From Bifidobacterium phasiani (GTDB lineage: Bacteria > Actinomycetota > Actinomycetes > Actinomycetales > Bifidobacteriaceae), in contig NZ_JAHBBD010000003.1 in assembly GCF_019331775.1 (NCBI RefSeq), positions 1-64,000 on the forward strand: DNA of 64,000 nt, in the 5' to 3' direction. The number at the start of each line of letters is the position of its first letter. The stretch's first letter is position 1. The position numbers and the translations under genes were made by a program. The notes beneath the pieces were generated by a model. That model worked only from the letters and a program-made list of their open reading frames with translations, searched no databases and had not been told where the DNA came from. Shown piece after piece: positions 1 through 64,000 of the stretch.

Positions 1-14
1 ACCCTCCACAAAAA
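1..14 (-). rRNA. rrs: 16S rRNA gene, extreme 5' end (cut by window edge)
   Basis: Read on the minus strand, the first bases give TTTTTTGTGGAGGGT, which matches the unusual 5' end of bifidobacterial 16S rRNA (TTTTTGTGGAGGGTTCGATTC...). The gene runs leftwards out of the window, so only about 14 nt are visible. The assignment rests on this short match plus the rrn-type leader just upstream. Bases beyond the edge would settle it. Confidence 0.7.
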
Positions 15-265
15 ACCTTGCGAAAAGCCGAAAAACGACTCACAACAAAATGACGGGACATCCTATAAGGAAGGACGTCCACACAAAAACCCCGACACCC
101 CATGAACCGCGCTAACGGACCCCCAAAGGGGCGGGCATCGGACTGGCAATCATTGACTCACAAAAAAAGTAGTACAAACACGCTCTTGAGTTCTCAAACC
201 ACCACCACTCGAACCAACCCGGGCACCCCAGGAGGGGAACCCGCGCCGACCGGCAGCAAGGGAAT
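15..265 (-). promoter_or_regulatory. rRNA operon leader with antitermination-type motif
   Basis: On the minus strand this stretch lies between the presumed promoter (266-294) and the 16S 5' end. It contains TTTGAGAACTCAA (186-198), the kind of motif seen in actinobacterial rrn leaders near the antitermination boxes. A T-rich run follows. Nearer the gene is a stem (61-84, GGACGTCC/GGATGTCC) of the type that flanks rRNA processing sites. No protein gene is supported here. The leader role is inferred from position and motif. Confidence 0.6.
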
Positions 266-294
266 AACTTACACGAAAACCAACCCCAACGCAA
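266..294 (-). promoter_or_regulatory. Candidate rrn promoter
   Basis: On the minus strand a TTGCGT -35 hexamer (289-294) and a TAAGTT -10 hexamer (266-271) are separated by exactly 17 nt. It lies about 250 nt upstream of the 16S 5' end, a reasonable distance for an rRNA promoter. Further promoters may exist in the A/C-skewed DNA up to about 430. Confidence 0.5.
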
Positions 295-534
295 ACCACC
301 ACCCCAAAAACCCCGGAAACAAGCCACTCCACCGGCGTGTCGCACACCACCAAAAACACGACACAACCAACCCCACCACCACCAAACCACCACCACAAAC
401 CACACCACCACGGCGTGTCACCAACCAACACCATGCCGACGAAGCACGGACCGCGCATTCCCGGGGCAGGCCCAGACGTCCACATACGATCCACCCGCCG
501 CGCCCGAGCACCCGAAGGCGGGTAGCCTGAAACC

Positions 535-1299
535 ATGAAGAAGATCGCAGTACTGACCGGCGCCGGCATCTCCACGTCGGCGGGCATCCCCGACTTCCGC
601 GGGCCGGAAGGCGTGTGGACCAAGCATCCCGAGCAGATGAACGTATACGACATCGACGCCTTCCTCTCCGACCAGGAGGCGCGCGAGTACTCCTGGCGAT
701 GGCAGAAGGAGTCGCCCGTGTGGAACGCGCGGCCCGGCGACGCGCACCGCGCGCTGGCGGAACTCGAACAGGCCGGCATGCTCACGCTGCTCGCCACCCA
801 GAACTTCGACGCGCTGCACGAGAAGGCGGGCAACACCGACAAGGTCGTCGTGAACCTGCACGGCACCATCGGCACGTCGCACTGCATGAAGTGCCGCGCG
901 CGGTACGACACCGCGGACATCATGGACCGGCTCGACGACGAGCCCGACCCGCACTGCCACCGTCGGCTGCCGTACAGCGGCAACATGCCGTGCAACGGCC
1001 TGATCAAGACCGACGTCGTGTATTTCGGCGAAATGCTGCCGGACGGCGCCATGGAGACCTCGATGCGGCGCGTGGCCGCGGCGGACGAGTTCTGGGTCAT
1101 CGGCTCGACGCTCGAGGTGTTCCCGGCGGCGTCGCTCGTGCCGGTCGCGGCGCAGGCCGGCGTGCCGATCACCATCATGAACATGGGACGCACGCAGTAC
1201 GACCGGCTCGCCACCACGCTGATCCACGAGGACATCGCCGTCGCGCTGCCACGGCTCGTGCATGAGACCATCGCGGCGGAGACCGGCGCACAGCGCTGA
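535..1299 (+). CDS. Sir2-family NAD-dependent protein deacylase (sirtuin)
   Basis: 254-residue protein that would remove acyl groups from lysines using NAD+ in the cytoplasm. The NAD-binding GAGIS motif is at residues 9-13, followed by GIPDFRG. The motif that usually reads TQNID-G-LH is TQNFDALH (88-95). The catalytic His is H109 in LHGT. The zinc site appears as C117/C120 (CMKC) plus C141 and C153, a wider second pair than usual. The length is normal for a bacterial sirtuin. The gene is alone, transcribed away from the rrn promoter; the start is the first ATG after the rrn region. The substrate is unknown. Confidence 0.88.
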   Translation: MKKIAVLTGAGISTSAGIPDFRGPEGVWTKHPEQMNVYDIDAFLSDQEAREYSWRWQKESPVWNARPGDAHRALAELEQAGMLTLLATQNFDALHEKAGNTDKVVVNLHGTIGTSHCMKCRARYDTADIMDRLDDEPDPHCHRRLPYSGNMPCNGLIKTDVVYFGEMLPDGAMETSMRRVAAADEFWVIGSTLEVFPAASLVPVAAQAGVPITIMNMGRTQYDRLATTLIHEDIAVALPRLVHETIAAETGAQR

Positions 1300-2068
1300 C
1301 GCCGCGGCGGCAACGACTCGGCGCCCGCCGAAGCCGGTGCCGCGGCGCCGCCGCGTGAACCGACGCCGTAGAGATGTACGTGACATGACGCCTCGCGGCA
1401 CGTGAGACCGGCCTGTATCGGGTTCGTGCGGCACCGCCGATGACGCGGCACCGCTCGATGACGCCACGCGGTCCCGATGACGGGCGATCGACGGTCCGTA
1501 CGGCGTCCCGAAGCCACATAGCTGCATTATCTGTGGCGGATTCGGCGCCTTGCAGACACCCAACTGCGCTACGTGGGGCACCCCGACGGCGCCCTGCCCG
1601 GTATGAATGGCGGAATACCGCCATCGATACTCGGGGTCTTCCGATAAGACCGCCTCACCTAATGCAGTTGGATGTCCGCAAACCGCCAAATCCGCTACAC
1701 ATAATCGATAAACCCGTCCATCTGGTGAAAATGCGCCCGGCCAGAGCCAGCCCCGCGCCTCACAGTTGGCCAAACGCCGGCCCACACCGTCCAACGGCTG
1801 CCCGGGCCCGGCTCCGAAAACGGCATCCAGCCCACGCTCTACGCCATCGATCGCCGACGGCCGATCGGCACGGCTCCAAAGCAGTAACATCCACGCGACT
1901 GGAGCCGCACGCAGCAGCATGGCGGTCTGGTACAGGATGGCGGCCAAGCCCACACATCCTGAACTGTCCGGAAGATGCTCGGTTTGTTCGGGTCGCGGAA
2001 ACGCCCACATGTCAAAACCCGCACCATTGTCAAGGCGACGGGCACACCGTGCGGGCGGCCCTCCACGC
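1300..2068. other. Intergenic stretch without supported gene
   Basis: About 770 bp between the sirtuin and the terminator of the threonine ammonia-lyase gene. It holds one copy of a 180-bp palindromic repeat (1526-1705). Open frames run through it on both strands, but they lack a ribosome site, a recognisable domain or a credible start. They appear to be by-products of high GC. Confidence 0.6.
1526..1705. repeat. 180-bp palindromic intergenic element, copy P1
   Basis: Nearly self-complementary element. The left arm begins ATTATCTGTGGCGGATTCGG; the right arm ends CAAATCCGCTACACATAAT, whose reverse complement matches it with few mismatches. The arms continue inward through CAGACACCCAACTGC / GCAGTTGGATGTCCG to an inner stem around GAATGGCGG-AATA-CCGCCAT. 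A second copy with the same architecture but diverged bases lies at 28660-28840. Compensatory-looking differences suggest either a MITE-like element or a long hairpin RNA. No coding capacity is evident. Confidence 0.75.
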
Positions 2069-2105
2069 AAAAGCCGTGCGCCCAACACGCTGGGACGCAC
2101 GGCTT
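2069..2105 (-). terminator. Rho-independent terminator of ilvA
   Basis: Hairpin with an AAGCCGTGCG / CGCACGGCTT stem and a short loop, followed on the minus strand by TTTT. It sits about 30 nt past the stop codon of the threonine ammonia-lyase gene. Confidence 0.7.
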
Positions 2106-2134
2106 CCGACGATCTCCGGGGACCTGGAACCGGT

Positions 2135-3400
2135 TCAGTAGATGCGCCGGGGCTCGAACCCCGCGTTGCGCAGCGCCGCGAGGATGCGGTCGATGTGCTC
2201 CGGGCCGTTGGTCTCGACGGTGACGCCGAGCGCGACCGCGTTCGTGTACACGCCCGCCGCCTTGAACTGGTCGTGGTCCAGCGCGATGACGTTGGCGCGC
2301 TCCTGCGCCAGCAGCGTGGCGACCTTGACCAGCTGGCCCGGGGTGTCCGGCAGCTCGACCTCGAAGTTCATGATGCGGCCGCGCGCGATCATGCCCTTCT
2401 GGATCACCGCGCCGATCGTGACCGTGTCGATGTTGCCGCCGGAGATGATCGGCACCACCACATGCGGCCCCGGCGCGGACGCGAACTTGCGGGAGCGCAG
2501 GTTGAGATGCTCGAGCGCGGCCAAAGACACCGCGCCGGCGGCCTCGACCACGAGCTTGTGCTTCTCCAGCATGAGCAGGATCATCTCGTTGATGTCGCGT
2601 TCGCTGACCGTGACCAGGTCGTCGAGGAACTCGTTGAGCAGCGCGAACGTCAGGTCGCCCGGCCGCTTCACCGCCACGCCCTCGGCGGAGGTGACCACCT
2701 GGTCGGCCGCCACCACGCGCCCGGCCGCGAAGGAGTTCTTGAACGCCGGCGAGCCTTCGGGGATCGCGCCGATCACCCGCACCTCGGGCTTGAACGTCTT
2801 GACGGCCAGCGCCACGCCGGCGCCGAGGCCGCCGCCGCCGAGCGGCACGACGATGTCGGTGACGTCCGGCACGTCCTCGAGGATCTCCATCGCGATGGTG
2901 CCCTGGCCGCACAGCACCTCATAGTCGTCGAACGGCGCCACGTACACCATGCCCTGTTCCTCGCTGAGCCTGGCGGCGTAGGCGGCGGCCTCGTCGAACA
3001 CGTCGCCGTGCAGCACGACCTCGGCGCCGTAGGCCTTGGTGGCGTCCACCTTGAGCGGCGGGGTGATCTGCGGCATCAGGATCGTGGCCTTGGCGCCGCG
3101 CTCACGGGCGGCGTAGGCGACGCCCTGCGCATGGTTGCCGGCCGACGCGGTGACGATGCCGCGCGCCAGCTCCTCGTCGCCGAGCGAGGCGATCTTGTTG
3201 TAGGCGCCGCGGATCTTGAACGATCCGGTGACCTGCAGGTTCTCCGGCTTGAGCAGCACCTGGTGGCCGGTCATCTCCGACAGGGCCTGCGAGGGGATCA
3301 TCTCGGTGTGCCGCGCCGTGCCCTTCAGTCGCTCGGCGGCGAGCCTGAGCTCGGCGGCATGGTCACGCTGCAATGCTTTGAGAACGTCTTTCTGCTCCAT
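2135..3400 (-). CDS. ilvA: Threonine ammonia-lyase (threonine dehydratase) with ACT domain
   Basis: 421-residue PLP enzyme converting threonine to 2-oxobutanoate and ammonia, the first step towards isoleucine. The PLP lysine is K62 in GSFKIRGA. A typical SAGNHAQGVA loop and the glycine-rich GGGGLGAG phosphate site follow. A C-terminal ACT-type segment (DTPGQLVKVATLLAQ) suggests allosteric control. The start chosen at 3400 (MEQKDVLK) fits family alignments; an in-frame ATG 129 nt upstream would add a low-complexity extension. The length and single ACT-like tail resemble the shorter catabolic/IlvA-like forms, so biosynthetic versus catabolic role is not settled. Confidence 0.88.
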   Translation of the reverse strand: MEQKDVLKALQRDHAAELRLAAERLKGTARHTEMIPSQALSEMTGHQVLLKPENLQVTGSFKIRGAYNKIASLGDEELARGIVTASAGNHAQGVAYAARERGAKATILMPQITPPLKVDATKAYGAEVVLHGDVFDEAAAYAARLSEEQGMVYVAPFDDYEVLCGQGTIAMEILEDVPDVTDIVVPLGGGGLGAGVALAVKTFKPEVRVIGAIPEGSPAFKNSFAAGRVVAADQVVTSAEGVAVKRPGDLTFALLNEFLDDLVTVSERDINEMILLMLEKHKLVVEAAGAVSLAALEHLNLRSRKFASAPGPHVVVPIISGGNIDTVTIGAVIQKGMIARGRIMNFEVELPDTPGQLVKVATLLAQERANVIALDHDQFKAAGVYTNAVALGVTVETNGPEHIDRILAALRNAGFEPRRIY

Positions 3401-3510
3401 AATCCGTATTGTAGGCGGAGGGACGCCGAGACCGCGGTCCGCGTCCATGGACGCGATGCGGGACGGCGAAGCCCGTGGACCCGCAACGACGGCGGACGGC
3501 GGAAACGACG

Positions 3511-3546
3511 GCGGACCGCCCTGCGGCATATGCGCAGGGCGGCCCG
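3511..3546 (-). terminator. GC-rich hairpin downstream of GH13 gene
   Basis: Stem GACCGCCCTGCG / CGCAGGGCGGCC with a 6-nt loop, 38 nt beyond the stop of the minus-strand GH13 gene. There is no clear U-tract, so termination is inferred from the hairpin and its position. Confidence 0.45.
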
Positions 3547-3583
3547 CCGAATCGATCGGTTCGCCGGCGACGGCGACGCCGCG

Positions 3584-5404
3584 TCACAGCCGCACGACCA
3601 TGCCCTCCCACGGCTCCAGCTCGTTGACGGCCAGCGCGGCGACCGCGTGCTCCGGATCGTACGTGGCGATGACGATGTCGGAGGACTCCACGCCCTCGCC
3701 GAGCAGCTCGTCGCATTCGCGCGGCAGACGGGTGCGTTCGCCGGACATGTTCACGATCGTCAGCAGCGTCTCGTCGCCGAGCGTGCGGGTGAACGAGTAC
3801 ACCCGCTCGTCGTCGGCGCCGACCAGCGTCCAGTCGCCGGCGGCGACCGTCGGGTCCTCGTGGCGCAGGGCGATCAGCCGCTTGTAGAACGCGTGCACCG
3901 ACTGCGGGTCGTCCACCTCGGCGGCCGCGTTGATGGTCGCATGGTTCGGATTGACCGAGATCCACGGCTCGGCGGCGTCCTCGGCGGTGAACCCGGCGTA
4001 CTTCGAGGCGTCCCACTGCATCGGCGTGCGCGAGTTGTCGCGGCTGCGGCGGGCGAACGCGTCCATCATCGACTCGGGGCTCTGCACCTTCGCCTCCTCC
4101 ACACGCTGGCGGTAGGCGTTGAGCGTTTCGAGGTCGCGGTACTGGTCGAGGCTGGTGAAGTGGGCGTTGGTCATGCCCAGCTCCTCGCCCTGGTAGACGT
4201 ACGGGGTGCCGCGGTGCATGTGCAGCAGCAGGCCGATCGCCTTCGCCGAACGCGCGCGCGACTCCTCGCTCGAGTCGTCGCCCCAGCGCGAGACCACACG
4301 CGGCTGATCGTGATTGCAGAAGAACAGGCTGGTCCAGCCGGCCTCGGCGACCGCGGCCTGCTGCTCGCCCAGGGTCCGCTTCAGCTCGGTCAGCTTCAGC
4401 GGGGTCGGGTTCCACTTGGTGCCGTTCTCGCAGTCGACGTCCATGTGGGTGAACACGAACAGCATGTCGAGCTCGCCATTCCTCGGGTCGGTGATCACGC
4501 CGTTGCGCGCGGCGTCGACGCCCGGGGCCTCGCCGACGGTGATGAAGCCCTCGCGCCCGGCGAACACCTCGCGGCGCATCTCGGCCAGATACTCGTCGAC
4601 GCGCGGGCCGTCCGAGCAGAACGGGAACGGCGACGAATAGCCCTCCTCGCCGACCGGGTTGTCCTCGATCAGCGAGCCGTCCTCGCCGGGCAGCTTGCCG
4701 TTGGCGTCGTAGGTCTTGGAAATCTGGGTGATGACGTCCATGCGGAAGCCGTCGATGCCGCGGTCCATCCACCAGTTCATCATGTCGTACACCGCATGGC
4801 GCACCGCCGGGTTCTCCCAGTTCAGGTCCGGCTGCTTCTTCGAGTACTGGTGCAGGAAGTACTCGCCGCGCTGTTCGTCGTACTGCCAGGCCGAGCCGCC
4901 GAAGTACGAGCCCCAGCAGTTCGGCTCCGCGCCCGGGGTGCCGGGCTCGTGGCCCGGGCGGGCGGGACGCCAGATGTACCAGTCGGCGTGCGGGTCGTCC
5001 TTGTCGCGCGAGGCCTGGAACCACGCGTGCTCGTCGGAGGTGTGGTTCACGACGAGGTCCATGATGATCTTCAGGCCGCGCTTGTGCGCCTCGGCGAGCA
5101 GCTCGTCCATGTCGGCGAGCGTGCCGAACATCGGGTCGATGTCCTGGTAGTCGGCGATGTCGTAGCCGTTGTCGTCCTGCGGGGACCTGAACACCGGCGA
5201 CAGCCACAGCACGTCCACCCCGAGGTCGGCGAGGTAGTCCAGGCGCGAGGTGATGCCCTTGATGTCGCCCATGCCGTCGCCGTCGGAGTCCTGGAAGCTG
5301 CGCGGGTAGATCTGGTAGACGACGGCGTTCGCCCACCACGGGTTCGGCGTCGCGCCGTTCGTGCGGACACCGTCGGGCAACGCGGTTCGCTGTTCGGTGG
5401 TCAT
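3584..5404 (-). CDS. GH13 alpha-glucosidase (oligo-1,6-glucosidase type)
   Basis: 606-residue cytoplasmic exo-alpha-glucosidase without signal peptide. GH13 hallmarks are present: DGDGMGDIKGI near the N-terminus, nucleophile D223 in GFRMDVI, acid/base E292 in ITVGEAPG, and transition-state Asp in NHDQPRVVSR. The residue after the nucleophile is Val; in characterised GH13 glucosidases this favours alpha-1,6 linkages, while Ala or Thr favours alpha-1,4. The start at 5404 has AGGAAG just upstream; longer in-frame starts add unrelated sequence. It is a single-gene unit with its own promoter (5600-5628). Likely substrates are isomaltose, panose or similar; linkage is inferred only. Confidence 0.9.
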   Translation of the reverse strand: MTTEQRTALPDGVRTNGATPNPWWANAVVYQIYPRSFQDSDGDGMGDIKGITSRLDYLADLGVDVLWLSPVFRSPQDDNGYDIADYQDIDPMFGTLADMDELLAEAHKRGLKIIMDLVVNHTSDEHAWFQASRDKDDPHADWYIWRPARPGHEPGTPGAEPNCWGSYFGGSAWQYDEQRGEYFLHQYSKKQPDLNWENPAVRHAVYDMMNWWMDRGIDGFRMDVITQISKTYDANGKLPGEDGSLIEDNPVGEEGYSSPFPFCSDGPRVDEYLAEMRREVFAGREGFITVGEAPGVDAARNGVITDPRNGELDMLFVFTHMDVDCENGTKWNPTPLKLTELKRTLGEQQAAVAEAGWTSLFFCNHDQPRVVSRWGDDSSEESRARSAKAIGLLLHMHRGTPYVYQGEELGMTNAHFTSLDQYRDLETLNAYRQRVEEAKVQSPESMMDAFARRSRDNSRTPMQWDASKYAGFTAEDAAEPWISVNPNHATINAAAEVDDPQSVHAFYKRLIALRHEDPTVAAGDWTLVGADDERVYSFTRTLGDETLLTIVNMSGERTRLPRECDELLGEGVESSDIVIATYDPEHAVAALAVNELEPWEGMVVRL

Positions 5405-5756
5405 GGCTCTTCCTTTCCGCCGGACGTGATGCCATGCGGCGTGCCACCGCAGATCCATGCACGGTGCCGGACCACGTCCGCCGTCACGGCCGACGGCGGT
5501 GTCGTTCATGGTTATCGGTCGGCCCCCAAGGGGCGTGACACCGGTCGGACGGCTGGATTGCAGACGCTTTCATGCACCGTCGACGGCATCGCTCACCCAA
5601 GTATCCACCAACTTGAATGGCCCGTCAATTCCCGCGTTTCAAGTCGAGGAACCACGCTCGAACCCGTATGAGCCGGCTTGTATACACGTTATTCACATGC
5701 TTGCGAGGCATCGCATATGCATACGCATACAGCCCGGGGTGGCGGGTGCCACACGC
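5405..5756. other. Promoter-bearing intergenic region upstream of GH13 gene
   Basis: About 350 bp between the GH36-like gene (ending 5757) and the GH13 start. It contains a candidate minus-strand promoter with a symmetric inverted repeat. An AT-richer stretch (5690-5740) carries repeated GCATAC/GCATATGC words. No gene is seen. Confidence 0.55.
5600..5644 (-). promoter_or_regulatory. Candidate promoter and operator of the GH13 gene
   Basis: On the minus strand TTGACG (5623-5628) and GATACT (5600-5605) are 17 nt apart. An inverted repeat ACTTGAA (5611-5617) / TTCAAGT (5638-5644) is centred on the -35 hexamer, where a bound regulator would compete with or position RNA polymerase. The cognate regulator is unknown; the motif differs from the AGCGCT operators at 13.6 kb. 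Confidence 0.5.
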
Positions 5757-8120
5757 CTAGCTCATCAGACGAACCCGACGGCCGGCGCACCCGACCAGGC
5801 ACAGCGCGCCGCGGCGCCCCACCTCGGCGGGCGCGTCGTCGCACAGCACACGCGTGCAGCGGCCGTCGGGGTCGAGGAACGCGAACGTGCCCGACTCGGA
5901 CAACGTGACGTCAACCGACTCGACGGCGCCCCGCGCATCACGGGTCTCACGGATCTCCTCGATGCAGGCGGGCGCCAGGTACTTATCGATCAGACCGATC
6001 GGCACGACGCCGTCCGCTCGTCCGCTCCGCCGTGCCGCCTCATGCACGTAGCACAGCCGCGTCTCGCCGTACGCGAGCTTCACGGAAAACGTCTCGCCGG
6101 CCGCCAGCAGACGGGCCGAACGTTCATCCCAGTCGATCAGCCAGCCGCCGTCGGGGCCTGCGCTGATCTCGGCGGTCTGCACACCGTCGGCGAGCAAACC
6201 TACGTACGCCGACACCGTCCAGTCGCCGCTGGGCGCCGCGACGCACCACGCGCGATCCGAGCGCGTCGGGTCGGCAAGCAGCGCGCCGCCCACGGGCACG
6301 GCGGCGCGGTCGGGGCGCAGCACGCTGCCGTCGGCCAGCATCAGCGGCGTCAGCACCGCCGGGTCGCTGCGTCCGGCGGCGTCCGAACAGTACACCGGCC
6401 CGCCGCTGAGCGCGCGCATCAGCGCGTGGGTGCGCGCATGCGGGTGTTCGCTCCAGAACATGTCCCAGTCGCAGCGGTACAGCTCCCCCATCAGCAGCGA
6501 GCAGTAGGCGTTCTGCATCAGGTGCTCGGCCAGCGACGACGGGTCGTGCGGCAGGAAGTCGTCGCTGGTGCGCGTCACCGCCGACGACGGCCGGTGCCAG
6601 TAGTCCTCCGGGGCCATGCCCATGCAGTTGATCAGCGCGCCGCCCATCTCGCTCGCGGCCATCCGGTCAAGCGCGGCGTGGCGGCCGATCGTCGCCTCGC
6701 CGTAGCTCTCGACGCCACGGGTCATCACCGAGGTGGAGCTTTGCGAGTCGATCTTGATGCAGTCGATGCCGGCGCCGCGCAGCAGCGACAGCCACGTGCC
6801 CCAGAACATGCCGGCCTGGCGACGGCCCGGCGCGGGGATCAGGCATCCGTTCGAGGTCGCCGTCAGGTGGTCGGCGACCATGCCCGCGGCCGGGCCGCCC
6901 GGCTCCAGGCCGCTCCAGTAGCCCTGGAACGCCGCCCAGACGCCCACGTGCCGCACGCCGTACCGCTCGCGCAGCAGCGCGGCGGTGTGCGCCAGACCGT
7001 GCGGGAAGCGCTCGGGGTCGGCGTCGAAGCCGATCAGGGTCTCGGCGTCGCGGTCGGTGCGCGACCAGCCGTCGTCGATCATGACCCACGACACCGGGAT
7101 GCCCTTGGCCCGGAACTCCTCCATCTTCTCGACGATGGCGGCCTCGCTCACGTCGCGGCCGAGCGAATCCCAGGTGCACCAGCCGAATCCGGACAGCGCC
7201 CCGGGCAGCGGGCGGTCCTCGACCGTGGCGACGCCGAGCCGCGCGGCCGCGGCCTCGACGCAGGCGCGGACGGCGTCGGACGGGGTGCCGGCGAGCGCCA
7301 TGTACGCGGCCACGTCGGCGAGCGCGGTGCGGCCGGACCGGTTCGAGGACAGCGCGATATGCAGGCCGGGCGTACGATCGGCCGGCGAGCCGTGGGTCGC
7401 CGCGCCGCAGGTCTCCGGCTTCGAGGCCGCCGATCCGGCCGACGCCGGAGATACTCCGGCCCCCACGTCCGAGGTGGACGTTTCGTTGGCGGTACCGTGC
7501 GGATCAGCAGTGTCCCGCAGATCGGCGGCACCTTGTGAACCGGCGGCACCGCACGGATCGACGGTTCCGTGCGAGTCGGCGGAGTCATCACACGGATCGG
7601 CCGCTTCGCCATGCGCGCCGCCGACGCCGTACAGGTCGGCGCGGGCGTCGTCGCCGCTGACGGCGACCAGCGCGGCCCACGCCTCGCCGTCGCGCCACAG
7701 CATCATCTGCGTGCGTTCCGGCACCTGAGCCAACGTATCGCACCACGCGGGGCGCATCCACCACTCCTTGTGCTGGTATAGGCACAGGAACGGCCCGGCG
7801 GCGCGGCCGGCGAAGCCGAGCGCCGCGTCGAGGCCGCGGTCCGGGTCGAGCGTGTCCTGCTCCTGGAAGCGCGCGCCGCGGTCCTGCGGCTGCGGGAGCG
7901 CGACGTTCGCGTCGATGCGCCACACCCGGTCGTTCTCGGCGACGACGGACAGCGCATCGTCCGGCAGGGGCAACGGCATGGGTGCGGCGGCGCGGCCGGC
8001 GAGGCCGCGCAGACCGGAGCGGACGAAGGCGCGCACGCCGCGCGCGGACAGCGGCGCGGCGGCGGCATCGGACGATACAGCAAAACCTGTCGTATGGTCT
8101 ACAGGCAGGGACAAAGGCAT
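5757..8120 (-). CDS. GH36-family protein (alpha-galactosidase/raffinose-synthase-like)
   Basis: 787-residue cytoplasmic protein of the raffinose synthase/Sip1-like branch of GH36. It has FGWCTWDSLG, the probable nucleophile D458 in DCIKIDSQSS and the probable acid/base Asp at 520-521 in TRTSDDFLP. It would hydrolyse or transfer alpha-galactosyl groups from raffinose-type sugars. The start at 8120 follows GAAGGAGA at good spacing; two upstream ATGs lack such a site. Residues about 172-245 form an unusual low-complexity insertion rich in Asp, Ala, Gly, Pro and Ser with degenerate DPxG-like units. It stands alone between the two GH13 genes. Exact activity is unproven; alpha-N-acetylgalactosaminidase-like activity is also possible. 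Confidence 0.8.
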   Translation of the reverse strand: MPLSLPVDHTTGFAVSSDAAAAPLSARGVRAFVRSGLRGLAGRAAAPMPLPLPDDALSVVAENDRVWRIDANVALPQPQDRGARFQEQDTLDPDRGLDAALGFAGRAAGPFLCLYQHKEWWMRPAWCDTLAQVPERTQMMLWRDGEAWAALVAVSGDDARADLYGVGGAHGEAADPCDDSADSHGTVDPCGAAGSQGAADLRDTADPHGTANETSTSDVGAGVSPASAGSAASKPETCGAATHGSPADRTPGLHIALSSNRSGRTALADVAAYMALAGTPSDAVRACVEAAAARLGVATVEDRPLPGALSGFGWCTWDSLGRDVSEAAIVEKMEEFRAKGIPVSWVMIDDGWSRTDRDAETLIGFDADPERFPHGLAHTAALLRERYGVRHVGVWAAFQGYWSGLEPGGPAAGMVADHLTATSNGCLIPAPGRRQAGMFWGTWLSLLRGAGIDCIKIDSQSSTSVMTRGVESYGEATIGRHAALDRMAASEMGGALINCMGMAPEDYWHRPSSAVTRTSDDFLPHDPSSLAEHLMQNAYCSLLMGELYRCDWDMFWSEHPHARTHALMRALSGGPVYCSDAAGRSDPAVLTPLMLADGSVLRPDRAAVPVGGALLADPTRSDRAWCVAAPSGDWTVSAYVGLLADGVQTAEISAGPDGGWLIDWDERSARLLAAGETFSVKLAYGETRLCYVHEAARRSGRADGVVPIGLIDKYLAPACIEEIRETRDARGAVESVDVTLSESGTFAFLDPDGRCTRVLCDDAPAEVGRRGALCLVGCAGRRVRLMS

Positions 8121-8470
8121 AACGGTCTCCTTCACTCTCATGACCGACAACCATCACTGCATGATATGCAATACCTGCACGATGCAGCATAACAAAATGC
8201 CGCAGGAACACCGTTCCCCCCAACGGCATCTCCTCAAGTCGGCAATTGCCACCCGCACATCAGCCAACTCATCGAGACACTCGAAACATTCGGCATTGAA
8301 AATGCCGGTAGCCTCACCCCATTAGCGAAGATACGGCTACCGGCCCAGGATGATGCGCCAGTTGCAATCAGCAAAGCCATCATCTGTTCACGACGACACC
8401 ACGTCAGGCAGCGAATCTCAGCATCTCCGATGCTTCGGGACACCGATCCGTCTGAACGATACAGATCGCC
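8121..8470. other. Low-GC intergenic region
   Basis: About 350 bp between two minus-strand glycosidase genes, marking the start of the lower-GC segment that continues to about 13.8 kb. Only short frames are present (8234-8443 minus being the longest). None has a recognisable domain or convincing ribosome site. It presumably carries the terminator of the GH13 gene and the promoter of the GH36 gene, but no clear elements could be assigned. Confidence 0.5.
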
Positions 8471-10246
8471 TCAGGCTAGGACTATCGCCTCGTATGGCTC
8501 CAACATCAGGGTGTCTCCGGATAACGTTCCTTCACGCCCGACATTGGACAGCAGCACCCGTATCTTGTCGTCCAACGATACGGAGACGGACTCGTGCTGG
8601 AAATTGCAGAGCACCCGCACAACGCTGCCATCAGCGCCTACTCGATCGTAGGCCACCACGTTCTCCTTCTGTTCGAACACCGGCGTACATAGCCCTTCGG
8701 ACAGGCTTGAGCTCCACCGCGGATCCATCCGTAATGCAATCAAGCGTTTGTAATACCACAACACCGACGTATCATCGTCGCTCTCGACTTCAACATTCGT
8801 TTTCTGCCAATCGCGATTGATCGGAAGCCACGGTTGCCCTTCCGTAAAGCCCGCGTGCTCGCCCGGAGTCCACTGCATCGGCGTACGGGCATTATCACGG
8901 CTGCGGAATGAGACAACACGAAATGCATCCTGCTCGCTTAATCCCGCCTCCAGCGCGACGCGGTACTGATCATGGGTGAAGACATCATCGAATTGATCGA
9001 TGTCATCGATTGTCGCATTGCCCATGCCCAGTTCCTGTCCTTGATAGATAAACGGCGTACCACGCAGAAGGAAGAACAGCGTGGCCAGCATCGTGACGCT
9101 CTCATATGTCGCCTCCGGCAGCAGTCGGCTGATGGACCGCGCCGAATCATGGCATTCCAGATGGGTCGGCGACCACACCCCCAGCCGCTGCTGTTCTCTC
9201 TGCGCTTTGAAAACAAGCGCTTTCCATTCCTCGACGCTCCACGGACGCACCGCATACCATGCAAGATTGTCGGGGTCCACATACGGATCTTGATAGTGGA
9301 ATTCGAATATCATCGAAAAAAATCCATCAGGCCCCGCATAATCACGCAACTGCTCGTAAGGCACATCGCTGGCCTCCGCGACAGTCAGGCAGCCTCGCCG
9401 ATCAAAAACCTCCTGACGCATCTCGGTGAGGAACGCACCGATGCCGGGCTGGTTGCTGCTGCCCACAGCGACACCGACCAAGCCATCGGGGCCGTCAGCC
9501 GGGAAGCTCTCAAAACGCTGATCCTTCTTGATATAGGTAATCGCATCAACCCGGAATCCGTCGACCCCATGGTCCAGCCAGTAGTTGATCATTCGGTACA
9601 GCTCATGGCGCAGCCGGGGATTCTCCCAATTCAAATCCGGCTGTTCCTTGGCGAAGACGTGCATATAGTATTCATCAGGGTTGCCCGGCATCGGCTCCCA
9701 CACGGAGCCACCGAATACGGAGCGCCAGTTGTTCAGCTGATTCTTATGCCGGATGATGAAATACCCATGTTCGTCGCTAAAAGGATCGTTGCACGCTTTT
9801 TTGAACCACTCATGCTGATCGGAACAATGGTTGATCACCAAATCGCACAGGACCCGAATACCTCGAGCATGCGCCTGACGCACCAATTCGTCGAAATCCT
9901 CATTGGTACCGAATAACGGATCCACATGATAATAGTCCGCGATATCGTAACCGTTATCCACCATCGGCGAGACGAAAAACGGGGAAAGCCAAATCACGTT
10001 CACGCCAAGCCATTGCAGATAATCCAATTTACCGATCACGCCGCGTAGATCCCCCACGCCGTCGCCGTCACTGTCGGCGAAGCTTTTGGGATATATCTGG
10101 TACACAACCGAAGATCGCCACCATTGCGCATCCGCCATTCCCGAGCTATCGTTCCCGCACTCCGACAGATCTCGACCTTCCGCCCGAACACATGTCTGCA
10201 TCATAATCTCCCTGTCAGAAGCCGTCTGAACATCCGTCTTACGCAT
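8471..10246 (-). CDS. GH13 alpha-glucosidase of the ABC operon
   Basis: 591-residue GH13 enzyme, last gene of the operon read from 13552. The nucleophile is D234 in GFRVDAI, the acid/base is E291 in LTVAEAS and the third Asp is in CHDSAR. That last motif is normally NHDQPR, so this copy deviates while keeping His-Asp and Arg. Ala after the nucleophile points to alpha-1,4-linked or sucrose-like substrates rather than alpha-1,6. The start at 10246 has GGGAGA 6 nt upstream; ATGs at 10201-10204 also have a GGGAG site, so about 14 N-terminal residues are uncertain. It lies 11 nt after the permease gene. Lower GC than the 3584 paralogue suggests separate ancestry. Confidence 0.87.
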   Translation of the reverse strand: MRKTDVQTASDREIMMQTCVRAEGRDLSECGNDSSGMADAQWWRSSVVYQIYPKSFADSDGDGVGDLRGVIGKLDYLQWLGVNVIWLSPFFVSPMVDNGYDIADYYHVDPLFGTNEDFDELVRQAHARGIRVLCDLVINHCSDQHEWFKKACNDPFSDEHGYFIIRHKNQLNNWRSVFGGSVWEPMPGNPDEYYMHVFAKEQPDLNWENPRLRHELYRMINYWLDHGVDGFRVDAITYIKKDQRFESFPADGPDGLVGVAVGSSNQPGIGAFLTEMRQEVFDRRGCLTVAEASDVPYEQLRDYAGPDGFFSMIFEFHYQDPYVDPDNLAWYAVRPWSVEEWKALVFKAQREQQRLGVWSPTHLECHDSARSISRLLPEATYESVTMLATLFFLLRGTPFIYQGQELGMGNATIDDIDQFDDVFTHDQYRVALEAGLSEQDAFRVVSFRSRDNARTPMQWTPGEHAGFTEGQPWLPINRDWQKTNVEVESDDDTSVLWYYKRLIALRMDPRWSSSLSEGLCTPVFEQKENVVAYDRVGADGSVVRVLCNFQHESVSVSLDDKIRVLLSNVGREGTLSGDTLMLEPYEAIVLA

Positions 10247-10257
10247 GTCGCATCTCC

Positions 10258-11088
10258 CTACTCCTTGACGGCGCCAGCCGTCACGCCCTTCATGATCTGC
10301 TTCTGCAGAATCAGGAAGATGACGATGATTGGCACGATGCTAACGAGCACGGCGGGGAACACCAAATCCCAAGCATTGCCATACTGGCCGTTCTCAGCTT
10401 TGGCGAAGTACACCGATAGCGTCAACGTTTTCAGCGGCTTGTTGCCGATAACGAGGAATGGCAGCATGAAGTCGTTCCACAGCCACATGCCGTTAAGAAT
10501 CGCGACCGTGGCGGTCGTCGGCTTCAGTAATGGCATGATCACGCGCGTATAGACCTGAAACACGTTGGCCCCATCCACGATGGCCGCCTCTTCGAGGGAT
10601 TTCGGAATCGACTTGATGAATCCGTGGTACAGGAACACCGACATGGACAGACCGAAGCCGGCATACATGATGATCAGTCCGGGAACATTCTTAAGTCCCA
10701 TTTTGTCGAACTCTGAAATCAACGGATACATCAACGCTTGGAATGGAATCAGCATCGAAGCGGTGAAGCAGAGCAACAGCACGGTCGAAGCCTTGCCCTT
10801 ATAACGAACCATCATCCATGCCACCGCAGAGGATATGACCACAATCAGCAGCACTCCGACGACCGTGATCAATAGCGTCACCAAGAACGATGGGACCAGG
10901 TCGATTTTCTCAATGGCTGCGGCGATGTACTGAAGATTCAGCCCTTTGGGCAATGCCAACGGAGTCTTGACGATCTCCGTCTGCGATTTCATCGAATTAA
11001 TCAGCAGAAAGACAATCGGAAAGAGCGTGACCAGCGCTCCGATGATGAGTACCGCGTAAATGATGACTTTTGGAAACTTCCTGCTCAT
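10258..11088 (-). CDS. Sugar ABC transporter permease (MalG-like)
   Basis: 276-residue inner-membrane permease of the carbohydrate-uptake-1 class with about six membrane helices. The EAA loop that contacts the ATPase reads EEAAIVDGAN-(x)10-PLL. The start overlaps the previous permease stop by 4 nt, indicating tight translation coupling. It pairs with the MalF-like protein at 11085 and the binding protein at 12068. No ATPase gene is in the operon; the MsiK-type protein at 41222 is the likely motor. GC is visibly low: a hand count of 10681-10740 gives 25 of 60. Confidence 0.92.
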   Translation of the reverse strand: MSRKFPKVIIYAVLIIGALVTLFPIVFLLINSMKSQTEIVKTPLALPKGLNLQYIAAAIEKIDLVPSFLVTLLITVVGVLLIVVISSAVAWMMVRYKGKASTVLLLCFTASMLIPFQALMYPLISEFDKMGLKNVPGLIIMYAGFGLSMSVFLYHGFIKSIPKSLEEAAIVDGANVFQVYTRVIMPLLKPTTATVAILNGMWLWNDFMLPFLVIGNKPLKTLTLSVYFAKAENGQYGNAWDLVFPAVLVSIVPIIVIFLILQKQIMKGVTAGAVKE

Positions 11089-11978
11089 GCTTCAATCTCC
11101 TTGCGCTTGGTGAGCACGACCTGCGTGACCGACACGGCGGCCACCATCAGGAAGAACAGCACCGCTTCGGCCTGAGCCAGGCCATAGTTGTTACTGGTGT
11201 CCGCCGGCACTCGCATGACCTGCAGCGCAAGCATCCTTGTATCGAACTCGCCATTGGTCAACGCCACATTGGGATCCAACATCTTGAAGCAACCGGACAA
11301 CGTCATGAAGAACACGATGGTGAAACTGGGCATCAGCATCGGAACGGTCACGTAGAAGAAACGCTGTACCGCATTCGCGCCATCGATCTGCGCGGCCTCG
11401 TAGTAGTCGCGCGAAATGTTGGCCAGACCTGTGGTGTAGATCAGCATCATGTATCCGGACTGCTGCCAGACCGTGATGATCAGCATGGCTATGATGTTCT
11501 TCCACCGATCTTGCGTCATATTGCATAGCAGGTCGATCGGAATAAGCCCGTCCGGCCCGAATAGCAACTTCGAAAAAATATTCTCGTAAATGAACAGCCA
11601 GATGTATCCCATCGCCAAACCACCAAGCAGGTTCGGCAGGAAGAACGTCGCACGGAACAGACCGATGGCATGTCCGATTGAATTAATCAGCAAAGCCTGG
11701 GCGAGCGCAACGATATTCACCGCAATCACCGCAACGATCGTAAACACGATCGTATACCCCAGCGCATGTTGAAAATCCTCATCCTGGATGGCGTTCACGT
11801 AGTTCTTCAGACCGACCCATGCCTCGAATGCATTGGACCCGCCTTTGTAGTACACACCACGCCATGCCGAGAACGAGTTAATCACGCCGATGATGAACGG
11901 CACCAACACCACGATGCCGAACAAAACAATCGCGGGGATGACAAATGGGAAAAACCATTTCTTATAGAACTTATTCAT
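11085..11978 (-). CDS. Sugar ABC transporter permease (MalF-like)
   Basis: 297-residue membrane permease with the EAA motif YEAAQIDGAN followed by PMLMP. The start at 11978 (MNKFYKKW) is preceded by GGAAG and gives the expected short positively charged N-terminus before the first helix. An upstream in-frame ATG at 12053 would add 25 arginine-rich residues and is unlikely. It is co-transcribed with the binding protein upstream (90-nt gap) and overlaps the MalG-like gene downstream. Confidence 0.92.
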   Translation of the reverse strand: MNKFYKKWFFPFVIPAIVLFGIVVLVPFIIGVINSFSAWRGVYYKGGSNAFEAWVGLKNYVNAIQDEDFQHALGYTIVFTIVAVIAVNIVALAQALLINSIGHAIGLFRATFFLPNLLGGLAMGYIWLFIYENIFSKLLFGPDGLIPIDLLCNMTQDRWKNIIAMLIITVWQQSGYMMLIYTTGLANISRDYYEAAQIDGANAVQRFFYVTVPMLMPSFTIVFFMTLSGCFKMLDPNVALTNGEFDTRMLALQVMRVPADTSNNYGLAQAEAVLFFLMVAAVSVTQVVLTKRKEIEA

Positions 11979-12067
11979 AGCTAGACTTCCAATACCAACA
12001 AGATCGCAGGGCGACCGGCTCTCCGTCCGGTCCGCGCGGCGCCGATCGCCCAACGATCATCGTCGAA

Positions 12068-13552
12068 TCACTCGCCGGTCAGGCTCGCCTTCAGTTCCTT
12101 CCAATGCGCGATTTCCTTGTCCGCAAACTGCGCATATGTCGAAGGATCCCATTCAGCCTGCACCATGTACTGCTGTTTCATGTCGTCACCGACATCGACC
12201 AGCCAGCTTCCCGGAGCCGCGTCAAACGGATTGCTCAGGGTGTCGCCCTGGTCAAGGTAATAGCGCACGGCATCGTTCAGAATATTTTCATTCCTCATGT
12301 CAAGATCGTTATAGACGATGAAACCACATTCATCATTGAGGAACTGCTTGCCTCGTTCGGAAGAATACAACCAGACGATAAAGTCCTCTGCATTCTTCTT
12401 CTGCTGTTCGCCCGCCTGCTTGTTGATCATCCAGTAGCTGGGCATCACCGGGATCGTGGTGTTGAACGTTTCTGGAGTACGCCCTTCCACCTTGATATCG
12501 CTTTGCTCGAACGGCATCTTGATGGGAATGATGTCGAGCGTCTCAAGATTCGACGCGCCGATCTTCTTCAGGTTCGGATAGATCCAACTGCCCTGCTTAT
12601 AGAACAGCCCCTTGTTGTCGGCGAACAACTGAAGCGAATAGTCATACGAACCGGTGGTGGAGTCGACGAAGCTGGAACCGCGCGGGTTCGGTCCATCCTC
12701 ACCGGCCGCGTGCGACGTGTTGTATTCCACGACTTCCATCTCTTTGACGATGGCGCTCTTGGCATCCTCGATACGGTCGGCATCGCCGTACACGGCGTCG
12801 GAGAAGGTGGAATACACCGTATTAAGGGGGAGATTGATCATATGATTCGCATAAGTCCACGTCTCGGCGCCAGCTTCGACGAAAACTCCGGTCAGGCTGC
12901 CGGTCAGATCGGTCTTCTGAGCGGCGGTGGTGTACTCATGCCCGTTCACAGTGACGGTGGACGACTGCCCCTTGATAAAGTCATCCACCGCATCGGTGAA
13001 GGAACGGAAATCGTCATAAGAGCATTTCCGCAGATCCTCCACCAGTTGCGCGGCGTCATCGAGATTGAACAAATCACGGAGCATATTGGTGTTGACGATA
13101 TAGCCATATCCCTCAAGCGTGATCGGGATGGCAAAGGTCTCATCGTCCGGCCCCGTGATACGCGCCGAATCCGGAATCTCATCAAGCAGTTGCTTCAGCT
13201 CCTGATTCTGCGTCTGCGACAGGTCCTCGATGAAATCCCCGCCGGACGGCCCCCACGAAAGCAGATCCGTGGTCGCCCAAATCACAGGTGGATCCTGAGA
13301 GGTCATTTCCGTGTTCATGATTTCGGTGACGTTCTGTCCGGAACCAGCCGAAAACACTTTTACCTGCACTCCGGTTTCATCCTGGTAGTCCTGCGCAAGC
13401 TGTTCGAGCGCAGCGCCAATCTCGCTTTTCCCGTTGAAAATGTATAACGAATTGGCATCAGACGACGAAGAGCTGCACGCAGCCACCGACAACAGACACG
13501 CAATCGCCGCCCCTCCGGCTATTGCTTTCTTTGCTTTTGACGAAATACTCAT
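12068..13552 (-). CDS. Sugar ABC transporter solute-binding lipoprotein
   Basis: 494-residue extracellular binding protein, first gene of the operon. A lipoprotein signal is clear: KAKK, a hydrophobic stretch and the lipobox LSVAAC with the Cys near residue 26, followed by a Ser-rich linker. The rest is a MalE-like type 1 binding fold. With the two permeases and the GH13 enzyme it probably captures an alpha-glucoside (maltose-, sucrose- or trehalose-type); the ligand cannot be read from sequence. It is transcribed from the promoter at 13637-13666, which is flanked by operators for the divergent LacI regulator. GC is lower than in the second binding protein at 17382. Confidence 0.92.
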   Translation of the reverse strand: MSISSKAKKAIAGGAAIACLLSVAACSSSSSDANSLYIFNGKSEIGAALEQLAQDYQDETGVQVKVFSAGSGQNVTEIMNTEMTSQDPPVIWATTDLLSWGPSGGDFIEDLSQTQNQELKQLLDEIPDSARITGPDDETFAIPITLEGYGYIVNTNMLRDLFNLDDAAQLVEDLRKCSYDDFRSFTDAVDDFIKGQSSTVTVNGHEYTTAAQKTDLTGSLTGVFVEAGAETWTYANHMINLPLNTVYSTFSDAVYGDADRIEDAKSAIVKEMEVVEYNTSHAAGEDGPNPRGSSFVDSTTGSYDYSLQLFADNKGLFYKQGSWIYPNLKKIGASNLETLDIIPIKMPFEQSDIKVEGRTPETFNTTIPVMPSYWMINKQAGEQQKKNAEDFIVWLYSSERGKQFLNDECGFIVYNDLDMRNENILNDAVRYYLDQGDTLSNPFDAAPGSWLVDVGDDMKQQYMVQAEWDPSTYAQFADKEIAHWKELKASLTGE

Positions 13553-13619
13553 CTTGGTTTCCTTTTCTCTCGCGGATCATCCCACGGTGTCTTCTTCGGC
13601 ACCACGCCAAGCTGTTTTG

Positions 13620-13631
13620 CTAAGCGCTTAT
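13620..13631. promoter_or_regulatory. LacI-type operator O1
   Basis: CTAAGCGCTTAT, a palindrome with the central CG typical of LacI-family sites. It lies just downstream of the -10 of the leftward operon promoter, where a bound repressor would block initiation. Confidence 0.75.
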
Positions 13632-13636
13632 GCGTA

Positions 13637-13666
13637 ACTATAGGAACACTCAAGTCAGATTGTCAA
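13637..13666 (-). promoter_or_regulatory. Promoter of the ABC transporter/GH13 operon
   Basis: On the minus strand a perfect TTGACA (13661-13666) and TATAGT (13637-13642) are 18 nt apart. It is bracketed by two LacI-type operators, O1 around the start site and O2 directly upstream of the -35. Confidence 0.8.
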
Positions 13667-13667
13667 C

Positions 13668-13677
13668 TCAGCGCTTA
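13668..13677. promoter_or_regulatory. LacI-type operator O2
   Basis: TCAGCGCTTA, same core as O1 and O3, immediately upstream of the -35 of the operon promoter. Confidence 0.7.
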
Positions 13678-13793
13678 GGCACAGGGGGGCCACGGCGTGT
13701 CGAACCGGTTTATTGAGGGGTTGCACACTCACCCATCCACCTCCTCCTGTCACACAATGTGTCATAGGACGCGGTTTGATAGCACAGCATTAT

Positions 13794-13805
13794 CTCAGCG
13801 CTTAG
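13794..13805. promoter_or_regulatory. LacI-type operator O3
   Basis: CTCAGCGCTTAG, an almost perfect palindrome 22 nt upstream of the TATAAT box (13827-13832) of the LacI-family gene, overlapping its probable -35 zone. This suggests autoregulation. Confidence 0.7.
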
Positions 13806-13876
13806 TGTCATTGCACAAAGCAACGGTATAATCGGTGGCACGGCATCGTTAGGGTGCCTTCAAGGAAGGGATGACC

Positions 13877-14899
13877 ATGCAGAGAGCGACCATCGACGAC
13901 GTGGCGCGTGCCGCCGGCGTCTCCACGTTCACCGTCTCCCGCGCGCTGCGCGGCAAGGAGCACGTCGCGGCCGCGACCCGGGCCAAGGTGCTCAAGGCCG
14001 CCGAGGAGCTCAACTACACCGCCTCGCGCTCCGCCGCCAGCCTGGCGAGCGGGCGCACGAACCGCGTCGCGCTGCTCTCCCGCGAGCGCGTCAGCGGCTG
14101 GTTCATCGGCGAGCTCATGGAGGGCCTGGTCGACGTCCTCGCCCCCGCCGGCTACGACCTGACCATCTACCGCATCGGCAGCGGCGAGGAGCGCTCCGGG
14201 TTCTTCACCAAGCTGCCCGCGAACCGCAACGCCGACGCGCTCATCGCCACGGGCTTCTCCGTCAACGACGACGAGAAGCAGGCGCTGATGCGCATGAACA
14301 TGCCGATCGTCTCGGTCAACGCCTCGGACCTGACCTACTGCCAGGCGTCGATCGCCATCGACGACGAGGGGTCGGAGGCCTCCGTGGTCCGCTACCTCGC
14401 CACGCTCGGCCACCGCAGGCTGTGCTACGTCGGGCGCGTCGACCCGCTCACCGGCAACGACTGGGGCTTCGACGCCCGTACCCGCGGCTACCAGGACGAG
14501 GTCACCGAGCTCGGCCTGCACGACTGCGGCATGTACTTCGTCGACATGACCGACCGGCGGTCCATCCGGCAGACCGTGGCCTCGATCCTCGCGCTGCCCG
14601 AACGGCCGACCGCGCTGTGCGTGTGGTCCGACCAGCTGGCGGTCATCATCCTCAACGACCTGCGGTCGCTGGGCATCCGCGTGCCGCAGGACATCTCCGT
14701 GTTCGGCTTCGACGGCTCGGACGCCGCCACGACCGCCAACCTGAGCACGATGACCCAGCCGGCGCGGCAGATCGGCCGGCTCGCCGCTCAGCGCGCGCTG
14801 ACGCTGATCGACGGCGGGACGCTCGACGAGACGCACACGGTCGTGCCCACCGCGCTCGAGCCCGGCGCGACCGCGGGTCCGGCGCCGGCGGACCGGTAG
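13877..14899 (+). CDS. LacI-family transcriptional regulator
   Basis: 340-residue repressor with an N-terminal helix-turn-helix (TIDDVARAAGVSTFTVSRAL) and a periplasmic-binding-like sugar-sensing domain. Two in-frame ATGs lie 6 nt apart; the second (13877) has AGGAAGG at 7-nt spacing and is preferred over 13871. It is divergent from the ABC/GH13 operon, and three matching palindromes sit in the shared promoter region, so it most likely represses that operon until its sugar is present. Its own GC is high, unlike the operon it faces. Confidence 0.9.
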   Translation: MQRATIDDVARAAGVSTFTVSRALRGKEHVAAATRAKVLKAAEELNYTASRSAASLASGRTNRVALLSRERVSGWFIGELMEGLVDVLAPAGYDLTIYRIGSGEERSGFFTKLPANRNADALIATGFSVNDDEKQALMRMNMPIVSVNASDLTYCQASIAIDDEGSEASVVRYLATLGHRRLCYVGRVDPLTGNDWGFDARTRGYQDEVTELGLHDCGMYFVDMTDRRSIRQTVASILALPERPTALCVWSDQLAVIILNDLRSLGIRVPQDISVFGFDGSDAATTANLSTMTQPARQIGRLAAQRALTLIDGGTLDETHTVVPTALEPGATAGPAPADR

Positions 14900-15143
14900 A
14901 CGACGGGCGGGCCGCGCCGGCGGACGCGGCCGCGGGTCCGACTCGGCGGACCGTCAATCGGCATCCGAACCGCATGCTGGTCGGGCCGGCGAGTCAGGTG
15001 GCGGACCGAGTCACGTCGAGAGGTCAGGCTGCGCCGGCTGCTTGGGACATCCCGGCTGCCCGAACCGTCCCAGCCGATCGAAACACCCCGACCGACCGGA
15101 CCGCACCTCCTTCGGCGTCGGTTTCGCCGGAATTTCACGGTGC

Positions 15144-15198
15144 GCTGTGCTACCGAACCGACACTGGGATCGGGCCAGTGTCGGTTCGGTAGCACAGC
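15144..15198. repeat. Fold-back derivative of the R repeat family (R1)
   Basis: A perfect 24-bp stem, GCTGTGCTACCGAACCGACA.. (15144-15167) paired with its exact complement (15175-15198), around a 7-nt loop. The words CCGAACCGAC and GTCGGTTCGGTAGCAC also occur in the larger repeats at 29065, 40773, 63197 and 63449. The following GCTGCTAAAACGCCTTT resembles their internal TAAAACGCA segment. Confidence 0.7.
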
Positions 15199-15257
15199 AG
15201 CGGCTGCTAAAACGCCTTTACCGACGCCGGCGGCAGCCACCCGCCGGCGGACGACGG

Positions 15258-15282
15258 AAAAGGCCCGGCGTTGCCGCCGGGC
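15258..15282. terminator. GC hairpin, possible terminator
   Basis: GGCCCGGCG / CCGCCGGGCC stem with a short loop, preceded by AAAA. It could terminate the minus-strand ABC operon or the LacI gene; no long T-tract on the plus strand. Confidence 0.4.
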
Positions 15283-15414
15283 CGATGGAGGAAACCAACG
15301 GGAAAGGGACCGTTGGGCGTCCGGAGCGGGTCATCGGGGGAAACCGCACCCCTCCGCTGCTTCGGACACGAATGGACATGGGCCGTCCGCGGTTCACCCA
15401 GACGGATCAATCGC

Positions 15415-15545
15415 CGACGGACACATTGTACGGTGCCGAGGGACCGGAATCCGGCCCCTCAGGCCAATTCCGACGGACACATTGTGCGCGTTGGGGAATG
15501 ACCGGACCGAACTGCCGGACCGGTCCCGGACGGACACATTGTGCG
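15415..15545. repeat. Three spaced copies of ACGGACACATTGTNCG
   Basis: Copies at 15415-15432, 15471-15488 and 15529-15545 are 56 and 58 bp apart, with unrelated DNA between. The core CACATTGTG is near-palindromic and recurs elsewhere in the window (13751, 33712, 34868, 40941, 41009). It may be a protein-binding site or a small dispersed repeat. Confidence 0.6.
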
Positions 15546-15591
15546 ACTGGGACTCACCGATCCGACGGTTCCGGTCCCGCGCATCGCGCCG

Positions 15592-16473
15592 CTACTTGAC
15601 CGCGCCGCGCATCACGCCGGAGATGACCCACTTCTGGGCGAAGACGTAGACGATGAGCACGGGGGCCATCGCCATCAGGTACGACGCGAAGGCCATCGGG
15701 TAGTTCGAGGTGAACTGGCTCTGGAAGACGTACTGCGCCAGCGGGATCGTCTGGTTGCTCTGGTCGGTCAGCGTGATCAGCGGCAGCAGGAAGTCGTTCC
15801 ACGCCCACAGCACCGTGATGATCGCGATCGTCGAGTTGATCGGCCCCATCAGCGGGAAGATGATCGTCCAGAAGATGCGCCAGGTGCCGGCGCCGTCCAC
15901 GCGGGCGGCCTCCTCCAGCGACACCGGGATCGAGCGGATGAACCCGATCGCGATGAACAGGTTCGAGCCCAGGCCGAGGATGGTGTACAGCAGCATCAGG
16001 CCGAGCTGGTTGTCCAGGTGCAGCGAGCCCATCTCGTGCGCGATCGGCAGCATGATGACCGTGAACGGCACGAACATCATCGCCAGGAAGAAGTAGTACA
16101 GGAAGCGGAAGAACCTCTTGTCCATGTTCCGGGCGACCGCGTACGCGACGAAGGTGTTCGTCAGCAGCGTCAGGCACACCGCGACCACGGTGATGATCGC
16201 CGAGTTGAGCGCCGCCTTCGGATAGTCGATGTAGTTCCACGCGTCGACGAAGTTGTGCCACTCCCACGTCGTCGGCAGGCTGAACGTGCCCGCCTCCGCC
16301 GGGGTCTTGAGCGCGGTGACGATCGTGAAGTACAGCGGGACGAGGATGGTCAGCGAGAACACGGCCACGACCGCGGTGAGCCACCAGTTGATCCGGTGGT
16401 CCTTGCGGAAGCCCTCCTTCTTGCCGGACCTGCGCGGCCTGCGGGTCGCGGCCGACTTGGTTGCACTGGTCAT
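15592..16473 (-). CDS. Sugar ABC transporter permease (MalG-like), second system
   Basis: 293-residue permease with a basic N-terminal tail (RRPRRSGKKEG), about six helices and the EAA loop EEAARVDGAG followed by PLMGP. The start at 16473 overlaps the upstream permease stop as ATGA, so translation is coupled. It is the last gene of the operon 18686-15592. Hand-counted GC in this operon (16981-17040: 38 of 60) is much higher than in the first ABC operon. The ATPase is absent here too. Confidence 0.92.
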   Translation of the reverse strand: MTSATKSAATRRPRRSGKKEGFRKDHRINWWLTAVVAVFSLTILVPLYFTIVTALKTPAEAGTFSLPTTWEWHNFVDAWNYIDYPKAALNSAIITVVAVCLTLLTNTFVAYAVARNMDKRFFRFLYYFFLAMMFVPFTVIMLPIAHEMGSLHLDNQLGLMLLYTILGLGSNLFIAIGFIRSIPVSLEEAARVDGAGTWRIFWTIIFPLMGPINSTIAIITVLWAWNDFLLPLITLTDQSNQTIPLAQYVFQSQFTSNYPMAFASYLMAMAPVLIVYVFAQKWVISGVMRGAVK

Positions 16474-17372
16474 CAGATCTGCTCCTTGCTGCTGAAGAAC
16501 TTCAGCTGAACGAATGCCAGAACGGCCAGGACGATGAAGAACGTCACGGCGTTCGCCATCTGGTAGGCGTACTCGCCGTTGCCGAGGCCGTTCGAGAAGA
16601 TGAGGTACGAGACCGTTTCGGTCTTGGAGTCGGGTCCGCCGCCGGTCAGGGCGACCACCTGGTCGAACATGCCCAGCGCGCCCTTGAGGCTGAGCACCAT
16701 GTTGATCGTGAAGAACGGGCCGATCAGCGGGAACGTGATCCGCCAGAACATCTGCCAGGCGTTCACGCCGTCGATCTCGGCGGCCTCGTAGACCTCGGTG
16801 TCGATGGTCTGCAGGCCGGCCAGGTACAGCAGCGTCGAATACGCCACGCCCTGCCAGACCGACAGGAACACGATCGGGAACCACGCCAGGTCGGGGTTGG
16901 TCAGCATCGACGTGGACAGCCAGTCGATGCCGAGCGCCTGGCCGAGCGCCGGCAGCGGCACCATGAAGATGTACTTGAACACGTAGCCGATGACCAGCAC
17001 GCCCAGCGTGTACGGGATGAAGTAGATCGCGCGGAAGCCGTTCTTGAACGCGATGCGCGAATTGAGCAGCACCGCGAGGAACAGGCCCAGGAAGTTCTGC
17101 GCGATCGTGATGATCACCGCCATGACGATCGTGAACAGGTAGGCGTGGCCCACGCGGCTGTCGGAGAACATCGCGATGTAGTTCTTCAGCCCGATGAAGT
17201 CCCAGCTGCCGTAGCCCTGCGAGTTGGTCAGCGAGTAGAACGCGCCCTGCAGGAACGGCCAGTACAGGAAGATGCACACGAGGATCGCCGCCGGGACGGT
17301 CATCCAGTAGAACGCCGGGTCGACCTTGCGGGTGGAGAACCGGCTCACCTTCTTTTTCCTTGCGTTTGCCAT
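16473..17372 (-). CDS. Sugar ABC transporter permease (MalF-like), second system
   Basis: 299-residue membrane permease starting MANARKKKVSRF, with the EAA motif YEAAEIDGVN and PLIGP. It lies 9 nt after the binding-protein gene and is coupled to the MalG-like gene by a 1-nt start/stop overlap. With these partners it forms the second sugar importer. Confidence 0.92.
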   Translation of the reverse strand: MANARKKKVSRFSTRKVDPAFYWMTVPAAILVCIFLYWPFLQGAFYSLTNSQGYGSWDFIGLKNYIAMFSDSRVGHAYLFTIVMAVIITIAQNFLGLFLAVLLNSRIAFKNGFRAIYFIPYTLGVLVIGYVFKYIFMVPLPALGQALGIDWLSTSMLTNPDLAWFPIVFLSVWQGVAYSTLLYLAGLQTIDTEVYEAAEIDGVNAWQMFWRITFPLIGPFFTINMVLSLKGALGMFDQVVALTGGGPDSKTETVSYLIFSNGLGNGEYAYQMANAVTFFIVLAVLAFVQLKFFSSKEQI

Positions 17373-17381
17373 GTCTGCCTC

Positions 17382-18686
17382 CTACCTGAAGTTACGGGCC
17401 TGGACTTTGTCGTATTCGGTCTGCATCGAGTCGAGGAACCGGCCGACGTCGCCGCTGGTCACCAGGGTCTGCAGGAAACCGCCGGTGTTGATGCTCGCCG
17501 GCACGTAGTGGTCGCAGAAGTCGGTGATGCGGTTCTCCGCGAAGAACGGCAGCACGTTCTCCAGCGCGGGCTCGCCCACGTAGGTCTCCTTGAGCGGGCC
17601 GAACGCGGACTGGTTGTCGCAGTAGTCCTCGATCGTCGACTCCTCCATCAGGAAGTCGACGAACTCGCGCGCCTCGTCGTAGTGCTCGGTGTGCGCGCCG
17701 ATCGTCAGCATCACGTCGTCGCCGGCGGTGAGCTTCTGCTCGTCGGGGTCGTCGGTCGCCGGCATCTGCGCGAACACCAGGTCCATGTCCTCGTCGATCA
17801 GCCGCACCTGCGGGATGGCGTAGGTGCCCAGCGGCAGGATCGCGGCCTTGCCGTTGGCGAAGTCCTGCGTGGCCTGCGTGTAGGTGACCGAGGGGTTGGC
17901 CTGCGTGTAGTTCTGGAAGATCTCGACGAGCTTCTCGGACACCGGGCGCCACAGGTCGGCGAAGGTCTTGGTGCCGTCCTTGAGGTACTGGTATTCGCTT
18001 TCCGGCACCAGCGTCGAGTTCAGCGACGACAGCGGCGCCTGCAGCGTCCACGAGTCGGCCAGGCTCGCCTCGACCGGGGTGATGCCGGCGTCCTTGAAGG
18101 TCTGCAGCATGTCGATGAACTCGGTCCAGGTGGTGGGGGGGTCATACGGGTCCAGACCGACCGACTTCCACAGGTCGACGTTGATGATGTAGCCGGAGGC
18201 GTTGCCCGCGTACGGGATCGCATACAGCCGCTTGGCGTCCGGGTCGTCGGTCTGCACGAGGTTCCGGGCGATCTCGACCATGCCCTCGTTGAGCTCGTCG
18301 ACGATCGGGTCGTCGGTGAAGTCGTGGAAGACGCCGGCCTCGGCCAGCAGGCCGAAGTTGATGTCGCCGTTGATCGTGATGACGTCGGGCTCGCGATCCT
18401 TGACCAGGCGGGTGCGCAGGTCGGTGACCGCGTTCGGGGAGTTGTTCACCGTGATCCTGATGTTCGGGTGGGTCTGCTCGAACTCGTGCGCCTTCTGCGT
18501 GAACCAGTCGCTGGCCTCGGTCTTGTACTGGAAGAAATCAATCGTCACCGTGCCGGCGCTGTCGGCACCGCACCCGGCGAGCGACACCCCCAACGCCAGC
18601 GCGACCGCGGCGCCGGCGGCGCGGCGCAGCCATGCCGGCCCTCGCCCCGCGCTTGCCCGCCGCTCCGTGCGGAAATCAGGTTGCAT
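17382..18686 (-). CDS. Sugar ABC transporter solute-binding lipoprotein, second system
   Basis: 434-residue extracellular binding protein with a signal peptide ending in the lipobox GVSLAGC. The start at 18686 ([10 protein letters not shown]) has AAAGGAG at good spacing; a longer frame upstream lacks a site. It is divergent from the ROK regulator and close to the GH36 gene at 20331, so an alpha-galactoside such as raffinose or melibiose is a reasonable guess for the ligand. The first importer is only distantly similar. Confidence 0.9.
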
Positions 18687-18809
18687 ATCGACTCCTTTAT
18701 CTCCTATCCTCGGCCGGGGCGTCGTTACCCCGTCCACGGCCAACGTTGCCACCGCGCGGTTTTGTTTCCCAGTTTTGGCGAGTCCCCGGCGCAACGGCGG
18801 CGAACCTCC

Positions 18810-18846
18810 CGTTTTTTCTTTCCGTGCGCAAGAAAACGCCTATACT
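18810..18846 (+). promoter_or_regulatory. Candidate ROK operator and promoter
   Basis: An imperfect inverted repeat CGTTTTTTCTT (18810-18820) / AAGAAAACG (18830-18838) ends 2 nt before a TATACT box (18841-18846) ahead of the ROK gene. Nearby GTTTTG words (around 18757 and 18773) resemble CCGTTTTGCC in front of the GH36 gene at 22.54 kb. Autoregulation and co-regulation are inferred. Confidence 0.4.
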
Positions 18847-18879
18847 GAAGACGGATTCCGAACCGACAAGGGGGCGCCC

Positions 18880-20109
18880 ATGGCCACATCCGACACCGCA
18901 TTCACGCCGACGGCACGATTCGGCGACCTTCCGGTCATGGCGATGCCCCGCTGGTTCCAAGGTTCGGAGCACACCCACCGCGTGGCCGCCGACGTGCTCA
19001 AACACGGCCCGATCTCACGCACCTCGCTGGCGCAGTCGCTGGGGCTGTCGCAGGGCGCGCTGTCGCGCATCACCAGCGACCTGATCTACGCCGGGGTCAT
19101 CGAGGAGCTGCCCGCCGGCGACGCCGACCGCACACAGTCCCGCGACCGCCGCGGCCGCCCGCAGACGGCGCTGGCGATCCGGGCGCAGGACCGCACCTTC
19201 ATCGGCGTCAAGATCCACACCCATCTGGCCGTCGCCGTCGCCATCGACGCGCGCAGCCGGATCGTCTCGCACAGCCACGTGCGCGAGTTCGACAGCCAGA
19301 CGCCGCAGTCGCTCGCCCCGCTCATCGCGCGGCTGGCGGACGAATGCGCCGCCGAGCTGACCGCGCAGGGGCTGCCCGCGCCCACCGCCATCGGCATCGC
19401 GATCGGCGGGCACGTGCTCGACCATACCGTCATCACCTTCGCGCCGTTCCTGCACTGGGAGGGCACGGTGCCGCTCGCCGCGCTGGTCGAGCGCGAGGCC
19501 GGGCTGCCGACCCGGCTGTTCAACGACATCGACTCGCTGCTCATCGACGCCTGCTGGTTCGGCGGCGGCGTCGGGCACGACGCGTTCGCGGTGCTGACGA
19601 TCGGCACCGGCATCGGGTATTCGCTGGCGTTCCACGGCGAACCGCTGGACTACCCGGACAAGACCTACGGCCTGGCCGGGCACATCCTCGTCGACCCGGA
19701 GGGGCCGCGCTGCACCTCCGGCCACCTCGGCTGCTCGCAGTGCCTGACGAACAACGCCATCGCCGAGGAGTACTCACGGCAGATCGGACAGGCCGTCACC
19801 TTCGACGACTTCCGGCGCGACGCCCTCGCCGGACGGCCGCAGGCGACCCGTCTGGTCGACCGCACCTGCTTCCGGCTCGGCGTGTTCATCGCGACCGTGG
19901 CCAACCTCGCGATGCCGGACAAGGTGATGATCGCCGGGGAGTCGGCGTTCATCGCGCAGCTCGGCACGACCTCGATCCGCGACGGCATCGCCACGTACCG
20001 GCACAGCCAGAGCGCCCCCGTGCCGTTCGAGATCGTCGAGCACGACTGGGCGCTGTGGGCCAAGGCCGCGGCCAGCCGCGTGCTCATCCAGCATCTCGAA
20101 CGGCAGTAG
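18880..20109 (+). CDS. ROK-family transcriptional regulator
   Basis: 409-residue regulator: an N-terminal winged helix (ISRTSLAQSLGLSQGALSRI, about residues 46-65) fused to a ROK sugar-binding domain. It contains the zinc-type motif CTSGHLGCSQC and the glycine-rich TIGTGIG. The DNA-binding part argues for a repressor rather than a glucokinase. It faces the second ABC operon across a 193-bp region and ends convergently with the GH36 gene, so it probably controls alpha-galactoside use. The start at 18880 is preceded by a modest GGGGG-type site. Confidence 0.88.
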   Translation: MATSDTAFTPTARFGDLPVMAMPRWFQGSEHTHRVAADVLKHGPISRTSLAQSLGLSQGALSRITSDLIYAGVIEELPAGDADRTQSRDRRGRPQTALAIRAQDRTFIGVKIHTHLAVAVAIDARSRIVSHSHVREFDSQTPQSLAPLIARLADECAAELTAQGLPAPTAIGIAIGGHVLDHTVITFAPFLHWEGTVPLAALVEREAGLPTRLFNDIDSLLIDACWFGGGVGHDAFAVLTIGTGIGYSLAFHGEPLDYPDKTYGLAGHILVDPEGPRCTSGHLGCSQCLTNNAIAEEYSRQIGQAVTFDDFRRDALAGRPQATRLVDRTCFRLGVFIATVANLAMPDKVMIAGESAFIAQLGTTSIRDGIATYRHSQSAPVPFEIVEHDWALWAKAAASRVLIQHLERQ

Positions 20110-20118
20110 GCCGCTCCC

Positions 20119-20165
20119 CTATTCCTTTACCGCCCCGAACAGCACGGCCTGCGCCGGCTGAGCCG
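20119..20165 (-). pseudogene. Remnant 3' tail of a duplicated GH36 gene
   Basis: On the minus strand this stretch encodes AAQPAQAVLFGAVKE followed by a stop. It nearly repeats the C-terminus of the intact GH36 gene (ALHPAQAVLFEAVKE, 20331-20375). The DNA match covers the last ~45 bp including the stop-proximal ATTCCTT. Upstream of it the similarity ends, so only a tail survives, presumably from a tandem duplication later deleted or a conversion/recombination scar. Confidence 0.65.
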
Positions 20166-20169
20166 CCAA

Positions 20170-20194
20170 GCGGGAAGTCCAGTGGACTTCCCGC
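20170..20194 (+). terminator. Perfect hairpin downstream of the ROK gene
   Basis: GCGGGAAGTCCA / TGGACTTCCCGC, a 12-bp perfect stem around one unpaired base, 60 nt after the ROK stop. It lacks a T-tract. Direct repeats of CCGCCAAGGCTGCGAAG follow at 20257-20273 and 20293-20309. Confidence 0.45.
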
Positions 20195-20330
20195 AGGCGA
20201 AGTGCCGAGGCGTCAAACGAACGGCCCAGTGGGGCGCTCGTAGCCGAGGTGCGCAGCCGCCAAGGCTGCGAAGTACGCGCGACAGCGCGTAACCGCCAAG
20301 GCTGCGAAGGCATCCGGCACAGGCCGTCCG

Positions 20331-22529
20331 TCATTCCTTGACGGCTTCAAAAAGGACGGCCTGCGCCGGATGCAGCGCCGGCGGGCGGATGCCGTAGGTC
20401 TCCAGCGCGCGGCCGGTCATCGCCACGCCGTCCTCGGTCCACCAGCCGAGCGGGCTCTGGCCGTTCCCGGACCACCCCAGCTCCAGGTTCACGCCCAGCG
20501 GCCGAACGCGGTACGTCGCCTCCGGGTCGAGTCCGGGCAGGCGCACCGGACCGGCCGGGTACGTCATCGACGTGGTCAGCTGCGTGAAGCGGTACACCGC
20601 GCGCCGTCCGTCGGCGCTGACGACGCCGTCCAGACGCACGGCCGGATCGCCCTCGTCGCCGTGCACGACCGCACCCGTCGCGAAGTCGGCGCGGTGGCGC
20701 TTGAACTCGGCGACCCAGCGGCCGAGCTTGTCGATGTCCGCCTGCGGCTCCTTGAGCAGGTTCCATTCGATGCCCATATGCCCGAAGAACGCCATGCACA
20801 TGCGCAGCTCCTGGCTGGTGTCGCGGTGGGTCGAGTGCGCGGGCGAGGCGCCCACGTGCTCGCCGATCATCTCGGGCGGCACCAGCAGCGAGGTGTACCG
20901 CTGGATGTCGGCGCGCTCCACCGGGTCGACGCAGTCGGACGCCCAGATGCGGTCGGCGATCTCCAGGATGCCGACGTCCACGCGGCCGCCGCCGGACGAG
21001 CAGCTTTCGATCTCCAGCCCCGGATGCGCGTCCTTGAGCCCGCGGAAGATCCGGTAGACGGCGAGCGTCTGCTCGTGCACCGCGGGCCGGCCGGTGCGCG
21101 GCGACACGGCCTCGGTCACCAATCGGTTGTGGTCCCACTTGATGTAGTCGATGCCCAGCTCGTCGATCAGCCGGTCCATGCAGCCGTAGACGTAGTCGTA
21201 CGCCTCGGGGTTGGTCAGGTCGACGACCTGCTGCGAGCGCCCCTGCATCGGCAGGCGGGTCGCGGTGGGCCGCAGCGTCCAGTCGGGGTGGGCGCGGAAC
21301 ATCTCGGAGTCGGGGTTCACCATCTCGGGCTCGAACCACAGGCCGAACTCCATGCCCTTGCCGTGCACGTAGTCGGCGAGCGCCTTGAGGCTCTTCGGCC
21401 CCTGCGGCCAGACCTCCGGCGCGATCCACCAGTCGCCCAGGCCGGAGGTGTCGTCGCGGCGGGAGCCGAACCAGCCGTCGTCGACGACGAAGCGCTCGAC
21501 GCCGCTTTCCACGGCCTTGTCGGCGAGCGCGGTCAGCGTGTCGTAGTCGTGCCCGAAGTACACCGCCTCCCAGGTGTTGAGGATCACCGGGCGCGGCTTG
21601 GCCGCGATGTTCGGGTGGCGGGAGCGCAGGTAGGCGTGGAAGCGCGAGGCCACCTCGTTCAGGCCGTCGCCGTACGAGCCGTACACCCACGGGGTCTCGT
21701 AGGATTCGCCGTGGGCCAGCGCGATCTCGCCGCCGAACAGGTACTCGCCGCCGCCGATGACGCCCTGCGTGTACACCGCGCGCTCGGCGGACAGCATGCT
21801 GTTGCCGCTCCAGCCCACATGGACCGAGTACACCTCGCCGTGCTCGAAGCCGAATCCCGGCGCGCCCGCGGACAGCAGCAGCGAGGCGTCGAAGTCGGGG
21901 CGGCCGACGACGGAGACCTTCTCGAACCGGCCGACGTTCAGGGCCTGGCGCTGCGGGGAGCGCTCGCGCAGGTGGTGGCCGGCCGTGGTCATGACCTCGC
22001 GCGCCCAGGCCGGGACGGAGAAGCCGAGCTCCACGCGGCCGACCTCGAGCTCGCCGTCGCCCAGGTTGCGCACCTCGGCGCGCACGCGCAGCAGGCCGGA
22101 GGGGTCGAGTTCGGCGGTCCACACCAGGCCGACCTGCAGTTCGGCGTCCTGCGCGGCCACGACGACGCGGGGCCGGTCGCCGTCCTCCGTGGCGACGTCG
22201 GTGACCGCGAACCGGCAGAACAGCTCGACGCCGTCGCGGCGCAGGCTCAGCCGCGGCTCGCCCGTCCAGCTCTCCGACTGGGTCGGCAGCACGCTCGGCC
22301 ACGGGGTGTCGTCGAGCGCGCCGGAGACGCGCTGCGGGCGGTACGCGTCGGCCGTCGACAGCACCGTCTCCGGCGCCGCGAGCGGCCTGCCCCAGTGCGT
22401 CAGCCGGGGCAGCCCGTCGCCGGGGAACACCAGCGCGCATGCGACGTTCGCCGGCGCCTGCTCGAGATATACGGCGGAAAGTGCGGTCCCGTCGGATGCG
22501 GAACCCTGGAATGTTGCAATGCGCGTCAT
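20331..22529 (-). CDS. GH36 alpha-galactosidase
   Basis: 732-residue cytoplasmic alpha-galactosidase that removes terminal alpha-1,6-galactose from melibiose, raffinose and stachyose. An N-terminal beta-sandwich is followed by a (beta/alpha)8 barrel with the nucleophile D466 in YIKWDHN and the acid/base D532 in WASDCVDP. WFEPEMVNPDS and SSGGGR are typical GH36 motifs. Length is normal for the family. The ribosome site AAAGAGG precedes the ATG at 22529. It is a single-gene unit facing away from the TauE gene; CCGTTTTGCC upstream may be a regulator site shared with the ROK region. Confidence 0.94.
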   Translation of the reverse strand: MTRIATFQGSASDGTALSAVYLEQAPANVACALVFPGDGLPRLTHWGRPLAAPETVLSTADAYRPQRVSGALDDTPWPSVLPTQSESWTGEPRLSLRRDGVELFCRFAVTDVATEDGDRPRVVVAAQDAELQVGLVWTAELDPSGLLRVRAEVRNLGDGELEVGRVELGFSVPAWAREVMTTAGHHLRERSPQRQALNVGRFEKVSVVGRPDFDASLLLSAGAPGFGFEHGEVYSVHVGWSGNSMLSAERAVYTQGVIGGGEYLFGGEIALAHGESYETPWVYGSYGDGLNEVASRFHAYLRSRHPNIAAKPRPVILNTWEAVYFGHDYDTLTALADKAVESGVERFVVDDGWFGSRRDDTSGLGDWWIAPEVWPQGPKSLKALADYVHGKGMEFGLWFEPEMVNPDSEMFRAHPDWTLRPTATRLPMQGRSQQVVDLTNPEAYDYVYGCMDRLIDELGIDYIKWDHNRLVTEAVSPRTGRPAVHEQTLAVYRIFRGLKDAHPGLEIESCSSGGGRVDVGILEIADRIWASDCVDPVERADIQRYTSLLVPPEMIGEHVGASPAHSTHRDTSQELRMCMAFFGHMGIEWNLLKEPQADIDKLGRWVAEFKRHRADFATGAVVHGDEGDPAVRLDGVVSADGRRAVYRFTQLTTSMTYPAGPVRLPGLDPEATYRVRPLGVNLELGWSGNGQSPLGWWTEDGVAMTGRALETYGIRPPALHPAQAVLFEAVKE

Positions 22530-22744
22530 CGCACAACCTCTTTCTTGGCAAAACGGTTCGATACCGATAGTTCGATGGTACGGCGGCGGCCTTTCCTTGA
22601 CCTGAACCGGAGTGTTCCCGGTTACGGAAAGAAATGCCGTCCGACCTGCGGAGGCGCCCCCGTCGCGGCGACACGCGCGGTATACACTGGCGTTGTCCGC
22701 GCGACGGGCGCGGCTTTTTCAAGGGACGAGACGGAAGGGACGGC

Positions 22745-23560
22745 ATGGAGGAGCAACGCGGCGCAGGGCGGGGCATCGGATCGGTCGCGGCGCTGATAGC
22801 CGTCGGGCTGGCGTCGGGGCTGCTGTCGGGACTGTTCGGCATCGGCGGCGGCACCGTGATCGTGCCCGCGCTGGTGCTGGTCGGGCTGTCGCAGCGCCAT
22901 GCGGCCGCCACGTCGCTGGCCGCGATCATTCCGACCTCGGTCTCCGGCGTGGTCTCGTACGCCACGGACGGCGACGTCGACTGGGTCGCCGCGCTGCTGC
23001 TGGCCTGCGGCATGGTCGTCGGCTCGCAGATCGGCAGCTGGCTGCTGGCGCGGCTGCCGGAGCTGTTCCTGCGGTGGATGTATGCGGTGTTCCTGGTGTT
23101 CGTCATCGTCTCGCAGCTGGTGTTCACGCCGTCGCGCGACGCGGCGATCCGGCTGAGCGTGCCGATGGGCGTGCTGCTGGCGCTGCTGGGCGTCGTCATC
23201 GGGGTGCTGCCGGGGCTGCTGGGGATCGGCGGCGGCGCGGTGGCCGTGCCGGCGCTGTCGCTGCTGTTCGGCGCCTCCGACCTGATCGCCCGCGGCACCT
23301 CGCTGCTGGCGATGTTCCCCAGCGCGATCGCCGGCACCGCGGCGAACTGGCGGCGCGGCATCGTGCATCTCAAGCACGGGCTGATCATCGGCGTGGCCGC
23401 CGCGCTGGCGGCGCCGCTGGGCACGATGGCCGCGGGCGCGCTGACGCCGCGCATGGGGGCGAATCTGTTCGCCGTCTACCTGGCGGTGCTGCTGGTGCGG
23501 TGCGTGTGGACTGCGCTGACGATCACGCCGGGCGTGCGGGAGCGGCTGGCGCGGCGCTGA
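22745..23560 (+). CDS. TauE/SafE-family membrane permease
   Basis: 271-residue integral membrane protein with two homologous halves (GLLSGLFGIGGGTVIVPAL and VLPGLLGIGGGAVAVPAL), as expected for the sulfite/sulfonate exporter family (TSUP). The ATG at 22745 has GGAAGGG upstream and is preferred over one 111 nt earlier. The substrate is probably a sulfur- or carbon-containing anion but is unknown. It is a single gene, divergent from the alpha-galactosidase. Confidence 0.88.
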   Translation: MEEQRGAGRGIGSVAALIAVGLASGLLSGLFGIGGGTVIVPALVLVGLSQRHAAATSLAAIIPTSVSGVVSYATDGDVDWVAALLLACGMVVGSQIGSWLLARLPELFLRWMYAVFLVFVIVSQLVFTPSRDAAIRLSVPMGVLLALLGVVIGVLPGLLGIGGGAVAVPALSLLFGASDLIARGTSLLAMFPSAIAGTAANWRRGIVHLKHGLIIGVAAALAAPLGTMAAGALTPRMGANLFAVYLAVLLVRCVWTALTITPGVRERLARR

Positions 23561-23739
23561 CGGCGCGGCGGAAAACGACCGGCAGACGGTAAGACAGGGC
23601 GGGTTGGGCGCGCACCGGCCGCGGTCGGGCCGAGGCCTACACCCACCGGCGGCGCGGTCGGCGGCGGAGGCCGCGCGGCCCGGTGCCGCGGCGCGATTCC
23701 GCATTGTCGCCCGGCTATTTTCTTGCGCCGCGCAGGCAA

Positions 23740-24201
23740 TTACCGCCGGGACGCAAAAAAATCGGCCAGAATGCGCGCGCAGTCGCCCTCGCGCATGCCG
23801 CCGACGACCTCCGGCGTATGGCCGATGTGCGGGTCGCGCGGGATGTCCCACACCGAACCGCAGGCGCCGAGCTTGGCGTCCCACGCGCCGAACACGATGC
23901 GGCCGACATGCGTCTGCAGGCAGGCCCCGGCGCACATCGGGCACGGCTCCAGCGTGACCACCAGCGTGCAGTCGGCCAGGTTCCAGGCGCCGCGGGCCGA
24001 CGAGCGCCGCGCGGCCGCCCGCCGCATCGCCAGCACCTCCGCATGGGCGAGCGGGTCGGCGTCGGCCTCGCGGCGGTTGCGCCCCTCCCCGACCACGGTC
24101 CCCGTCGCGTCGAGCACGACGGCGCCGACCGGCACCTCGCCGTCGGCGGCCGCCTCGCCGGCCAGCGCAAGCGCCCGATCCATCGCCTCGTCTATCGTCA
24201 T
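23740..24201 (-). CDS. tadA: tRNA adenosine(34) deaminase-type nucleoside deaminase
   Basis: 153-residue zinc deaminase. The active site is H53-A-E55 and PCPMC with C87 and C90. TadA converts the A34 wobble base of tRNA-Arg(ACG) to inosine and is usually essential. The short length and motif spacing favour TadA over guanine or cytosine deaminases, but those relatives are close. Confidence 0.82.
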   Translation of the reverse strand: MTIDEAMDRALALAGEAAADGEVPVGAVVLDATGTVVGEGRNRREADADPLAHAEVLAMRRAAARRSSARGAWNLADCTLVVTLEPCPMCAGACLQTHVGRIVFGAWDAKLGACGSVWDIPRDPHIGHTPEVVGGMREGDCARILADFFASRR

Positions 24202-24443
24202 GCCGGCCAGTCTACCCGCCCCGCCGCCTCACCGCCCGCCGGCGGCCCGGCCCCTCCCGGACGGCGCGCCGGATCCCGCCGGCATGACGGCCGGGAACGA
24301 CACAGGTCATCGCGTCGCAACAGCGCCGGACGTATCGTAGAAATGAAGCCGCGGGCGCAACTACCTTACGGTGTTTACCATTTTTATCATCGTCGCCGCG
24401 CGCGGACGCCCGAACATCACACGTCAAGGTCGAAGGGAGACTT

Positions 24444-26522
24444 ATGAGCACGTTCACGCTGATCCTGTGCATCCTGGCGGCGGTCGTGCTCTCCTCGTTC
24501 CTCAGCCGGTTCATCCCGAAGGTCTCCACCCCCCTGGTGCAGATCGCGCTCGGCATCGTCGCCTCGCAGCTGCCGTTCTTCCCGGACACCGACCTCGACC
24601 CGGAGCTGTTCATGGTGCTGTTCATCGCGCCGCTGCTGTACCTCGAGGCGCACGAGATCGACAAGTCGTCGCTGCTGAAGTCGCTGAAGATCTCGCTGTC
24701 GCTGGCCATCGGCCTGGCGATCGCGACGATGGCGGCGGTCGGCCTCACAGTCAACACGTTCTGGCCCGCCATCCCGCTCGCCGCCGCGTGCGCGCTCGGC
24801 GCCGCGCTCGGGCCGACCGACGCGGTCGCCGTGTCGTCGCTCGGCAAGGAGGCCTCGCTGACCCAGCGCCAGCTCGGCGTGCTGCAGGGCGAGTCGCTGT
24901 TCAACGACGCCTCCGGCATCGTCGGCTTCCAGTTCTCCATCCTCGCCGCGGTGACCGGCACGTTCTCGATCGGCGAGGCCGCCGGCGAGTTCGCCCTGTC
25001 GTTCGTCGGCGGCACGCTGCTGGGCCTGGCCATCGGCATCGTGGTCAACTGGGTGTTCGAGACGATCCGCTCGCTCGGCTGGGAGACGACCACCACGCGC
25101 ATCCTGATGGAGCTGTTCCTGCCGTTCCTGCTGTACCTGGCCGCCGAGGACATCGCGCACGTCTCCGGCATCCTCGCCGTGGTCGCCTGCGGCCTGTTCG
25201 TGCGCTTCGACCACACCGGCGTCGGCCCGAACGTGGCCCGCACCAACATCGTGTCGAACAGCGTGTGGACGGTGCTCTCGTTCAGCCTGAACGGCGCCGT
25301 GTTCATCCTGCTCGGCATGCTGCTGCCCGACGCGATGAGCCGCAGCTGGGAGGACCCGGGCGTCAGCAACACGATGCTGATCGAGGTGATCCTGCTGGTC
25401 TCGGCGGTGGTGATCGGCATGCGGTTCCTGTGGGTGTCGCTGATGCTGCGCATCACCAAGGACGAGCACACCGGGCAGCGGCGGCGCATGACGCCGGAGC
25501 GCTGGCGGTCGGCGGCCGTCATGACCTTCGGCGGCGCGAAGGGCACCATCACGCTGTCGCTGATGCTGACCATCCCCTACTTCCTGTCGTCCGGCGAGCT
25601 GTTCCCGATGCGCGACGAGCTGATCTTCATCGCGTCCGGCGTCATCATCGTCACGCTGCTGCTCGCCAACTTCCTGCTGCCGCTGATCGCGCCGAACCGG
25701 TCCACGGACAACTCCGCCGAGATCAACTCGATCACCATCGAGGTGCTGCGCCAGACCGTGGAGGAGCTCACCCGCCGCGTCACGCCGGAGAACCGCCGCG
25801 CCGTGCTCATGGTCATCGACTCCTACACCAAGCGCATCACGCGGCTCAAGCAGCGCATCGGCGACACCGACCCGCAGGGCTACGAGCAGCTGCAGATCGA
25901 CGCGCTGCACTGGGAGAAGGACTACGTCAAGGAGCATCTGGCCGCGATCCGCCAGCATCCGCTCGGGGACGCGCACGAGCAGGAGCTGGAGGTCGAGGCC
26001 TGCGAGCGCATGCTCGACCAGATCATGAACACGCTGCGCCACGCCTCGGCGAACTCGTCGCGGTCCGGGCGCGCGGTCTCGCAGTTCCGCGGGCGCTTCC
26101 GCGCGCTGCAGCGCCGCGTCATCGCGCTGGTGCGCCGCCTCGACAGCAAGATCCGGCGCACGACGCCGCTGATGAACGAGAACGAGCTGCTGGTCCGGGT
26201 CCGCCGGCTGCAGACCGAGGCGATCGAATGCGTGATCAACCGCCTGTACGACGAGATCCGCCGCGACAACTACAACACCGAGCACTGCTCGTCGCTGCTG
26301 CTGGACTACCGTCGCGCGGACTCGGCGCTGCGCTCCCGCCCGACCGCCGAGGGCAGCACGGCGGCGCTGAGCATGGCCGAGGACGTCAAGCGCGAGAGCT
26401 ACGGCATCGAGCTCGGCGTCATCCAGGACATGTTCGAGGCCGGCGACATCAGCCGCGCGCAGGCGCGTGCGCTGCGGCGCAACGTCTATGTGATGAGCGT
26501 GGACGCCGATTCGAGCATGTGA
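24444..26522 (+). CDS. CPA1-family Na+/H+ antiporter (NhaP-like)
   Basis: 692-residue membrane antiporter. About 12 helices fill the first ~420 residues with the family motifs LGPTDAVAVSSLG and ESLFNDASGIVGF; the ND pair is the likely ion site. A long hydrophilic C-terminal tail (about 270 residues, helical and charge-rich) probably regulates activity in the cytoplasm. The start follows a GAAGGGAGA site. Ion specificity (Na+, Li+ or K+) cannot be told. Confidence 0.9.
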   Translation: MSTFTLILCILAAVVLSSFLSRFIPKVSTPLVQIALGIVASQLPFFPDTDLDPELFMVLFIAPLLYLEAHEIDKSSLLKSLKISLSLAIGLAIATMAAVGLTVNTFWPAIPLAAACALGAALGPTDAVAVSSLGKEASLTQRQLGVLQGESLFNDASGIVGFQFSILAAVTGTFSIGEAAGEFALSFVGGTLLGLAIGIVVNWVFETIRSLGWETTTTRILMELFLPFLLYLAAEDIAHVSGILAVVACGLFVRFDHTGVGPNVARTNIVSNSVWTVLSFSLNGAVFILLGMLLPDAMSRSWEDPGVSNTMLIEVILLVSAVVIGMRFLWVSLMLRITKDEHTGQRRRMTPERWRSAAVMTFGGAKGTITLSLMLTIPYFLSSGELFPMRDELIFIASGVIIVTLLLANFLLPLIAPNRSTDNSAEINSITIEVLRQTVEELTRRVTPENRRAVLMVIDSYTKRITRLKQRIGDTDPQGYEQLQIDALHWEKDYVKEHLAAIRQHPLGDAHEQELEVEACERMLDQIMNTLRHASANSSRSGRAVSQFRGRFRALQRRVIALVRRLDSKIRRTTPLMNENELLVRVRRLQTEAIECVINRLYDEIRRDNYNTEHCSSLLLDYRRADSALRSRPTAEGSTAALSMAEDVKRESYGIELGVIQDMFEAGDISRAQARALRRNVYVMSVDADSSM

Positions 26523-26624
26523 CGTCGGCCGTCACGGCGGCCGACGCACGGAGGCCCGTCCGCCGAGGCGCCGCCATGCCAAGGCAGCCGCAAAACGGCC
26601 GGCGGCGTACCCCGCCGGCCGTCA
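26523..26624. terminator. Convergent terminator hairpins
   Basis: A stem GTCGGCC / GGCCGAC immediately follows the antiporter stop (26523-26546). A second, ACGGCCGGCGG / CCGCCGGCCGT (about 26597-26624), overlaps the end of the convergent esterase gene. Both are GC-rich without T-tracts; AAAA precedes the second. Confidence 0.45.
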
Positions 26625-27383
26625 CAGCACGCCGGACGCGATGTCGTGCGCGACCAGCCACTGCCGGAGGTCGGCGAACTCGTCGAGGTTCACCGCATGG
26701 TCCAGGCCCCGGTACCGCCGCGACGACAGCCAGGCGTGCTCCTCCAGCCACGCCTCGGTCGCCTGCAGCTCGCTGCGCGGGATGACGCCGTCGCGGTCGC
26801 CGTACCCGTAGAACACCGGGATCTCGAGTTCGGCGATGCGGCCGTCCGCCGGCGCCGTGCCCTCCACACGCCCCGGCGCCAGGAATCCGGACAGGCTGAC
26901 CGCCGCGCGGTACCGCTCCGGGTGCACGCGCAGCAGATGGACCGCCAGCAGGCCGCCCTGCGAGAACCCGAGCGGCACCACGTCGCGCTCCGCCGGGACG
27001 TTGGCCGCCACCCACCTGTCGATCGCCACGGCGGCCGCGTACGCGTCGCGGTCCAGATCGTCGCCGGCCGGCACGGCGTCGTGCAGCCACGAGTACGCGC
27101 CCGCGCCGAAGCCGAACTCCCCCGCGCCGGACCCCTGCAGCACCAGCGGCGCGCGCAGCGACGCGTAGTCGTTGTACGGCGCGACGTAGCGCATCAGGTC
27201 CGCGAGGTCCTCCTCGTTCGACCCCCAGCCGTGCAGGCACAGGAACATCGGGCGCCCGGGCGCGGCGTTCCCGCCGCCCCGGGAGAAGACGGCGCGCGCG
27301 ACCGTCAGCGGCTCGCCGAAGCGGCCCGGCACCACCGTGGATTCGCGGCCGACATGCGGCTCGTACGATTCAAGTTCGCTCAT
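26622..27383 (-). CDS. Phospholipase/carboxylesterase-type alpha/beta hydrolase
   Basis: 253-residue serine hydrolase. The nucleophile is S141 in GFSQGG; the likely triad partners are D198 (GYGDRDG) and H229 (GLDHAVN). HGWGSNEEDL is the oxyanion-hole segment typical of the abhydrolase_2 carboxylesterase group. No signal peptide, so cytoplasmic. The substrate is unknown. It lies convergent with the antiporter. Confidence 0.85.
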   Translation of the reverse strand: MSELESYEPHVGRESTVVPGRFGEPLTVARAVFSRGGGNAAPGRPMFLCLHGWGSNEEDLADLMRYVAPYNDYASLRAPLVLQGSGAGEFGFGAGAYSWLHDAVPAGDDLDRDAYAAAVAIDRWVAANVPAERDVVPLGFSQGGLLAVHLLRVHPERYRAAVSLSGFLAPGRVEGTAPADGRIAELEIPVFYGYGDRDGVIPRSELQATEAWLEEHAWLSSRRYRGLDHAVNLDEFADLRQWLVAHDIASGVL

Positions 27384-27549
27384 ACCCCACCACTATATCC
27401 GCTGCGGGCGCGCCGGCCGGCGGCCGTCCCTCCGCCCCGCGGACGGCGGCGCCGTCCGCTCGACGCATTGCCCGCGCTCCCGGCCGACGACGATAGAATG
27501 CAGCTATCGCGCGACGCCACGCGCGGATCGATGGAACAAGGAGGTTGCC

Positions 27550-28428
27550 ATGAAGGATTACTTCGGTTATGCGGGCACGACGGCGGTCGTCACCGGGGCC
27601 GCCAGCGGCATGGGCCGGGCGACTGCGGAGATGCTGGTCGACCTGGGCGCCGACGTGTACGCGCTCGACCGGGCCGACATCCCCGTGCCCGGGGTGAAGG
27701 CCGCGATCCACACCGATCTGGGCGTCAGGGACTCCATCGACGAGGCGTTCGCCCGGATCCCCGACCATATCGACTCGTTCTTCGGCATCGCCGGGGTATC
27801 CGGCAGCAACTGCGATTTCCTGACCACCACCAAGATCGACCTGATCGCCAACAAGTACATCTGCGAGAAGATCCTGCCCGGGCGCATGAGCGAGGGCGGC
27901 GCCATCGCGTTCATCACGTCGACCGGCGGGGTCGGCTGGGAGCTCGAGGGCAACAAACAGGTCTACCTGCCGGTCGTGCAGGCGGACGGATGGGACGGCG
28001 CGGTAGCCGCGGTCGAGGGCTCGGTGCTGGCGCATCTACCCGGCACGCTCGGCTATCCGTTCTCGAAGATGGCGATGAACTACTACGTCGCCCAGCTGCA
28101 GGCCGTCTACGCGTCCCGGGGCATCCGGGTGAACGCCGTGCTGCCCGGGTCCACGTCGAGCGGGCTGTCCGACGAGTTCGCGCGGATGAGCGGCGGCGAG
28201 GAGAGCCTGACCAGGCACAACGGCTACAGCAACCGCCTCGCGCGCCCCGAGGAGATGGCCGCGCCGGTGGTGTTCCTCAACAGCGCCATGGCCTCGGACG
28301 TCTCGGGCGAGCTGATGATCGTGGACTACGGCTATACGATCGAGCGCACGGCCGGCATCGTGCAGGAGCCGCCGATCGAGTTCTCGGCGATACTCGAGCA
28401 GATCGCGAAGGCCGCGCAGCAGCAGTAG
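27550..28428 (+). CDS. Short-chain dehydrogenase/reductase
   Basis: 292-residue SDR. The cofactor motif TGAASGMG is near residue 15; the catalytic Tyr is Y169 and Lys K173 (YPFSK), with a Ser in FITSTGG. An insertion of about 30 residues between the Ser and Tyr segments recalls the 3-alpha-hydroxysteroid dehydrogenase-like branch, but this is weak. The start has AAGGAGG at ideal spacing. It is a single gene followed by a long repeat-bearing intergenic region. Substrate unknown. Confidence 0.85.
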   Translation: MKDYFGYAGTTAVVTGAASGMGRATAEMLVDLGADVYALDRADIPVPGVKAAIHTDLGVRDSIDEAFARIPDHIDSFFGIAGVSGSNCDFLTTTKIDLIANKYICEKILPGRMSEGGAIAFITSTGGVGWELEGNKQVYLPVVQADGWDGAVAAVEGSVLAHLPGTLGYPFSKMAMNYYVAQLQAVYASRGIRVNAVLPGSTSSGLSDEFARMSGGEESLTRHNGYSNRLARPEEMAAPVVFLNSAMASDVSGELMIVDYGYTIERTAGIVQEPPIEFSAILEQIAKAAQQQ

Positions 28429-28659
28429 CGGGTCGGCGGCGCAAGGCCGGACGACGGCGCAAGGCCAGGCGACGGGCAAAGCGGGGGTCGGCGCGGGCGG
28501 GCGGCGGCGCCAAGCCGAACGGCCGGTGAAGCGGCCGGCGGCGGCGGATGCACGTGGGCGCCAGCATCCGGCGATTGCGGCGAGCCGTCGGCCGCGGCCA
28601 TCTTCCGCAACCCGCGCACGGGCGCAGGCGCATGTGCCGCGGCTTGGAGAGGCAGTTGC

Positions 28660-28840
28660 CTTAGGTGTAGCGGATTCGGGCCCTTGCAGACATCCATCTG
28701 CATTAGGTGAGGCGCCCGGACGGCCATACCCCTGGGTATGGATGGCGGCATTCCGCCATCCATACTCGGGGTGGGCCGGATATGCCGCCTCACATAACGC
28801 AGATAGGTGTCTGCAGCCGCCCGAATCTACCGCACATAAT
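28660..28840. repeat. 180-bp palindromic intergenic element, copy P2
   Basis: Same layout as copy P1 at 1526-1705: left arm TTAGGTGTAGCGGATTCGGG, right arm ending CGAATCTACCGCACATAAT, inner stem GGATGGCGG-CATT-CCGCCATCC. Many positions differ from P1 while base pairing within each copy is largely kept. It lies 230 bp beyond the SDR gene. Confidence 0.75.
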
Positions 28841-29064
28841 CCAGTTACCCGCAGATTCCCACAGATTCCCGTCTCGCGGTGCGCCCGGCGTGCGCCGCGA
28901 GACGGGGCAGGCCACGCAATCCGACCATCGCCGGCGTCGATCGGGGGCCGGTGAGCAACGAGGCGCCCTAGGATTCCTGATCGGATACGGCCCGCGCCTC
29001 CGTCTGGCTCATGTACTCGCCGTCGAAATCGGGATTCCCGATTGGATACGGCTCGCACCCCTCC

Positions 29065-29178
29065 AGCGTCGGTTGTGGTTGATGAACAACGATGCGACTG
29101 CGTTTTACCCGACGCTGGGCGATTCCCAGTGTCGGTTCGGTAGCACAGGTGCCGCCGCAAGTGCCACCGAACCGACGC
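29065..29178 (+). repeat. R repeat, copy R2
   Basis: About 114 bp with terminal inverted repeats GCGTCGGTT...AACCGACGC. In order: a GGTTGATGAACAACG segment, ACTGCGTTTTACC, a hairpin GACGCTGGG/CCCAGTGTC and a hairpin GTCGGTTCGGTAGCAC/GTGCCACCGAACCGAC. Same orientation as R3 (40773); opposite to R4 and R5. Confidence 0.75.
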
Positions 29179-29387
29179 CCGGGCGGAACAGACGACCGGG
29201 ACGCGCGCAACACGCCCGGATGAGACCAACAAGAAGAACATGCTGCAGACCATCGCGCACACAACACGCGCCCGGACAAGACCCGCATCGCAACCCTTAG
29301 CCTTAAACACCGCATTCGGCCCCACGGCCGGGCATAGGCCCACGTGTCGTCGCCCCGCACCCCGTCCCTGGCCGCACAAGAAAGAAC

Positions 29388-29413
29388 CCCGGTGGGGAGA
29401 CCACCGGGGCGAG
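29388..29413. terminator. Hairpin in purine-rich context
   Basis: CCCCGGTGGG-GAGA-CCACCGGGG flanked by AAGAAAGAA and a long GAGAAAGGAGAGAGAAGAAG run. It could terminate minus-strand transcription (T-rich on that strand), although no gene upstream on that strand is known within 1 kb. Confidence 0.35.
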
Positions 29414-29714
29414 AAAGGAGAGAGAAGAAGAAAGGGTTCAATTGTCGGGAACTGCTGCGGCTCCTGATCAGCTTGTGCTGACAGTTATTATGTAACCACC
29501 CGTTTCTGTGCGCAGGTCTGAAGTTTTCTGATAACTTCCTGAGAATTATGACATTCCGGTGAACGTGACGCGCCTCATCGGCGCCATTCCCCCATTTCGA
29601 CGTCATTTCCCTGACACCGGCCGTCGCGCCGGGTCCAGGCGTTAGACTTGAGGCAGAGCCAACCGTATGCCGCCGGCGAACACACCCATGCTCGGCGATG
29701 ACGAAGGAGAATCG

Positions 29715-30296
29715 ATGCTGCTGTCCGACCGTGACATTCTCGCCGCCCAGGCCGACGGCCATATCTCGCTTGACCCGTGGACGCCCGAGATGGTGCAGCC
29801 CGCCTCCATCGACGTGCGGATCGACCGGTTCTTCCGGCTGTTCAACAACCACGCCTACACCTACGTGGACCCGGCGGAGAACCAGGGCGCGCTCACCGAG
29901 CAGTTCGAGGTCGCCCCGGACGAGCCGTGGATCCTGCACCCCGGCGAGTTCGCGCTCGGCTCCACCTGGGAGTACGTCAAGCTCGACAGCACGATTGCCG
30001 CGCGCCTGGAGGGCAAGAGCTCGCTCGGCCGGCTCGGCATCCTGACGCATTCGACCGCGGGGTTCATCGACCCCGGATTCGAGGGGCACATCACGCTGGA
30101 GCTGTCGAACGTGAGCACGCTGCCGGTCAAGCTGTGGCCGGGCATGAAGATCGGCCAGATGTGCTTCTTCCAGCTGTCCTCGCCCGCGGAGCACCCGTAC
30201 GGCTCCAAGGAGACCGGCTCGCACTACCAGGGCCAGCGAGGCCCGACGCCGAGCCGCTCGTACGAGAACTTCTACCGGGCCGTCATCGACGACTGA
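29715..30296 (+). CDS. dcd: dCTP deaminase
   Basis: 193-residue enzyme turning dCTP into dUTP (in actinobacteria often bifunctional, giving dUMP). Recognisable blocks are [17 protein letters not shown], the [12 protein letters not shown] motif with catalytic Glu near [19 protein letters not shown], and the C-terminal [14 protein letters not shown]. The start at 29715 follows AAGGAGA. It is a single gene ended by the hairpin at 30344. Confidence 0.95.
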
Positions 30297-30343
30297 CCCG
30301 CCCCGGGCGCATGCCACCCGGCCCGCCCGGCCTCCCGGCGACG

Positions 30344-30381
30344 GAAAAGCCGCACACCCGGTTCGGGATGTGCGGCTTTTC
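30344..30381. terminator. Bidirectional terminator between dcd and the Ca2+-ATPase
   Basis: GAAAAGCCGCACA / TGTGCGGCTTTTC, a strong stem ending in TTTT on the plus strand and equally on the minus strand. It lies 48 nt after dcd and 82 nt after the convergent ATPase gene. Confidence 0.85.
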
Positions 30382-30462
30382 GTTATGGTTCAGGCGCCCG
30401 CATCCTCACCCGCTACGCCTCCGGGCGCCCCGGAGACGCGGCGGGGTGGGCGACGCGGGCGA

Positions 30463-33435
30463 TCAGTCGCGCAGCGCCTTGCCGCGGGACTTGTCGATCG
30501 CGCGCATCACGGCCTTGTAGATCTCGGAGGCGATGAGCACGATCGCGGCCAGGCAGATGCACTCGACCCAGGCCATCGGCTGCAGCGGCGTGGTGCCGAA
30601 CGCGGTGTTGAGGAACGGCACGTAGATCACGAGCAGCTGCAGCACGATCGAGATGCCGATCGCGCCCCACAGCCACTTGTTCGCGAACAGGCCGACGAAC
30701 GCGGACTGGCGGGCCGAACGCGAGGCGATCGCGTTGAACAGCTGGGCGAACACCAGGATCGTGAAGCCCATCGTGCGGGCCTCGGTCAGCTGCGCCTCGT
30801 GGCCGAGCGCGTCGACGGAGCGGTCGGTGAACAGGCCGCCGGACAGGTGCATGTCCATGCCGATCAGCGTGACCGCGGCCATGATGATGCCGATGAACGC
30901 GATGTCGATCCACATGTCCTTGTCGATGACATGGTCGGTGAGCCGGCGCGGGCGACGGTTCATCACGTCCTCGGTCTGCGGGTCGACGCCCATCGCCAGC
31001 GCCGGGGCGGCGTCGGTGAGCAGGTTGATCCACAGCAGCTGGGTGGCGAGCAGCGGCACGGTCACGCCGACCGAGCCGGGCTGCGTGATGCCGAGCACGC
31101 CGGCGAGCATGACGCCGCCGAACACGGTGAACACCTCGCCCACGTTGGAGCTCAGCAGGTAGCGCAGGAACTTGCGGATGTTGTCGAAGATGCCGCGGCC
31201 CTCGCGCACGGCGGCGACGATGGTGGAGAAGTTGTCGTCCGCCAGGATCATCTTGGCGGATTCCTTCGTCACCTCGGTGCCGGTGATGCCCATGGCCACG
31301 CCGATGTCGGCGGTCTTGACGGCCGGGGCGTCGTTCACGCCGTCGCCGGTCATCGCGACGATGTTGCTCTGGCGCTGCAGCGACTCGACGATCTTGAGCT
31401 TGTGCTCCGGGGCCACGCGGGCGTACACGGACACCTCGGAGGTGGCCTTGTCGAACTCCTCCTCGGAGCCCATCGCGTCGAGCTGGTCGCCGGTCAGCGC
31501 CTTGCCGTCCTTGGCGATGATGCCGAGGTCGGAGGCGATGCGGGCGGCGGTCAGCGGGTGGTCGCCGGTGATCATCACGGTGCGGATGCCGGCGCGGCGG
31601 GCCTCGGCGACCGAGTCGCGCACCTCGGTGCGCGGCGGGTCGATGATGCCGACCATGCCGGTCCAGATCAGATCCTTCTCGATGATGTCGCTCTGCTCGG
31701 CGATGTCGGAGACCTCGCCGGCGGCGTTGGCACGGATGCCGGGCAGCTTGGAGAGCGACTTGGTCTCCAGCGGGCGGTAGGCCTCGCCCAGCGTGCGGTA
31801 GGCCTCGCCGGACAGGCGCTCGACGTCGGCGAGGATGTCCTGGCGGTCGCCGTCGGTGAGCGGGCGGACCTGGTTGCCCACGGCGATGCGCGAGCAGAAG
31901 CCCAGCAGCACGTCCGGGGCGCCCTTGGCGAACACGGTCAGGTTGCCGTTGTCGGTGTTGTCCTTGGCGATGACGGACATGCGCTTGCGCTCGGAGGTGA
32001 ACGGCACCTCGGCGACGCGCGTGAAGCGCTCGGCGGCCTTGTCGGCCTTGGTCTTGCGGGCCGCGACGATCAGCGACACCTCGGTCGGGTCGCCGACGAT
32101 CTCCCACTTGCCGTCGGCGTTCTGGCGCAGGTCGCCGTCGTTCGCGAGCGTGCCGGCGACCAGCGTCGACAGCACCTCGGCGTGGGTCTGCTCGCTCAGC
32201 TCGGCGCCGTCCGCGCCGACCATCCGACCGACCGGCTCGTAGCCGGTGCCGGTGATCGAGGCCTCGCCGGAGGGGGTGACCACGCGCTCGACGGTCATCT
32301 CGTTGCGGGTCAGCGTGCCGGTCTTGTCGGAGCAGATCACGGAGGCGGAGCCCAGCGTCTCGACCGAGCTGAGCTTCTTGACGATCGCGTTGTGCTTGGC
32401 CATGCGCTGCACGCCGAGCGCCAGCACCACGGTCATGATGGCGGCCAGGCCCTCCGGCACGGCGGCCACGGCCAGCGAGACGGCCAGCAGCAGCGAGTCG
32501 ATGATGTCATGGACGCTGTGGAAGCCCTCGGTGACGAACAGGGCGACGATCACCAGCACGGCGATGACGCACACGGCGATGCCCAGCACCTTCGAGACGC
32601 GGGCGATCTCCTTCTGCAGCGGGGTCGCCTCGTCGTCGGTCTGCGAGAGCATGTCGGCGATCTTGCCGACCTGCGTGTTCATGCCGGTGCCGGTCACGAT
32701 CGCGCGGCCGGTGCCCTGCGTGACGGACGTGCCGTTGAACACCATGTTGGCGCGGTCGCCCAGCGCCTTGGCGGACGCCAGCGTGTCGGGCTTCTTGCCG
32801 ACCGGCACGGATTCGCCGGTCAGGCTGGCCTCGGCGATGCGCAGGCTCGCGGCGGCGAACAGTCGGCCGTCGGCCGAGACGGTGTCGCCCTCGCCGAGCA
32901 CGACGATGTCGCCGGGGACCACGTCGGCGGTGCTGACGCGCGCGACCTGGCCGTCGCGCAGCACGGAGGTCTGCGGAGCGGTCATCTGGGCCAGGGCCTC
33001 GACGGCCTGTTCGGCGCGGGCCTCCTGGATGTAGCCGAGCACCGCGTTGACGATCAGGATCAGCACGATCACGATCGCGTCGAACGGCAGCGCCTCGCCC
33101 CCCTCCTCGCCGGGGGCCATGTTGGCGCGCTCGACGAACCAGGCGATCAGCGAGATCGCGGTGGCGGCGAGCAGCAGATAGACCAGCGGGTCCTGGAACT
33201 GCGCCAGGAACTTCTTCCATTTCGGCACCGGCGGCGCGCTGGCCAGCTCGTTCGGGCCGAACTTGTCAAGACGGCGCTTGGCTTCGTCGGAGCTCAGGCC
33301 GGTGGCCGGGTCGACGTTCAGCGCCTTGGCGACCTCGTTCGCATCGGTGAGCGACGGATCGACGTCATGCAGCAGTGATTCCTGTAGTTTCGTGCTTTCG
33401 GACACGACGGCTTGATCAGTTGCCTGATCGACCAT
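30463..33435 (-). CDS. P2A-type Ca2+-transporting ATPase
   Basis: 990-residue P-type ATPase. The phosphorylated Asp is D370 in CSDKTGT; GDGVNDAPA is the hinge motif. Ca2+ ligands known from SERCA are kept: PEGL in helix 4, SNVGEV in helix 5 (Asn and Glu) and NLLTD in helix 6 (Asn, Thr, Asp). This supports Ca2+ export over Na+/K+ or Mg2+. It has an N-terminal cation-ATPase domain, actuator, phosphorylation and nucleotide domains and about ten helices. The start has a GAGGAG site. It is alone, convergent with dcd. Confidence 0.9.
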   Translation of the reverse strand: MVDQATDQAVVSESTKLQESLLHDVDPSLTDANEVAKALNVDPATGLSSDEAKRRLDKFGPNELASAPPVPKWKKFLAQFQDPLVYLLLAATAISLIAWFVERANMAPGEEGGEALPFDAIVIVLILIVNAVLGYIQEARAEQAVEALAQMTAPQTSVLRDGQVARVSTADVVPGDIVVLGEGDTVSADGRLFAAASLRIAEASLTGESVPVGKKPDTLASAKALGDRANMVFNGTSVTQGTGRAIVTGTGMNTQVGKIADMLSQTDDEATPLQKEIARVSKVLGIAVCVIAVLVIVALFVTEGFHSVHDIIDSLLLAVSLAVAAVPEGLAAIMTVVLALGVQRMAKHNAIVKKLSSVETLGSASVICSDKTGTLTRNEMTVERVVTPSGEASITGTGYEPVGRMVGADGAELSEQTHAEVLSTLVAGTLANDGDLRQNADGKWEIVGDPTEVSLIVAARKTKADKAAERFTRVAEVPFTSERKRMSVIAKDNTDNGNLTVFAKGAPDVLLGFCSRIAVGNQVRPLTDGDRQDILADVERLSGEAYRTLGEAYRPLETKSLSKLPGIRANAAGEVSDIAEQSDIIEKDLIWTGMVGIIDPPRTEVRDSVAEARRAGIRTVMITGDHPLTAARIASDLGIIAKDGKALTGDQLDAMGSEEEFDKATSEVSVYARVAPEHKLKIVESLQRQSNIVAMTGDGVNDAPAVKTADIGVAMGITGTEVTKESAKMILADDNFSTIVAAVREGRGIFDNIRKFLRYLLSSNVGEVFTVFGGVMLAGVLGITQPGSVGVTVPLLATQLLWINLLTDAAPALAMGVDPQTEDVMNRRPRRLTDHVIDKDMWIDIAFIGIIMAAVTLIGMDMHLSGGLFTDRSVDALGHEAQLTEARTMGFTILVFAQLFNAIASRSARQSAFVGLFANKWLWGAIGISIVLQLLVIYVPFLNTAFGTTPLQPMAWVECICLAAIVLIASEIYKAVMRAIDKSRGKALRD

Positions 33436-33907
33436 AGTTGTTCTCCTCGGTCAGCCGCGGAGTAGTCAGTCCTCACGACGCGCGACGGAATCGGGTTCTG
33501 CGGGCGTCGTGGCAAGACTGCGCGGTTATGGACGCCGGGGCATGTGCCCTCGGCGCATATACTGCCATTATTTCACACGGCCCGAACCGCGTTCCGCCCA
33601 GAGCACGCCGCGCGCGCCTCCCCCGGCGGCCCTCCGGGGCCCATGCGGCGATGCGGTTCCGGGTGCACGGTTTCCCGCCATCCGATCCGCGGTGACGACC
33701 ATACACCCATGACACATTGTGCGCGTGCGTCCTGTTGCGCGGGCTGCGTCAGCACCCCGGCGGCGTCCCGCCGGCATCCCGGAAACGCCGGTTTGATTTA
33801 TACGAGAATTATCGTACGATATTTCTCGTAGGTTTCCACGAGAAACGTCGTAGAATATCCAACAGAGGCGCCGGCCCACCGGCGCAACCACAAGAAAGGA
33901 GCGGACC
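33436..33907. other. Divergent intergenic region, ATPase and ArsR-type gene
   Basis: 472 bp. The left half should carry the ATPase promoter, not resolved. A GACACATTGTGCG copy of the recurring motif lies at 33711-33723. The AT-rich right part (33790-33860) contains the promoter and operator of the ArsR-type gene. Confidence 0.6.
33793..33830 (+). promoter_or_regulatory. Promoter and 30-bp palindromic operator of the ArsR-type gene
   Basis: Positions 33801-33830 form a near-perfect palindrome, TACGAGAATTATCGT then ACGATATTTCTCGTA, with one mismatched pair. A TTGATT (33793-33798) and TACGAT (33815-33820), 16 nt apart, place the promoter inside it. A further half-site-like ACGAGAAACGTCGTAG follows at 33838-33853. 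The size and symmetry suit a dimeric winged-helix repressor. Confidence 0.75.
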
Positions 33908-34534
33908 ATGGACGATACGACCGCAGGCACGACCACGGCGGGCACCGCTCCGCAGCAACCGAACCAGGCCGGCACGGCGGACGAGGCACGGCGCGTGGAC
34001 GGGGTCGCCCAGCTGCGCGCGGTGTCGCATCCCACCCGCCTGCGCATCATCTCGCTGCTCGGCGGCGCCGGCCCGATGACCACCGGCGCGGTGGCCGAGG
34101 CGATCCACGAGACCGTCGGGACCGTCAGCTACCACCTGCGTCTGCTGGAGCAGAACGGCCTGATCGACAAAGTCCCCTCGCCGGACGGCGACCGACGCAA
34201 AAGCTACTGGGCCGTCCCGCAGGACGGCATCACCGTGAACCTCGACCGGCACACGCTCCCCACGTCGGGCGAGGCGCTGCTGCATGCGGCGCGCCAGAAC
34301 CGCGACCGGGCCTATGACCGGTTCCTGCACGCCGCGCAGGACCTGCCCCAGGAATGGTCGAGCGCCCGGGACATCGACTTCGTCACGCGGCTGACCGCGC
34401 AGGAATGGAGCACGATGCTCGACGAACTCGCCGCGTTCATGGGCCGCTGGGAGGCCATCGGCCGCCGCCACACGGACGGCGACGACTCCCGGATGGTGAT
34501 GACCGTGCTCACCAGCTTCCCCTACGAGCCGTAG
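33908..34534 (+). CDS. ArsR-type winged-helix regulator
   Basis: 208-residue protein with an ArsR/HTH_20-like DNA-binding domain at about residues 35-105 (LRAVSHPTRLRIISLLGGAGPMTTGAVAEAI is the start of the fold). The C-terminal half has no metal-binding Cys pair, so the signal is not an obvious metal. The start follows AAGGAGCGG. It probably binds the 30-bp palindrome in its own promoter and controls itself and the MFS gene 224 bp downstream. Confidence 0.85.
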   Translation: MDDTTAGTTTAGTAPQQPNQAGTADEARRVDGVAQLRAVSHPTRLRIISLLGGAGPMTTGAVAEAIHETVGTVSYHLRLLEQNGLIDKVPSPDGDRRKSYWAVPQDGITVNLDRHTLPTSGEALLHAARQNRDRAYDRFLHAAQDLPQEWSSARDIDFVTRLTAQEWSTMLDELAAFMGRWEAIGRRHTDGDDSRMVMTVLTSFPYEP

Positions 34535-34758
34535 GCCGCCGCCGCACCGCCGTCACGCGCCCTCGACGCGGCATCGCTCGGCGGCGGAATCCCGCGTTTT
34601 TTCTTCCGACATCCCCGATACCCAGGCGCAAGCCATGCCCGTTTCCGGCCGTCGACCGTTGCCGCGCCGCGATCCGCACGTGCACGGCGCTTCGGCGAAC
34701 CGTCCCAGCGGCCAGCGCCACGACAACACCCAGAACCGACAGCCGACAAGGAATCACC

Positions 34759-36270
34759 ATGGAACCCCACACACAGTCGAGCGACACGACCGAAGCATCG
34801 AACGGCGACCGAACCACGTGCACCGGACGCCCGCCACGCGCGGCGCAACCATCGCGCGATACCCACCTAACGCACAATGTGCCCTCGTCCGCCGAGCGGC
34901 AGGCACCCGCCGCCCAAGCATCGCAGGCCGCCCAAACGGCACCCGCCGCCGTCGCACCGCCCGTCACCGACGCGGCGACCACCGCCCCGCCGCATGACGC
35001 CCAGCCATCCGACGCCCGACCAGACAACACCGCAGACCCGTCGCCGTGGAGCAGCCCGCAGTACCGCAGCTGGTTCACCGCCGACACCGCCTCGGCCGTC
35101 GGCGCGGCGCTCAAGGGCTTCGCTATCGCTCTGATCGCCTTCTCGCTGTGCGGCTCGGTGGTCATGGCCGGGTGGGTGACCACCGCGGCGGCGATCGCCG
35201 GCCAGGTCACCGGCCTGTTCGGCGGCACCGTGGTGGACCGGCACAACCGCAAGCGCCTCGTCATCGTCAACGCGGCGGCCGGCGCCATGCTGTGGGGCGT
35301 CATCACCGTGCTGCTCGCCGCCGGCGCGCTGCCGTTCGCGCTGTTCGCCACGCTGGTGGTCGCCGTCTCCGCGATCAACGGCCTGCTCGGCGGCGCGACG
35401 AACGCGCTGCTGCGTTCGATCGTCGAGCCGGCCGCCTATCCGAAGGCGCAGACCACGAACCAGGCGCGCGACTCGGTCATCCAGCTCGCCGGATCGCCGC
35501 TGGGCGGGCTGCTGTACGCCGTCACGCCGTGGCTGCCGTTCGCGGCCGCCGCCTTGATGTACGCGATCTCCGGGGTCAGCGCCACGCGGATCGCCGTCAG
35601 CGAGCGCATCCGCGAACGCCTGACGGACAAGGCCTCACGCCCCTCGTTCGTCCATGATTTCACGGCGGGCTGGGCGTGGGTGATGCGCCGTCGCCGGGTC
35701 GTCATCATGATCGTCATCGCCTCGCTGATCAACTTCGGCATCAACGGCGTCATCGGCGCGGCCGAGCTGCACCTGGTGGGCACCGGCACCGACTCGGTCC
35801 GCATCGGGGTGTGGAACGCGGTCGCCGGCGTCGGCATGCTGATCGGCGCGCTCATCGCCTCGAAGCTGGTCACCCGCGTCTCGGTCGGCGGCGGTGTGCT
35901 GCTGCTGTCGGTCATCGAACCGCTGACGCTGCTGCCGCTGCTGTTCACCGACAGCTATCCGGCGATCCTGCTGTCGACGCTGCTGGTCGCCCTGCCGGTG
36001 CCGCTGGCCAGCGCGCTGCTGTCCGGGTTCATGTTCACCAAGACCCCGCAGGAGATGCAGGGGCGGCTCGGCTCCGTGGTCAACGTCATGGCGACGCTGC
36101 CGATGGCGTTCTGCTCGGCGCTGGCCGGCCAGCTGCTCGCCTCGTTCGGGTTCGCCGTGGCCGTGGCGGTGTTCATGGCCGTTCTGGCGGCCAACGTCGT
36201 CATCGTGCTGGCGGCGCCGTCCGTCCGTCGGCTGCCCGCCGCCGACCGGTGGGCGCAGACCGAGCTGTAG
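34759..36270 (+). CDS. MFS transporter with long low-complexity N-terminus
   Basis: 503-residue major facilitator protein. About 12 helices start near residue 110; FGGTVVDRHNRKRL is the loop 2-3 motif. The family is the drug/siderophore-exporter-like MFS group. The first ~100 residues are rich in Ala, Pro, Thr and Gln and are predicted disordered. The start at 34759 has AAGGA upstream and no better in-frame start lies nearer the first helix. It follows the ArsR-type gene, so efflux under its control is likely. Substrate unknown. Confidence 0.85.
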   Translation: MEPHTQSSDTTEASNGDRTTCTGRPPRAAQPSRDTHLTHNVPSSAERQAPAAQASQAAQTAPAAVAPPVTDAATTAPPHDAQPSDARPDNTADPSPWSSPQYRSWFTADTASAVGAALKGFAIALIAFSLCGSVVMAGWVTTAAAIAGQVTGLFGGTVVDRHNRKRLVIVNAAAGAMLWGVITVLLAAGALPFALFATLVVAVSAINGLLGGATNALLRSIVEPAAYPKAQTTNQARDSVIQLAGSPLGGLLYAVTPWLPFAAAALMYAISGVSATRIAVSERIRERLTDKASRPSFVHDFTAGWAWVMRRRRVVIMIVIASLINFGINGVIGAAELHLVGTGTDSVRIGVWNAVAGVGMLIGALIASKLVTRVSVGGGVLLLSVIEPLTLLPLLFTDSYPAILLSTLLVALPVPLASALLSGFMFTKTPQEMQGRLGSVVNVMATLPMAFCSALAGQLLASFGFAVAVAVFMAVLAANVVIVLAAPSVRRLPAADRWAQTEL

Positions 36271-36307
36271 CCCGGCGCACGACGCCGGGCGCGGCGCCGA
36301 GCGCGCG

Positions 36308-37633
36308 TCAGACCGCGACCTCCTGCAGGCTGCGGGTGCTTTCGCGCTCGCGCGAGCGGCGCGTCGCCCACATGCCGAACGCGACGAGCGCCAGCAGCGC
36401 CGTGCACGCCACCCACAGCGTGCGCCCGCCGGCGTGGCTGATGACCCAGCCGCCGGCCAGCGGCGCGAACGCGATAGACAGCGACTGCAGCACGTTGTAC
36501 ACGCCCTGGTAGGTGCCGCGCGCCTGCGCCGGCGCCATCGCCGCCACCGTCGTCGTGGCGATCGGGAACGTGCCGAGCTCGCCCAGCGTCCACAGCACGG
36601 TGGCGAGCGCGAACCCGCCCCACGAGTCGGCCACGATCTGCAGCGCGTAGCCGGCCACGGTCACGGCCAGGCCGCAGACGAGCACGCGCGAGTTGCCCAT
36701 GCGGCGGAACAGCCGCATCATCGGGATCTGCAGCAGGCACAGCATGCCGCCGTTGATGCTCAGCAGGATCGAGTACTCGCCGGTGCCCATGCCCAGGTCG
36801 GTCATCGCGATCGGCAGGCTGCTGGTGCTCTGGAAGTAGGCGATGAAGTAGCCGAACATCAGCATGACGAACGCAAGGAACGGCACGTCGGAGAGCACAC
36901 GGCGGTAGTTGGACAGCATCGACGCCCCGGCGGGGGCCGCCGCGTCCGGCCCCGAGGGCTCCGCGGGGGCCGCGCCGGCGCCCGCACGATTCCCGCAGGC
37001 CTCGCGCCCGCCGCCGGCGGCCGGGGCCAGCAGGCCGTGCACGCGCGCCTCGTGGAAGAACACGGCCAGCAGCGCCGTCACGCCGACCAGCACCGCGGCC
37101 TCGACGTAGAACATCAGCGCGTAGGAGACCCGCACCAGCTGGTTGGCGACGACCGGACCGATCGCGTAGCCGAAGTTGATCGCCCACGACTGCAGCGTGT
37201 AGGCGCGCTGCCGGCTCTCGGGCGGCACCACGTCGGCGATGTACGCGGCGATGGCCGGGCTGGCCAGCGAGGAGACCGCGCCGTAGGCGAACAGCGCCAC
37301 GCCCAGCGCGACCGGATCGGCGAGCGCCGAGACGACCAGCAGCGTCGCCGCGGCGCCGAGCTCGCCGACCACGATCATCGGCTGGCGCCCGAAGCGGTCG
37401 GACAGCGCGCCGCCGAACAGGCAGCCGACGATCGAGCCGAAGCCGTACATCGACACGACGGTGCCGACGACGCCCTCGTCGATATGCAGGTCGGACACCA
37501 GGTAGATCGACAGGAACGAGGTGACGAAGCGGCCCATCCACAGGATCAGAATCGCCAGCCACAGCCCCCAGTACAGCATGGGCAGCCCGAACGGGGCACG
37601 GCGCGCCCCGGCGCCCTTCGTCGATACGGCCAT
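36308..37633 (-). CDS. MFS transporter
   Basis: 441-residue membrane transporter with about 12 helices and the loop motif GGALSDRFGRQPMI. The central cytoplasmic loop (about residues 205-245) is Ala/Gly/Pro-rich. Sugar-efflux- or drug-efflux-like MFS; substrate unknown. Convergent with the preceding MFS gene, sharing only 37 bp between stops. Confidence 0.88.
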   Translation of the reverse strand: MAVSTKGAGARRAPFGLPMLYWGLWLAILILWMGRFVTSFLSIYLVSDLHIDEGVVGTVVSMYGFGSIVGCLFGGALSDRFGRQPMIVVGELGAAATLLVVSALADPVALGVALFAYGAVSSLASPAIAAYIADVVPPESRQRAYTLQSWAINFGYAIGPVVANQLVRVSYALMFYVEAAVLVGVTALLAVFFHEARVHGLLAPAAGGGREACGNRAGAGAAPAEPSGPDAAAPAGASMLSNYRRVLSDVPFLAFVMLMFGYFIAYFQSTSSLPIAMTDLGMGTGEYSILLSINGGMLCLLQIPMMRLFRRMGNSRVLVCGLAVTVAGYALQIVADSWGGFALATVLWTLGELGTFPIATTTVAAMAPAQARGTYQGVYNVLQSLSIAFAPLAGGWVISHAGGRTLWVACTALLALVAFGMWATRRSRERESTRSLQEVAV

Positions 37634-37696
37634 CTCGCTCTCCGTCGTCGTCTCTCGAACCTGTCAGTACACAAACCAGACCAGTGTATATCGGCG

Positions 37697-37744
37697 CGCG
37701 TCCGGCGCGCCCGCGCCCGCCCGGCCGCGCGGGCGCGCCGGTTG
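37697..37744. repeat. Very GC-rich hairpin
   Basis: CCGGCGCGCCCGCGC / GCGCGGGCGCGCCGG stem in the 135 bp between the divergent MFS and rlmB genes. It may affect transcription of either; function unknown. Confidence 0.5.
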
Positions 37745-37768
37745 AGGGGTGCTGGGAGAATGGAACCT

Positions 37769-38761
37769 ATGGTTACGAAGAAAGGACCGACCAAGGGGTC
37801 GGGTGGCAAGCATCGCAACGCGCTCAGGGGCAAGGGGCCGACGCCCAAGGCCGAGGACCGCGTCTACCACAAGGCGTACCGCGCCAAGAAGGCCGCGGAC
37901 CGCCGCAAGATGGCCGACCCGCGACTGGCCGCACGCCGTCGCGCGGCCAAGTTCACGTCGGACTCCGACGATCTGGTCATCGGCCGCAACGCCGTGCTCG
38001 AGGCGCTGCGCGTCGGCGTGCCGTCGTCGACGCTGTACATCGCGACCCGCATCGAGCACGACGACCGCACGCGCGACATCGTGCGCCTCGCCGGCACGCA
38101 GGGGCTGAACCTGATGGAGGCCGACCGCCTGGAGATGGACCGCCTCGCGCGTTCCAGCAACCACCAGGGCGTGGTGCTCAAGGTGCAGCCGTTCCAGTAC
38201 AGCTCGCTGCACGAGCTGGTCGAGCGCGCCGACAAGAAGGCCAAGTCCCTGGACGGCGTGAACTCGCAGGCCATGCGCCTCGCCTCGCGCCCGCTGTTCA
38301 TCGCGCTCGACGGCGTGACCGACCCGCAGAACCTGGGCGCCGTAATCCGTTCCGCCGCCGCGTTCGGCGCGAACGGCGTCATCCTGCCGGAGCGCCGCTC
38401 GGCCTCGGTGACGGCCGCCGCGTGGAAGGTGTCGGCCGGCGCGGCCGCGCACATGCCGGTGGCGCGCGTGGTGAACCTGACCAAGGCGATCGAAAGCCTC
38501 AAGGAACGCGGCTACTATGCGGTCGCGCTCGACGGCGGCGGCGACAAGCTCGTCGGCGAGACCGGTTTCGAGACCGATCCGCTGATCGTGGTGCTCGGCT
38601 CGGAGGGCAAGGGCGTCAGCCGCCTGGTCCGCGAGACGTGCGACGCGGTCGCCGGCATCCCGATCTCCGACATGGTGGAGTCCCTGAACGCGTCCGTCGC
38701 CGCGGGCATCAGCCTGTACGCGGTCGCCCGCGCCCGCCGCGAGGCCGCGGCGGCGCAGTAG
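37769..38761 (+). CDS. rlmB: 23S rRNA 2'-O-ribose methyltransferase (RlmB/TrmH-like SPOUT)
   Basis: 330-residue SPOUT methyltransferase that probably methylates G2251 of 23S rRNA. The C-terminal domain carries NLGAVIRSAAAFGANGVIL, VLGSEGKGVSRL and SLNASVAAGISLY, the knotted SAM site. An N-terminal substrate-binding domain (IGRNAVLEAL) is preceded by about 60 basic residues typical of actinobacterial forms. Two ATGs, 37760 and 37769; the second has better spacing to GGGAG. Ends in a clear terminator. Confidence 0.88.
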   Translation: MVTKKGPTKGSGGKHRNALRGKGPTPKAEDRVYHKAYRAKKAADRRKMADPRLAARRRAAKFTSDSDDLVIGRNAVLEALRVGVPSSTLYIATRIEHDDRTRDIVRLAGTQGLNLMEADRLEMDRLARSSNHQGVVLKVQPFQYSSLHELVERADKKAKSLDGVNSQAMRLASRPLFIALDGVTDPQNLGAVIRSAAAFGANGVILPERRSASVTAAAWKVSAGAAAHMPVARVVNLTKAIESLKERGYYAVALDGGGDKLVGETGFETDPLIVVLGSEGKGVSRLVRETCDAVAGIPISDMVESLNASVAAGISLYAVARARREAAAAQ

Positions 38762-38814
38762 ACGTTCCGTCCGCTCTCGCATACGGCGGCAACGCATCCG
38801 CCCCCGCATACGGC

Positions 38815-38860
38815 AGCGGCCGTGCGTCCCGGTTCGTCGGGACGCACGGCCGCTTTCGTT
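38815..38860 (+). terminator. Terminator of rlmB
   Basis: AGCGGCCGTGCGTCCCG / CGGGACGCACGGCCGCT, a 17-bp stem with a 6-nt loop followed by TTTCGTTT. Confidence 0.85.
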
Positions 38861-38926
38861 TACGCGCAGGCGCCTAGCGCTTGGGGTGGGTCGCCACGCC
38901 GGTGCGGGCGATGCCGGCGACCGTGC

Positions 38927-40357
38927 TCAGTGGCTCCACACCGCCGCGTCGGGGTCGTCCTCCGGGTTGTAGCCGTCGTCGTCCGCGGAGCCCACGGAGC
39001 CGACCGTGTCGTAGGTCGCCTCGTCGTCGATGACGCCGGAGTCGGCGTCGGCGTTGATCGCGTCCATCACCGAATCGTCGATCTTGTACTTCGGCAGCAC
39101 GCTGGCGATGTAGCTTTCGACGGCCTCGTCCATCGGCACGTCGTGCCCGGCCTGCTCGGCGAGGAACCAGCGGTGCGTCAGCACCTCGTGGAAGAACTGC
39201 GCCGGCTCGATCTGCGAGCGGTACTCGGCCGGAATCATGCGCACGGTCGGCTCGAAGACCTCGCGCATCCAGTCGGTCGCCACGATCTCCATGTCCTCGC
39301 CCTGGCGCCACGTCGAGGCGCGGTAGGCGTCGAGGTCGTTGAGCAGGCGCTTGGCCTGGTTCTCCTGCACGTCGAGGCCGGTGAGGCGCAGCAGCTTGCG
39401 CGACGCATAGCCGGCGTCCACGACGCGCGGGCGCACCAGCACGCGGTTGCCGTCCGGCGTGGTGTTCATCTCCAGCTCGTCGACGTCGAAGCCCAGCTCG
39501 TTGAGCTTGTTCACGCGCTTCTCGATCTTCCACATCTCGTCGGGGCTGAAGCTGTCGACGTCGGTCAGCGCGCTCCACAGCGAATGGTAGCGGTCGACCA
39601 GGCGGTTGCCCACCTCGACCTCGTCGACCTCGCTCGGCAGCAGCGAACCCGAGCTCAGATCCATAAGCTCGCCGATGATGTTCGTGCGGGCCAGGTCGAT
39701 GTCGTACTCGCGCTGGCCCTCGGTCAGCCGCACATGCAGGTCGCCGGTCTCGGCGTCGACCAGGAACGCGGAGAACGCGTCCGCGTCACGCAGGAACAGG
39801 ACGTTCGACAGCGACACGTCGCCCCAGTAGAAGCCGGCCAGGTGCAGCCGCACCATCAGCACGGCGAGCGCGTCGATCAGCCGCTCGGCGGTGTCCGGGC
39901 GCAGGTTGCGGGCGAACAGCGCACGGTACGGCAGCGAGAACTTCAGATGCTTGGTCACGAGGATCGCCTCGAGCGGCTCGCCATCGCGATTGTGCCGGCC
40001 CGTCACGACGGCGATCGGCTCGACGGTCGGCAGCTCCAGCTTCTCCAGCCGGCGCAGCAGCTCGTACTCGCGCTCGGCGACGTTGCGGGTGATCTCCTTC
40101 ATCGCGTACACCTCGTCGCCGACGCGCACGAAGCGCACGACGTGGCGGGAGATGCCGCGCGGCAGATTCGCCAGCAGATCCTCCGGCCAGGTCGCCAGCG
40201 GCTTCTCCCACGGCAGCGTGAACATCCTCGGATTCGAACTCGCCGCAGTGATCTTCAACGCCTGCGGCTCCGCGGTCGGCGGTGCGGTCGGGTCGGCCTT
40301 CACGGAGGTCGCCTTCAGCACACGCGGATCCATCTGGTTCAGATCTGTGATTTCCAT
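38927..40357 (-). CDS. DUF4032 kinase-like protein
   Basis: 476-residue protein of the actinobacterial DUF4032 family. The first half resembles lipopolysaccharide-kinase-like folds (AMKEI as the Lys strand, GDVSLSNVLF as the catalytic-loop-like segment, VDAETGD as the metal-site-like segment), so ATP binding is plausible. The second half is the DUF4032 domain. An acidic tail (DDEATYDTVGSVGSADDDG) closes it. Start at 40357 (MEITDLNQ) rather than 30 nt upstream. Function unknown. Confidence 0.82.
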   Translation of the reverse strand: MEITDLNQMDPRVLKATSVKADPTAPPTAEPQALKITAASSNPRMFTLPWEKPLATWPEDLLANLPRGISRHVVRFVRVGDEVYAMKEITRNVAEREYELLRRLEKLELPTVEPIAVVTGRHNRDGEPLEAILVTKHLKFSLPYRALFARNLRPDTAERLIDALAVLMVRLHLAGFYWGDVSLSNVLFLRDADAFSAFLVDAETGDLHVRLTEGQREYDIDLARTNIIGELMDLSSGSLLPSEVDEVEVGNRLVDRYHSLWSALTDVDSFSPDEMWKIEKRVNKLNELGFDVDELEMNTTPDGNRVLVRPRVVDAGYASRKLLRLTGLDVQENQAKRLLNDLDAYRASTWRQGEDMEIVATDWMREVFEPTVRMIPAEYRSQIEPAQFFHEVLTHRWFLAEQAGHDVPMDEAVESYIASVLPKYKIDDSVMDAINADADSGVIDDEATYDTVGSVGSADDDGYNPEDDPDAAVWSH

Positions 40358-41114
40358 AGCCTCTAATGTAACCCGCACTCCGGGCAACTCGCCCGGTGCG
40401 GCCGGCGGGCGGCGCAGTCCTCACCAAACCTTGCCAAACCGCGCGACCGCCGTCCGTCCCGCCCGCCCGGCAGCCGCCCGTCCGCCCGTTCGACAGCCAT
40501 CCGTTCCGCCCATGCGACCGCCGCCCATCCACCCGCGCGGCAGCCGCCCATTCGGTGTTCCAGTGCTCGGGGCCGACGCGGGCCGGCGCGAGTATCGTCG
40601 GCACCATGCGACCGGATGGTCGGCCCCCAACGCATGGAATCCAGTGCCGGAGTAGGCGGCCGAACAGACCGACGCGGCCGGCATTCCAACGAGCGAACCC
40701 CGGTACCCACCGCTCCCCCTCTTCACCCGTCAACGTCCGAAGAAGCCCGTGACCACGGCCCGGCGACGGCCAGCGTCGGTTTGGGTTGATAAACAACGTC
40801 GCGACTGCGTTTTACCTGGCACTGGGCGACGCTCAGTGTCGGTTCGGTAGCAGCCATGCCTCCGCAAGTGCTACGGAATCGACGCCCGCGCAGAAGACAT
40901 CCGGAACACGTGCGCGGCATCGCCCGCAACGCCCCCATCACACATTGTGCGTTGGGGGCACGGGCGGAATTTATGGGAAACGGCGCGATTCGGAGTCGAT
41001 GCTTAGCGCACATTGTGCATTGGACAGATCGTGCTGGCGGGACTAGGGGCCGGACATGACCGGACTGCGCAAGCAGATTCTGGACAGGGCGCGCGGACGG
41101 GGCTGCGGCGGGCA
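40358..41114. other. Repeat-bearing intergenic region
   Basis: About 760 bp. 40430-40560 is a C-rich run of degenerate CCGCCCGTCCGCCC-type units. An R repeat (40773-40886) and two copies of CACATTGTGC (40941, 41009) follow. No gene is supported. Confidence 0.6.
40773..40886 (+). repeat. R repeat, copy R3
   Basis: 114 bp: AGCGTCGGTTTGGGTTGATA at the left end, ACTGCGTTTTACC in the middle, then hairpin arms around CACTGGGCGACGCTCAGTG and GTCGGTTCGGTAGCA/GTGCTACGGAATCGAC. Same order and orientation as R2. Confidence 0.75.
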
Positions 41115-41146
41115 TAAAAAAGGCTCCGCAGCCATGCGGAGCCTTT
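41115..41146 (-). terminator. Terminator of msiK
   Basis: On the minus strand AAAGGCTCCGC / GCGGAGCCTTTTTT, a strong stem ending in six T. A second hairpin, TTGGCGGGACC/GGTCCCGCCAA (41189-41215), lies between it and the msiK stop. Confidence 0.88.
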
Positions 41147-41221
41147 CCAACGAGGCCAAAGAGAGGAAGAGAATGCCTCGTTTAATGGTTGGCGGGACCC
41201 GATGGGTCCCGCCAAGCATCA

Positions 41222-42349
41222 TTAGTTCAGACGCAGCTCGGTCGACGGAGCGAACAGGTGCATCTTGGTCGGGTCGATCTTGATCTTGACCGTGTCGCCG
41301 ATCTTCGGCAGCTTACGCGGGTTCACACGAACCGTGGTGAGCTTGTTCTGATCGGACATCATCGTGGAGGCCTCGGCGGCCGAGCCATCGGTGACGATGT
41401 TGCCGTAGATGTAGCCGTCGGAGCCCAGGTCCTCGACGTTGACGACCTTCAGCGAGAAGGCGTTCGGGTCGTCGGAGGCGGCGAGGTCGGCGTCCTCCGG
41501 ACGGAAGCCGACGATGATCTGGCCCTTGTCCTCGGCGGTCAGCTTGGCGACGGCCTCGCGCGGCAGGTCGACGGTGTCCTCGCCGATCTTCGCCTGGCCG
41601 TTGACGACCGGGTGGGCGTTGATGTTCATCGACGGGGAGCCGATGAAGCCGGCCACGAAGACGTTCGCCGGGTGATCGTACAGCTCGGTCGGGGCGCCGA
41701 CCTGCTGCAGGATGCCGAGCTTGATGACGGCGATGCGGTCGCCCATCGTCAGGGCCTCGGTCTGATCGTGGGTCACGTACAGGGTGGTGACGCCCAGCTG
41801 GCGCTGCAGAGCGGCGATCTGAGTACGGGTCTGCACACGGAGCTTCGCATCGAGGTTCGACAGCGGCTCGTCCATGAGGAAGACCTTCGGCTCACGCACG
41901 ATGGCGCGGCCCATGGCGACGCGCTGACGCTGACCACCGGACAGAGCCTTCGGCTTGCGGTCGAGGTACTCGGTCAGGTCGAGGATCTGGGCGGCCTTCT
42001 CGACGCGCTTGCGGATCTCGTCCTTCGGGGTGCCGGCGATCTTCAGGGCGAAGCCCATGTTGTCGGCGACGGTCATGTGCGGGTACAGAGCGTAGTTCTG
42101 GAACACCATGGCGATGTCGCGGTCCTTCGGCTGCATCGTGGTGACATCCTTGCCACCGATGAGGATGCGGCCCTTGTTGACCTCTTCCAGACCGGCGAGC
42201 ATACGAAGCGTGGTGGACTTGCCGCAGCCGGAGGGGCCAACCAGAACGAGGAACTCGCCGTCCTTGATATCCAGATTCAGATCATCCACCGAGGGCTTGT
42301 CGTTGCCGGGGTAGATACGAGTGACATGGTCAAATACGACTTCTGCCAT
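41222..42349 (-). CDS. msiK: MsiK/UgpC-type sugar ABC transporter ATPase
   Basis: 375-residue ATPase with Walker [10 protein letters not shown], signature LSGGQ, Walker B VFLMDEP and a C-terminal regulatory TOBE-like domain ([10 protein letters not shown]). Such proteins power several carbohydrate-uptake-1 importers encoded elsewhere without their own ATPase, as are both importers in this window. The start at 42349 has GAAAGGA about 10 nt upstream. It is a monocistronic gene with its own terminator and no binding protein or permease next to it, supporting a shared role. Confidence 0.92.
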
Positions 42350-42973
42350 GATATATGTCATCCTTTCAGAGGCAGGTACGTGCCTCACGATCCGTTGTGG
42401 AAGGTGGTTATCGCTGTGCCGAGGTCCACGGCGGCCTACTTCGGAAACCGCAGACTCCAGCGTTTACTTTTTTCCGGTCCATTGAAGGTTCTCTTCGTTG
42501 AGCCACGCTCCACTATACACCAGTCATCGGATTTGGCAACCGGAGTGTTCCGCCGAATATATGGTCAGCATCCGCCGCCGTGCCCAACGGCGATGCTCCG
42601 CAAGCATCGAGCTTTGTGCTCCATAATGGGGAACTATGCCATTCACTCACCCGGCGCCCTGCGTCCGCGATCCGGACCGCAGGCCGCGCCGCCCCGCCTG
42701 TAGGCCGCCCCCGACCGCACCCGACCGGCACTCGTGATGTAACGTTTTAGCAACACGCCGACGCAACCCCTGCAAACCTTGGGATTCGCGGAATGCCGCG
42801 GTTTTCTCCACTATCATGGGAACCACGCGGAACGCACCCGCCGCAGTGGCCGTTTCGCCAGGCTGTATTGCTAACCGATCAAAGATGAAACGGCGGCAGC
42901 CGCCGAGTCTCCGGGCCGACCACTTTGCCCGGGCTCACGCCCTCCGCGAGAGGGCTTTTGCAGGGAGGAAACA
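42350..42973. other. Divergent regulatory region, msiK and nucleoside operon
   Basis: 624 bp without a supported gene. Two TTGCTAA half-sites (42747-42753 on the minus strand, 42868-42874 on the plus strand) and an inverted repeat CCGTTTCGCC/GATGAAACGG around 42850-42892 may regulate the nucleoside operon. A GC hairpin CGGGCCGACC..GCCCG lies around 42914-42933. Confidence 0.5.
42747..42881 (+). promoter_or_regulatory. Candidate LacI/RbsR-type operators of the nucleoside operon
   Basis: GTAACGTTTTAGCAACA (42740-42754) and TTGCTAACCGATCAAAG (42868-42884) each contain TTGCTAA next to a central CG, as in RbsR/LacI-family sites. Each is only partly palindromic. No regulator gene is adjacent. Confidence 0.4.
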
Positions 42974-43933
42974 ATGACGAAGAAACTCATTCTCGATCTC
43001 GACACCGGCGTCGACGACGCGCTGGCCATCTCCTACGCCCTCGGCAGTCCCGAGGTCGAACTCATCGGCATCACCGGCACCTACGGCAACGTGCTGCTGG
43101 AGCAGGGCGTGCGCAACGCCCTGGCCATCACCGACCTGCTCGGCCACCCCGAGGTCAGGGTCTACAAGGGCCTGCCCCACGCCAGCACCGCCGACGGCTT
43201 CGAGGTGCTCGAGGTCTCCAAGTTCATCCACGGCAACAACGGCATCGGCGACGTCGACATCCCCGACTCCGACCGCGACGCCGAGACCGAGCCCGCGGTC
43301 GACTTCATCATCGACGCGGTCAAGACCTACGGCAAGGACCTCGTCTACGTGCCGACCGGCCCGATGACCAACATCGCCGCGGCCATCCGCAAGGCCCCGG
43401 AGATCAGGGACGAGATCGGCGGGATCGTGCTGATGGGCGGCGCGCTCACCGTCTGCGGCAACGTCAACTGCTGCGTCGAGGCGAACATCTCGCAGGACCC
43501 GGACGCCGCCGACTACCTGTTCCGCTCCGGCGCCCCGGCCACGATGGTCGGCCTCGACGTGACGCTGCAGACGCTGCTGACCTACGAGGAGACCAGGCGG
43601 TGGCGCGAGCTGGGCACCAAGGCCGGCGCGTTCCTGGCCGACATGACCGATTTCTACATCAAGGCCTACGAGACCACCTCGCCGCATCTGGGCGGCTGTG
43701 GCCTGCACGACCCGCTCGCGGTGGGCGTGGCCGTCGACCCGACGCTGGTCACCACGCTGCCGATGAACATGCAGGTGGACGTCGAGGGCCCGACCCGCGG
43801 CCGCACCATCGGCGACAACACCCGCCTGAACGACCCGGTCAAGACCATGCAGGTGGCCGTCGGCGTCGACGTGCCGCGCTTCCTGGACGAGTTCATGACC
43901 CGCATCACCGGCCTCGCCGAGTCCGCCGCCTGA
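42974..43933 (+). CDS. Nucleoside hydrolase
   Basis: 319-residue enzyme that splits nucleosides into base and ribose. The N-terminal DLDTGVDDA (D8, D10, D14, D15) binds the Ca2+ and ribose; HDPLA near residue 240 supplies another ligand. Length and motifs fit the IunH/RihC family; base preference is unknown. The start has GGGAGGA. First gene of an operon with an MFS transporter and a ribokinase, which together would import a nucleoside, cleave it and phosphorylate the ribose. Confidence 0.92.
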   Translation: MTKKLILDLDTGVDDALAISYALGSPEVELIGITGTYGNVLLEQGVRNALAITDLLGHPEVRVYKGLPHASTADGFEVLEVSKFIHGNNGIGDVDIPDSDRDAETEPAVDFIIDAVKTYGKDLVYVPTGPMTNIAAAIRKAPEIRDEIGGIVLMGGALTVCGNVNCCVEANISQDPDAADYLFRSGAPATMVGLDVTLQTLLTYEETRRWRELGTKAGAFLADMTDFYIKAYETTSPHLGGCGLHDPLAVGVAVDPTLVTTLPMNMQVDVEGPTRGRTIGDNTRLNDPVKTMQVAVGVDVPRFLDEFMTRITGLAESAA

Positions 43934-43984
43934 CCGCGACCGGCCGCACCGCACACGCAAGCAAGAAAGGAATCAAGGACAATC

Positions 43985-45388
43985 ATGGCTGAGACCACCC
44001 CCGCAGTCGCGAATGATGTCGATGACGCCACCAACCGGATGGCCATCAGGGCGCTGATCCCCCTGCTCATCACCTTCGTCCTGGGCACATTGTGCCTCCA
44101 GGGCTTCAACCTCGTGTTCCAGCAGGTCGGCGCGGACGTCGGCGCGCCCGACCAGGCCTCGCTGATCACCGCGTTCCCGAGCCTCGTGCTCGGCATCGTC
44201 TGCTTCATCTACGGCTCGCTCGGCGACTTCATCTCGCTGCGCAAGCTCGTCACCGTCGGTCTGATCGTGCTGTTCGTCGGCTCGCTGTTCGGCTTCTTCG
44301 CCAACTACTTCCTGCCGGCGAACCTGTGGACCGTCATCATCGCGCGCGTGCTGCAGACCGCCGGCGAGCAGGTCGCGGGCTCCGCGTTCCTGGTCGTGGC
44401 GACCAAGTACCTGAAGAACTCGCTCAAGGTGATCTTCTTCGGCCTGTACACCGCCGCCTACCAGCTCTCCGCCTCGATCGGCGTGTTCGCCGCGGGCTTC
44501 CTGAGCACCATCAGCTGGCAGTTCCTGTTCCTGATCCCGGCGGTCACCATCCTCTTCCTGCCGATCCTGCTCAGGAACCTGCCCAGCAGCAACGGCAACG
44601 GCGACAGGATCGACGCCGCCGGCTTCGTCATCTTCGGCGTGGCCACCGCGTTCCTGACGCTGTTCTTCTCGTACATGAGCTGGTGGATGCTCCTCGTGGC
44701 CGCCGTGCTGTTCATCGGCTTCGGCGTCTACATCTCCAAGGCGAAGAACCCGTTCATCACCCCGGCGTTCTTCAAGAACACCCGCTGGCTGATGGCCATC
44801 TCGCTGATCGCGCTGTTCTACTTCACCAACTACGTCGTCTCCCCGTTCTACAACGCCATCGGCGGCGCGCTGTACGGCATGGACTCCTCGCAGGTCTCCA
44901 CCTACCTGGTGTGGGCGTTCGTCTGCGCCGCGGTCGTGGGCACCTCCTCGGGCGCCATCGTCGGCAAGATCGGCCGCCAGGCCGCCATCATCACCGCGGC
45001 CTGCCTGATCATGTGCGGCTTCGCCGGCGCGGCGTTCTGCGTGGACAAGGGCTTCCTGGCGCTGACGCTGTGCGCCTGCGTGCTGTACTGCGGCGTCGGC
45101 CTGCTGTACTCGCCGGTCGTCAGCACCGTGCTGGGCACGCTGACCACCGAGGAGTCGGGCCGCGGCGTCGGCCTGAACGACCTGGTGATGAACGTCTCCC
45201 CGTCCATCGGCATCGCCATCTTCGGCAGCCTGCTGGCGACGGTCCCGGCCGAGGGATCCAGCATCGTGGGCACCGCCGGCGCCGCCGCGGGCTACTCGAA
45301 CCTGCTGCTCATCGCGGCAGCGGTCATCCTGCTCGGCCTGATCGTCTACCTGGTCTTCCGCAAGCACATCTACGGAACGGCCAAGTAG
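43985..45388 (+). CDS. MFS transporter of the nucleoside operon (14-helix type)
   Basis: 467-residue membrane protein with around 14 predicted helices, DHA2-like. It lies 51 nt after the nucleoside hydrolase with AAAGGA upstream of the ATG. Context suggests nucleoside uptake or base export; sequence similarity alone would say drug exporter. A CACATTGTG word occurs inside its coding sequence at about 44087. Confidence 0.85.
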   Translation: MAETTPAVANDVDDATNRMAIRALIPLLITFVLGTLCLQGFNLVFQQVGADVGAPDQASLITAFPSLVLGIVCFIYGSLGDFISLRKLVTVGLIVLFVGSLFGFFANYFLPANLWTVIIARVLQTAGEQVAGSAFLVVATKYLKNSLKVIFFGLYTAAYQLSASIGVFAAGFLSTISWQFLFLIPAVTILFLPILLRNLPSSNGNGDRIDAAGFVIFGVATAFLTLFFSYMSWWMLLVAAVLFIGFGVYISKAKNPFITPAFFKNTRWLMAISLIALFYFTNYVVSPFYNAIGGALYGMDSSQVSTYLVWAFVCAAVVGTSSGAIVGKIGRQAAIITAACLIMCGFAGAAFCVDKGFLALTLCACVLYCGVGLLYSPVVSTVLGTLTTEESGRGVGLNDLVMNVSPSIGIAIFGSLLATVPAEGSSIVGTAGAAAGYSNLLLIAAAVILLGLIVYLVFRKHIYGTAK

Positions 45389-45428
45389 GCGCGCCGACAC
45401 CCGCCACTATCGAAGGAGAGAAGCAACC

Positions 45429-46388
45429 ATGCACGACATCCTCGCCAAACTGGACGACATCCACGGCTCGGTCTCCGTCATCGGTTCGATGAACGCCGAC
45501 TACACCGTGTCCACCGAACGCCTCCCCGGCCCCGGGGAGACCGTCAACGGCGGCCCGCTGCAGGTGCTGCCCGGCGGCAAGTCCGGCAACCAGGCCGCGG
45601 CGGCCGCCCGCATCGGCGCCAACGTGCGCATCTTCGGCGCGGTCGGCTCCGACGCCAACGCCGACTTCCTGCTCGGCAAGCTCAACGAGGCCGGCGTGGA
45701 CACCCAGTACGTGCGCCACGTCCTGGGACCGAGCGGCACCACGGTCATCGCCGTGGACGCCAACGGCGAGAACACCATCATCTATTCGCCGGGCTCCAAC
45801 GCGCAGGTGACCGTCGAGTACGTCGAGTCGATGCGCGAGGCGATCACCAGCGCGCCGACCATCGGCCTGTGCCTGGAAAGCCCGATCGACACGGTGACGG
45901 CGGTGGCGCGCATGGGGCACGAGGCCGGGGCGACCGTGCTGCTCAACAACTCGCCGTTCACCACCGAGCTGCCGGGCGAGCTGATCGAGGCCGCGGACAT
46001 CCTGCTCGTCAACGAGCACGAGATGGCCCAGCTGCTGGGCATCGCCGAACCCGAGGACGACGACTGGGACGGCGTGGACTGGCACGCGATCGCCGACGCG
46101 ATGCACGACTACGGCTTCCGCAAGGCCGTGGTCACGCTCGGCGGCGACGGCTCGGTCGTCATCGACGGCGACGACGTGCACCGCATCGCGCCGGTGCGCG
46201 TGCAGGCCCTCGACACCACCGGCTGCGGCGACTCGTTCATGGGCACGATCCTCGCCGGCCTGTCCTCCGGCATGACGCTGGTGGACAGCGCGCAGCTCGC
46301 CTCCTACGTCTCCGCCTACGCGGCGACGAACTACGGCGCGCAGGCCTCCTACGGCAACGCCGCGCAGATCCGCGCGGCCTTCGCCTGA
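45429..46388 (+). CDS. rbsK: Ribokinase (PfkB family)
   Basis: 319-residue PfkB kinase. N-terminal GSMNADYTVSTERLPGPGE and GGKSGNQAAAAARIGA are typical ribokinase signatures; the catalytic Asp is in DTTGCGDSF. It would phosphorylate the ribose released by the nucleoside hydrolase two genes upstream (40-nt gap after the MFS gene). GAAGGAGAG is the ribosome site. A GC hairpin at 46411-46459 follows the stop. Confidence 0.9.
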   Translation: MHDILAKLDDIHGSVSVIGSMNADYTVSTERLPGPGETVNGGPLQVLPGGKSGNQAAAAARIGANVRIFGAVGSDANADFLLGKLNEAGVDTQYVRHVLGPSGTTVIAVDANGENTIIYSPGSNAQVTVEYVESMREAITSAPTIGLCLESPIDTVTAVARMGHEAGATVLLNNSPFTTELPGELIEAADILLVNEHEMAQLLGIAEPEDDDWDGVDWHAIADAMHDYGFRKAVVTLGGDGSVVIDGDDVHRIAPVRVQALDTTGCGDSFMGTILAGLSSGMTLVDSAQLASYVSAYAATNYGAQASYGNAAQIRAAFA

Positions 46389-46410
46389 CCGGCAGCCCGC
46401 CGCACGACCC

Positions 46411-46459
46411 CGCGACCCCGCCTTGGCCGCCGCACTCCGGCGCCCGCGGCGGGGTCGCG
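46411..46459 (+). terminator. Hairpin at end of the nucleoside operon
   Basis: CGCGACCCCGCC / GGCGGGGTCGCG, 12-bp stem with a 25-nt loop, no T-tract. Confidence 0.45.
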
Positions 46460-46595
46460 CCGCATCCGGGCCGCCACGCCCGCGGGCGGGCGGCGACACG
46501 CGGCCGCGGGCGCCGCGGTTCCGCGCACGCGGTCCGCGCCCACCGAACAACAAACGGTATGCTATTGGTCAGGCAAACATGAGAGGCGGTGGTGC

Positions 46596-47312
46596 ATGCG
46601 TCCCATACGGATCGGTGTGGTCGAGGACGACCCCGCCAGCTGCCAGCTCGTCGTGGACTACCTCAACCGCTACCAGAGCGAGCACGGCGAGGAGTTCGTC
46701 GTATCCGTCTTCGACGACGGCGCGACGCTGGTGGACCACTACGCCCCGATCTACGACATCCTGCTGCTCGACATCGAGATGAAGCGGATGGACGGCATGG
46801 AGGCCGCCCGCCGCGTGCGCGAGCGCGACGACAGCGTCGTCATCGTGTTCATCACCGCGGCGCCGCAGTACGCCATCAGCGGCTACGAGGTGCGCGCGCT
46901 GTCCTATCTGCTCAAGCCCGTGCCCTGGTTCGCGTTCAGCCAGGAGATGAAGCGCTCCATCGACGCCGTCCGGCGCAACACCGACGAGTCGCTGCTCGTC
47001 GAGACCGGCTCGAAGCAGCTGCGCGTCGAGCTGGCCGAGATCGTGTACATCGAGTCGATCCGCCACACCATCGTCATCCACACGCTCGGCGGCAAGCTGT
47101 CCATCACCGGCACGCTCAAGGAATTGGAGGCGCGGCTCGCCGGGGCGGACTTCTTCCGGTCGAACTCCTGCTATCTGGTCAACCTGCGGTACGTCGTCGC
47201 GGTCGAGGACCAGGACTGCGTGCTGTCCACCGGCGAGCGGCTGCGCATCAGCCGGCCGCGCAAGAAGGCGTTCCTGGCCGCGCTGGCCGACTATATGGGC
47301 GGCAGCCGATGA
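46596..47312 (+). CDS. LytTR-family response regulator 1
   Basis: 238-residue response regulator: receiver domain with the phosphorylated D59 (LLLDIEM) and K in SYLLKP, followed by a LytTR DNA-binding domain (VYIESIRHTIVIHT, LVNLRYV). This is the AgrA/ComE/VirR type. Its stop overlaps the kinase start (ATGA), a tight two-gene operon. Targets are unknown; the adjacent GH3/GtrA genes are the obvious candidates. Confidence 0.9.
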   Translation: MRPIRIGVVEDDPASCQLVVDYLNRYQSEHGEEFVVSVFDDGATLVDHYAPIYDILLLDIEMKRMDGMEAARRVRERDDSVVIVFITAAPQYAISGYEVRALSYLLKPVPWFAFSQEMKRSIDAVRRNTDESLLVETGSKQLRVELAEIVYIESIRHTIVIHTLGGKLSITGTLKELEARLAGADFFRSNSCYLVNLRYVVAVEDQDCVLSTGERLRISRPRKKAFLAALADYMGGSR

Positions 47313-48631
47313 CCGGCACGATCATCAACGCGCTGCCGGACATCCCTCGCGTCTGCACGGCGATCTGCGAGTGGCTGGCCTGCATCGTGTACGTCGCGGT
47401 GATATACCGGCGCGTGCCGCTGCGCCGCAGCGTCGTGGTCTGCGCCGTGGGGCTGCCCGCGCTGGTGGCGGTGCAGTACTTCGCCGGCATGATGACGCTG
47501 CCGTTCTGGATCCTCGGCATGTTCCTCGCCGCCGCGGGCATGTACCTGATCATCCTGCTGGGCACCGGGGCGGGCAAGCGGGAGAGCCTGTACATCACGG
47601 CGCGCGCGTTCATCCTGGGCGAGCTGGTCGCCTCGCTGCACTGGCAGCTGGCCATGTTCGTCGAACGCACGCTCGACCGCGCCCCGAACACGCTGGAGAT
47701 CAACGCCCTGCTGGTGGCCGTATACGCGATCTGCTTCCTGGTCGCCTGGCGCGTGGAGAACGGCAACTTCAGCCAAAGCGAGCCGACGCTGCCGACGGTC
47801 TCCACGACCGTGATGACCGTGGCGACCACGCTGATCACCTTCGCGATGAGCAATCTGAGTTTCGTCTCGACGAACACGCCGTTCTCCGGCACGGTCGGCC
47901 AGGAGGTGTTCTACATCCGCACGCTGGTGGACTTCTGCGGCTTCGCGATCCTGTTCGCGCAGCAGGAGCAGACGCGACGCATCGCCTCGAACCTGGAGCT
48001 CGCCTCGATCAACGCGCAGCTGAAAAGCCAGCACCAGGAGTACCTGCAGTCGAAGGAGAACCTGGAGTCGATCGGCCGTCTGGCGCACGACCTCAAGCAC
48101 CAGATCGCGGCGCTGCGCGCGGAGGTGGACCCCGGGCACGTCGCCAAGGGCTTCGAGCAGCTGGAGGCCTCGGTGCAACGCTACAGCACCCAGCAGCACT
48201 CCGGCAACCCGGTGCTCGACGTCATCCTGACCACGAAGACCCGCACGTGCGCGGACCACGGCATCACGTTCACCGCGGTGGCGGACGGCAAGCTGCTGGC
48301 CGGCATGTCATCGATGGACATCGCCTCGCTGTTCGGCAACGCGATCGACAACGCGATCGAGGCGACGTCGAAGCTGCAGGACCCCCAGCAGCGGCTCATC
48401 CGCCTCGCGCTGTACGGGCAGGGGCAGTTCATCGTGATCCGCGTGGAGAACTACTACGACTCCACGCTGCGCACCGACGCCGAGGGCAACCTGCGCACCA
48501 CCAAGCGCGACGCCCGGTCGCACGGCTTCGGCGTCAAGTCGATCCGCCACATCGCCCAGCAGTACGACGGCGAGGTCACCATCCGCACCGACGACCACTG
48601 GTTCACCCTCACCGTCCTCATCCCCCGCTGA
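47309..48631 (+). CDS. AgrC-like GHKL sensor histidine kinase 1
   Basis: 440-residue membrane sensor with about six N-terminal helices (first ~215 residues), a coiled linker, the phospho-acceptor segment LAHDLKHQI near residue 260 and a GHKL ATPase domain (NAIDNAIEA as N box, GFGVKSI as G box). It resembles peptide-sensing AgrC/FsrC kinases, but no AgrB/AgrD-like gene or peptide precursor is seen nearby. It is coupled to response regulator 1. Confidence 0.88.
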   Translation: MTGTIINALPDIPRVCTAICEWLACIVYVAVIYRRVPLRRSVVVCAVGLPALVAVQYFAGMMTLPFWILGMFLAAAGMYLIILLGTGAGKRESLYITARAFILGELVASLHWQLAMFVERTLDRAPNTLEINALLVAVYAICFLVAWRVENGNFSQSEPTLPTVSTTVMTVATTLITFAMSNLSFVSTNTPFSGTVGQEVFYIRTLVDFCGFAILFAQQEQTRRIASNLELASINAQLKSQHQEYLQSKENLESIGRLAHDLKHQIAALRAEVDPGHVAKGFEQLEASVQRYSTQQHSGNPVLDVILTTKTRTCADHGITFTAVADGKLLAGMSSMDIASLFGNAIDNAIEATSKLQDPQQRLIRLALYGQGQFIVIRVENYYDSTLRTDAEGNLRTTKRDARSHGFGVKSIRHIAQQYDGEVTIRTDDHWFTLTVLIPR

Positions 48632-48840
48632 CCGCGGGCCGGGCAGTGGGGCCGATGCGCGGAACCGGACCGTACGCCGTCCGCACGCGCCGTCATGCAT
48701 CATCGGCATGCCGCCTCCGCCGGGTCGCCGGAACGAACCCGCCGTCGGCACCCTCCCACGCCCGGATCGGGCGCCTCCCGTCCGCCCCCCATAACCGCCC
48801 GCTCCCGCCCGCCGCCGCAAACCGCCCGCGGACAACGGCG

Positions 48841-48875
48841 AAGGCCGCGCGCCCGAACTGCGGACGCGCGGCCTT
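48841..48875. terminator. Convergent terminator between kinase 1 and gtrA
   Basis: AAGGCCGCGCG / CGCGCGGCCTT stem with a loop, 41 nt beyond the gtrA stop (minus strand). It could serve both directions. Confidence 0.55.
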
Positions 48876-48915
48876 CCTGTGTTCCTCTCTTGGGTTCGGG
48901 GCGACCCCGAACGGC

Positions 48916-49554
48916 TCAGTCCTCCTTCTTCGCCTCGCCCTCCGGGAAGATGATCTTGAAAACGAAGAAGAAGATGATCATCGAGACGCCGCCGGTGATG
49001 AACGTCACGAGGATGTTGTAGACGGCCACCGGCACGTAGGCCTGCGCGATCGGCATCCACAGGTTGTTGAAGCCGTTGCAGATCAGCGAGATCAGCACCC
49101 AGGCGATGAAGTACCACATGGCCTGGTAGACCGGGTTGCCGTGGCTCTTGAACGTGATGTTGCGCTGCAGCGGGAAGTTGATGCACTGCGCGATGAACGA
49201 GCCGACCTCGTAGCTGATGAAATAGCCCAGGCCGCCGCCGATGGCGACCGCGCCGGCCGAATCATAGACCACGTTGTAGCCGAGCAGGCTCCAGGTGAAG
49301 TCCACGCCGAACAGGCTCATGTGCACCTGCGGCCACATGAACTCGGTGCCGGCCAGGCCGGTGCCGAGAATGTACGGCATGATCGTGAAGATCAGGTACT
49401 GGACGATGGTCACGCCCATGCTGAACACGAAGAAGTAGAAGATCTGGTAGACCCACTTGGCGAGCTTGGCGTGCTCGGACTCGAACTTCTCCCACTTCGG
49501 CATCCACCACGCCATGAAGGCGTTGGAATACTTCTTCTCCGTCGTCTCACTCAT
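48916..49554 (-). CDS. GtrA-like membrane protein
   Basis: 212-residue protein with four hydrophobic segments of the GtrA family (PF04138), normally linked to movement of lipid-linked sugars. INFPLQRNITFKSHG is the typical conserved GtrA segment. Its start overlaps the end of the GH3 gene by 8 nt, so the two are translated together. Why a lipid-sugar flippase-like protein accompanies a beta-glucosidase is unclear. Confidence 0.8.
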   Translation of the reverse strand: MSETTEKKYSNAFMAWWMPKWEKFESEHAKLAKWVYQIFYFFVFSMGVTIVQYLIFTIMPYILGTGLAGTEFMWPQVHMSLFGVDFTWSLLGYNVVYDSAGAVAIGGGLGYFISYEVGSFIAQCINFPLQRNITFKSHGNPVYQAMWYFIAWVLISLICNGFNNLWMPIAQAYVPVAVYNILVTFITGGVSMIIFFFVFKIIFPEGEAKKED

Positions 49555-51970
49555 TCTCGAGCTCCTTTTCTGTACGCTTGTTGGCGGACTGGTTGCGGAA
49601 GAATCCCGCGATGAACGAACCGATGCCCCGGAAGGTGTGGCGGTTCGCGATCTTGACGATGGCCTGGACCATCGCCGAATCGATCATGCCCTGCGTCATC
49701 TTGCTCATGGCGCGCGGAGGCATGTTGAGGATGAACAGCGTGTTCAGATCGGGCTGGCCGGTCTTCTCGCGGACCTTCGCCTCGCGCTTGGTGAGCGTCT
49801 TGGCGATGGTGCGGGCCACGAACCCGCGCGAGTCCACCCAGGAGGAGATCGGGTCGTTGACGCCGAACGTCACCGGCTTGCCGGGGGCGACGACCCAGTG
49901 GCCGAAGAGCGCGGTCATCTCGTCGTCGGTGACCTCCTTGACCTTGCCGGTCAGGTAGGAGCCGAGCGCCGGGTCGGCCGGCTTCGGGTCGACGTCGCCG
50001 GCCACGGCGAACGCGGTCCGCAGCCTGATGTCCTCGGCGTTCGCGCCGACCATCAGCGTCCACTCGCCGGACTCGATATGCCAGGCGTTGGACTCGACGT
50101 CGAAGTGACGGAAGGTGGTGCGGTCGAACTCGATGCGCACGGTCTTGGACTCGTGGGCGTCGAGCCGGACCTTGGCGAAGCCCTTGAGCTCGCGGTCCGG
50201 GCGCAGCACGCCGCCCTTCGGGCCGCGCACGTACAGCTGGGCAACCGTCGAGCCGGGCACGTCGGAGTCGTTCGTGACGGTGAACTCGACGCCGGTCTCG
50301 TCGGCCTTGAGGTCGGAGTACGAGAACGTGGAGTAGCTCAGGCCGTAGCCGAACGGGAAGCGGACCGGCACGCCGGCGGTGCAATAGTAGCGGTAGCCGA
50401 CGAACGGGCCCTCGCGGTAGATGGCGTCGCGGCCGATGGCCGGGTACCAGCCGGAGTTCGGGCAGTCCTCGTACTTCAGCGGCCAGGTCTCGGCCAGGTG
50501 GCCGCTCGGGTTCACCTTGCCGGTCAGCACGTTGACGGCGGCGGAGGCGCCGGCCTGGCCGGACAGGCCGATGTACAGGACGGCGGCGACGTCGTCGAAC
50601 CACGGCAGCTCCACCGGGGAGCCGGCGACCAGCACGATGACGACCGGCTTGCCGGTGTCCTTCAGCGCGGCGACCAGGTCGTTCTGCACCTGCGGGATGG
50701 CCATCGTGGAGCGGTCGAGGCCCTCGGACTCGCTGCGCTCGTCCAGGCCGACCACGGCGACGATGACGTCGGCGCGCCCGCCGAGCGCCACGGCCTCGTC
50801 GATCAGGCCCTGGTTCGCGGCGCCCTGGCGGTCGTAGCCCTGCGCGTAGCCGACCACGTTCACGCCCTCGGCGGCGGTCAGCTCGTCGACCAGGTTCTCC
50901 TCCTTGGTGGCGTTCACCTTCGAGGAGCCGGAGCCCTGGTAGCGGGCGGTCCTGGCCATGTCGCCGACCACGGCGACGTTCACGCCGGCGGGCAGCGGCA
51001 GGGTCGCGCCCTCGTTCTTCATCAGGACGCTGGAGCATTCGGCGACGTGGCGCGCGACCACGTGGTGCGCGGCGGCCAGGTCGTCGTTCAGCAGGTCGTC
51101 GCGGCCGACGCCCTCGACCTTGGTCAGCCGGGCGATCTTGGCGATCTCCGCGGCGCGGGCGTTGAGGTCGGCCTCCGCCAGCGTGCCGGCGGCCACCGCG
51201 CCGGTCAGCTCGCGCACCGACGTGAAGCCCGGGGTCGGCATCTCCAGCGTGCCACCGGCCTTGACGGCGTCGACGGCGGAGTTCGAACCGCCCCAGTCGG
51301 AGACGACCATGCCGTCGAAGCCCCACTCGTCGCGCAGAATCTCCTGCAGCAGGTGCTTGTTCTCATGCGCGTACACGCCGTTGATCTCGTTGTACGAGGT
51401 CATGATCGTCCACGGGTGCGCCTCGCGCACCGCGATCTCGAACGCGGTCAGGTAGATCTCGCGCATCGTGCGCTCGTCGACGACGCTGTTCGAGGCCTGG
51501 CGGCGCAGCTCCTGGCTGTTGACCGCGAAATGCTTCGGGCAGGCCGAGATGCCGTTGCTCTGGATGCCCCGGACCAGGCCGCTGGCCATGCGGCCGGCCA
51601 CCTGCGGGTCCTCCGAATAGTATTCGAAGTTGCGCCCGCACAGCGGGTTGCGCTTGATGTTCATGCCGGGACCGAGCAGCACGTTGACGCCGAGGTCGTG
51701 GGCCTCCTTGCCCAGCGCCTCGCCCATCTCCTCCGCGAGCGCCGGATCCCACGAGTTGGCGACCGTGCCCGCCGTCGGGAAGCAGGTGGCGGGCTTGGAC
51801 TGCCCCAGACCGAGATGGTCGCCTGCGCCGAGCTGGCGGCGAACGCCGTGGGGACCGTCGCTCATCACGAAGCTGGGAATGCCGGCGCGGTCGTTGCCGC
51901 GCGAATCCCATTCGGACGCGCCGGAAAGCAGGGACGCTTTCTCCAACACCGAAAGTTCTTCGAGTTCCAT
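49547..51970 (-). CDS. GH3 beta-glucosidase (conventional domain order)
   Basis: 807-residue glycosidase without a signal peptide, so presumably cytoplasmic. Order is canonical: GH3 N-terminal barrel (residues about 1-280, nucleophile D225 in GMVVSDWG, KHFAVNSQE), C-terminal sandwich (acid/base Glu in ERSESEGLDR), Fn3-like domain near 560-640, then an extra helical tail of about 120 residues. The tail is conserved-looking but of unknown role. The start has AAGGGAGA. Divergent from the membrane GH3 at 52361. Confidence 0.9.
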   Translation of the reverse strand: MELEELSVLEKASLLSGASEWDSRGNDRAGIPSFVMSDGPHGVRRQLGAGDHLGLGQSKPATCFPTAGTVANSWDPALAEEMGEALGKEAHDLGVNVLLGPGMNIKRNPLCGRNFEYYSEDPQVAGRMASGLVRGIQSNGISACPKHFAVNSQELRRQASNSVVDERTMREIYLTAFEIAVREAHPWTIMTSYNEINGVYAHENKHLLQEILRDEWGFDGMVVSDWGGSNSAVDAVKAGGTLEMPTPGFTSVRELTGAVAAGTLAEADLNARAAEIAKIARLTKVEGVGRDDLLNDDLAAAHHVVARHVAECSSVLMKNEGATLPLPAGVNVAVVGDMARTARYQGSGSSKVNATKEENLVDELTAAEGVNVVGYAQGYDRQGAANQGLIDEAVALGGRADVIVAVVGLDERSESEGLDRSTMAIPQVQNDLVAALKDTGKPVVIVLVAGSPVELPWFDDVAAVLYIGLSGQAGASAAVNVLTGKVNPSGHLAETWPLKYEDCPNSGWYPAIGRDAIYREGPFVGYRYYCTAGVPVRFPFGYGLSYSTFSYSDLKADETGVEFTVTNDSDVPGSTVAQLYVRGPKGGVLRPDRELKGFAKVRLDAHESKTVRIEFDRTTFRHFDVESNAWHIESGEWTLMVGANAEDIRLRTAFAVAGDVDPKPADPALGSYLTGKVKEVTDDEMTALFGHWVVAPGKPVTFGVNDPISSWVDSRGFVARTIAKTLTKREAKVREKTGQPDLNTLFILNMPPRAMSKMTQGMIDSAMVQAIVKIANRHTFRGIGSFIAGFFRNQSANKRTEKELENE

Positions 51971-52360
51971 GGTTCTCCCTTGCACTGTTTTCTCGAACGA
52001 ACCATATGCGCGGCATCGCGCATGATCCGCCTTCACCATTTATTCAATCAGGTTTTTCCGCGTGGGCGCGCGGGGTTACACAACCTGTCGTTTTGCTCGC
52101 ACAATCGGTCGGCGGGGGTGTGGCACGCGGCGACGCGCCGTCATCCATCGAACGAAATCGACCATGTGGGGCGATCGGGGCCGGACCGAACCGACGGACT
52201 GCTGGAATGGGTACAGCGACACGACGCGGCGTCGCCGTCTTCGCCGACCGCCGATGCCGGCCGTGCCGGTCGCATGCAAACCGCAAGGAGAGGAACGGGC
52301 GCGGCCGCCGCCATGTCGGAGGCCGGAACCGACGCCCGGGACTATCAAGGAGGAGGTCCC
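51971..52360. other. Divergent control region of the GH3 genes
   Basis: 390 bp between the conventional GH3 gene (minus) and the first permuted GH3 (plus). Contains an AT-richer piece (52015-52060). A segment GATCGGGG...ACTGCTGGAATGGG (52172-52211) resembles GTCGGGG...GCTGCTTGGAATGACG upstream of the second permuted GH3 (58942-58983). No gene seen. Confidence 0.5.
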
Positions 52361-55252
52361 ATGATCGAGATCAACTGGAGCGACGTCATCAACGTCGTCT
52401 CCTCGATCGCCCCGCAGCTGATCGCCATCGGCGTGGTGCTGGCGCTGGCGATCGTCGTAACCGTGGCCGTGAACCGGCGTACGGTCGCGGACCAGGCGAC
52501 GCGCAAGCTCGTCCACGCGCAGTCGTGGCTGGTGTTCCTGGTGGCGGCCGTAGTGGCCGTGGCGATGATGGTGTTCGGCCCGCTCGCCACGCTGCTGAAC
52601 AACGCGACCGCGGAACGCCACATGCTCTCCGACGAGACGATCGCCACGGCGAACGAGCTCGGCGCCGAGGTGCAGCGCGAGGGCATCACGCTGCTGAAGA
52701 ACGACAACGGCAGCCTGCCGCTGAGCGACACGAACGTCAACGTGTTCGGCTGGTCGTCCACCAACCCGGTGTACGGCGGCACCGGCTCCGGCTCGCTGTC
52801 CGACACGTACCCGACCGTCTCGCTGATCGACGGCCTCGAGGAGGCCGGCATCACCGTCAACGACGACCTGACCGACCTGTACACCTCGTACCGCGCCGAA
52901 CGCCCTGAAGTCGGCATGTGGGAGCAGGAGTGGACGCTGCCCGAACCGCCGGTCTCCGACTACTCCGACGAGCTGATCGCCGACGCGCAGGCGTTCTCGC
53001 AGAACGCGCTCGTCGTGTTCTCGCGCCCCGGCGGCGAGCACATCGACCTGCCGACCGACATGGGCGCCGACGGCCTGAACTACACGCAGAACTCCGGCGA
53101 CTACAACGACTACGAGTCCGGCGAGCACCTGCTGCAGCTCAGCCAGAGCGAGGAGAACCTTCTGGAGATGGTGACCTCGGACTTCGAGAACGTGACCGTG
53201 GTGTACAACGGCGCAAACACCCTGCAAATGGACTTCCTTGACGAGTTCCCGGGCGTCGACTCGGTGATCTGGTGCCCGCCGGCCGGCCAGAACGGCTTCT
53301 ACGCGCTCGGTGAGGTGCTGACCGGCGAGACCAACCCGTCCGGCAGGACCTCCGACACCTTCGTCAACGACCTGACCTCGACCCCGTGGTGGAACAACTT
53401 CGGCAGCTTCACCTACGACAACATGTCCGAATTCGCCGTCCCGGACGACGATCCGTACATGCCGGGCCAGACCCCGACGTTCGTGAACTACGTCGAGGGT
53501 ATCTACGTGGGCTACAAGTTCTACGAGACCGCGGACGACGAGGGGTTGATTGACTACGAGGCGACGGTCCGCTATCCGTTCGGCTACGGCCTGAGCTACA
53601 CCACCTTCTCGCAGGAGATGGGCGACGTGACCTACGCCGACGGCACGGTGAGCTTCGACGTGACCGTGACCAACACGGGCGACGTGGCGGGCAAGGACGT
53701 CGTCGAGGTGTACTACAACCCGCCGTACTATAACGGCGGCATCGAGAAGGCCAGCGCGAACCTGGTCGCGTTCGACAAGACCGACCTGCTGGAGCCGGGC
53801 GAGTCCCAGACCGTGACCGTCTCGTTCGACGATGACGACATGGCGTCCTACGACACGTACGGCGCGGCCGCCTGGGTGCTGGAGGCCGGCGACTACCGGA
53901 TCTCGATCAACTCCGACTCGCACAATGTGCTCGACGAGGCCACCGTGACCGTGCCGGAGACCATCACCTTCGATTCCGAGGACAACACCCACAACGGCGA
54001 CGCCGTCCCGGCCACCAACGAGTTCGCGAGCGCCGAGGGCGACATCACCTACCTGTCGCGCGCCGACGGCTTCGCCAACTATGCGGAGGCCACCGCCGCG
54101 CCGTCGACCACGCTGTCCGACGAGCTCAAGGCCACGTTCGTGAACAACGGCAACTACGATCCGGCGGACTACGACAACGCGGACGACACGATGCCGACCA
54201 CCGGCGCCGACAACGGCGTGGAGCTCTACCAGCTGTACGGCCTCGACTACGACGACCCGCAGTGGGACGACCTGCTCGACCAACTGACCGTCGACCAGAT
54301 GCGGAACCTGATCGCCATGGCCGGCTACGGCACCCAGGCCATCGACTCGATCGGCAAGGTGCAGCAGTTCGACGTGGACGGCCCGGCCGCGCTGAACAAC
54401 ACGTTCACGGGCGTCGGCTCGATCGGATTCCCGTGCAACACCGTGTTCGCCTGCACGTGGAACACCGACATCGCCCGCCAGTTCGGCGACGTGATCGGCC
54501 GGATGGGTCTCGACATGCAGATCACCGGCTGGTACGCCCCGTCGATGAACATCCACCGCACCGCGTTCGCCGGCCGCAACTTCGAGTACTTCTCGGAGGA
54601 CGGCTTCCTGTCCGGCGCGATGGCGGCCGAGCAGGTGGCGGGCGCCCGCGAGCACGGCATCTACGCGTTCGTCAAGCACTTTGCGCTCAACGACCAGGAG
54701 ACCAACCGCTGGGGCATGCTGTGCACGTGGTCGAGCGAGCAGGCGATCCGCGAGATCTACCTCAGGCCGTTCGAGATCGCGATCAAGGACGGCGGCGCGC
54801 AGGCCGTGATGAGCTCCTACAACTACATCGGCACGACGTACGCGGGCGCCTACGCGCCGCTGCAGCAGACCGTGCTGCGCGGCGAGTGGGGCTTCGACGG
54901 CATGGTGCTCTCCGACTACTTCGCCGGGTTCGGCTACCAGAACGCCGACCAGATGACCCGCAACGGCACCGACGCGATGCTGGCGACCATCCAGGGCACC
55001 AACTACACCACCGACGATTCGGCCACCGCCGTGATCGCGATGCGTGACGCGGCGCACAACATCCTGTACACCGCGGTGAACAGCTGGGTGTACGCGGACG
55101 GCGCGCCCGCCTCCGCGCTGCCGATCTGGCAGGTCGCCGCCTACGTGGTGATCGCCGTGGCCGCGGTCGTGTTCATCCTGCTCGAGGTGCTGGCCGTCAG
55201 GCGCTACCTGAACCGCAGGAAGGCCGCGACGGTGGCCGTCGCCGGCGAGTAG
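52361..55252 (+). CDS. Membrane-anchored, domain-permuted GH3 glycosidase 1
   Basis: 963 residues. Two N-terminal helices (about 17-38 and 54-76) separated by a basic loop, a large soluble part and one C-terminal helix (about 922-947) followed by RRYLNRRKA. Charges predict an extracytoplasmic catalytic part. Domain order is reversed: GH3 C-terminal domain (about 100-410; probable acid/base E226 in GGEH), Fn3-like (about 415-510), then the GH3 barrel (about 635-880; KHFALNDQE, nucleophile D852 in MVLSDYF). Such permutation is known from a few beta-glucosidases (Ruminococcus, Butyrivibrio), without these anchors. AGGAGGAGG precedes the ATG. Paralogue at 59036. Substrate unknown. Confidence 0.87.
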   Translation: MIEINWSDVINVVSSIAPQLIAIGVVLALAIVVTVAVNRRTVADQATRKLVHAQSWLVFLVAAVVAVAMMVFGPLATLLNNATAERHMLSDETIATANELGAEVQREGITLLKNDNGSLPLSDTNVNVFGWSSTNPVYGGTGSGSLSDTYPTVSLIDGLEEAGITVNDDLTDLYTSYRAERPEVGMWEQEWTLPEPPVSDYSDELIADAQAFSQNALVVFSRPGGEHIDLPTDMGADGLNYTQNSGDYNDYESGEHLLQLSQSEENLLEMVTSDFENVTVVYNGANTLQMDFLDEFPGVDSVIWCPPAGQNGFYALGEVLTGETNPSGRTSDTFVNDLTSTPWWNNFGSFTYDNMSEFAVPDDDPYMPGQTPTFVNYVEGIYVGYKFYETADDEGLIDYEATVRYPFGYGLSYTTFSQEMGDVTYADGTVSFDVTVTNTGDVAGKDVVEVYYNPPYYNGGIEKASANLVAFDKTDLLEPGESQTVTVSFDDDDMASYDTYGAAAWVLEAGDYRISINSDSHNVLDEATVTVPETITFDSEDNTHNGDAVPATNEFASAEGDITYLSRADGFANYAEATAAPSTTLSDELKATFVNNGNYDPADYDNADDTMPTTGADNGVELYQLYGLDYDDPQWDDLLDQLTVDQMRNLIAMAGYGTQAIDSIGKVQQFDVDGPAALNNTFTGVGSIGFPCNTVFACTWNTDIARQFGDVIGRMGLDMQITGWYAPSMNIHRTAFAGRNFEYFSEDGFLSGAMAAEQVAGAREHGIYAFVKHFALNDQETNRWGMLCTWSSEQAIREIYLRPFEIAIKDGGAQAVMSSYNYIGTTYAGAYAPLQQTVLRGEWGFDGMVLSDYFAGFGYQNADQMTRNGTDAMLATIQGTNYTTDDSATAVIAMRDAAHNILYTAVNSWVYADGAPASALPIWQVAAYVVIAVAAVVFILLEVLAVRRYLNRRKAATVAVAGE

Positions 55253-55307
55253 GCCCGGCAGCGGCATTTCGCCAAGACCGCCGGAGGCACCCGCTTCCGG
55301 CGGTCCC

Positions 55308-55348
55308 CGCCAGGGCGGCGTTCGGAGCGTTCCGGACGCCGCCCTGGC
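55308..55348 (+). terminator. Terminator of permuted GH3 gene 1
   Basis: CGCCAGGGCGGCGTT / GACGCCGCCCTGGCG, a stem of about 15 bp with an inner CGGAGCGTTCCG palindrome, 55 nt after the stop. Confidence 0.75.
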
Positions 55349-55514
55349 GTATTCCGGCGAATAATGCATGCATTCCGTGCCGTTTCCGTGGATTTTTGCT
55401 GTTTTTCGGGCCATTTTCCGTCGAATTATGTTGCTGGAACCGCGGCGTCAAGATGGAATTTTGCTATTCTAGAGGCCATCAGACGTATGTTTTTTGCTAC
55501 GAAAGCGGCACGAA

Positions 55515-56840
55515 ATGCTACAACGCAAAGCCTATCGGCAGTTGCAGGACTGGAAGACCAACAAGACGAACGAAAGCCTGCTGGTCTGTGGCGCGCGGCA
55601 GGTGGGCAAGACCACGCTGATCCGCCGGTTCGCCGCCGACAACTACGACTCGTTCGCCGAGATCAACTTTCTCGACAACCAAGCCGCGATCGAAACGGTC
55701 TCGCAGGCGCGCGACGCGGCCGACCTGCTGTTCCGCCTGACGGTCGTCGCACGTCGGCGGCTCGTCCCGGGACGATCGCTGATCTTCCTCGACGAGGTGC
55801 AGGCCTGCGGGGATCTGATCACCTGGGTGAAGTTCCTCAAGGAACAATCGTCCTATGACTTCGTGCTCTCCGGTTCCCTGCTGGGGCTCGACGCCTTCAA
55901 CGTCCGTTCGGTCCCCGTCGGGTTCCTGCAGACGCTGACCATGTATCCGCTGGACTTCGACGAGTTCTGCCTTGCCAACGGCATCCCGGCCACGGCGCTG
56001 GACAGCGTGCGGACCTCGTTCGCGGACCGCGCTCCCGTCCCCGACTTCCTGCATGCGCAGCTCGTGGACCTGTACTACCGTTACCTCCTCGTCGGCGGCA
56101 TGCCCGCCGCCGTCCAGTCCTACGTCACGCACAACGACATGCAGCAGGTGCGCGCGACCCATCGCAACCTCATCGACACCTACGAGGCCGACATCTCGCA
56201 ATATGTCGCCGACAAGGTCGAGGCGCGCCAGATCAAGACGGTGTACGAGGCCATCCCCGGACAGCTGAACTCGGAGAACAAGCGGTTCAAATACACACGA
56301 TTGAGCAAGACCGCCCGGTTCGCCAACATGGAGACCGCGTTCGACTGGCTTGCCAGCGCGGGAGTCGCGCTGCCCGTCTCCAGGGTCACCGACATCGCCT
56401 ACCCTCTTGGGCTCAGCGAGAACCGCAACCAGTTCAAGCTGTTCATGAACGACGTCGGGCTGCTCACCTCCCGGCTCATGGGCAACGCCGACCTCGACAT
56501 CCTCAACCGCAGGGACACGATCAATTTCGGCTCGATCTACGAAAACGTAGCCGCGCAGGAGCTGCTGAGCCGCGGTTTCGGACTTCATTATTACAATGCC
56601 GCCAAGGTGGGCGAGGTGGATTTCGTGGTGCAGACGCACCGGGGCGAGGTGCTGCTGTGCGAGATCAAGTCGGGCAAGGACTACAGGCGGCACAGCGCGC
56701 TCAACAACCTGATGGCCGCGTCGGAGGCGGACAACGTGAAGGCCTACGTGTTCTGCAATGGCAATGTCCAGGTCGAGGGCAACGTCACCTATCTGCCCAT
56801 CTATATGCTTGGATGCCTGTCGCCGGACGGCTTACTATGA
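55515..56840 (+). CDS. AAA ATPase with DUF4143 domain
   Basis: 441-residue protein: AAA_14-type ATPase (Walker A GARQVGKTT near residue 28, Walker B SLIFLDEVQ) and a C-terminal DUF4143 domain with a PD-(D/E)XK-like strand (GEVDFVVQTHRGEVLLCEIKSGK). The ATG at 55515 is taken; an in-frame TTG lies 21 nt earlier. The AT-rich leader (55380-55510) differs from neighbours. Family function is unclear, although members are common on variable loci. It sits alone between the GH3 gene and the second two-component system; its stop lies 15 nt before response regulator 2, so co-transcription is possible. Confidence 0.82.
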   Translation: MLQRKAYRQLQDWKTNKTNESLLVCGARQVGKTTLIRRFAADNYDSFAEINFLDNQAAIETVSQARDAADLLFRLTVVARRRLVPGRSLIFLDEVQACGDLITWVKFLKEQSSYDFVLSGSLLGLDAFNVRSVPVGFLQTLTMYPLDFDEFCLANGIPATALDSVRTSFADRAPVPDFLHAQLVDLYYRYLLVGGMPAAVQSYVTHNDMQQVRATHRNLIDTYEADISQYVADKVEARQIKTVYEAIPGQLNSENKRFKYTRLSKTARFANMETAFDWLASAGVALPVSRVTDIAYPLGLSENRNQFKLFMNDVGLLTSRLMGNADLDILNRRDTINFGSIYENVAAQELLSRGFGLHYYNAAKVGEVDFVVQTHRGEVLLCEIKSGKDYRRHSALNNLMAASEADNVKAYVFCNGNVQVEGNVTYLPIYMLGCLSPDGLL

Positions 56841-56855
56841 GGGCGGGAGGCACGC

Positions 56856-57557
56856 ATGATGAACATCGCCGTCGTCGACGATGACGACCGGGACGCCGCC
56901 GTCACCATCGAGCTGATCGACCGGTATTACGCCGGCGACGAGACCCGGTATGCCGTCACCCGGTACGGCGATGGCGGCACGTTTCTGGAGGGTTACCGCG
57001 CCGACTTCGATCTGGTGGTCCTCGATGTGGAAATGCCCGGCCTCGACGGCCTGGAGACCGCCCGTCGGCTGCGTGAGATCGACGGGAACGTCGTGCTGGT
57101 GTTCACCACGAAGATGGCGCAGTACGCGGCCGCCGGCTACGACGTGGACGCCATCGGCTACCTGCTCAAGCCGCTGGAGTACTTCAACCTGGCGCTGAAG
57201 ATGCGCAAGGCCGAGGAGCTCGTGCGATCGCGCCGCGGCGTGACCATCCCGCTGTCCGTCGACGGCGGGATGCGGTTTCTGTCCTCGCACGACGTCCGTT
57301 ACGTCGAGGTGTTCAGACACGACCTCGTCTACCACACGGGCGACGGCCCGTGGAGGGTTCGCGGCAGCCTCAAGGAGGCCGCCCGACTGCTCGAACCTGC
57401 CGATTTCGTCGCCTGCAGCCGTTTCTGCCTGGTGAATCTGGAATGGGTTCGGGCCGTGACCGACAACGACGTACGCGTCGACACGTTCACCCTGCCCGTC
57501 AGCCGTTCGAAGAAGAAGGCGCTGATGCAGGCGTTGGCGCGCTATTACGGGAGATGA
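56856..57557 (+). CDS. LytTR-family response regulator 2
   Basis: 233-residue AgrA-type regulator: receiver with D57 (VVLDVEM) and IGYLLKP, then LytTR domain (VRYVEVFRHDLVYHT, CLVNLEWV, SRSKKKALM). GGGAGG precedes the start. Stop overlaps kinase 2 start (ATGA). The direct repeat at 58873-58906, beyond kinase 2, is a candidate binding site. Confidence 0.9.
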   Translation: MMNIAVVDDDDRDAAVTIELIDRYYAGDETRYAVTRYGDGGTFLEGYRADFDLVVLDVEMPGLDGLETARRLREIDGNVVLVFTTKMAQYAAAGYDVDAIGYLLKPLEYFNLALKMRKAEELVRSRRGVTIPLSVDGGMRFLSSHDVRYVEVFRHDLVYHTGDGPWRVRGSLKEAARLLEPADFVACSRFCLVNLEWVRAVTDNDVRVDTFTLPVSRSKKKALMQALARYYGR

Positions 57558-58861
57558 CCGCCATGCCGAGTTTCATTCTGTTTCCGCTCACCTTCGTCTG
57601 CGGGACGCTGGTGTTCTGCCTGCACGTCGAGTGGCGACGCTCGTGGCGCATTCTGGCGATCCCTGCATTCGTCATCGTCTGCGGACTGATCTACGACCCG
57701 CTCACCATATGGGCCGACAGCGTCGAGAACGTCTCCAGCCTGCTGGTGCGGGCGTTGTACTACATCTGCTGTTCGGTGATGTTCGTCGCGATCCTGCGCT
57801 GCTGCACCAGACTGACATGGTTGGAGTCGCTGGTGACCGTGGTGGCCGGATACGCGGTCCAGCATCTTGCCGTCGATGTGTACGCGCTGATCGACGACAC
57901 CGGCTGGGCGCAACGCAACCCGGACGGGCCGCTTGAGCGGTTCATGACGAAATTCCTCGGGGTGTTCATCATCGTGTATGCGCTGACCTACGCGTGCATC
58001 GGACGACGGCGCGTGGTCGACGACGGCAAGATCAGAAACCGACTCGTCTGGGTTCTCGTGTGCGCCGGCATTCTGCTGTTCGTCATCACGTTCAGCATGC
58101 TGGTCGTCGAGGACCGTTCCCTGGAAACGCGTCTCGTCGGACACATCTACGATGCGATCTGCGTGGCGCTGATGTTGGCCGTGCTGATGCTGGTCGCCGC
58201 CAACGACCGGCTGTACGGCGATCTGGCGGCGTTGCGGCAGACCGAGCAGCTGGCCCGCCAGCACTATGAGATCGCCCGCGAGAACATCGATCTGATCAAC
58301 ATCCGCTGCCATGACATCCGCAAATCCATCTCCCGGATGGCGGACAACCGCGCCGACACGACGACCGGGGACCTGCTGCGCCAGGTCGAGGGCAACATCC
58401 GCATCTACGACTCGATCTTCCACACGGGCAACGAATACCTGGACGTGCTGCTGACGGAGAAAGGGCTGTACTGCTCCGGCAACGCCATCACCTTCACATG
58501 CGTCGCGGACGGCCGCAGGCTTGGATTCATGGACGACACCGACGTGTTCGAGCTGTTCTCCAACATTCTCGACAACGCCATCGAAAGCGCCGCTCGGATG
58601 CAGGAACCCGGCAAACGCGTCGTGAACCTCGGCGTCGAGGCCAACGGCGGGCTGCTGGTCATCCGATCGGAGAACTACTACCCGGACACGGACGTCCCGA
58701 AATTCAGCGACGGCATGCCGGTCACCACGAAGACCGACCACCGCCAGCACGGGTTCGGCACGCGATCCATCGCATGGCAGGCCAGGAAATACAACGGCGA
58801 AGCCTCGTTCCAGGCCTCGGACGGCGTGTACACGGTAACGGTGGTGGTGCCGATTCCCTAA
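57554..58861 (+). CDS. AgrC-like GHKL sensor histidine kinase 2
   Basis: 435-residue membrane kinase with about six N-terminal helices, the acceptor segment RCHDIRKSI near residue 252 and a GHKL domain (NILDNAIES; GFGTRSI). Clearly related in layout to kinase 1, but the acceptor motif differs (HDIRK versus HDLKHQ). Coupled to response regulator 2. It is followed within 174 bp by permuted GH3 gene 2, without a clear terminator between. Confidence 0.88.
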   Translation: MTAMPSFILFPLTFVCGTLVFCLHVEWRRSWRILAIPAFVIVCGLIYDPLTIWADSVENVSSLLVRALYYICCSVMFVAILRCCTRLTWLESLVTVVAGYAVQHLAVDVYALIDDTGWAQRNPDGPLERFMTKFLGVFIIVYALTYACIGRRRVVDDGKIRNRLVWVLVCAGILLFVITFSMLVVEDRSLETRLVGHIYDAICVALMLAVLMLVAANDRLYGDLAALRQTEQLARQHYEIARENIDLINIRCHDIRKSISRMADNRADTTTGDLLRQVEGNIRIYDSIFHTGNEYLDVLLTEKGLYCSGNAITFTCVADGRRLGFMDDTDVFELFSNILDNAIESAARMQEPGKRVVNLGVEANGGLLVIRSENYYPDTDVPKFSDGMPVTTKTDHRQHGFGTRSIAWQARKYNGEASFQASDGVYTVTVVVPIP

Positions 58862-58872
58862 CGCCGCGCAGT

Positions 58873-58906
58873 GACCTCTCGTGCCGCCACGGCGACCGCT
58901 CGTGCC
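58873..58906 (+). promoter_or_regulatory. Candidate LytTR binding site (21-bp-period direct repeat)
   Basis: GACCTCTCGTGCC (58873-58885) and GACCGCTCGTGCC (58894-58906) are direct repeats starting 21 bp apart, two helical turns. LytTR regulators such as AgrA typically bind two direct half-sites with a similar period. It lies between kinase 2 and permuted GH3 gene 2, about 130 bp before that gene. The sequence differs from the AgrA consensus, so the link rests on spacing and context. Confidence 0.5.
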
Positions 58907-59035
58907 AACGACGACGTGTGTGACCGCCGGGTCCCCGTATGGTCGGGGTGCAGGTTCGGCAAGGCGGCTGCTTGGAATGACGTTGTTCCCTGCGGGCGTC
59001 GACGCCGAAACACCAACGAGAGTTAGGAGATAGGC

Positions 59036-61939
59036 ATGCTGGATATCAACATGTCCGACGTCCTCACCGTGCTCGGCTCGATCGCCCCGTATCTGGCGGC
59101 CATCGGTGTGGTGCTGGTGCTGGCGCTGATTGTGACATTCGCGGTGAACCGCAGGACCATCAAAGATGCCGCGGCCCGCAAACTCATTCATTCCGAATCG
59201 TGGCTCGTCTTTCTCGTCGCCGCCGTCGTGGCCGTGGCGATGATGCTGTTCGGCCCGCTCGCCACACTGCTGAACAACGCGACGGCGGACCGCCACATGC
59301 TCACCGACGACACCGTGGCCGCAGCCAACGAACTCGCCGAGGAGGTGCAGTCCGAGGCCGTCACGATGCTGAAAAACAACGACGGCAACCTGCCGCTCAA
59401 GGACACCAAGGTCAACGTGTTCGGCTGGGGTTCGACCAACCCGGTCTACGGCGGCACAGGCTCCGGCTCTATGTCCGCGCAGTATCCGACCGTGTCGCTG
59501 CTCGACGGCATGGCGCAGGCCGGTCTGGAAACCAACGAGGAGCTGTCCAAGCTGTACACCGACTACCGCGAGGACCGCCCCGAAGTCGGCATGTTCGCCG
59601 TCGACTGGACGCTGCCGGAGGTTCCGGCCGCCGACTACCCGCAGTCGCTGATCGACGACGCCAAGGCGTTCTCCGATGAGGCCGTCATCGTGATCACCCG
59701 CGTCGGCGGCGAAGGCGCCGACCTGCCGACCAACATGAAGGCCGAAGGCATCACCTACAACGACAACTCCACCGAATACGCCGACTTCGAAGCCGGGGAG
59801 CATTTCCTGCAGCTGTCGCAGACCGAGCAGGACATGGTCGACCTGGTGACCTCGAACTTCGACAACGTCACGCTGATCTACAACGGCGCGAACGCCTTCC
59901 AGTTCGATTTCCTGAACGACTACCCGCAGATCAAGTCGGTGCTGTGGTGCCCGCCGGCCGGCCAGACCGGATTCGCCGCGCTGGGCGACATCCTCGCCGG
60001 CACCACGAACCCGTCCGGCAAGACCTCGGACACCTTCGTGTACGACCTGACCTCGACCCCGACCTTCAACAACTTCGGCGACTTCGCCTATGACAACGTG
60101 GACGAGTTCACCATCACCAGCACGTTCGGCGGCGTCAGCTCCGATGTTTCACCGCATTTCGTGAACTACGTGGAGGGCATCTACGTGGGCTACAAGTTCT
60201 ACGAGACCGCGGACGACGAGGGGCTGATCGACTATGACGCGACCGTGCAGTACCCGTTCGGCTACGGCCTGTCCTACACGACCTTCGACCAGGAGATGGG
60301 CGACGTGACCTACGCGGACGGCACCGTGAGCTTCGACGTGACCGTGACGAACACGGGCGACGTGGCGGGCAAGGACGTCGTCGAGGTCTATTACAACCCG
60401 CCGTATACCAACGGCGGCATCGAGAAGGCGTCCGCGAACTTGGTCGCGTTCGACAAGACGGACCTGCTGGAGCCGGGCGAGTCGCAGACCGTGACCATCG
60501 AGTTCGAGGACGACGACATGGCGTCCTACGACTACGAGGACGCGCAGGCGTGGGTGCTGGAGGCCGGCGACTACCAGGTCTCGATCAACGCCGACTCGCA
60601 TACCGAAATCGCCTCGGCCACCGTGACCGTGCCCGAGACCATCACCTACGACACCGAGGACAACACGCACAACGGCGACCGGATCGTGGCCACGAACGTG
60701 TTCGACGACGCCAACGGCGGCCTGACCTACCTGTCTCGCGCCGACGGCTTCGCGAACTACGAGGAGGCCACCGCGGCCCCCGCCTCGATGTCGATGAGCG
60801 ACGAGGCCAAGACCGAGTTCATCAACAACGGCAACTACGACCCCACCGCGCACAACGACGACTCGGACGAGATGCCGACCACCGGCGCCGACAACGGCGT
60901 CCGCCTGGCCGACCTGACCGGCAAGGACTACGACGACCCGCTGTGGGACGACCTGCTCGACGAGCTGACCGTCGAGGACATGGACAACCTGATCGCCAAC
61001 GGCGGTTTCGGCAACGCGGCCGTCGATTCGATCGGCAAGGTCCAGCTCACCGACGCCGACGGTCCGGCCGCACTGAACAACAACTTCACCGGCGTCGGCT
61101 CGATCGGCTTCCCGAGCTCGACCGCGTTCGCCTGCACGTGGAACGTCGACCTCGCCCGCGCGTTCGGCGACATGATCGGCCAGATGGCGCATGACATGTA
61201 CATCACCGGCTGGTATGCCCCGGCGGTGAACATCCATCGCTCGGCGTTCGCCGGCCGCAACTTCGAGTACTTCTCCGAGGACGCCACGCTCTCCGCGAGA
61301 ATGGTCGCCGAAGAGGTCGCCGGCGCCCAGGACAGCGGCGTGTACGCCTTCGTCAAGCACTTCGCCCTGAACGACCAGGAGACGAACCGCAACAACATGC
61401 TGTGCACCTGGTCGAACGAGCAGGCGATCCGCGAGATCTACCTCAGGCCCTTCGAGTCCGCCGTCAAGGACGGCGGAGCCACCGCGATGATGAGCGGCTT
61501 CGATTACATCGGGCCGGTCTACGCCGGCGCCGACCCGAGCCTGCTCACCAACGTGCTCCGCGGCGAATGGGGCTTCGACGGCATGGTCGTCACCGACTAC
61601 TTCGGCTGCTTTGAAACCTTCCAAAACGCCGATCAGATCATCCGAGCCGGAGGCAACATCATGCTGGCCACGCTGGACGTGACCAACCATGTCTCCGACA
61701 CGGCCTCCGCCACCTCGGTGACGGCAATGAGGGAAGCCGTGCACGGCATCCTGTACTCCACCGCCAACAGCTGGCTGTACGCGGACGGCGAGCCGGACAG
61801 CAGCGCGCCGATCTGGCAGACCATCACCTATGTGGTGATCGGCCTGGCCGCAGTCGTGTTCGTCGTGCTCGAGACACTGGCCATCAAGCGCTACCTCGAC
61901 CGCAGGAAGGCCGCCAAAGTGACCGTCAGCGGCAAGTAG
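59036..61939 (+). CDS. Membrane-anchored, domain-permuted GH3 glycosidase 2
   Basis: 967-residue paralogue of the protein at 52361, with the same layout: two N-terminal helices, GH3 C-terminal domain (probable acid/base E226 in GGEG), Fn3-like domain, GH3 barrel (KHFALNDQE; nucleophile D854 in MVVTDYF), C-terminal helix and KRYLDRRKAAK tail. The middle regions are nearly identical in places (for example VSFDVTVTNTGDVAGKDVVE), suggesting recent duplication or gene conversion, while other parts differ. AGGAGA precedes the ATG. It follows the second two-component system and may be its target. Confidence 0.87.
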   Translation: MLDINMSDVLTVLGSIAPYLAAIGVVLVLALIVTFAVNRRTIKDAAARKLIHSESWLVFLVAAVVAVAMMLFGPLATLLNNATADRHMLTDDTVAAANELAEEVQSEAVTMLKNNDGNLPLKDTKVNVFGWGSTNPVYGGTGSGSMSAQYPTVSLLDGMAQAGLETNEELSKLYTDYREDRPEVGMFAVDWTLPEVPAADYPQSLIDDAKAFSDEAVIVITRVGGEGADLPTNMKAEGITYNDNSTEYADFEAGEHFLQLSQTEQDMVDLVTSNFDNVTLIYNGANAFQFDFLNDYPQIKSVLWCPPAGQTGFAALGDILAGTTNPSGKTSDTFVYDLTSTPTFNNFGDFAYDNVDEFTITSTFGGVSSDVSPHFVNYVEGIYVGYKFYETADDEGLIDYDATVQYPFGYGLSYTTFDQEMGDVTYADGTVSFDVTVTNTGDVAGKDVVEVYYNPPYTNGGIEKASANLVAFDKTDLLEPGESQTVTIEFEDDDMASYDYEDAQAWVLEAGDYQVSINADSHTEIASATVTVPETITYDTEDNTHNGDRIVATNVFDDANGGLTYLSRADGFANYEEATAAPASMSMSDEAKTEFINNGNYDPTAHNDDSDEMPTTGADNGVRLADLTGKDYDDPLWDDLLDELTVEDMDNLIANGGFGNAAVDSIGKVQLTDADGPAALNNNFTGVGSIGFPSSTAFACTWNVDLARAFGDMIGQMAHDMYITGWYAPAVNIHRSAFAGRNFEYFSEDATLSARMVAEEVAGAQDSGVYAFVKHFALNDQETNRNNMLCTWSNEQAIREIYLRPFESAVKDGGATAMMSGFDYIGPVYAGADPSLLTNVLRGEWGFDGMVVTDYFGCFETFQNADQIIRAGGNIMLATLDVTNHVSDTASATSVTAMREAVHGILYSTANSWLYADGEPDSSAPIWQTITYVVIGLAAVVFVVLETLAIKRYLDRRKAAKVTVSGK

Positions 61940-62030
61940 CCGGCCCGGGGCGCACTGCCCAGCGCCCGCAGCCAAACCTGCACGCCCGCCAGGTACCCTT
62001 CTCCACCCGGCGAGCGTGCAACCCTCCTCA

Positions 62031-62063
62031 TGGGGTGCGCGGAGCATCGTTCCGCGCACCCCA
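62031..62063 (+). terminator. Terminator of permuted GH3 gene 2
   Basis: TGGGGTGCGCGGA / TCCGCGCACCCCA, 13-bp perfect stem, 7-nt loop, followed by TACCTTT. Just after it, CCATACCTTTATGAGTCCCG and CCATACCCTCATGTCCC begin two direct repeats 29 bp apart (62061, 62090). Confidence 0.7.
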
Positions 62064-62127
62064 TACCTTTATGAGTCCCGCGGGTCACGCCATACCCTCA
62101 TGTCCCTCGGGTCATGCGGCGCGCGGC

Positions 62128-62841
62128 TCAGCACACGAATCCGGCGAGCGCCTTCATGAACGCATGGCGCCGCCGGCGCGACACCAGCACGTGGTCGCCG
62201 CCCTGCACCAGGCAGTCGTCCCGGTCCAGCGACCGCACGTAGCGCATGTTGACCAGGTACGCCGGCGAGCATAGGAAGAATCCCATCCCCTCCAGACGCT
62301 CGCGTAGGTCCTTCAACGCGCCGACAAACTCGTAGCGCGCGCCCAGCGCGTGCACGACGATCTTGTGCTTGCGGCTCTCCAGGTACGTCACCTCGTTCAG
62401 CGGCACGCGCGCGACGTTCGCCCCCACCGGCATCGTCAGCATCGCCGAGGAGTCGCGGCGACGCTTCTGCTGGATGCACAGATCCAGCTCACGCTCCAGC
62501 GCGAAGTACGAGACCGGCTTGACCAAGTAGCCCAGCGCCCCCACCTCGTACCCGTGGATCGCCAGCTGACCCATGTTCGTGGCGAATACGATGGTCACCT
62601 CGCCGTCCAGCGCGCGCACGGCCCGGGCGGTGTCGAACCCGTCGTCGCCGCCCAGCGCCACGTCCATCACGATGAGGTCGAACTGGGTGCGGAACCCGTC
62701 GAGCAGCGACCGCCCGTCGGCGTACTCGCTGATGTCGAACGCCATCTCATGGTTCAGGGCATACCGGTCGAAGCACGCCCTCAACATACGGCGGCTCTCC
62801 GCATCGTCATCGACCAACGCCACCGACATCACATCCGACAT
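62128..62841 (-). CDS. LytTR-family response regulator 3 (orphan)
   Basis: 237-residue AgrA-type regulator: receiver with D60 (LIVMDVALGG) and LGYLVKP, then LytTR domain (VTYLESRKHKIVVHA, YLVNMRYV). The start at 62841 follows GGAAAGGA at long spacing; ATG 62829 is an alternative. Unlike regulators 1 and 2 it has no adjacent kinase, so it may be served by kinase 1 or 2. It is convergent with permuted GH3 gene 2. Confidence 0.87.
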   Translation of the reverse strand: MSDVMSVALVDDDAESRRMLRACFDRYALNHEMAFDISEYADGRSLLDGFRTQFDLIVMDVALGGDDGFDTARAVRALDGEVTIVFATNMGQLAIHGYEVGALGYLVKPVSYFALERELDLCIQQKRRRDSSAMLTMPVGANVARVPLNEVTYLESRKHKIVVHALGARYEFVGALKDLRERLEGMGFFLCSPAYLVNMRYVRSLDRDDCLVQGGDHVLVSRRRRHAFMKALAGFVC

Positions 62842-63009
62842 ATCGCCACCGATCCTTTCCGGCGGCGGTACGGTCGTTGTCAATCGGTCGCCGCGGTGAA
62901 GCACATCGTAAGCGGGAAACCCGGTCCGCCGATAATGCACCACTCCGAGCACTTATGCACGCAACGCATACATGGTCGATCGGGGCGCACAATCGTCGGT
63001 GAGCAGCGC

Positions 63010-63170
63010 GCAGGTGCCACGGCAGACGTCACAGCAGGCCCACGGACGACGTCACAGCTATCCCCACGACCGGCATCACGGCAGACGTCACAGCAGACCG
63101 CGGCCGGCGCTACAGCGGCGCAGCATGATGGTGTCGCCAATCTTGCCGGCGTCACGGCAGACGTCGCGGT
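63010..63170. repeat. Imperfect tandem CGGCAGACGTCACAGCA units
   Basis: GGCAGACGTCACAGCAG appears around 63020 and 63080 and, as GGCAGACGTCGCGG, around 63153, interspersed with related GACGACGTCACAGCTA and GGCGCTACAGCGG words. Likely a degenerate short tandem array, of unknown role. Confidence 0.5.
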
Positions 63171-63196
63171 CAACCGCGGACGATGGACCTCTTCCG

Positions 63197-63310
63197 GCGT
63201 CGTTTCCGTAGCACTATCGGCCACAGCGGTGCTACCGAAACGACGCTGGGAATCCCCCAGCGTCAAGTAAAACGCACCCGCGCCTTTGTTTATCAGCCAA
63301 AACCGACGCT
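63197..63310 (-). repeat. R repeat, copy R4
   Basis: Inverted relative to R2 and R3. GCGTCGTTTCCGTAGCAC/GTGCTACCGAAACGACGC hairpin, then GCTGGGAATCCCCCAGC hairpin, TAAAACGCA, TTGTTTATCAGCC and the terminal AAAACCGACGCT. Confidence 0.75.
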
Positions 63311-63448
63311 ACACAGGAGCCGTAGCATGACACCTCAACCCCACTCCGCCCGGGTGGCCTTGCTTGCGTGCAAACGTTATGTGTCGCATCTTCATCCGGC
63401 CAACACCTTCCACCTGTCCATACCTCCACTCGGCCGCATCCCCACCTG

Positions 63449-63560
63449 ACGTCGTTTCGGTAGCACCACCGGCCACAGCGGTGCTACCGAAACGACGCTG
63501 AGGAATCCCCAACGTCGGGTAAAACGCACCCGTGAGGCTGTTTATCAACCAAAACCGATG
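63449..63560 (-). repeat. R repeat, copy R5
   Basis: Same orientation and order as R4, 252 bp further: GACGTCGTTTCGGTAGCACC hairpin, short ACGCTGAGGAATCCCCAACGT hairpin, GGGTAAAACGCA, CTGTTTATCAACC and AAAACCGATG. The two are more alike than either is to R2 or R3. Confidence 0.75.
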
Positions 63561-63780
63561 ATACAAGCAGACCGCGGCACGACACCGCCCCACCTCCGCC
63601 CAGGCGGTCATGCTCTTACGCAGGTATCTGCCGGTGCCTCCGACCAGGTGGCCTTGTTTCACGCAGGTGTATATCACACCTCCGCTCAAAGTACGACCAT
63701 GCCCGCGTTACGCACGGTCGAATCCCAGCTGCCGCCGGTCGCGACCACCGATGCATGGGCGCAACGGCCGCGATCGTCGC

Positions 63781-63993
63781 TCACGCCCAACGACCGGACG
63801 GGACCTCGTTCCACAACAGCATGCCGCCGGCAAGCGGAACACCCGCATCCACAAGCTTCGCCGTCAACGGCAGCCGCGCAGCGACCTCCTTGAAATCTGT
63901 GCGGATGATCTGCGTGACGCCGGCACGCCGCAGTACCGCCTCGCGCTCACGCTCCTCCGACACCACCGAACGGACGCTCTTGCCTTGGGTCAT
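63781..63993 (-). CDS. C-terminal part of an unknown protein at the window edge
   Basis: 70 visible residues ending at 63781; the frame may continue past the right edge, so the ATG at 63993 may be internal. The sequence has protein-like character (SEEREREAVLRRAGVTQIIR, then LTAKLVDAGVPL), and the arginine-rich helix followed by VTQIIRTD recalls C-termini of DUF559/AbiEi-like proteins. This resemblance is only suggestive. It may equally be a decayed fragment next to repeats. Confidence 0.4.
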   Translation of the reverse strand: MTQGKSVRSVVSEEREREAVLRRAGVTQIIRTDFKEVAARLPLTAKLVDAGVPLAGGMLLWNEVPSGRWA

Positions 63994-64000
63994 CGTCGGA

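Follow-up and report, generated by a model that had tools for sequence, protein, structure and literature searches.

The window, meaning the whole stretch of 64,000 nucleotides analysed, carries the genes collected in Table 1. The gene set named in the first-pass annotation is all there: three LytTR regulators, two GHKL kinases, a GH3 gene overlapping (by 8 bp) a gene for a GtrA-like protein, and two domain-permuted GH3 genes (PG). Its right-hand boundary at 62841 has to be moved, as a third PG lies past the window and the cluster continues. The ancestral form of this bifidobacterial site was RR1-HK1-GtrA-GH3n-PGc, to which PGa, the cassette RR2-HK2-PGb and RR3 were later added. In PADLOC, five of the six proteins submitted went unmatched.

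Table 1. Features of the cluster, in window positions or, for G000:C23, in contig positions.
Feature	Position	Strand	Basis
RR1, regulator of the ancestral locus; AgrA-like response regulator with receiver and LytTR domains	46596..47312	+	Pfam
HK1, GHKL (HATPase_c_5) membrane histidine kinase, overlaps RR1 by 4 bp	47309..48631	+	Pfam
GtrA-like small membrane protein, under Pfam cut-off	48916..49554	-	
GH3n, GH3 glycosidase of ordinary domain order, without predicted helices	49547..52039	-	
PGa, domain-permuted GH3, predicted helices at both ends	52361..55252	+	Pfam, hydropathy
AAA/DUF4143 gene	55515..56840	+	
RR2, AgrA-like response regulator, part of inserted RR2-HK2-PGb cassette	56856..57557	+	Pfam
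HK2, GHKL membrane histidine kinase, overlaps RR2 by 4 bp	57554..58861	+	Pfam
Candidate LytTR operator of PGb: direct repeat of 13 bp with 1 mismatch, spacing 21 bp	58873..58906	+	
PGb, domain-permuted GH3, predicted helices at both ends	59036..61939	+	Pfam, hydropathy, AlphaFold2
RR3, AgrA-like response regulator, no adjoining kinase	62128..62841	-	Pfam
PGc, third PG, at the ancestral site, just beyond the window	G000:C23:65652-68528		
Candidate LytTR operator	G000:C23:68751-68780		

In PGa and PGb, which are 69% identical, Pfam places the Glyco_hydro_3_C and Fn3-like domains before Glyco_hydro_3, the reverse of the usual order, which is that of GH3n. The same sandwich-FnIII-barrel order, along with the fold and the catalytic nucleophile and acid/base, is common to the PGs, GlyA1 (PDB 5k6l-5k6o) and the beta-glucosidase of Paenibacillus barengoltzii (5wug/5wvp). 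GlyA1 is described as a broad beta-glucosidase/xylosidase, and its authors assign the topology chiefly to Firmicutes, with further cases in Actinobacteria and among gut bacteria (PMC5104943). Among PG sequences longer than 800 amino acids, the nucleophile D854 is kept in all 72 from the genus and all 80 from elsewhere, and the acid/base E226 in 71 and 79 of them. Seven of the nine residues of GlyA1 subsite -1 are conserved; the two exceptions are Y677, replaced by F822, and W710, replaced by Y855, which puts tyrosine in place of tryptophan just after the nucleophile. The AlphaFold2 model of PGb (pLDDT 89.7) matches permuted GH3 structures over its full length, with TM-scores of 0.65-0.80. By domain order, fold and catalytic residues, then, the PGs are members of the GlyA1-like permuted subfamily, with putative beta-glycosidase activity.

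The PGs differ from GlyA1 at their ends and in their company. A simple hydropathy scan predicts helices at residues 19-37, 57-75 and 928-946 of PGa and at 19-37, 57-75 and 932-950 of PGb, and helices are predicted at both ends in 67 of the 72 sequences from the genus and 69 of the 80 others; no membrane anchor is described for GlyA1 in the available portion of PMC5104943, and coupling to a LytTR/GHKL pair also sets the PGs apart. Hydropathy, a positive-inside reading and the AlphaFold2 model together predict that the catalytic domain lies outside the cell. This predicted placement and the retained catalytic residues fit the earlier suggestion that tethered GH3 domains process an external glycoconjugate.

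All three regulators exceed the Pfam cut-offs for Response_reg (PF00072) and LytTR (PF04397), and HK1 and HK2 do so for HATPase_c_5 (PF14501; 99.5 and 66.1 bits). Strictly defined, AgrA does not include these regulators: RR1 and RR3 score 28.8 and 35.2 bits against the NCBIfam AgrA model (NF046049), whose cut-off is 400, and RR2 is absent from the best 25 of 58 matches. The label GtrA is less secure for the protein in the window, which reaches 20.4 bits against a Pfam cut-off of 26.1 (PF04138), while all 25 proteins of the family alignment (A3) match that model at E <= 0.01 (best 1.7e-8). A fold search with the window protein gave no significant match, the best being a DPMS at E 1.2. The GtrA-like gene is a neighbour of GH3n in the same orientation 14 times among 74 stretches from the genus, and it also adjoins GH3n in two loci of Lachnospiraceae (L041 and L042).

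Then there is the company that PGs keep across genomes. The genome to which the window belongs has 11 PGs, 13 LytTR genes and 9 GHKL genes; nine of the PGs and nine of the LytTR genes lie within about 5 kb of one another, and seven of those nine regulators have an adjoining kinase. In 61 genomes of the genus, where PG number ranges from 0 to 14, a LytTR gene lies within 7.5 kb of 75 of 90 PGs, where 3.9 to 4.3 would be expected; some of the other 15 sit at contig ends. Numbers of PG and LytTR genes rise together (Pearson 0.936, Spearman 0.72), and LytTR genes more than 10 kb from any PG amount to about one per genome, whether PGs are present or absent. Only 2 of 38 ordinary GH3 paralogues, a control set unmatched for LytTR number per genome, are near a LytTR gene (Fisher p 1.9e-17 versus PGs). 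The 74 stretches contain the GH3 cluster (PG and GH3n together) 65 times, a regulator 53 times, a kinase 49 times and the GtrA-like protein 34 times, and sensor-regulator pairs stand beside PG genes in about half of the bifidobacteria sampled.

The pattern extends beyond the genus. In 15 named genomes from other bacterial groups, 29 of 43 PGs are near a LytTR gene (1.9 expected). Of 80 loci fetched by PG alone, 39 have both regulator and kinase, and where 7.5 kb is available on both sides a regulator is found that near in 17 of 25. The window is part of a wider module pattern, above chance, and the co-occurrence of kinases and permuted GH3 enzymes, on which the original proposal was staked, is strong both within the genus and outside it.

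How might the regulators reach the enzymes? LytTR systems of the AgrC/AgrA and SilB/SilA type are described as using 9-bp direct repeats with 12 bp between them (PMC2766830), and some PG promoters have this same geometry. Such repeats, with a gap of 21, are found in 15 of 71 PG promoters from the genus (2.6 when shuffled) and in 8 of 63 from relatives (1.6 when shuffled), or 23 of 134 pooled, where shuffled sequences gave a mean of 4.95 and a maximum of 9; these figures count orthologues too. For the relatives only intergenic stretches were used, since unrestricted 350-bp upstream windows were inflated at multiples of three by the coding sequence within them. Gaps of 18 and 33 are also in excess, at 4 each among only 18 GH3n promoters, and a gap of 18 reached 6 of 63 promoters in relatives; by itself, therefore, the repeat statistic does not decide the matter.

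One particular operator pattern occurs at 22 places in 61 genomes (the reversed control occurs once). At 19 of these a PG match follows 147-268 bp downstream, and 9 of the 19 played no part in building the pattern. In all, 21 of the 22 mark PG genes or remnants, and the remaining one is at a contig end. A site related to the candidate operator of PGb precedes PGf, at G000:C54:47792. A pattern of RR2 type, YTCGTG-N15-YTCGTG, was written after both of these PG-promoter sites had been seen and proved non-specific genome-wide, with 11 matches against 9 in the control. The idea that the cluster is driven through LytTR sites finds support in the sequence, from repeats before some PG genes and one operator almost confined to PG promoters. 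Against it, 56 of the 71 PG promoters in the genus lack the 9-12-9 repeat (at one mismatch or fewer), the operator pattern is missing from 71 of 90 PGs, and no operator was found at the promoter of RR1 itself or between GH3n and PGa. Where the paired operator does precede a PG gene, it is likely the switch by which the regulator turns the enzyme on.

The kind of system is partly known. In one genome, that of Butyrivibrio proteoclasticus, LytTR regulators were seen in 2010 to adjoin membrane GH3 enzymes (PMC2914790), the same association as described here and the sole direct precedent found in the open-licence PMC literature. An operator, domain permutation, a second anchor, the GH3n-GtrA pair and a count across phyla are all absent from that account in the portion available. 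PMC9024363, PMC10995091, PMC8145834 and PMC8895600, as far as their accessible text goes, have no direct bearing on the link. Roseburia and Eubacterium rectale possess Gram-positive polysaccharide utilisation loci in which, as in PG modules, glycoside hydrolases go with local regulators; in one arabinoxylan locus these include a LytTR regulator together with a kinase (PMC5320581). The loci tabulated in the part of that paper available carry ABC, GPH or MFS transporters, whereas none was recognised in the PG core.

Recurring annotated families in the 74 stretches are PG/GH3n, regulator, kinase, GtrA-like protein, ribokinase, GH2, housekeeping genes and two unassigned small proteins; no transporter was recognised among them, minor families such as c7 (10 stretches) being left without annotation. 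Four right-hand neighbours (c4, c5, c9 and c11) taken for LacI regulator and ABC transporter genes turned out by Pfam to be thioredoxin-like, G5/DUF348, RrnaAD and GHMP-kinase proteins; across the genus, those right-hand neighbours that could be annotated are housekeeping genes. PG modules share with AgrC/AgrA and SilB/SilA the GHKL kinase, the LytTR regulator and the 9-12-9 repeats; they differ from Agr in that AgrB and a peptide gene were not found and in that the likely target is a glycosidase gene. The search for AgrB (PF04647) gave no match in the genome, with a weak control (one of 14 control genomes matched, under cut-off). Samples from the 12 largest clusters of small ORFs near the modules held no convincing conserved peptide ORF, though short peptides are easily missed; the samples resembled fragments of, or antisense reads to, known genes.

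I propose that the cluster is probably a surface-glycosidase module, activated by an AgrC/AgrA-like pair via the paired 9-bp operator and trimming glycosides outside the cell. The kinase would sense a glycoside, or the product left by its trimming, and phosphorylate the neighbouring regulator, which would act on the PG gene by activation rather than repression; the PG would then work on glycosides at the membrane's outer face, and the cytosolic GH3n and the GtrA-like membrane protein may handle material that reaches or crosses it. Since neither a transporter nor a peptide gene was recognised in the core, amphiphilic plant glycosides (saponin- or flavonoid-like) that act at the membrane seem to me the most probable ligands. 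The loose AgrA-like cluster is thereby given the outline of a module whose core is named, whose distribution crosses phyla and whose operator is concrete, and the question of what Agr-like kinases sense in gut bacteria can be put to a direct test. If the glycoside reading is right, it would indicate how dietary plant glycosides are detected and activated by gut bacteria that do without the usual transporter-linked loci.

A bolder version, which I consider unlikely though worth stating, is that gut bacteria of several phyla maintain expandable arrays of glycoside-sensing units, up to 14 copies per genome, in which every Agr-like kinase is tuned to its own membrane-active plant glycoside (a saponin, for example) and induces the corresponding double-anchored GH3. 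That enzyme would remove the sugar at the membrane surface, leaving a lipid-like remainder for the GtrA-like protein to move. If so, peptide-signalling machinery would have been turned to glycosides in a detoxification-and-feeding system that has no sugar transporter.

An alternative with some claim to attention, even if the odds are against it, is ordinary oligosaccharide use: the PG would cut cello- or xylo-oligosaccharides outside, monosaccharides would enter by general transporters, and the two-component system would be just an unusual local regulator. The breadth of GlyA1 (PMC5104943) and the shared subsite -1 residues suit this view; against it, no transporter was recognised in the core, its annotated right-hand neighbours are housekeeping genes, and the many paralogues, mostly with a regulator nearby, suggest differing ligands. 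It is distinctly improbable that the module remodels the cell's own glycans, with the GtrA-like protein flipping a lipid-linked sugar, the anchored PG removing or transferring it at the envelope, and the kinase monitoring the envelope. The recurrent adjacency of GtrA-like gene and GH3n agrees with this, as does the predicted anchoring at both ends, which would keep the active site near the membrane; yet no glycosyltransferase partner was recognised among neighbours (by annotation, not profile search), the window protein is weakly assigned to GtrA, and a PG number varying from 0 to 14 within one genus is odd for an envelope function. Quorum sensing, in which the kinases would detect a secreted peptide made elsewhere and, at high density, the PG would remodel either a glycosylated signal or the surface of the cell, fits the AgrC/AgrA-type families and LytTR-type operators but is very unlikely, given operators that mark PG genes or remnants, the missing AgrB (weakly controlled) and the lack of a convincing peptide ORF in a limited test.

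Returning to the proposed surface-glycosidase module, a tight partnership of kinase and enzyme within genomes is not supported by sequence comparison. The idea that the two act as co-receptors was dropped because PG and HK distances are uncorrelated within genomes (-0.13, p 0.70; 18 triads). A correlation does emerge when all 31 triads are taken together (0.53), as species history can bring about.

Across Bifidobacterium, genes for the domain-permuted GH3 proteins (PG) lie beside genes for LytTR response regulators (RR) far more often than gene density would produce. PG matches (E <= 1e-60) are found in 33 of 61 genomes, giving 97 rows with a maximum of 14 per genome, and LytTR genes in 51 of the 61. 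Once 8 fragments in genome G015 were merged into 3 entries and 2 further fragments dropped, 90 PG in 32 genomes remained, and 75 of them have a LytTR gene within 7.5 kb, against 3.9 to 4.3 expected. The two kinds of gene rise together in number per genome (Pearson 0.936, Spearman 0.72; 61 genomes); those LytTR genes that have no PG within 10 kb average 1.16 per genome with PG and 0.83 per genome without. Ordinary GH3 paralogues 40-45% identical to GH3n, the GH3 of usual domain order in the window, served as a control, in which genomes were not matched by how many LytTR genes they carry: a LytTR gene is near 2 of the 38. For orthologues of GH3n itself the figure is 28 of 37. The strain's own genome (2.71 Mb), in which the window makes up bases 1-64000 of contig C23, holds 11 PG, 13 LytTR genes and 9 genes for GHKL kinases (HK). 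Nine PG and nine LytTR genes neighbour one another at distances of up to about 5 kb, and a kinase adjoins seven of those nine regulators. The remaining four LytTR proteins are the least similar to RR1 of the window (21-27% identity vs 34-43% for the others).

The association reaches beyond the genus. A contig scan by PG similarity alone recovered loci from Lachnospiraceae, Oscillospiraceae, Coriobacteria, other Actinomycetes and others, and the best 80 include 41 with RR, 41 with HK and 39 with both. Where 7.5 kb is available on both sides of PG, an RR lies within that distance in 17 of 25 loci. Clustering the neighbours in the 80 loci gave the GH3 cluster in 67, HK in 36, RR in 25 and GtrA-like proteins in 12, besides two clusters made up of shadow ORFs, and smaller ones, left unannotated, that span at most 9 loci each. 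Fifteen named isolates, chosen from the 80 loci when the RR and HK search results were already known, have a LytTR gene within 7.5 kb of 29 of 43 PG (1.9 expected), counting matches that cover over 500 of the model's 959 positions and excluding 10 shorter ones. Three of the isolates (G065, G070 and G075) have no PG with a LytTR gene nearby.

What might the regulators recognize? Aligned promoters of the orthologues of PGc, a permuted GH3 just past the window, give a candidate operator of about RCAGRTTATG-N10-RACAGG. Fixed as RCARNTTRTG-N10-RACAGRNTRK, the pattern occurs at 22 places in 61 genomes, and at one in the reversed control. In 19 of the 22 cases a PG match follows 147-268 bp downstream; the other three are found by PG remnants (G024 and G037, the latter without a LytTR gene) and at the end of a contig (G051). 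The promoters from which the pattern was written supply ten of the 19 sites. The other nine did not contribute to it, although five of these nine promoters had been in the scan set of the alignment stage, where no site was noted in them. The fixed pattern is absent from 71 of the 90 PG of the genus. In the strain's own genome it precedes PGc and also PGe on contig C12, an orphan that lies 15.8 kb from the closest LytTR gene, so RR1 is probably the regulator of both. A different candidate repeat (13 bp with one mismatch) stands before PGb. A site related to it lies ahead of PGf, and the regulator of PGf shares 54% identity with RR2. Genome-wide, a pattern of this second type hardly exceeds its control (11 matches vs 9).

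LytTR regulators are reported, in the available text of PMC2766830, to bind 9-bp direct repeats 12 bp apart. Within the intergenic DNA upstream of genus PG, 9-mer repeats with at most one mismatch occur at exactly 21 bp in 15 of 71 promoters (2.6 when shuffled), and every other gap from 10 to 33 in at most 6. The promoters of relatives also place gap 21 at the top (8 of 63 vs 1.6 shuffled), gap 18 coming next with 6. Pooled, the gap is found in 23 of 134 promoters, whereas shuffles average 4.95 and never exceed 9. Regulator promoters have it in 6 of 61 (2.2 shuffled), not above gaps 17 and 30, and the 18 GH3n promoters have it in 3, with gaps 18 and 33 in 4 each.

It is standard for such gene pairs that the kinase phosphorylates the neighbouring regulator, and this would apply here too: co-divergence of HK and RR within genomes (0.49, p 0.0006; 18 triads, three genomes) fits. 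In the same triads co-divergence is absent for PG with HK (-0.13, p 0.70) and slight at best for PG with RR (0.19, p 0.075). With all 31 triads taken together the three pairs all correlate, as species history can bring about, so I claim no physical partnership between PG and the kinase. The simplest reading would be that the kinase senses a glycoside or its product, since operator sites stand almost exclusively at PG genes. The likeness to AgrA and AgrC raised in the first-pass annotation does not amount to Agr membership: no AgrB was found in the strain's own genome, by a search whose control was weak, and the AgrA cut-off was not reached by RR1 or RR3.

PGb belongs with the permuted GH3s, as judged by Pfam domain order, an AlphaFold2 model (pLDDT 89.7, pTM 0.88) and Foldseek, whose best 50 matches align at near full length only to GlyA1, a characterised enzyme (5k6l-5k6o), and a Paenibacillus enzyme (5wug, 5wvp). 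Residues named in the available text of the GlyA1 paper were mapped by alignment, counted by hand, and the letters then verified. The nucleophile D709 corresponds to D854 of PGb and the acid/base E143 to E226; D532, R597, K630, H631 and R641 have identical counterparts in D675, R741, K774, H775 and R785, whereas Y677 and W710 are replaced by F822 and Y855. Among rows longer than 800 aa, D854 is kept in all 72 from the genus, a number in which PGb appears twice, and in all 80 others; five of the 72 have Gln in place of H775. I take PGb to be probably an active exo-glycosidase of the glucose/xylose/arabinopyranose type. The nearest NCBIfam model to GH3n, for exo-alpha-(1->6)-L-arabinopyranosidase, scores 655 bits, below its cut-off of 1300. 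A simple hydropathy scan puts helices at both ends of 67 of 72 genus and 69 of 80 other rows (>800 aa). Arg and Lys are abundant in the loop of the N-terminal hairpin and in the C-terminal tail, so the positive-inside rule would place the catalytic part outside. The column after the nucleophile, where GlyA1 has its glycon-stacking Trp according to that text, holds Tyr in 8 close PG of the own genome and Gly, Asn or Phe in 3 divergent ones, a hint that specificities may differ.

This kind of system is not wholly new, as the permuted GH3 subfamily is already known and one sentence in PMC2914790 reports that in Butyrivibrio proteoclasticus three LytTR regulators each have nearby a secreted GH3 that carries a C-terminal helix. 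The LytTR-GH3 association is thus partly known. Searches of open-licence papers turned up no account of the operator, of a core of GH3n and GtrA, of anchoring at both ends or of the bifidobacterial expansion.

Features of the window and of compared loci
Feature	Sequence	Positions	Remark
GtrA-like gene	window	48916-49554	product 81% identical over 189 aa to that of L042
GH3n	window	49547-52039 (-)	overlaps GtrA-like gene
AAA/DUF4143 gene	window	55515-56840	product matches candidate phage-defence family PDC-S01, E 1.9e-170
PGb candidate repeat	window	58873-58906
RR3	window	62128-62841	no adjoining kinase
Repeat-rich stretch upstream of RR3	window	63011-63586	137-nt unit x2, 19-nt unit x4; 18-nt perfect inverted repeats
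PGc, permuted GH3	C23	65652-68528	past window
GtrA-like gene	L042 (Candidatus Blautia pullistercoris)	8172-8816
92-aa hydrophobic protein	L025	11847-12125	no Pfam match; directly 3' of divergent PG, overlapping its stop by 4 nt; 5 genus stretches
151-aa hydrophobic protein	L027	8164-8619	no Pfam match; directly 3' of divergent PG; 4 genus stretches
Decaying module	G015:C1	89339-112678	PG and GH3n in fragments
Decaying module	G037:C1	2307257-2308614	PG remnant with operator match; genome without LytTR gene

The core of the locus was drawn from 74 genus stretches, 60 fetched around PG and 14 own, four of these chosen for LytTR genes without PG. The families that recur in it are the GH3 cluster, comprising PG and GH3n (65), RR (53), HK (49) and GtrA-like (34); the next commonest is a housekeeping family, in 20. 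Many stretches share the order RR>HK> <GtrA<GH3n<PG, beyond which usually follow genes for protein-kinase-like, thioredoxin-like and G5-domain proteins, an RrnaAD methyltransferase (presumably KsgA-like), a GHMP kinase (presumably IspE-like) and LytR_C. No transporter was recognised in the core of the 74 stretches, minor families such as neighbour family c7 (10 stretches) being left unannotated. The two small hydrophobic proteins in the table are possible membrane partners of the divergent PG.

All the genes named in the first-pass annotation were found, and in the right classes. The GtrA gene holds in part: all 25 proteins of its alignment match PF04138, but the assignment is weak for the window protein. 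Nor does the cluster end inside the window, as had been thought; it extends to PGc. The window is the recurrent genus site with the addition of PGa, the AAA/DUF4143 gene, the RR2-HK2-PGb cassette and RR3. Nearest named relatives, among the best 120 of 7983 matches, are Bifidobacterium proteins, including those of B. pullorum, B. saeculare, B. lemurum and B. eulemuris. The GH3n proteins beside the two GtrA-like genes compared in the table are only 51% identical, which suggests that one gene of the pair was likely exchanged between phyla. Members of the same or a similar AAA/DUF4143 cluster stand at or near the equivalent site in a few other genomes. RR3 finds its best matches among the fetched genus loci at 36-38% identity, vs 43% to regulators of Demequina and Nesterenkonia.
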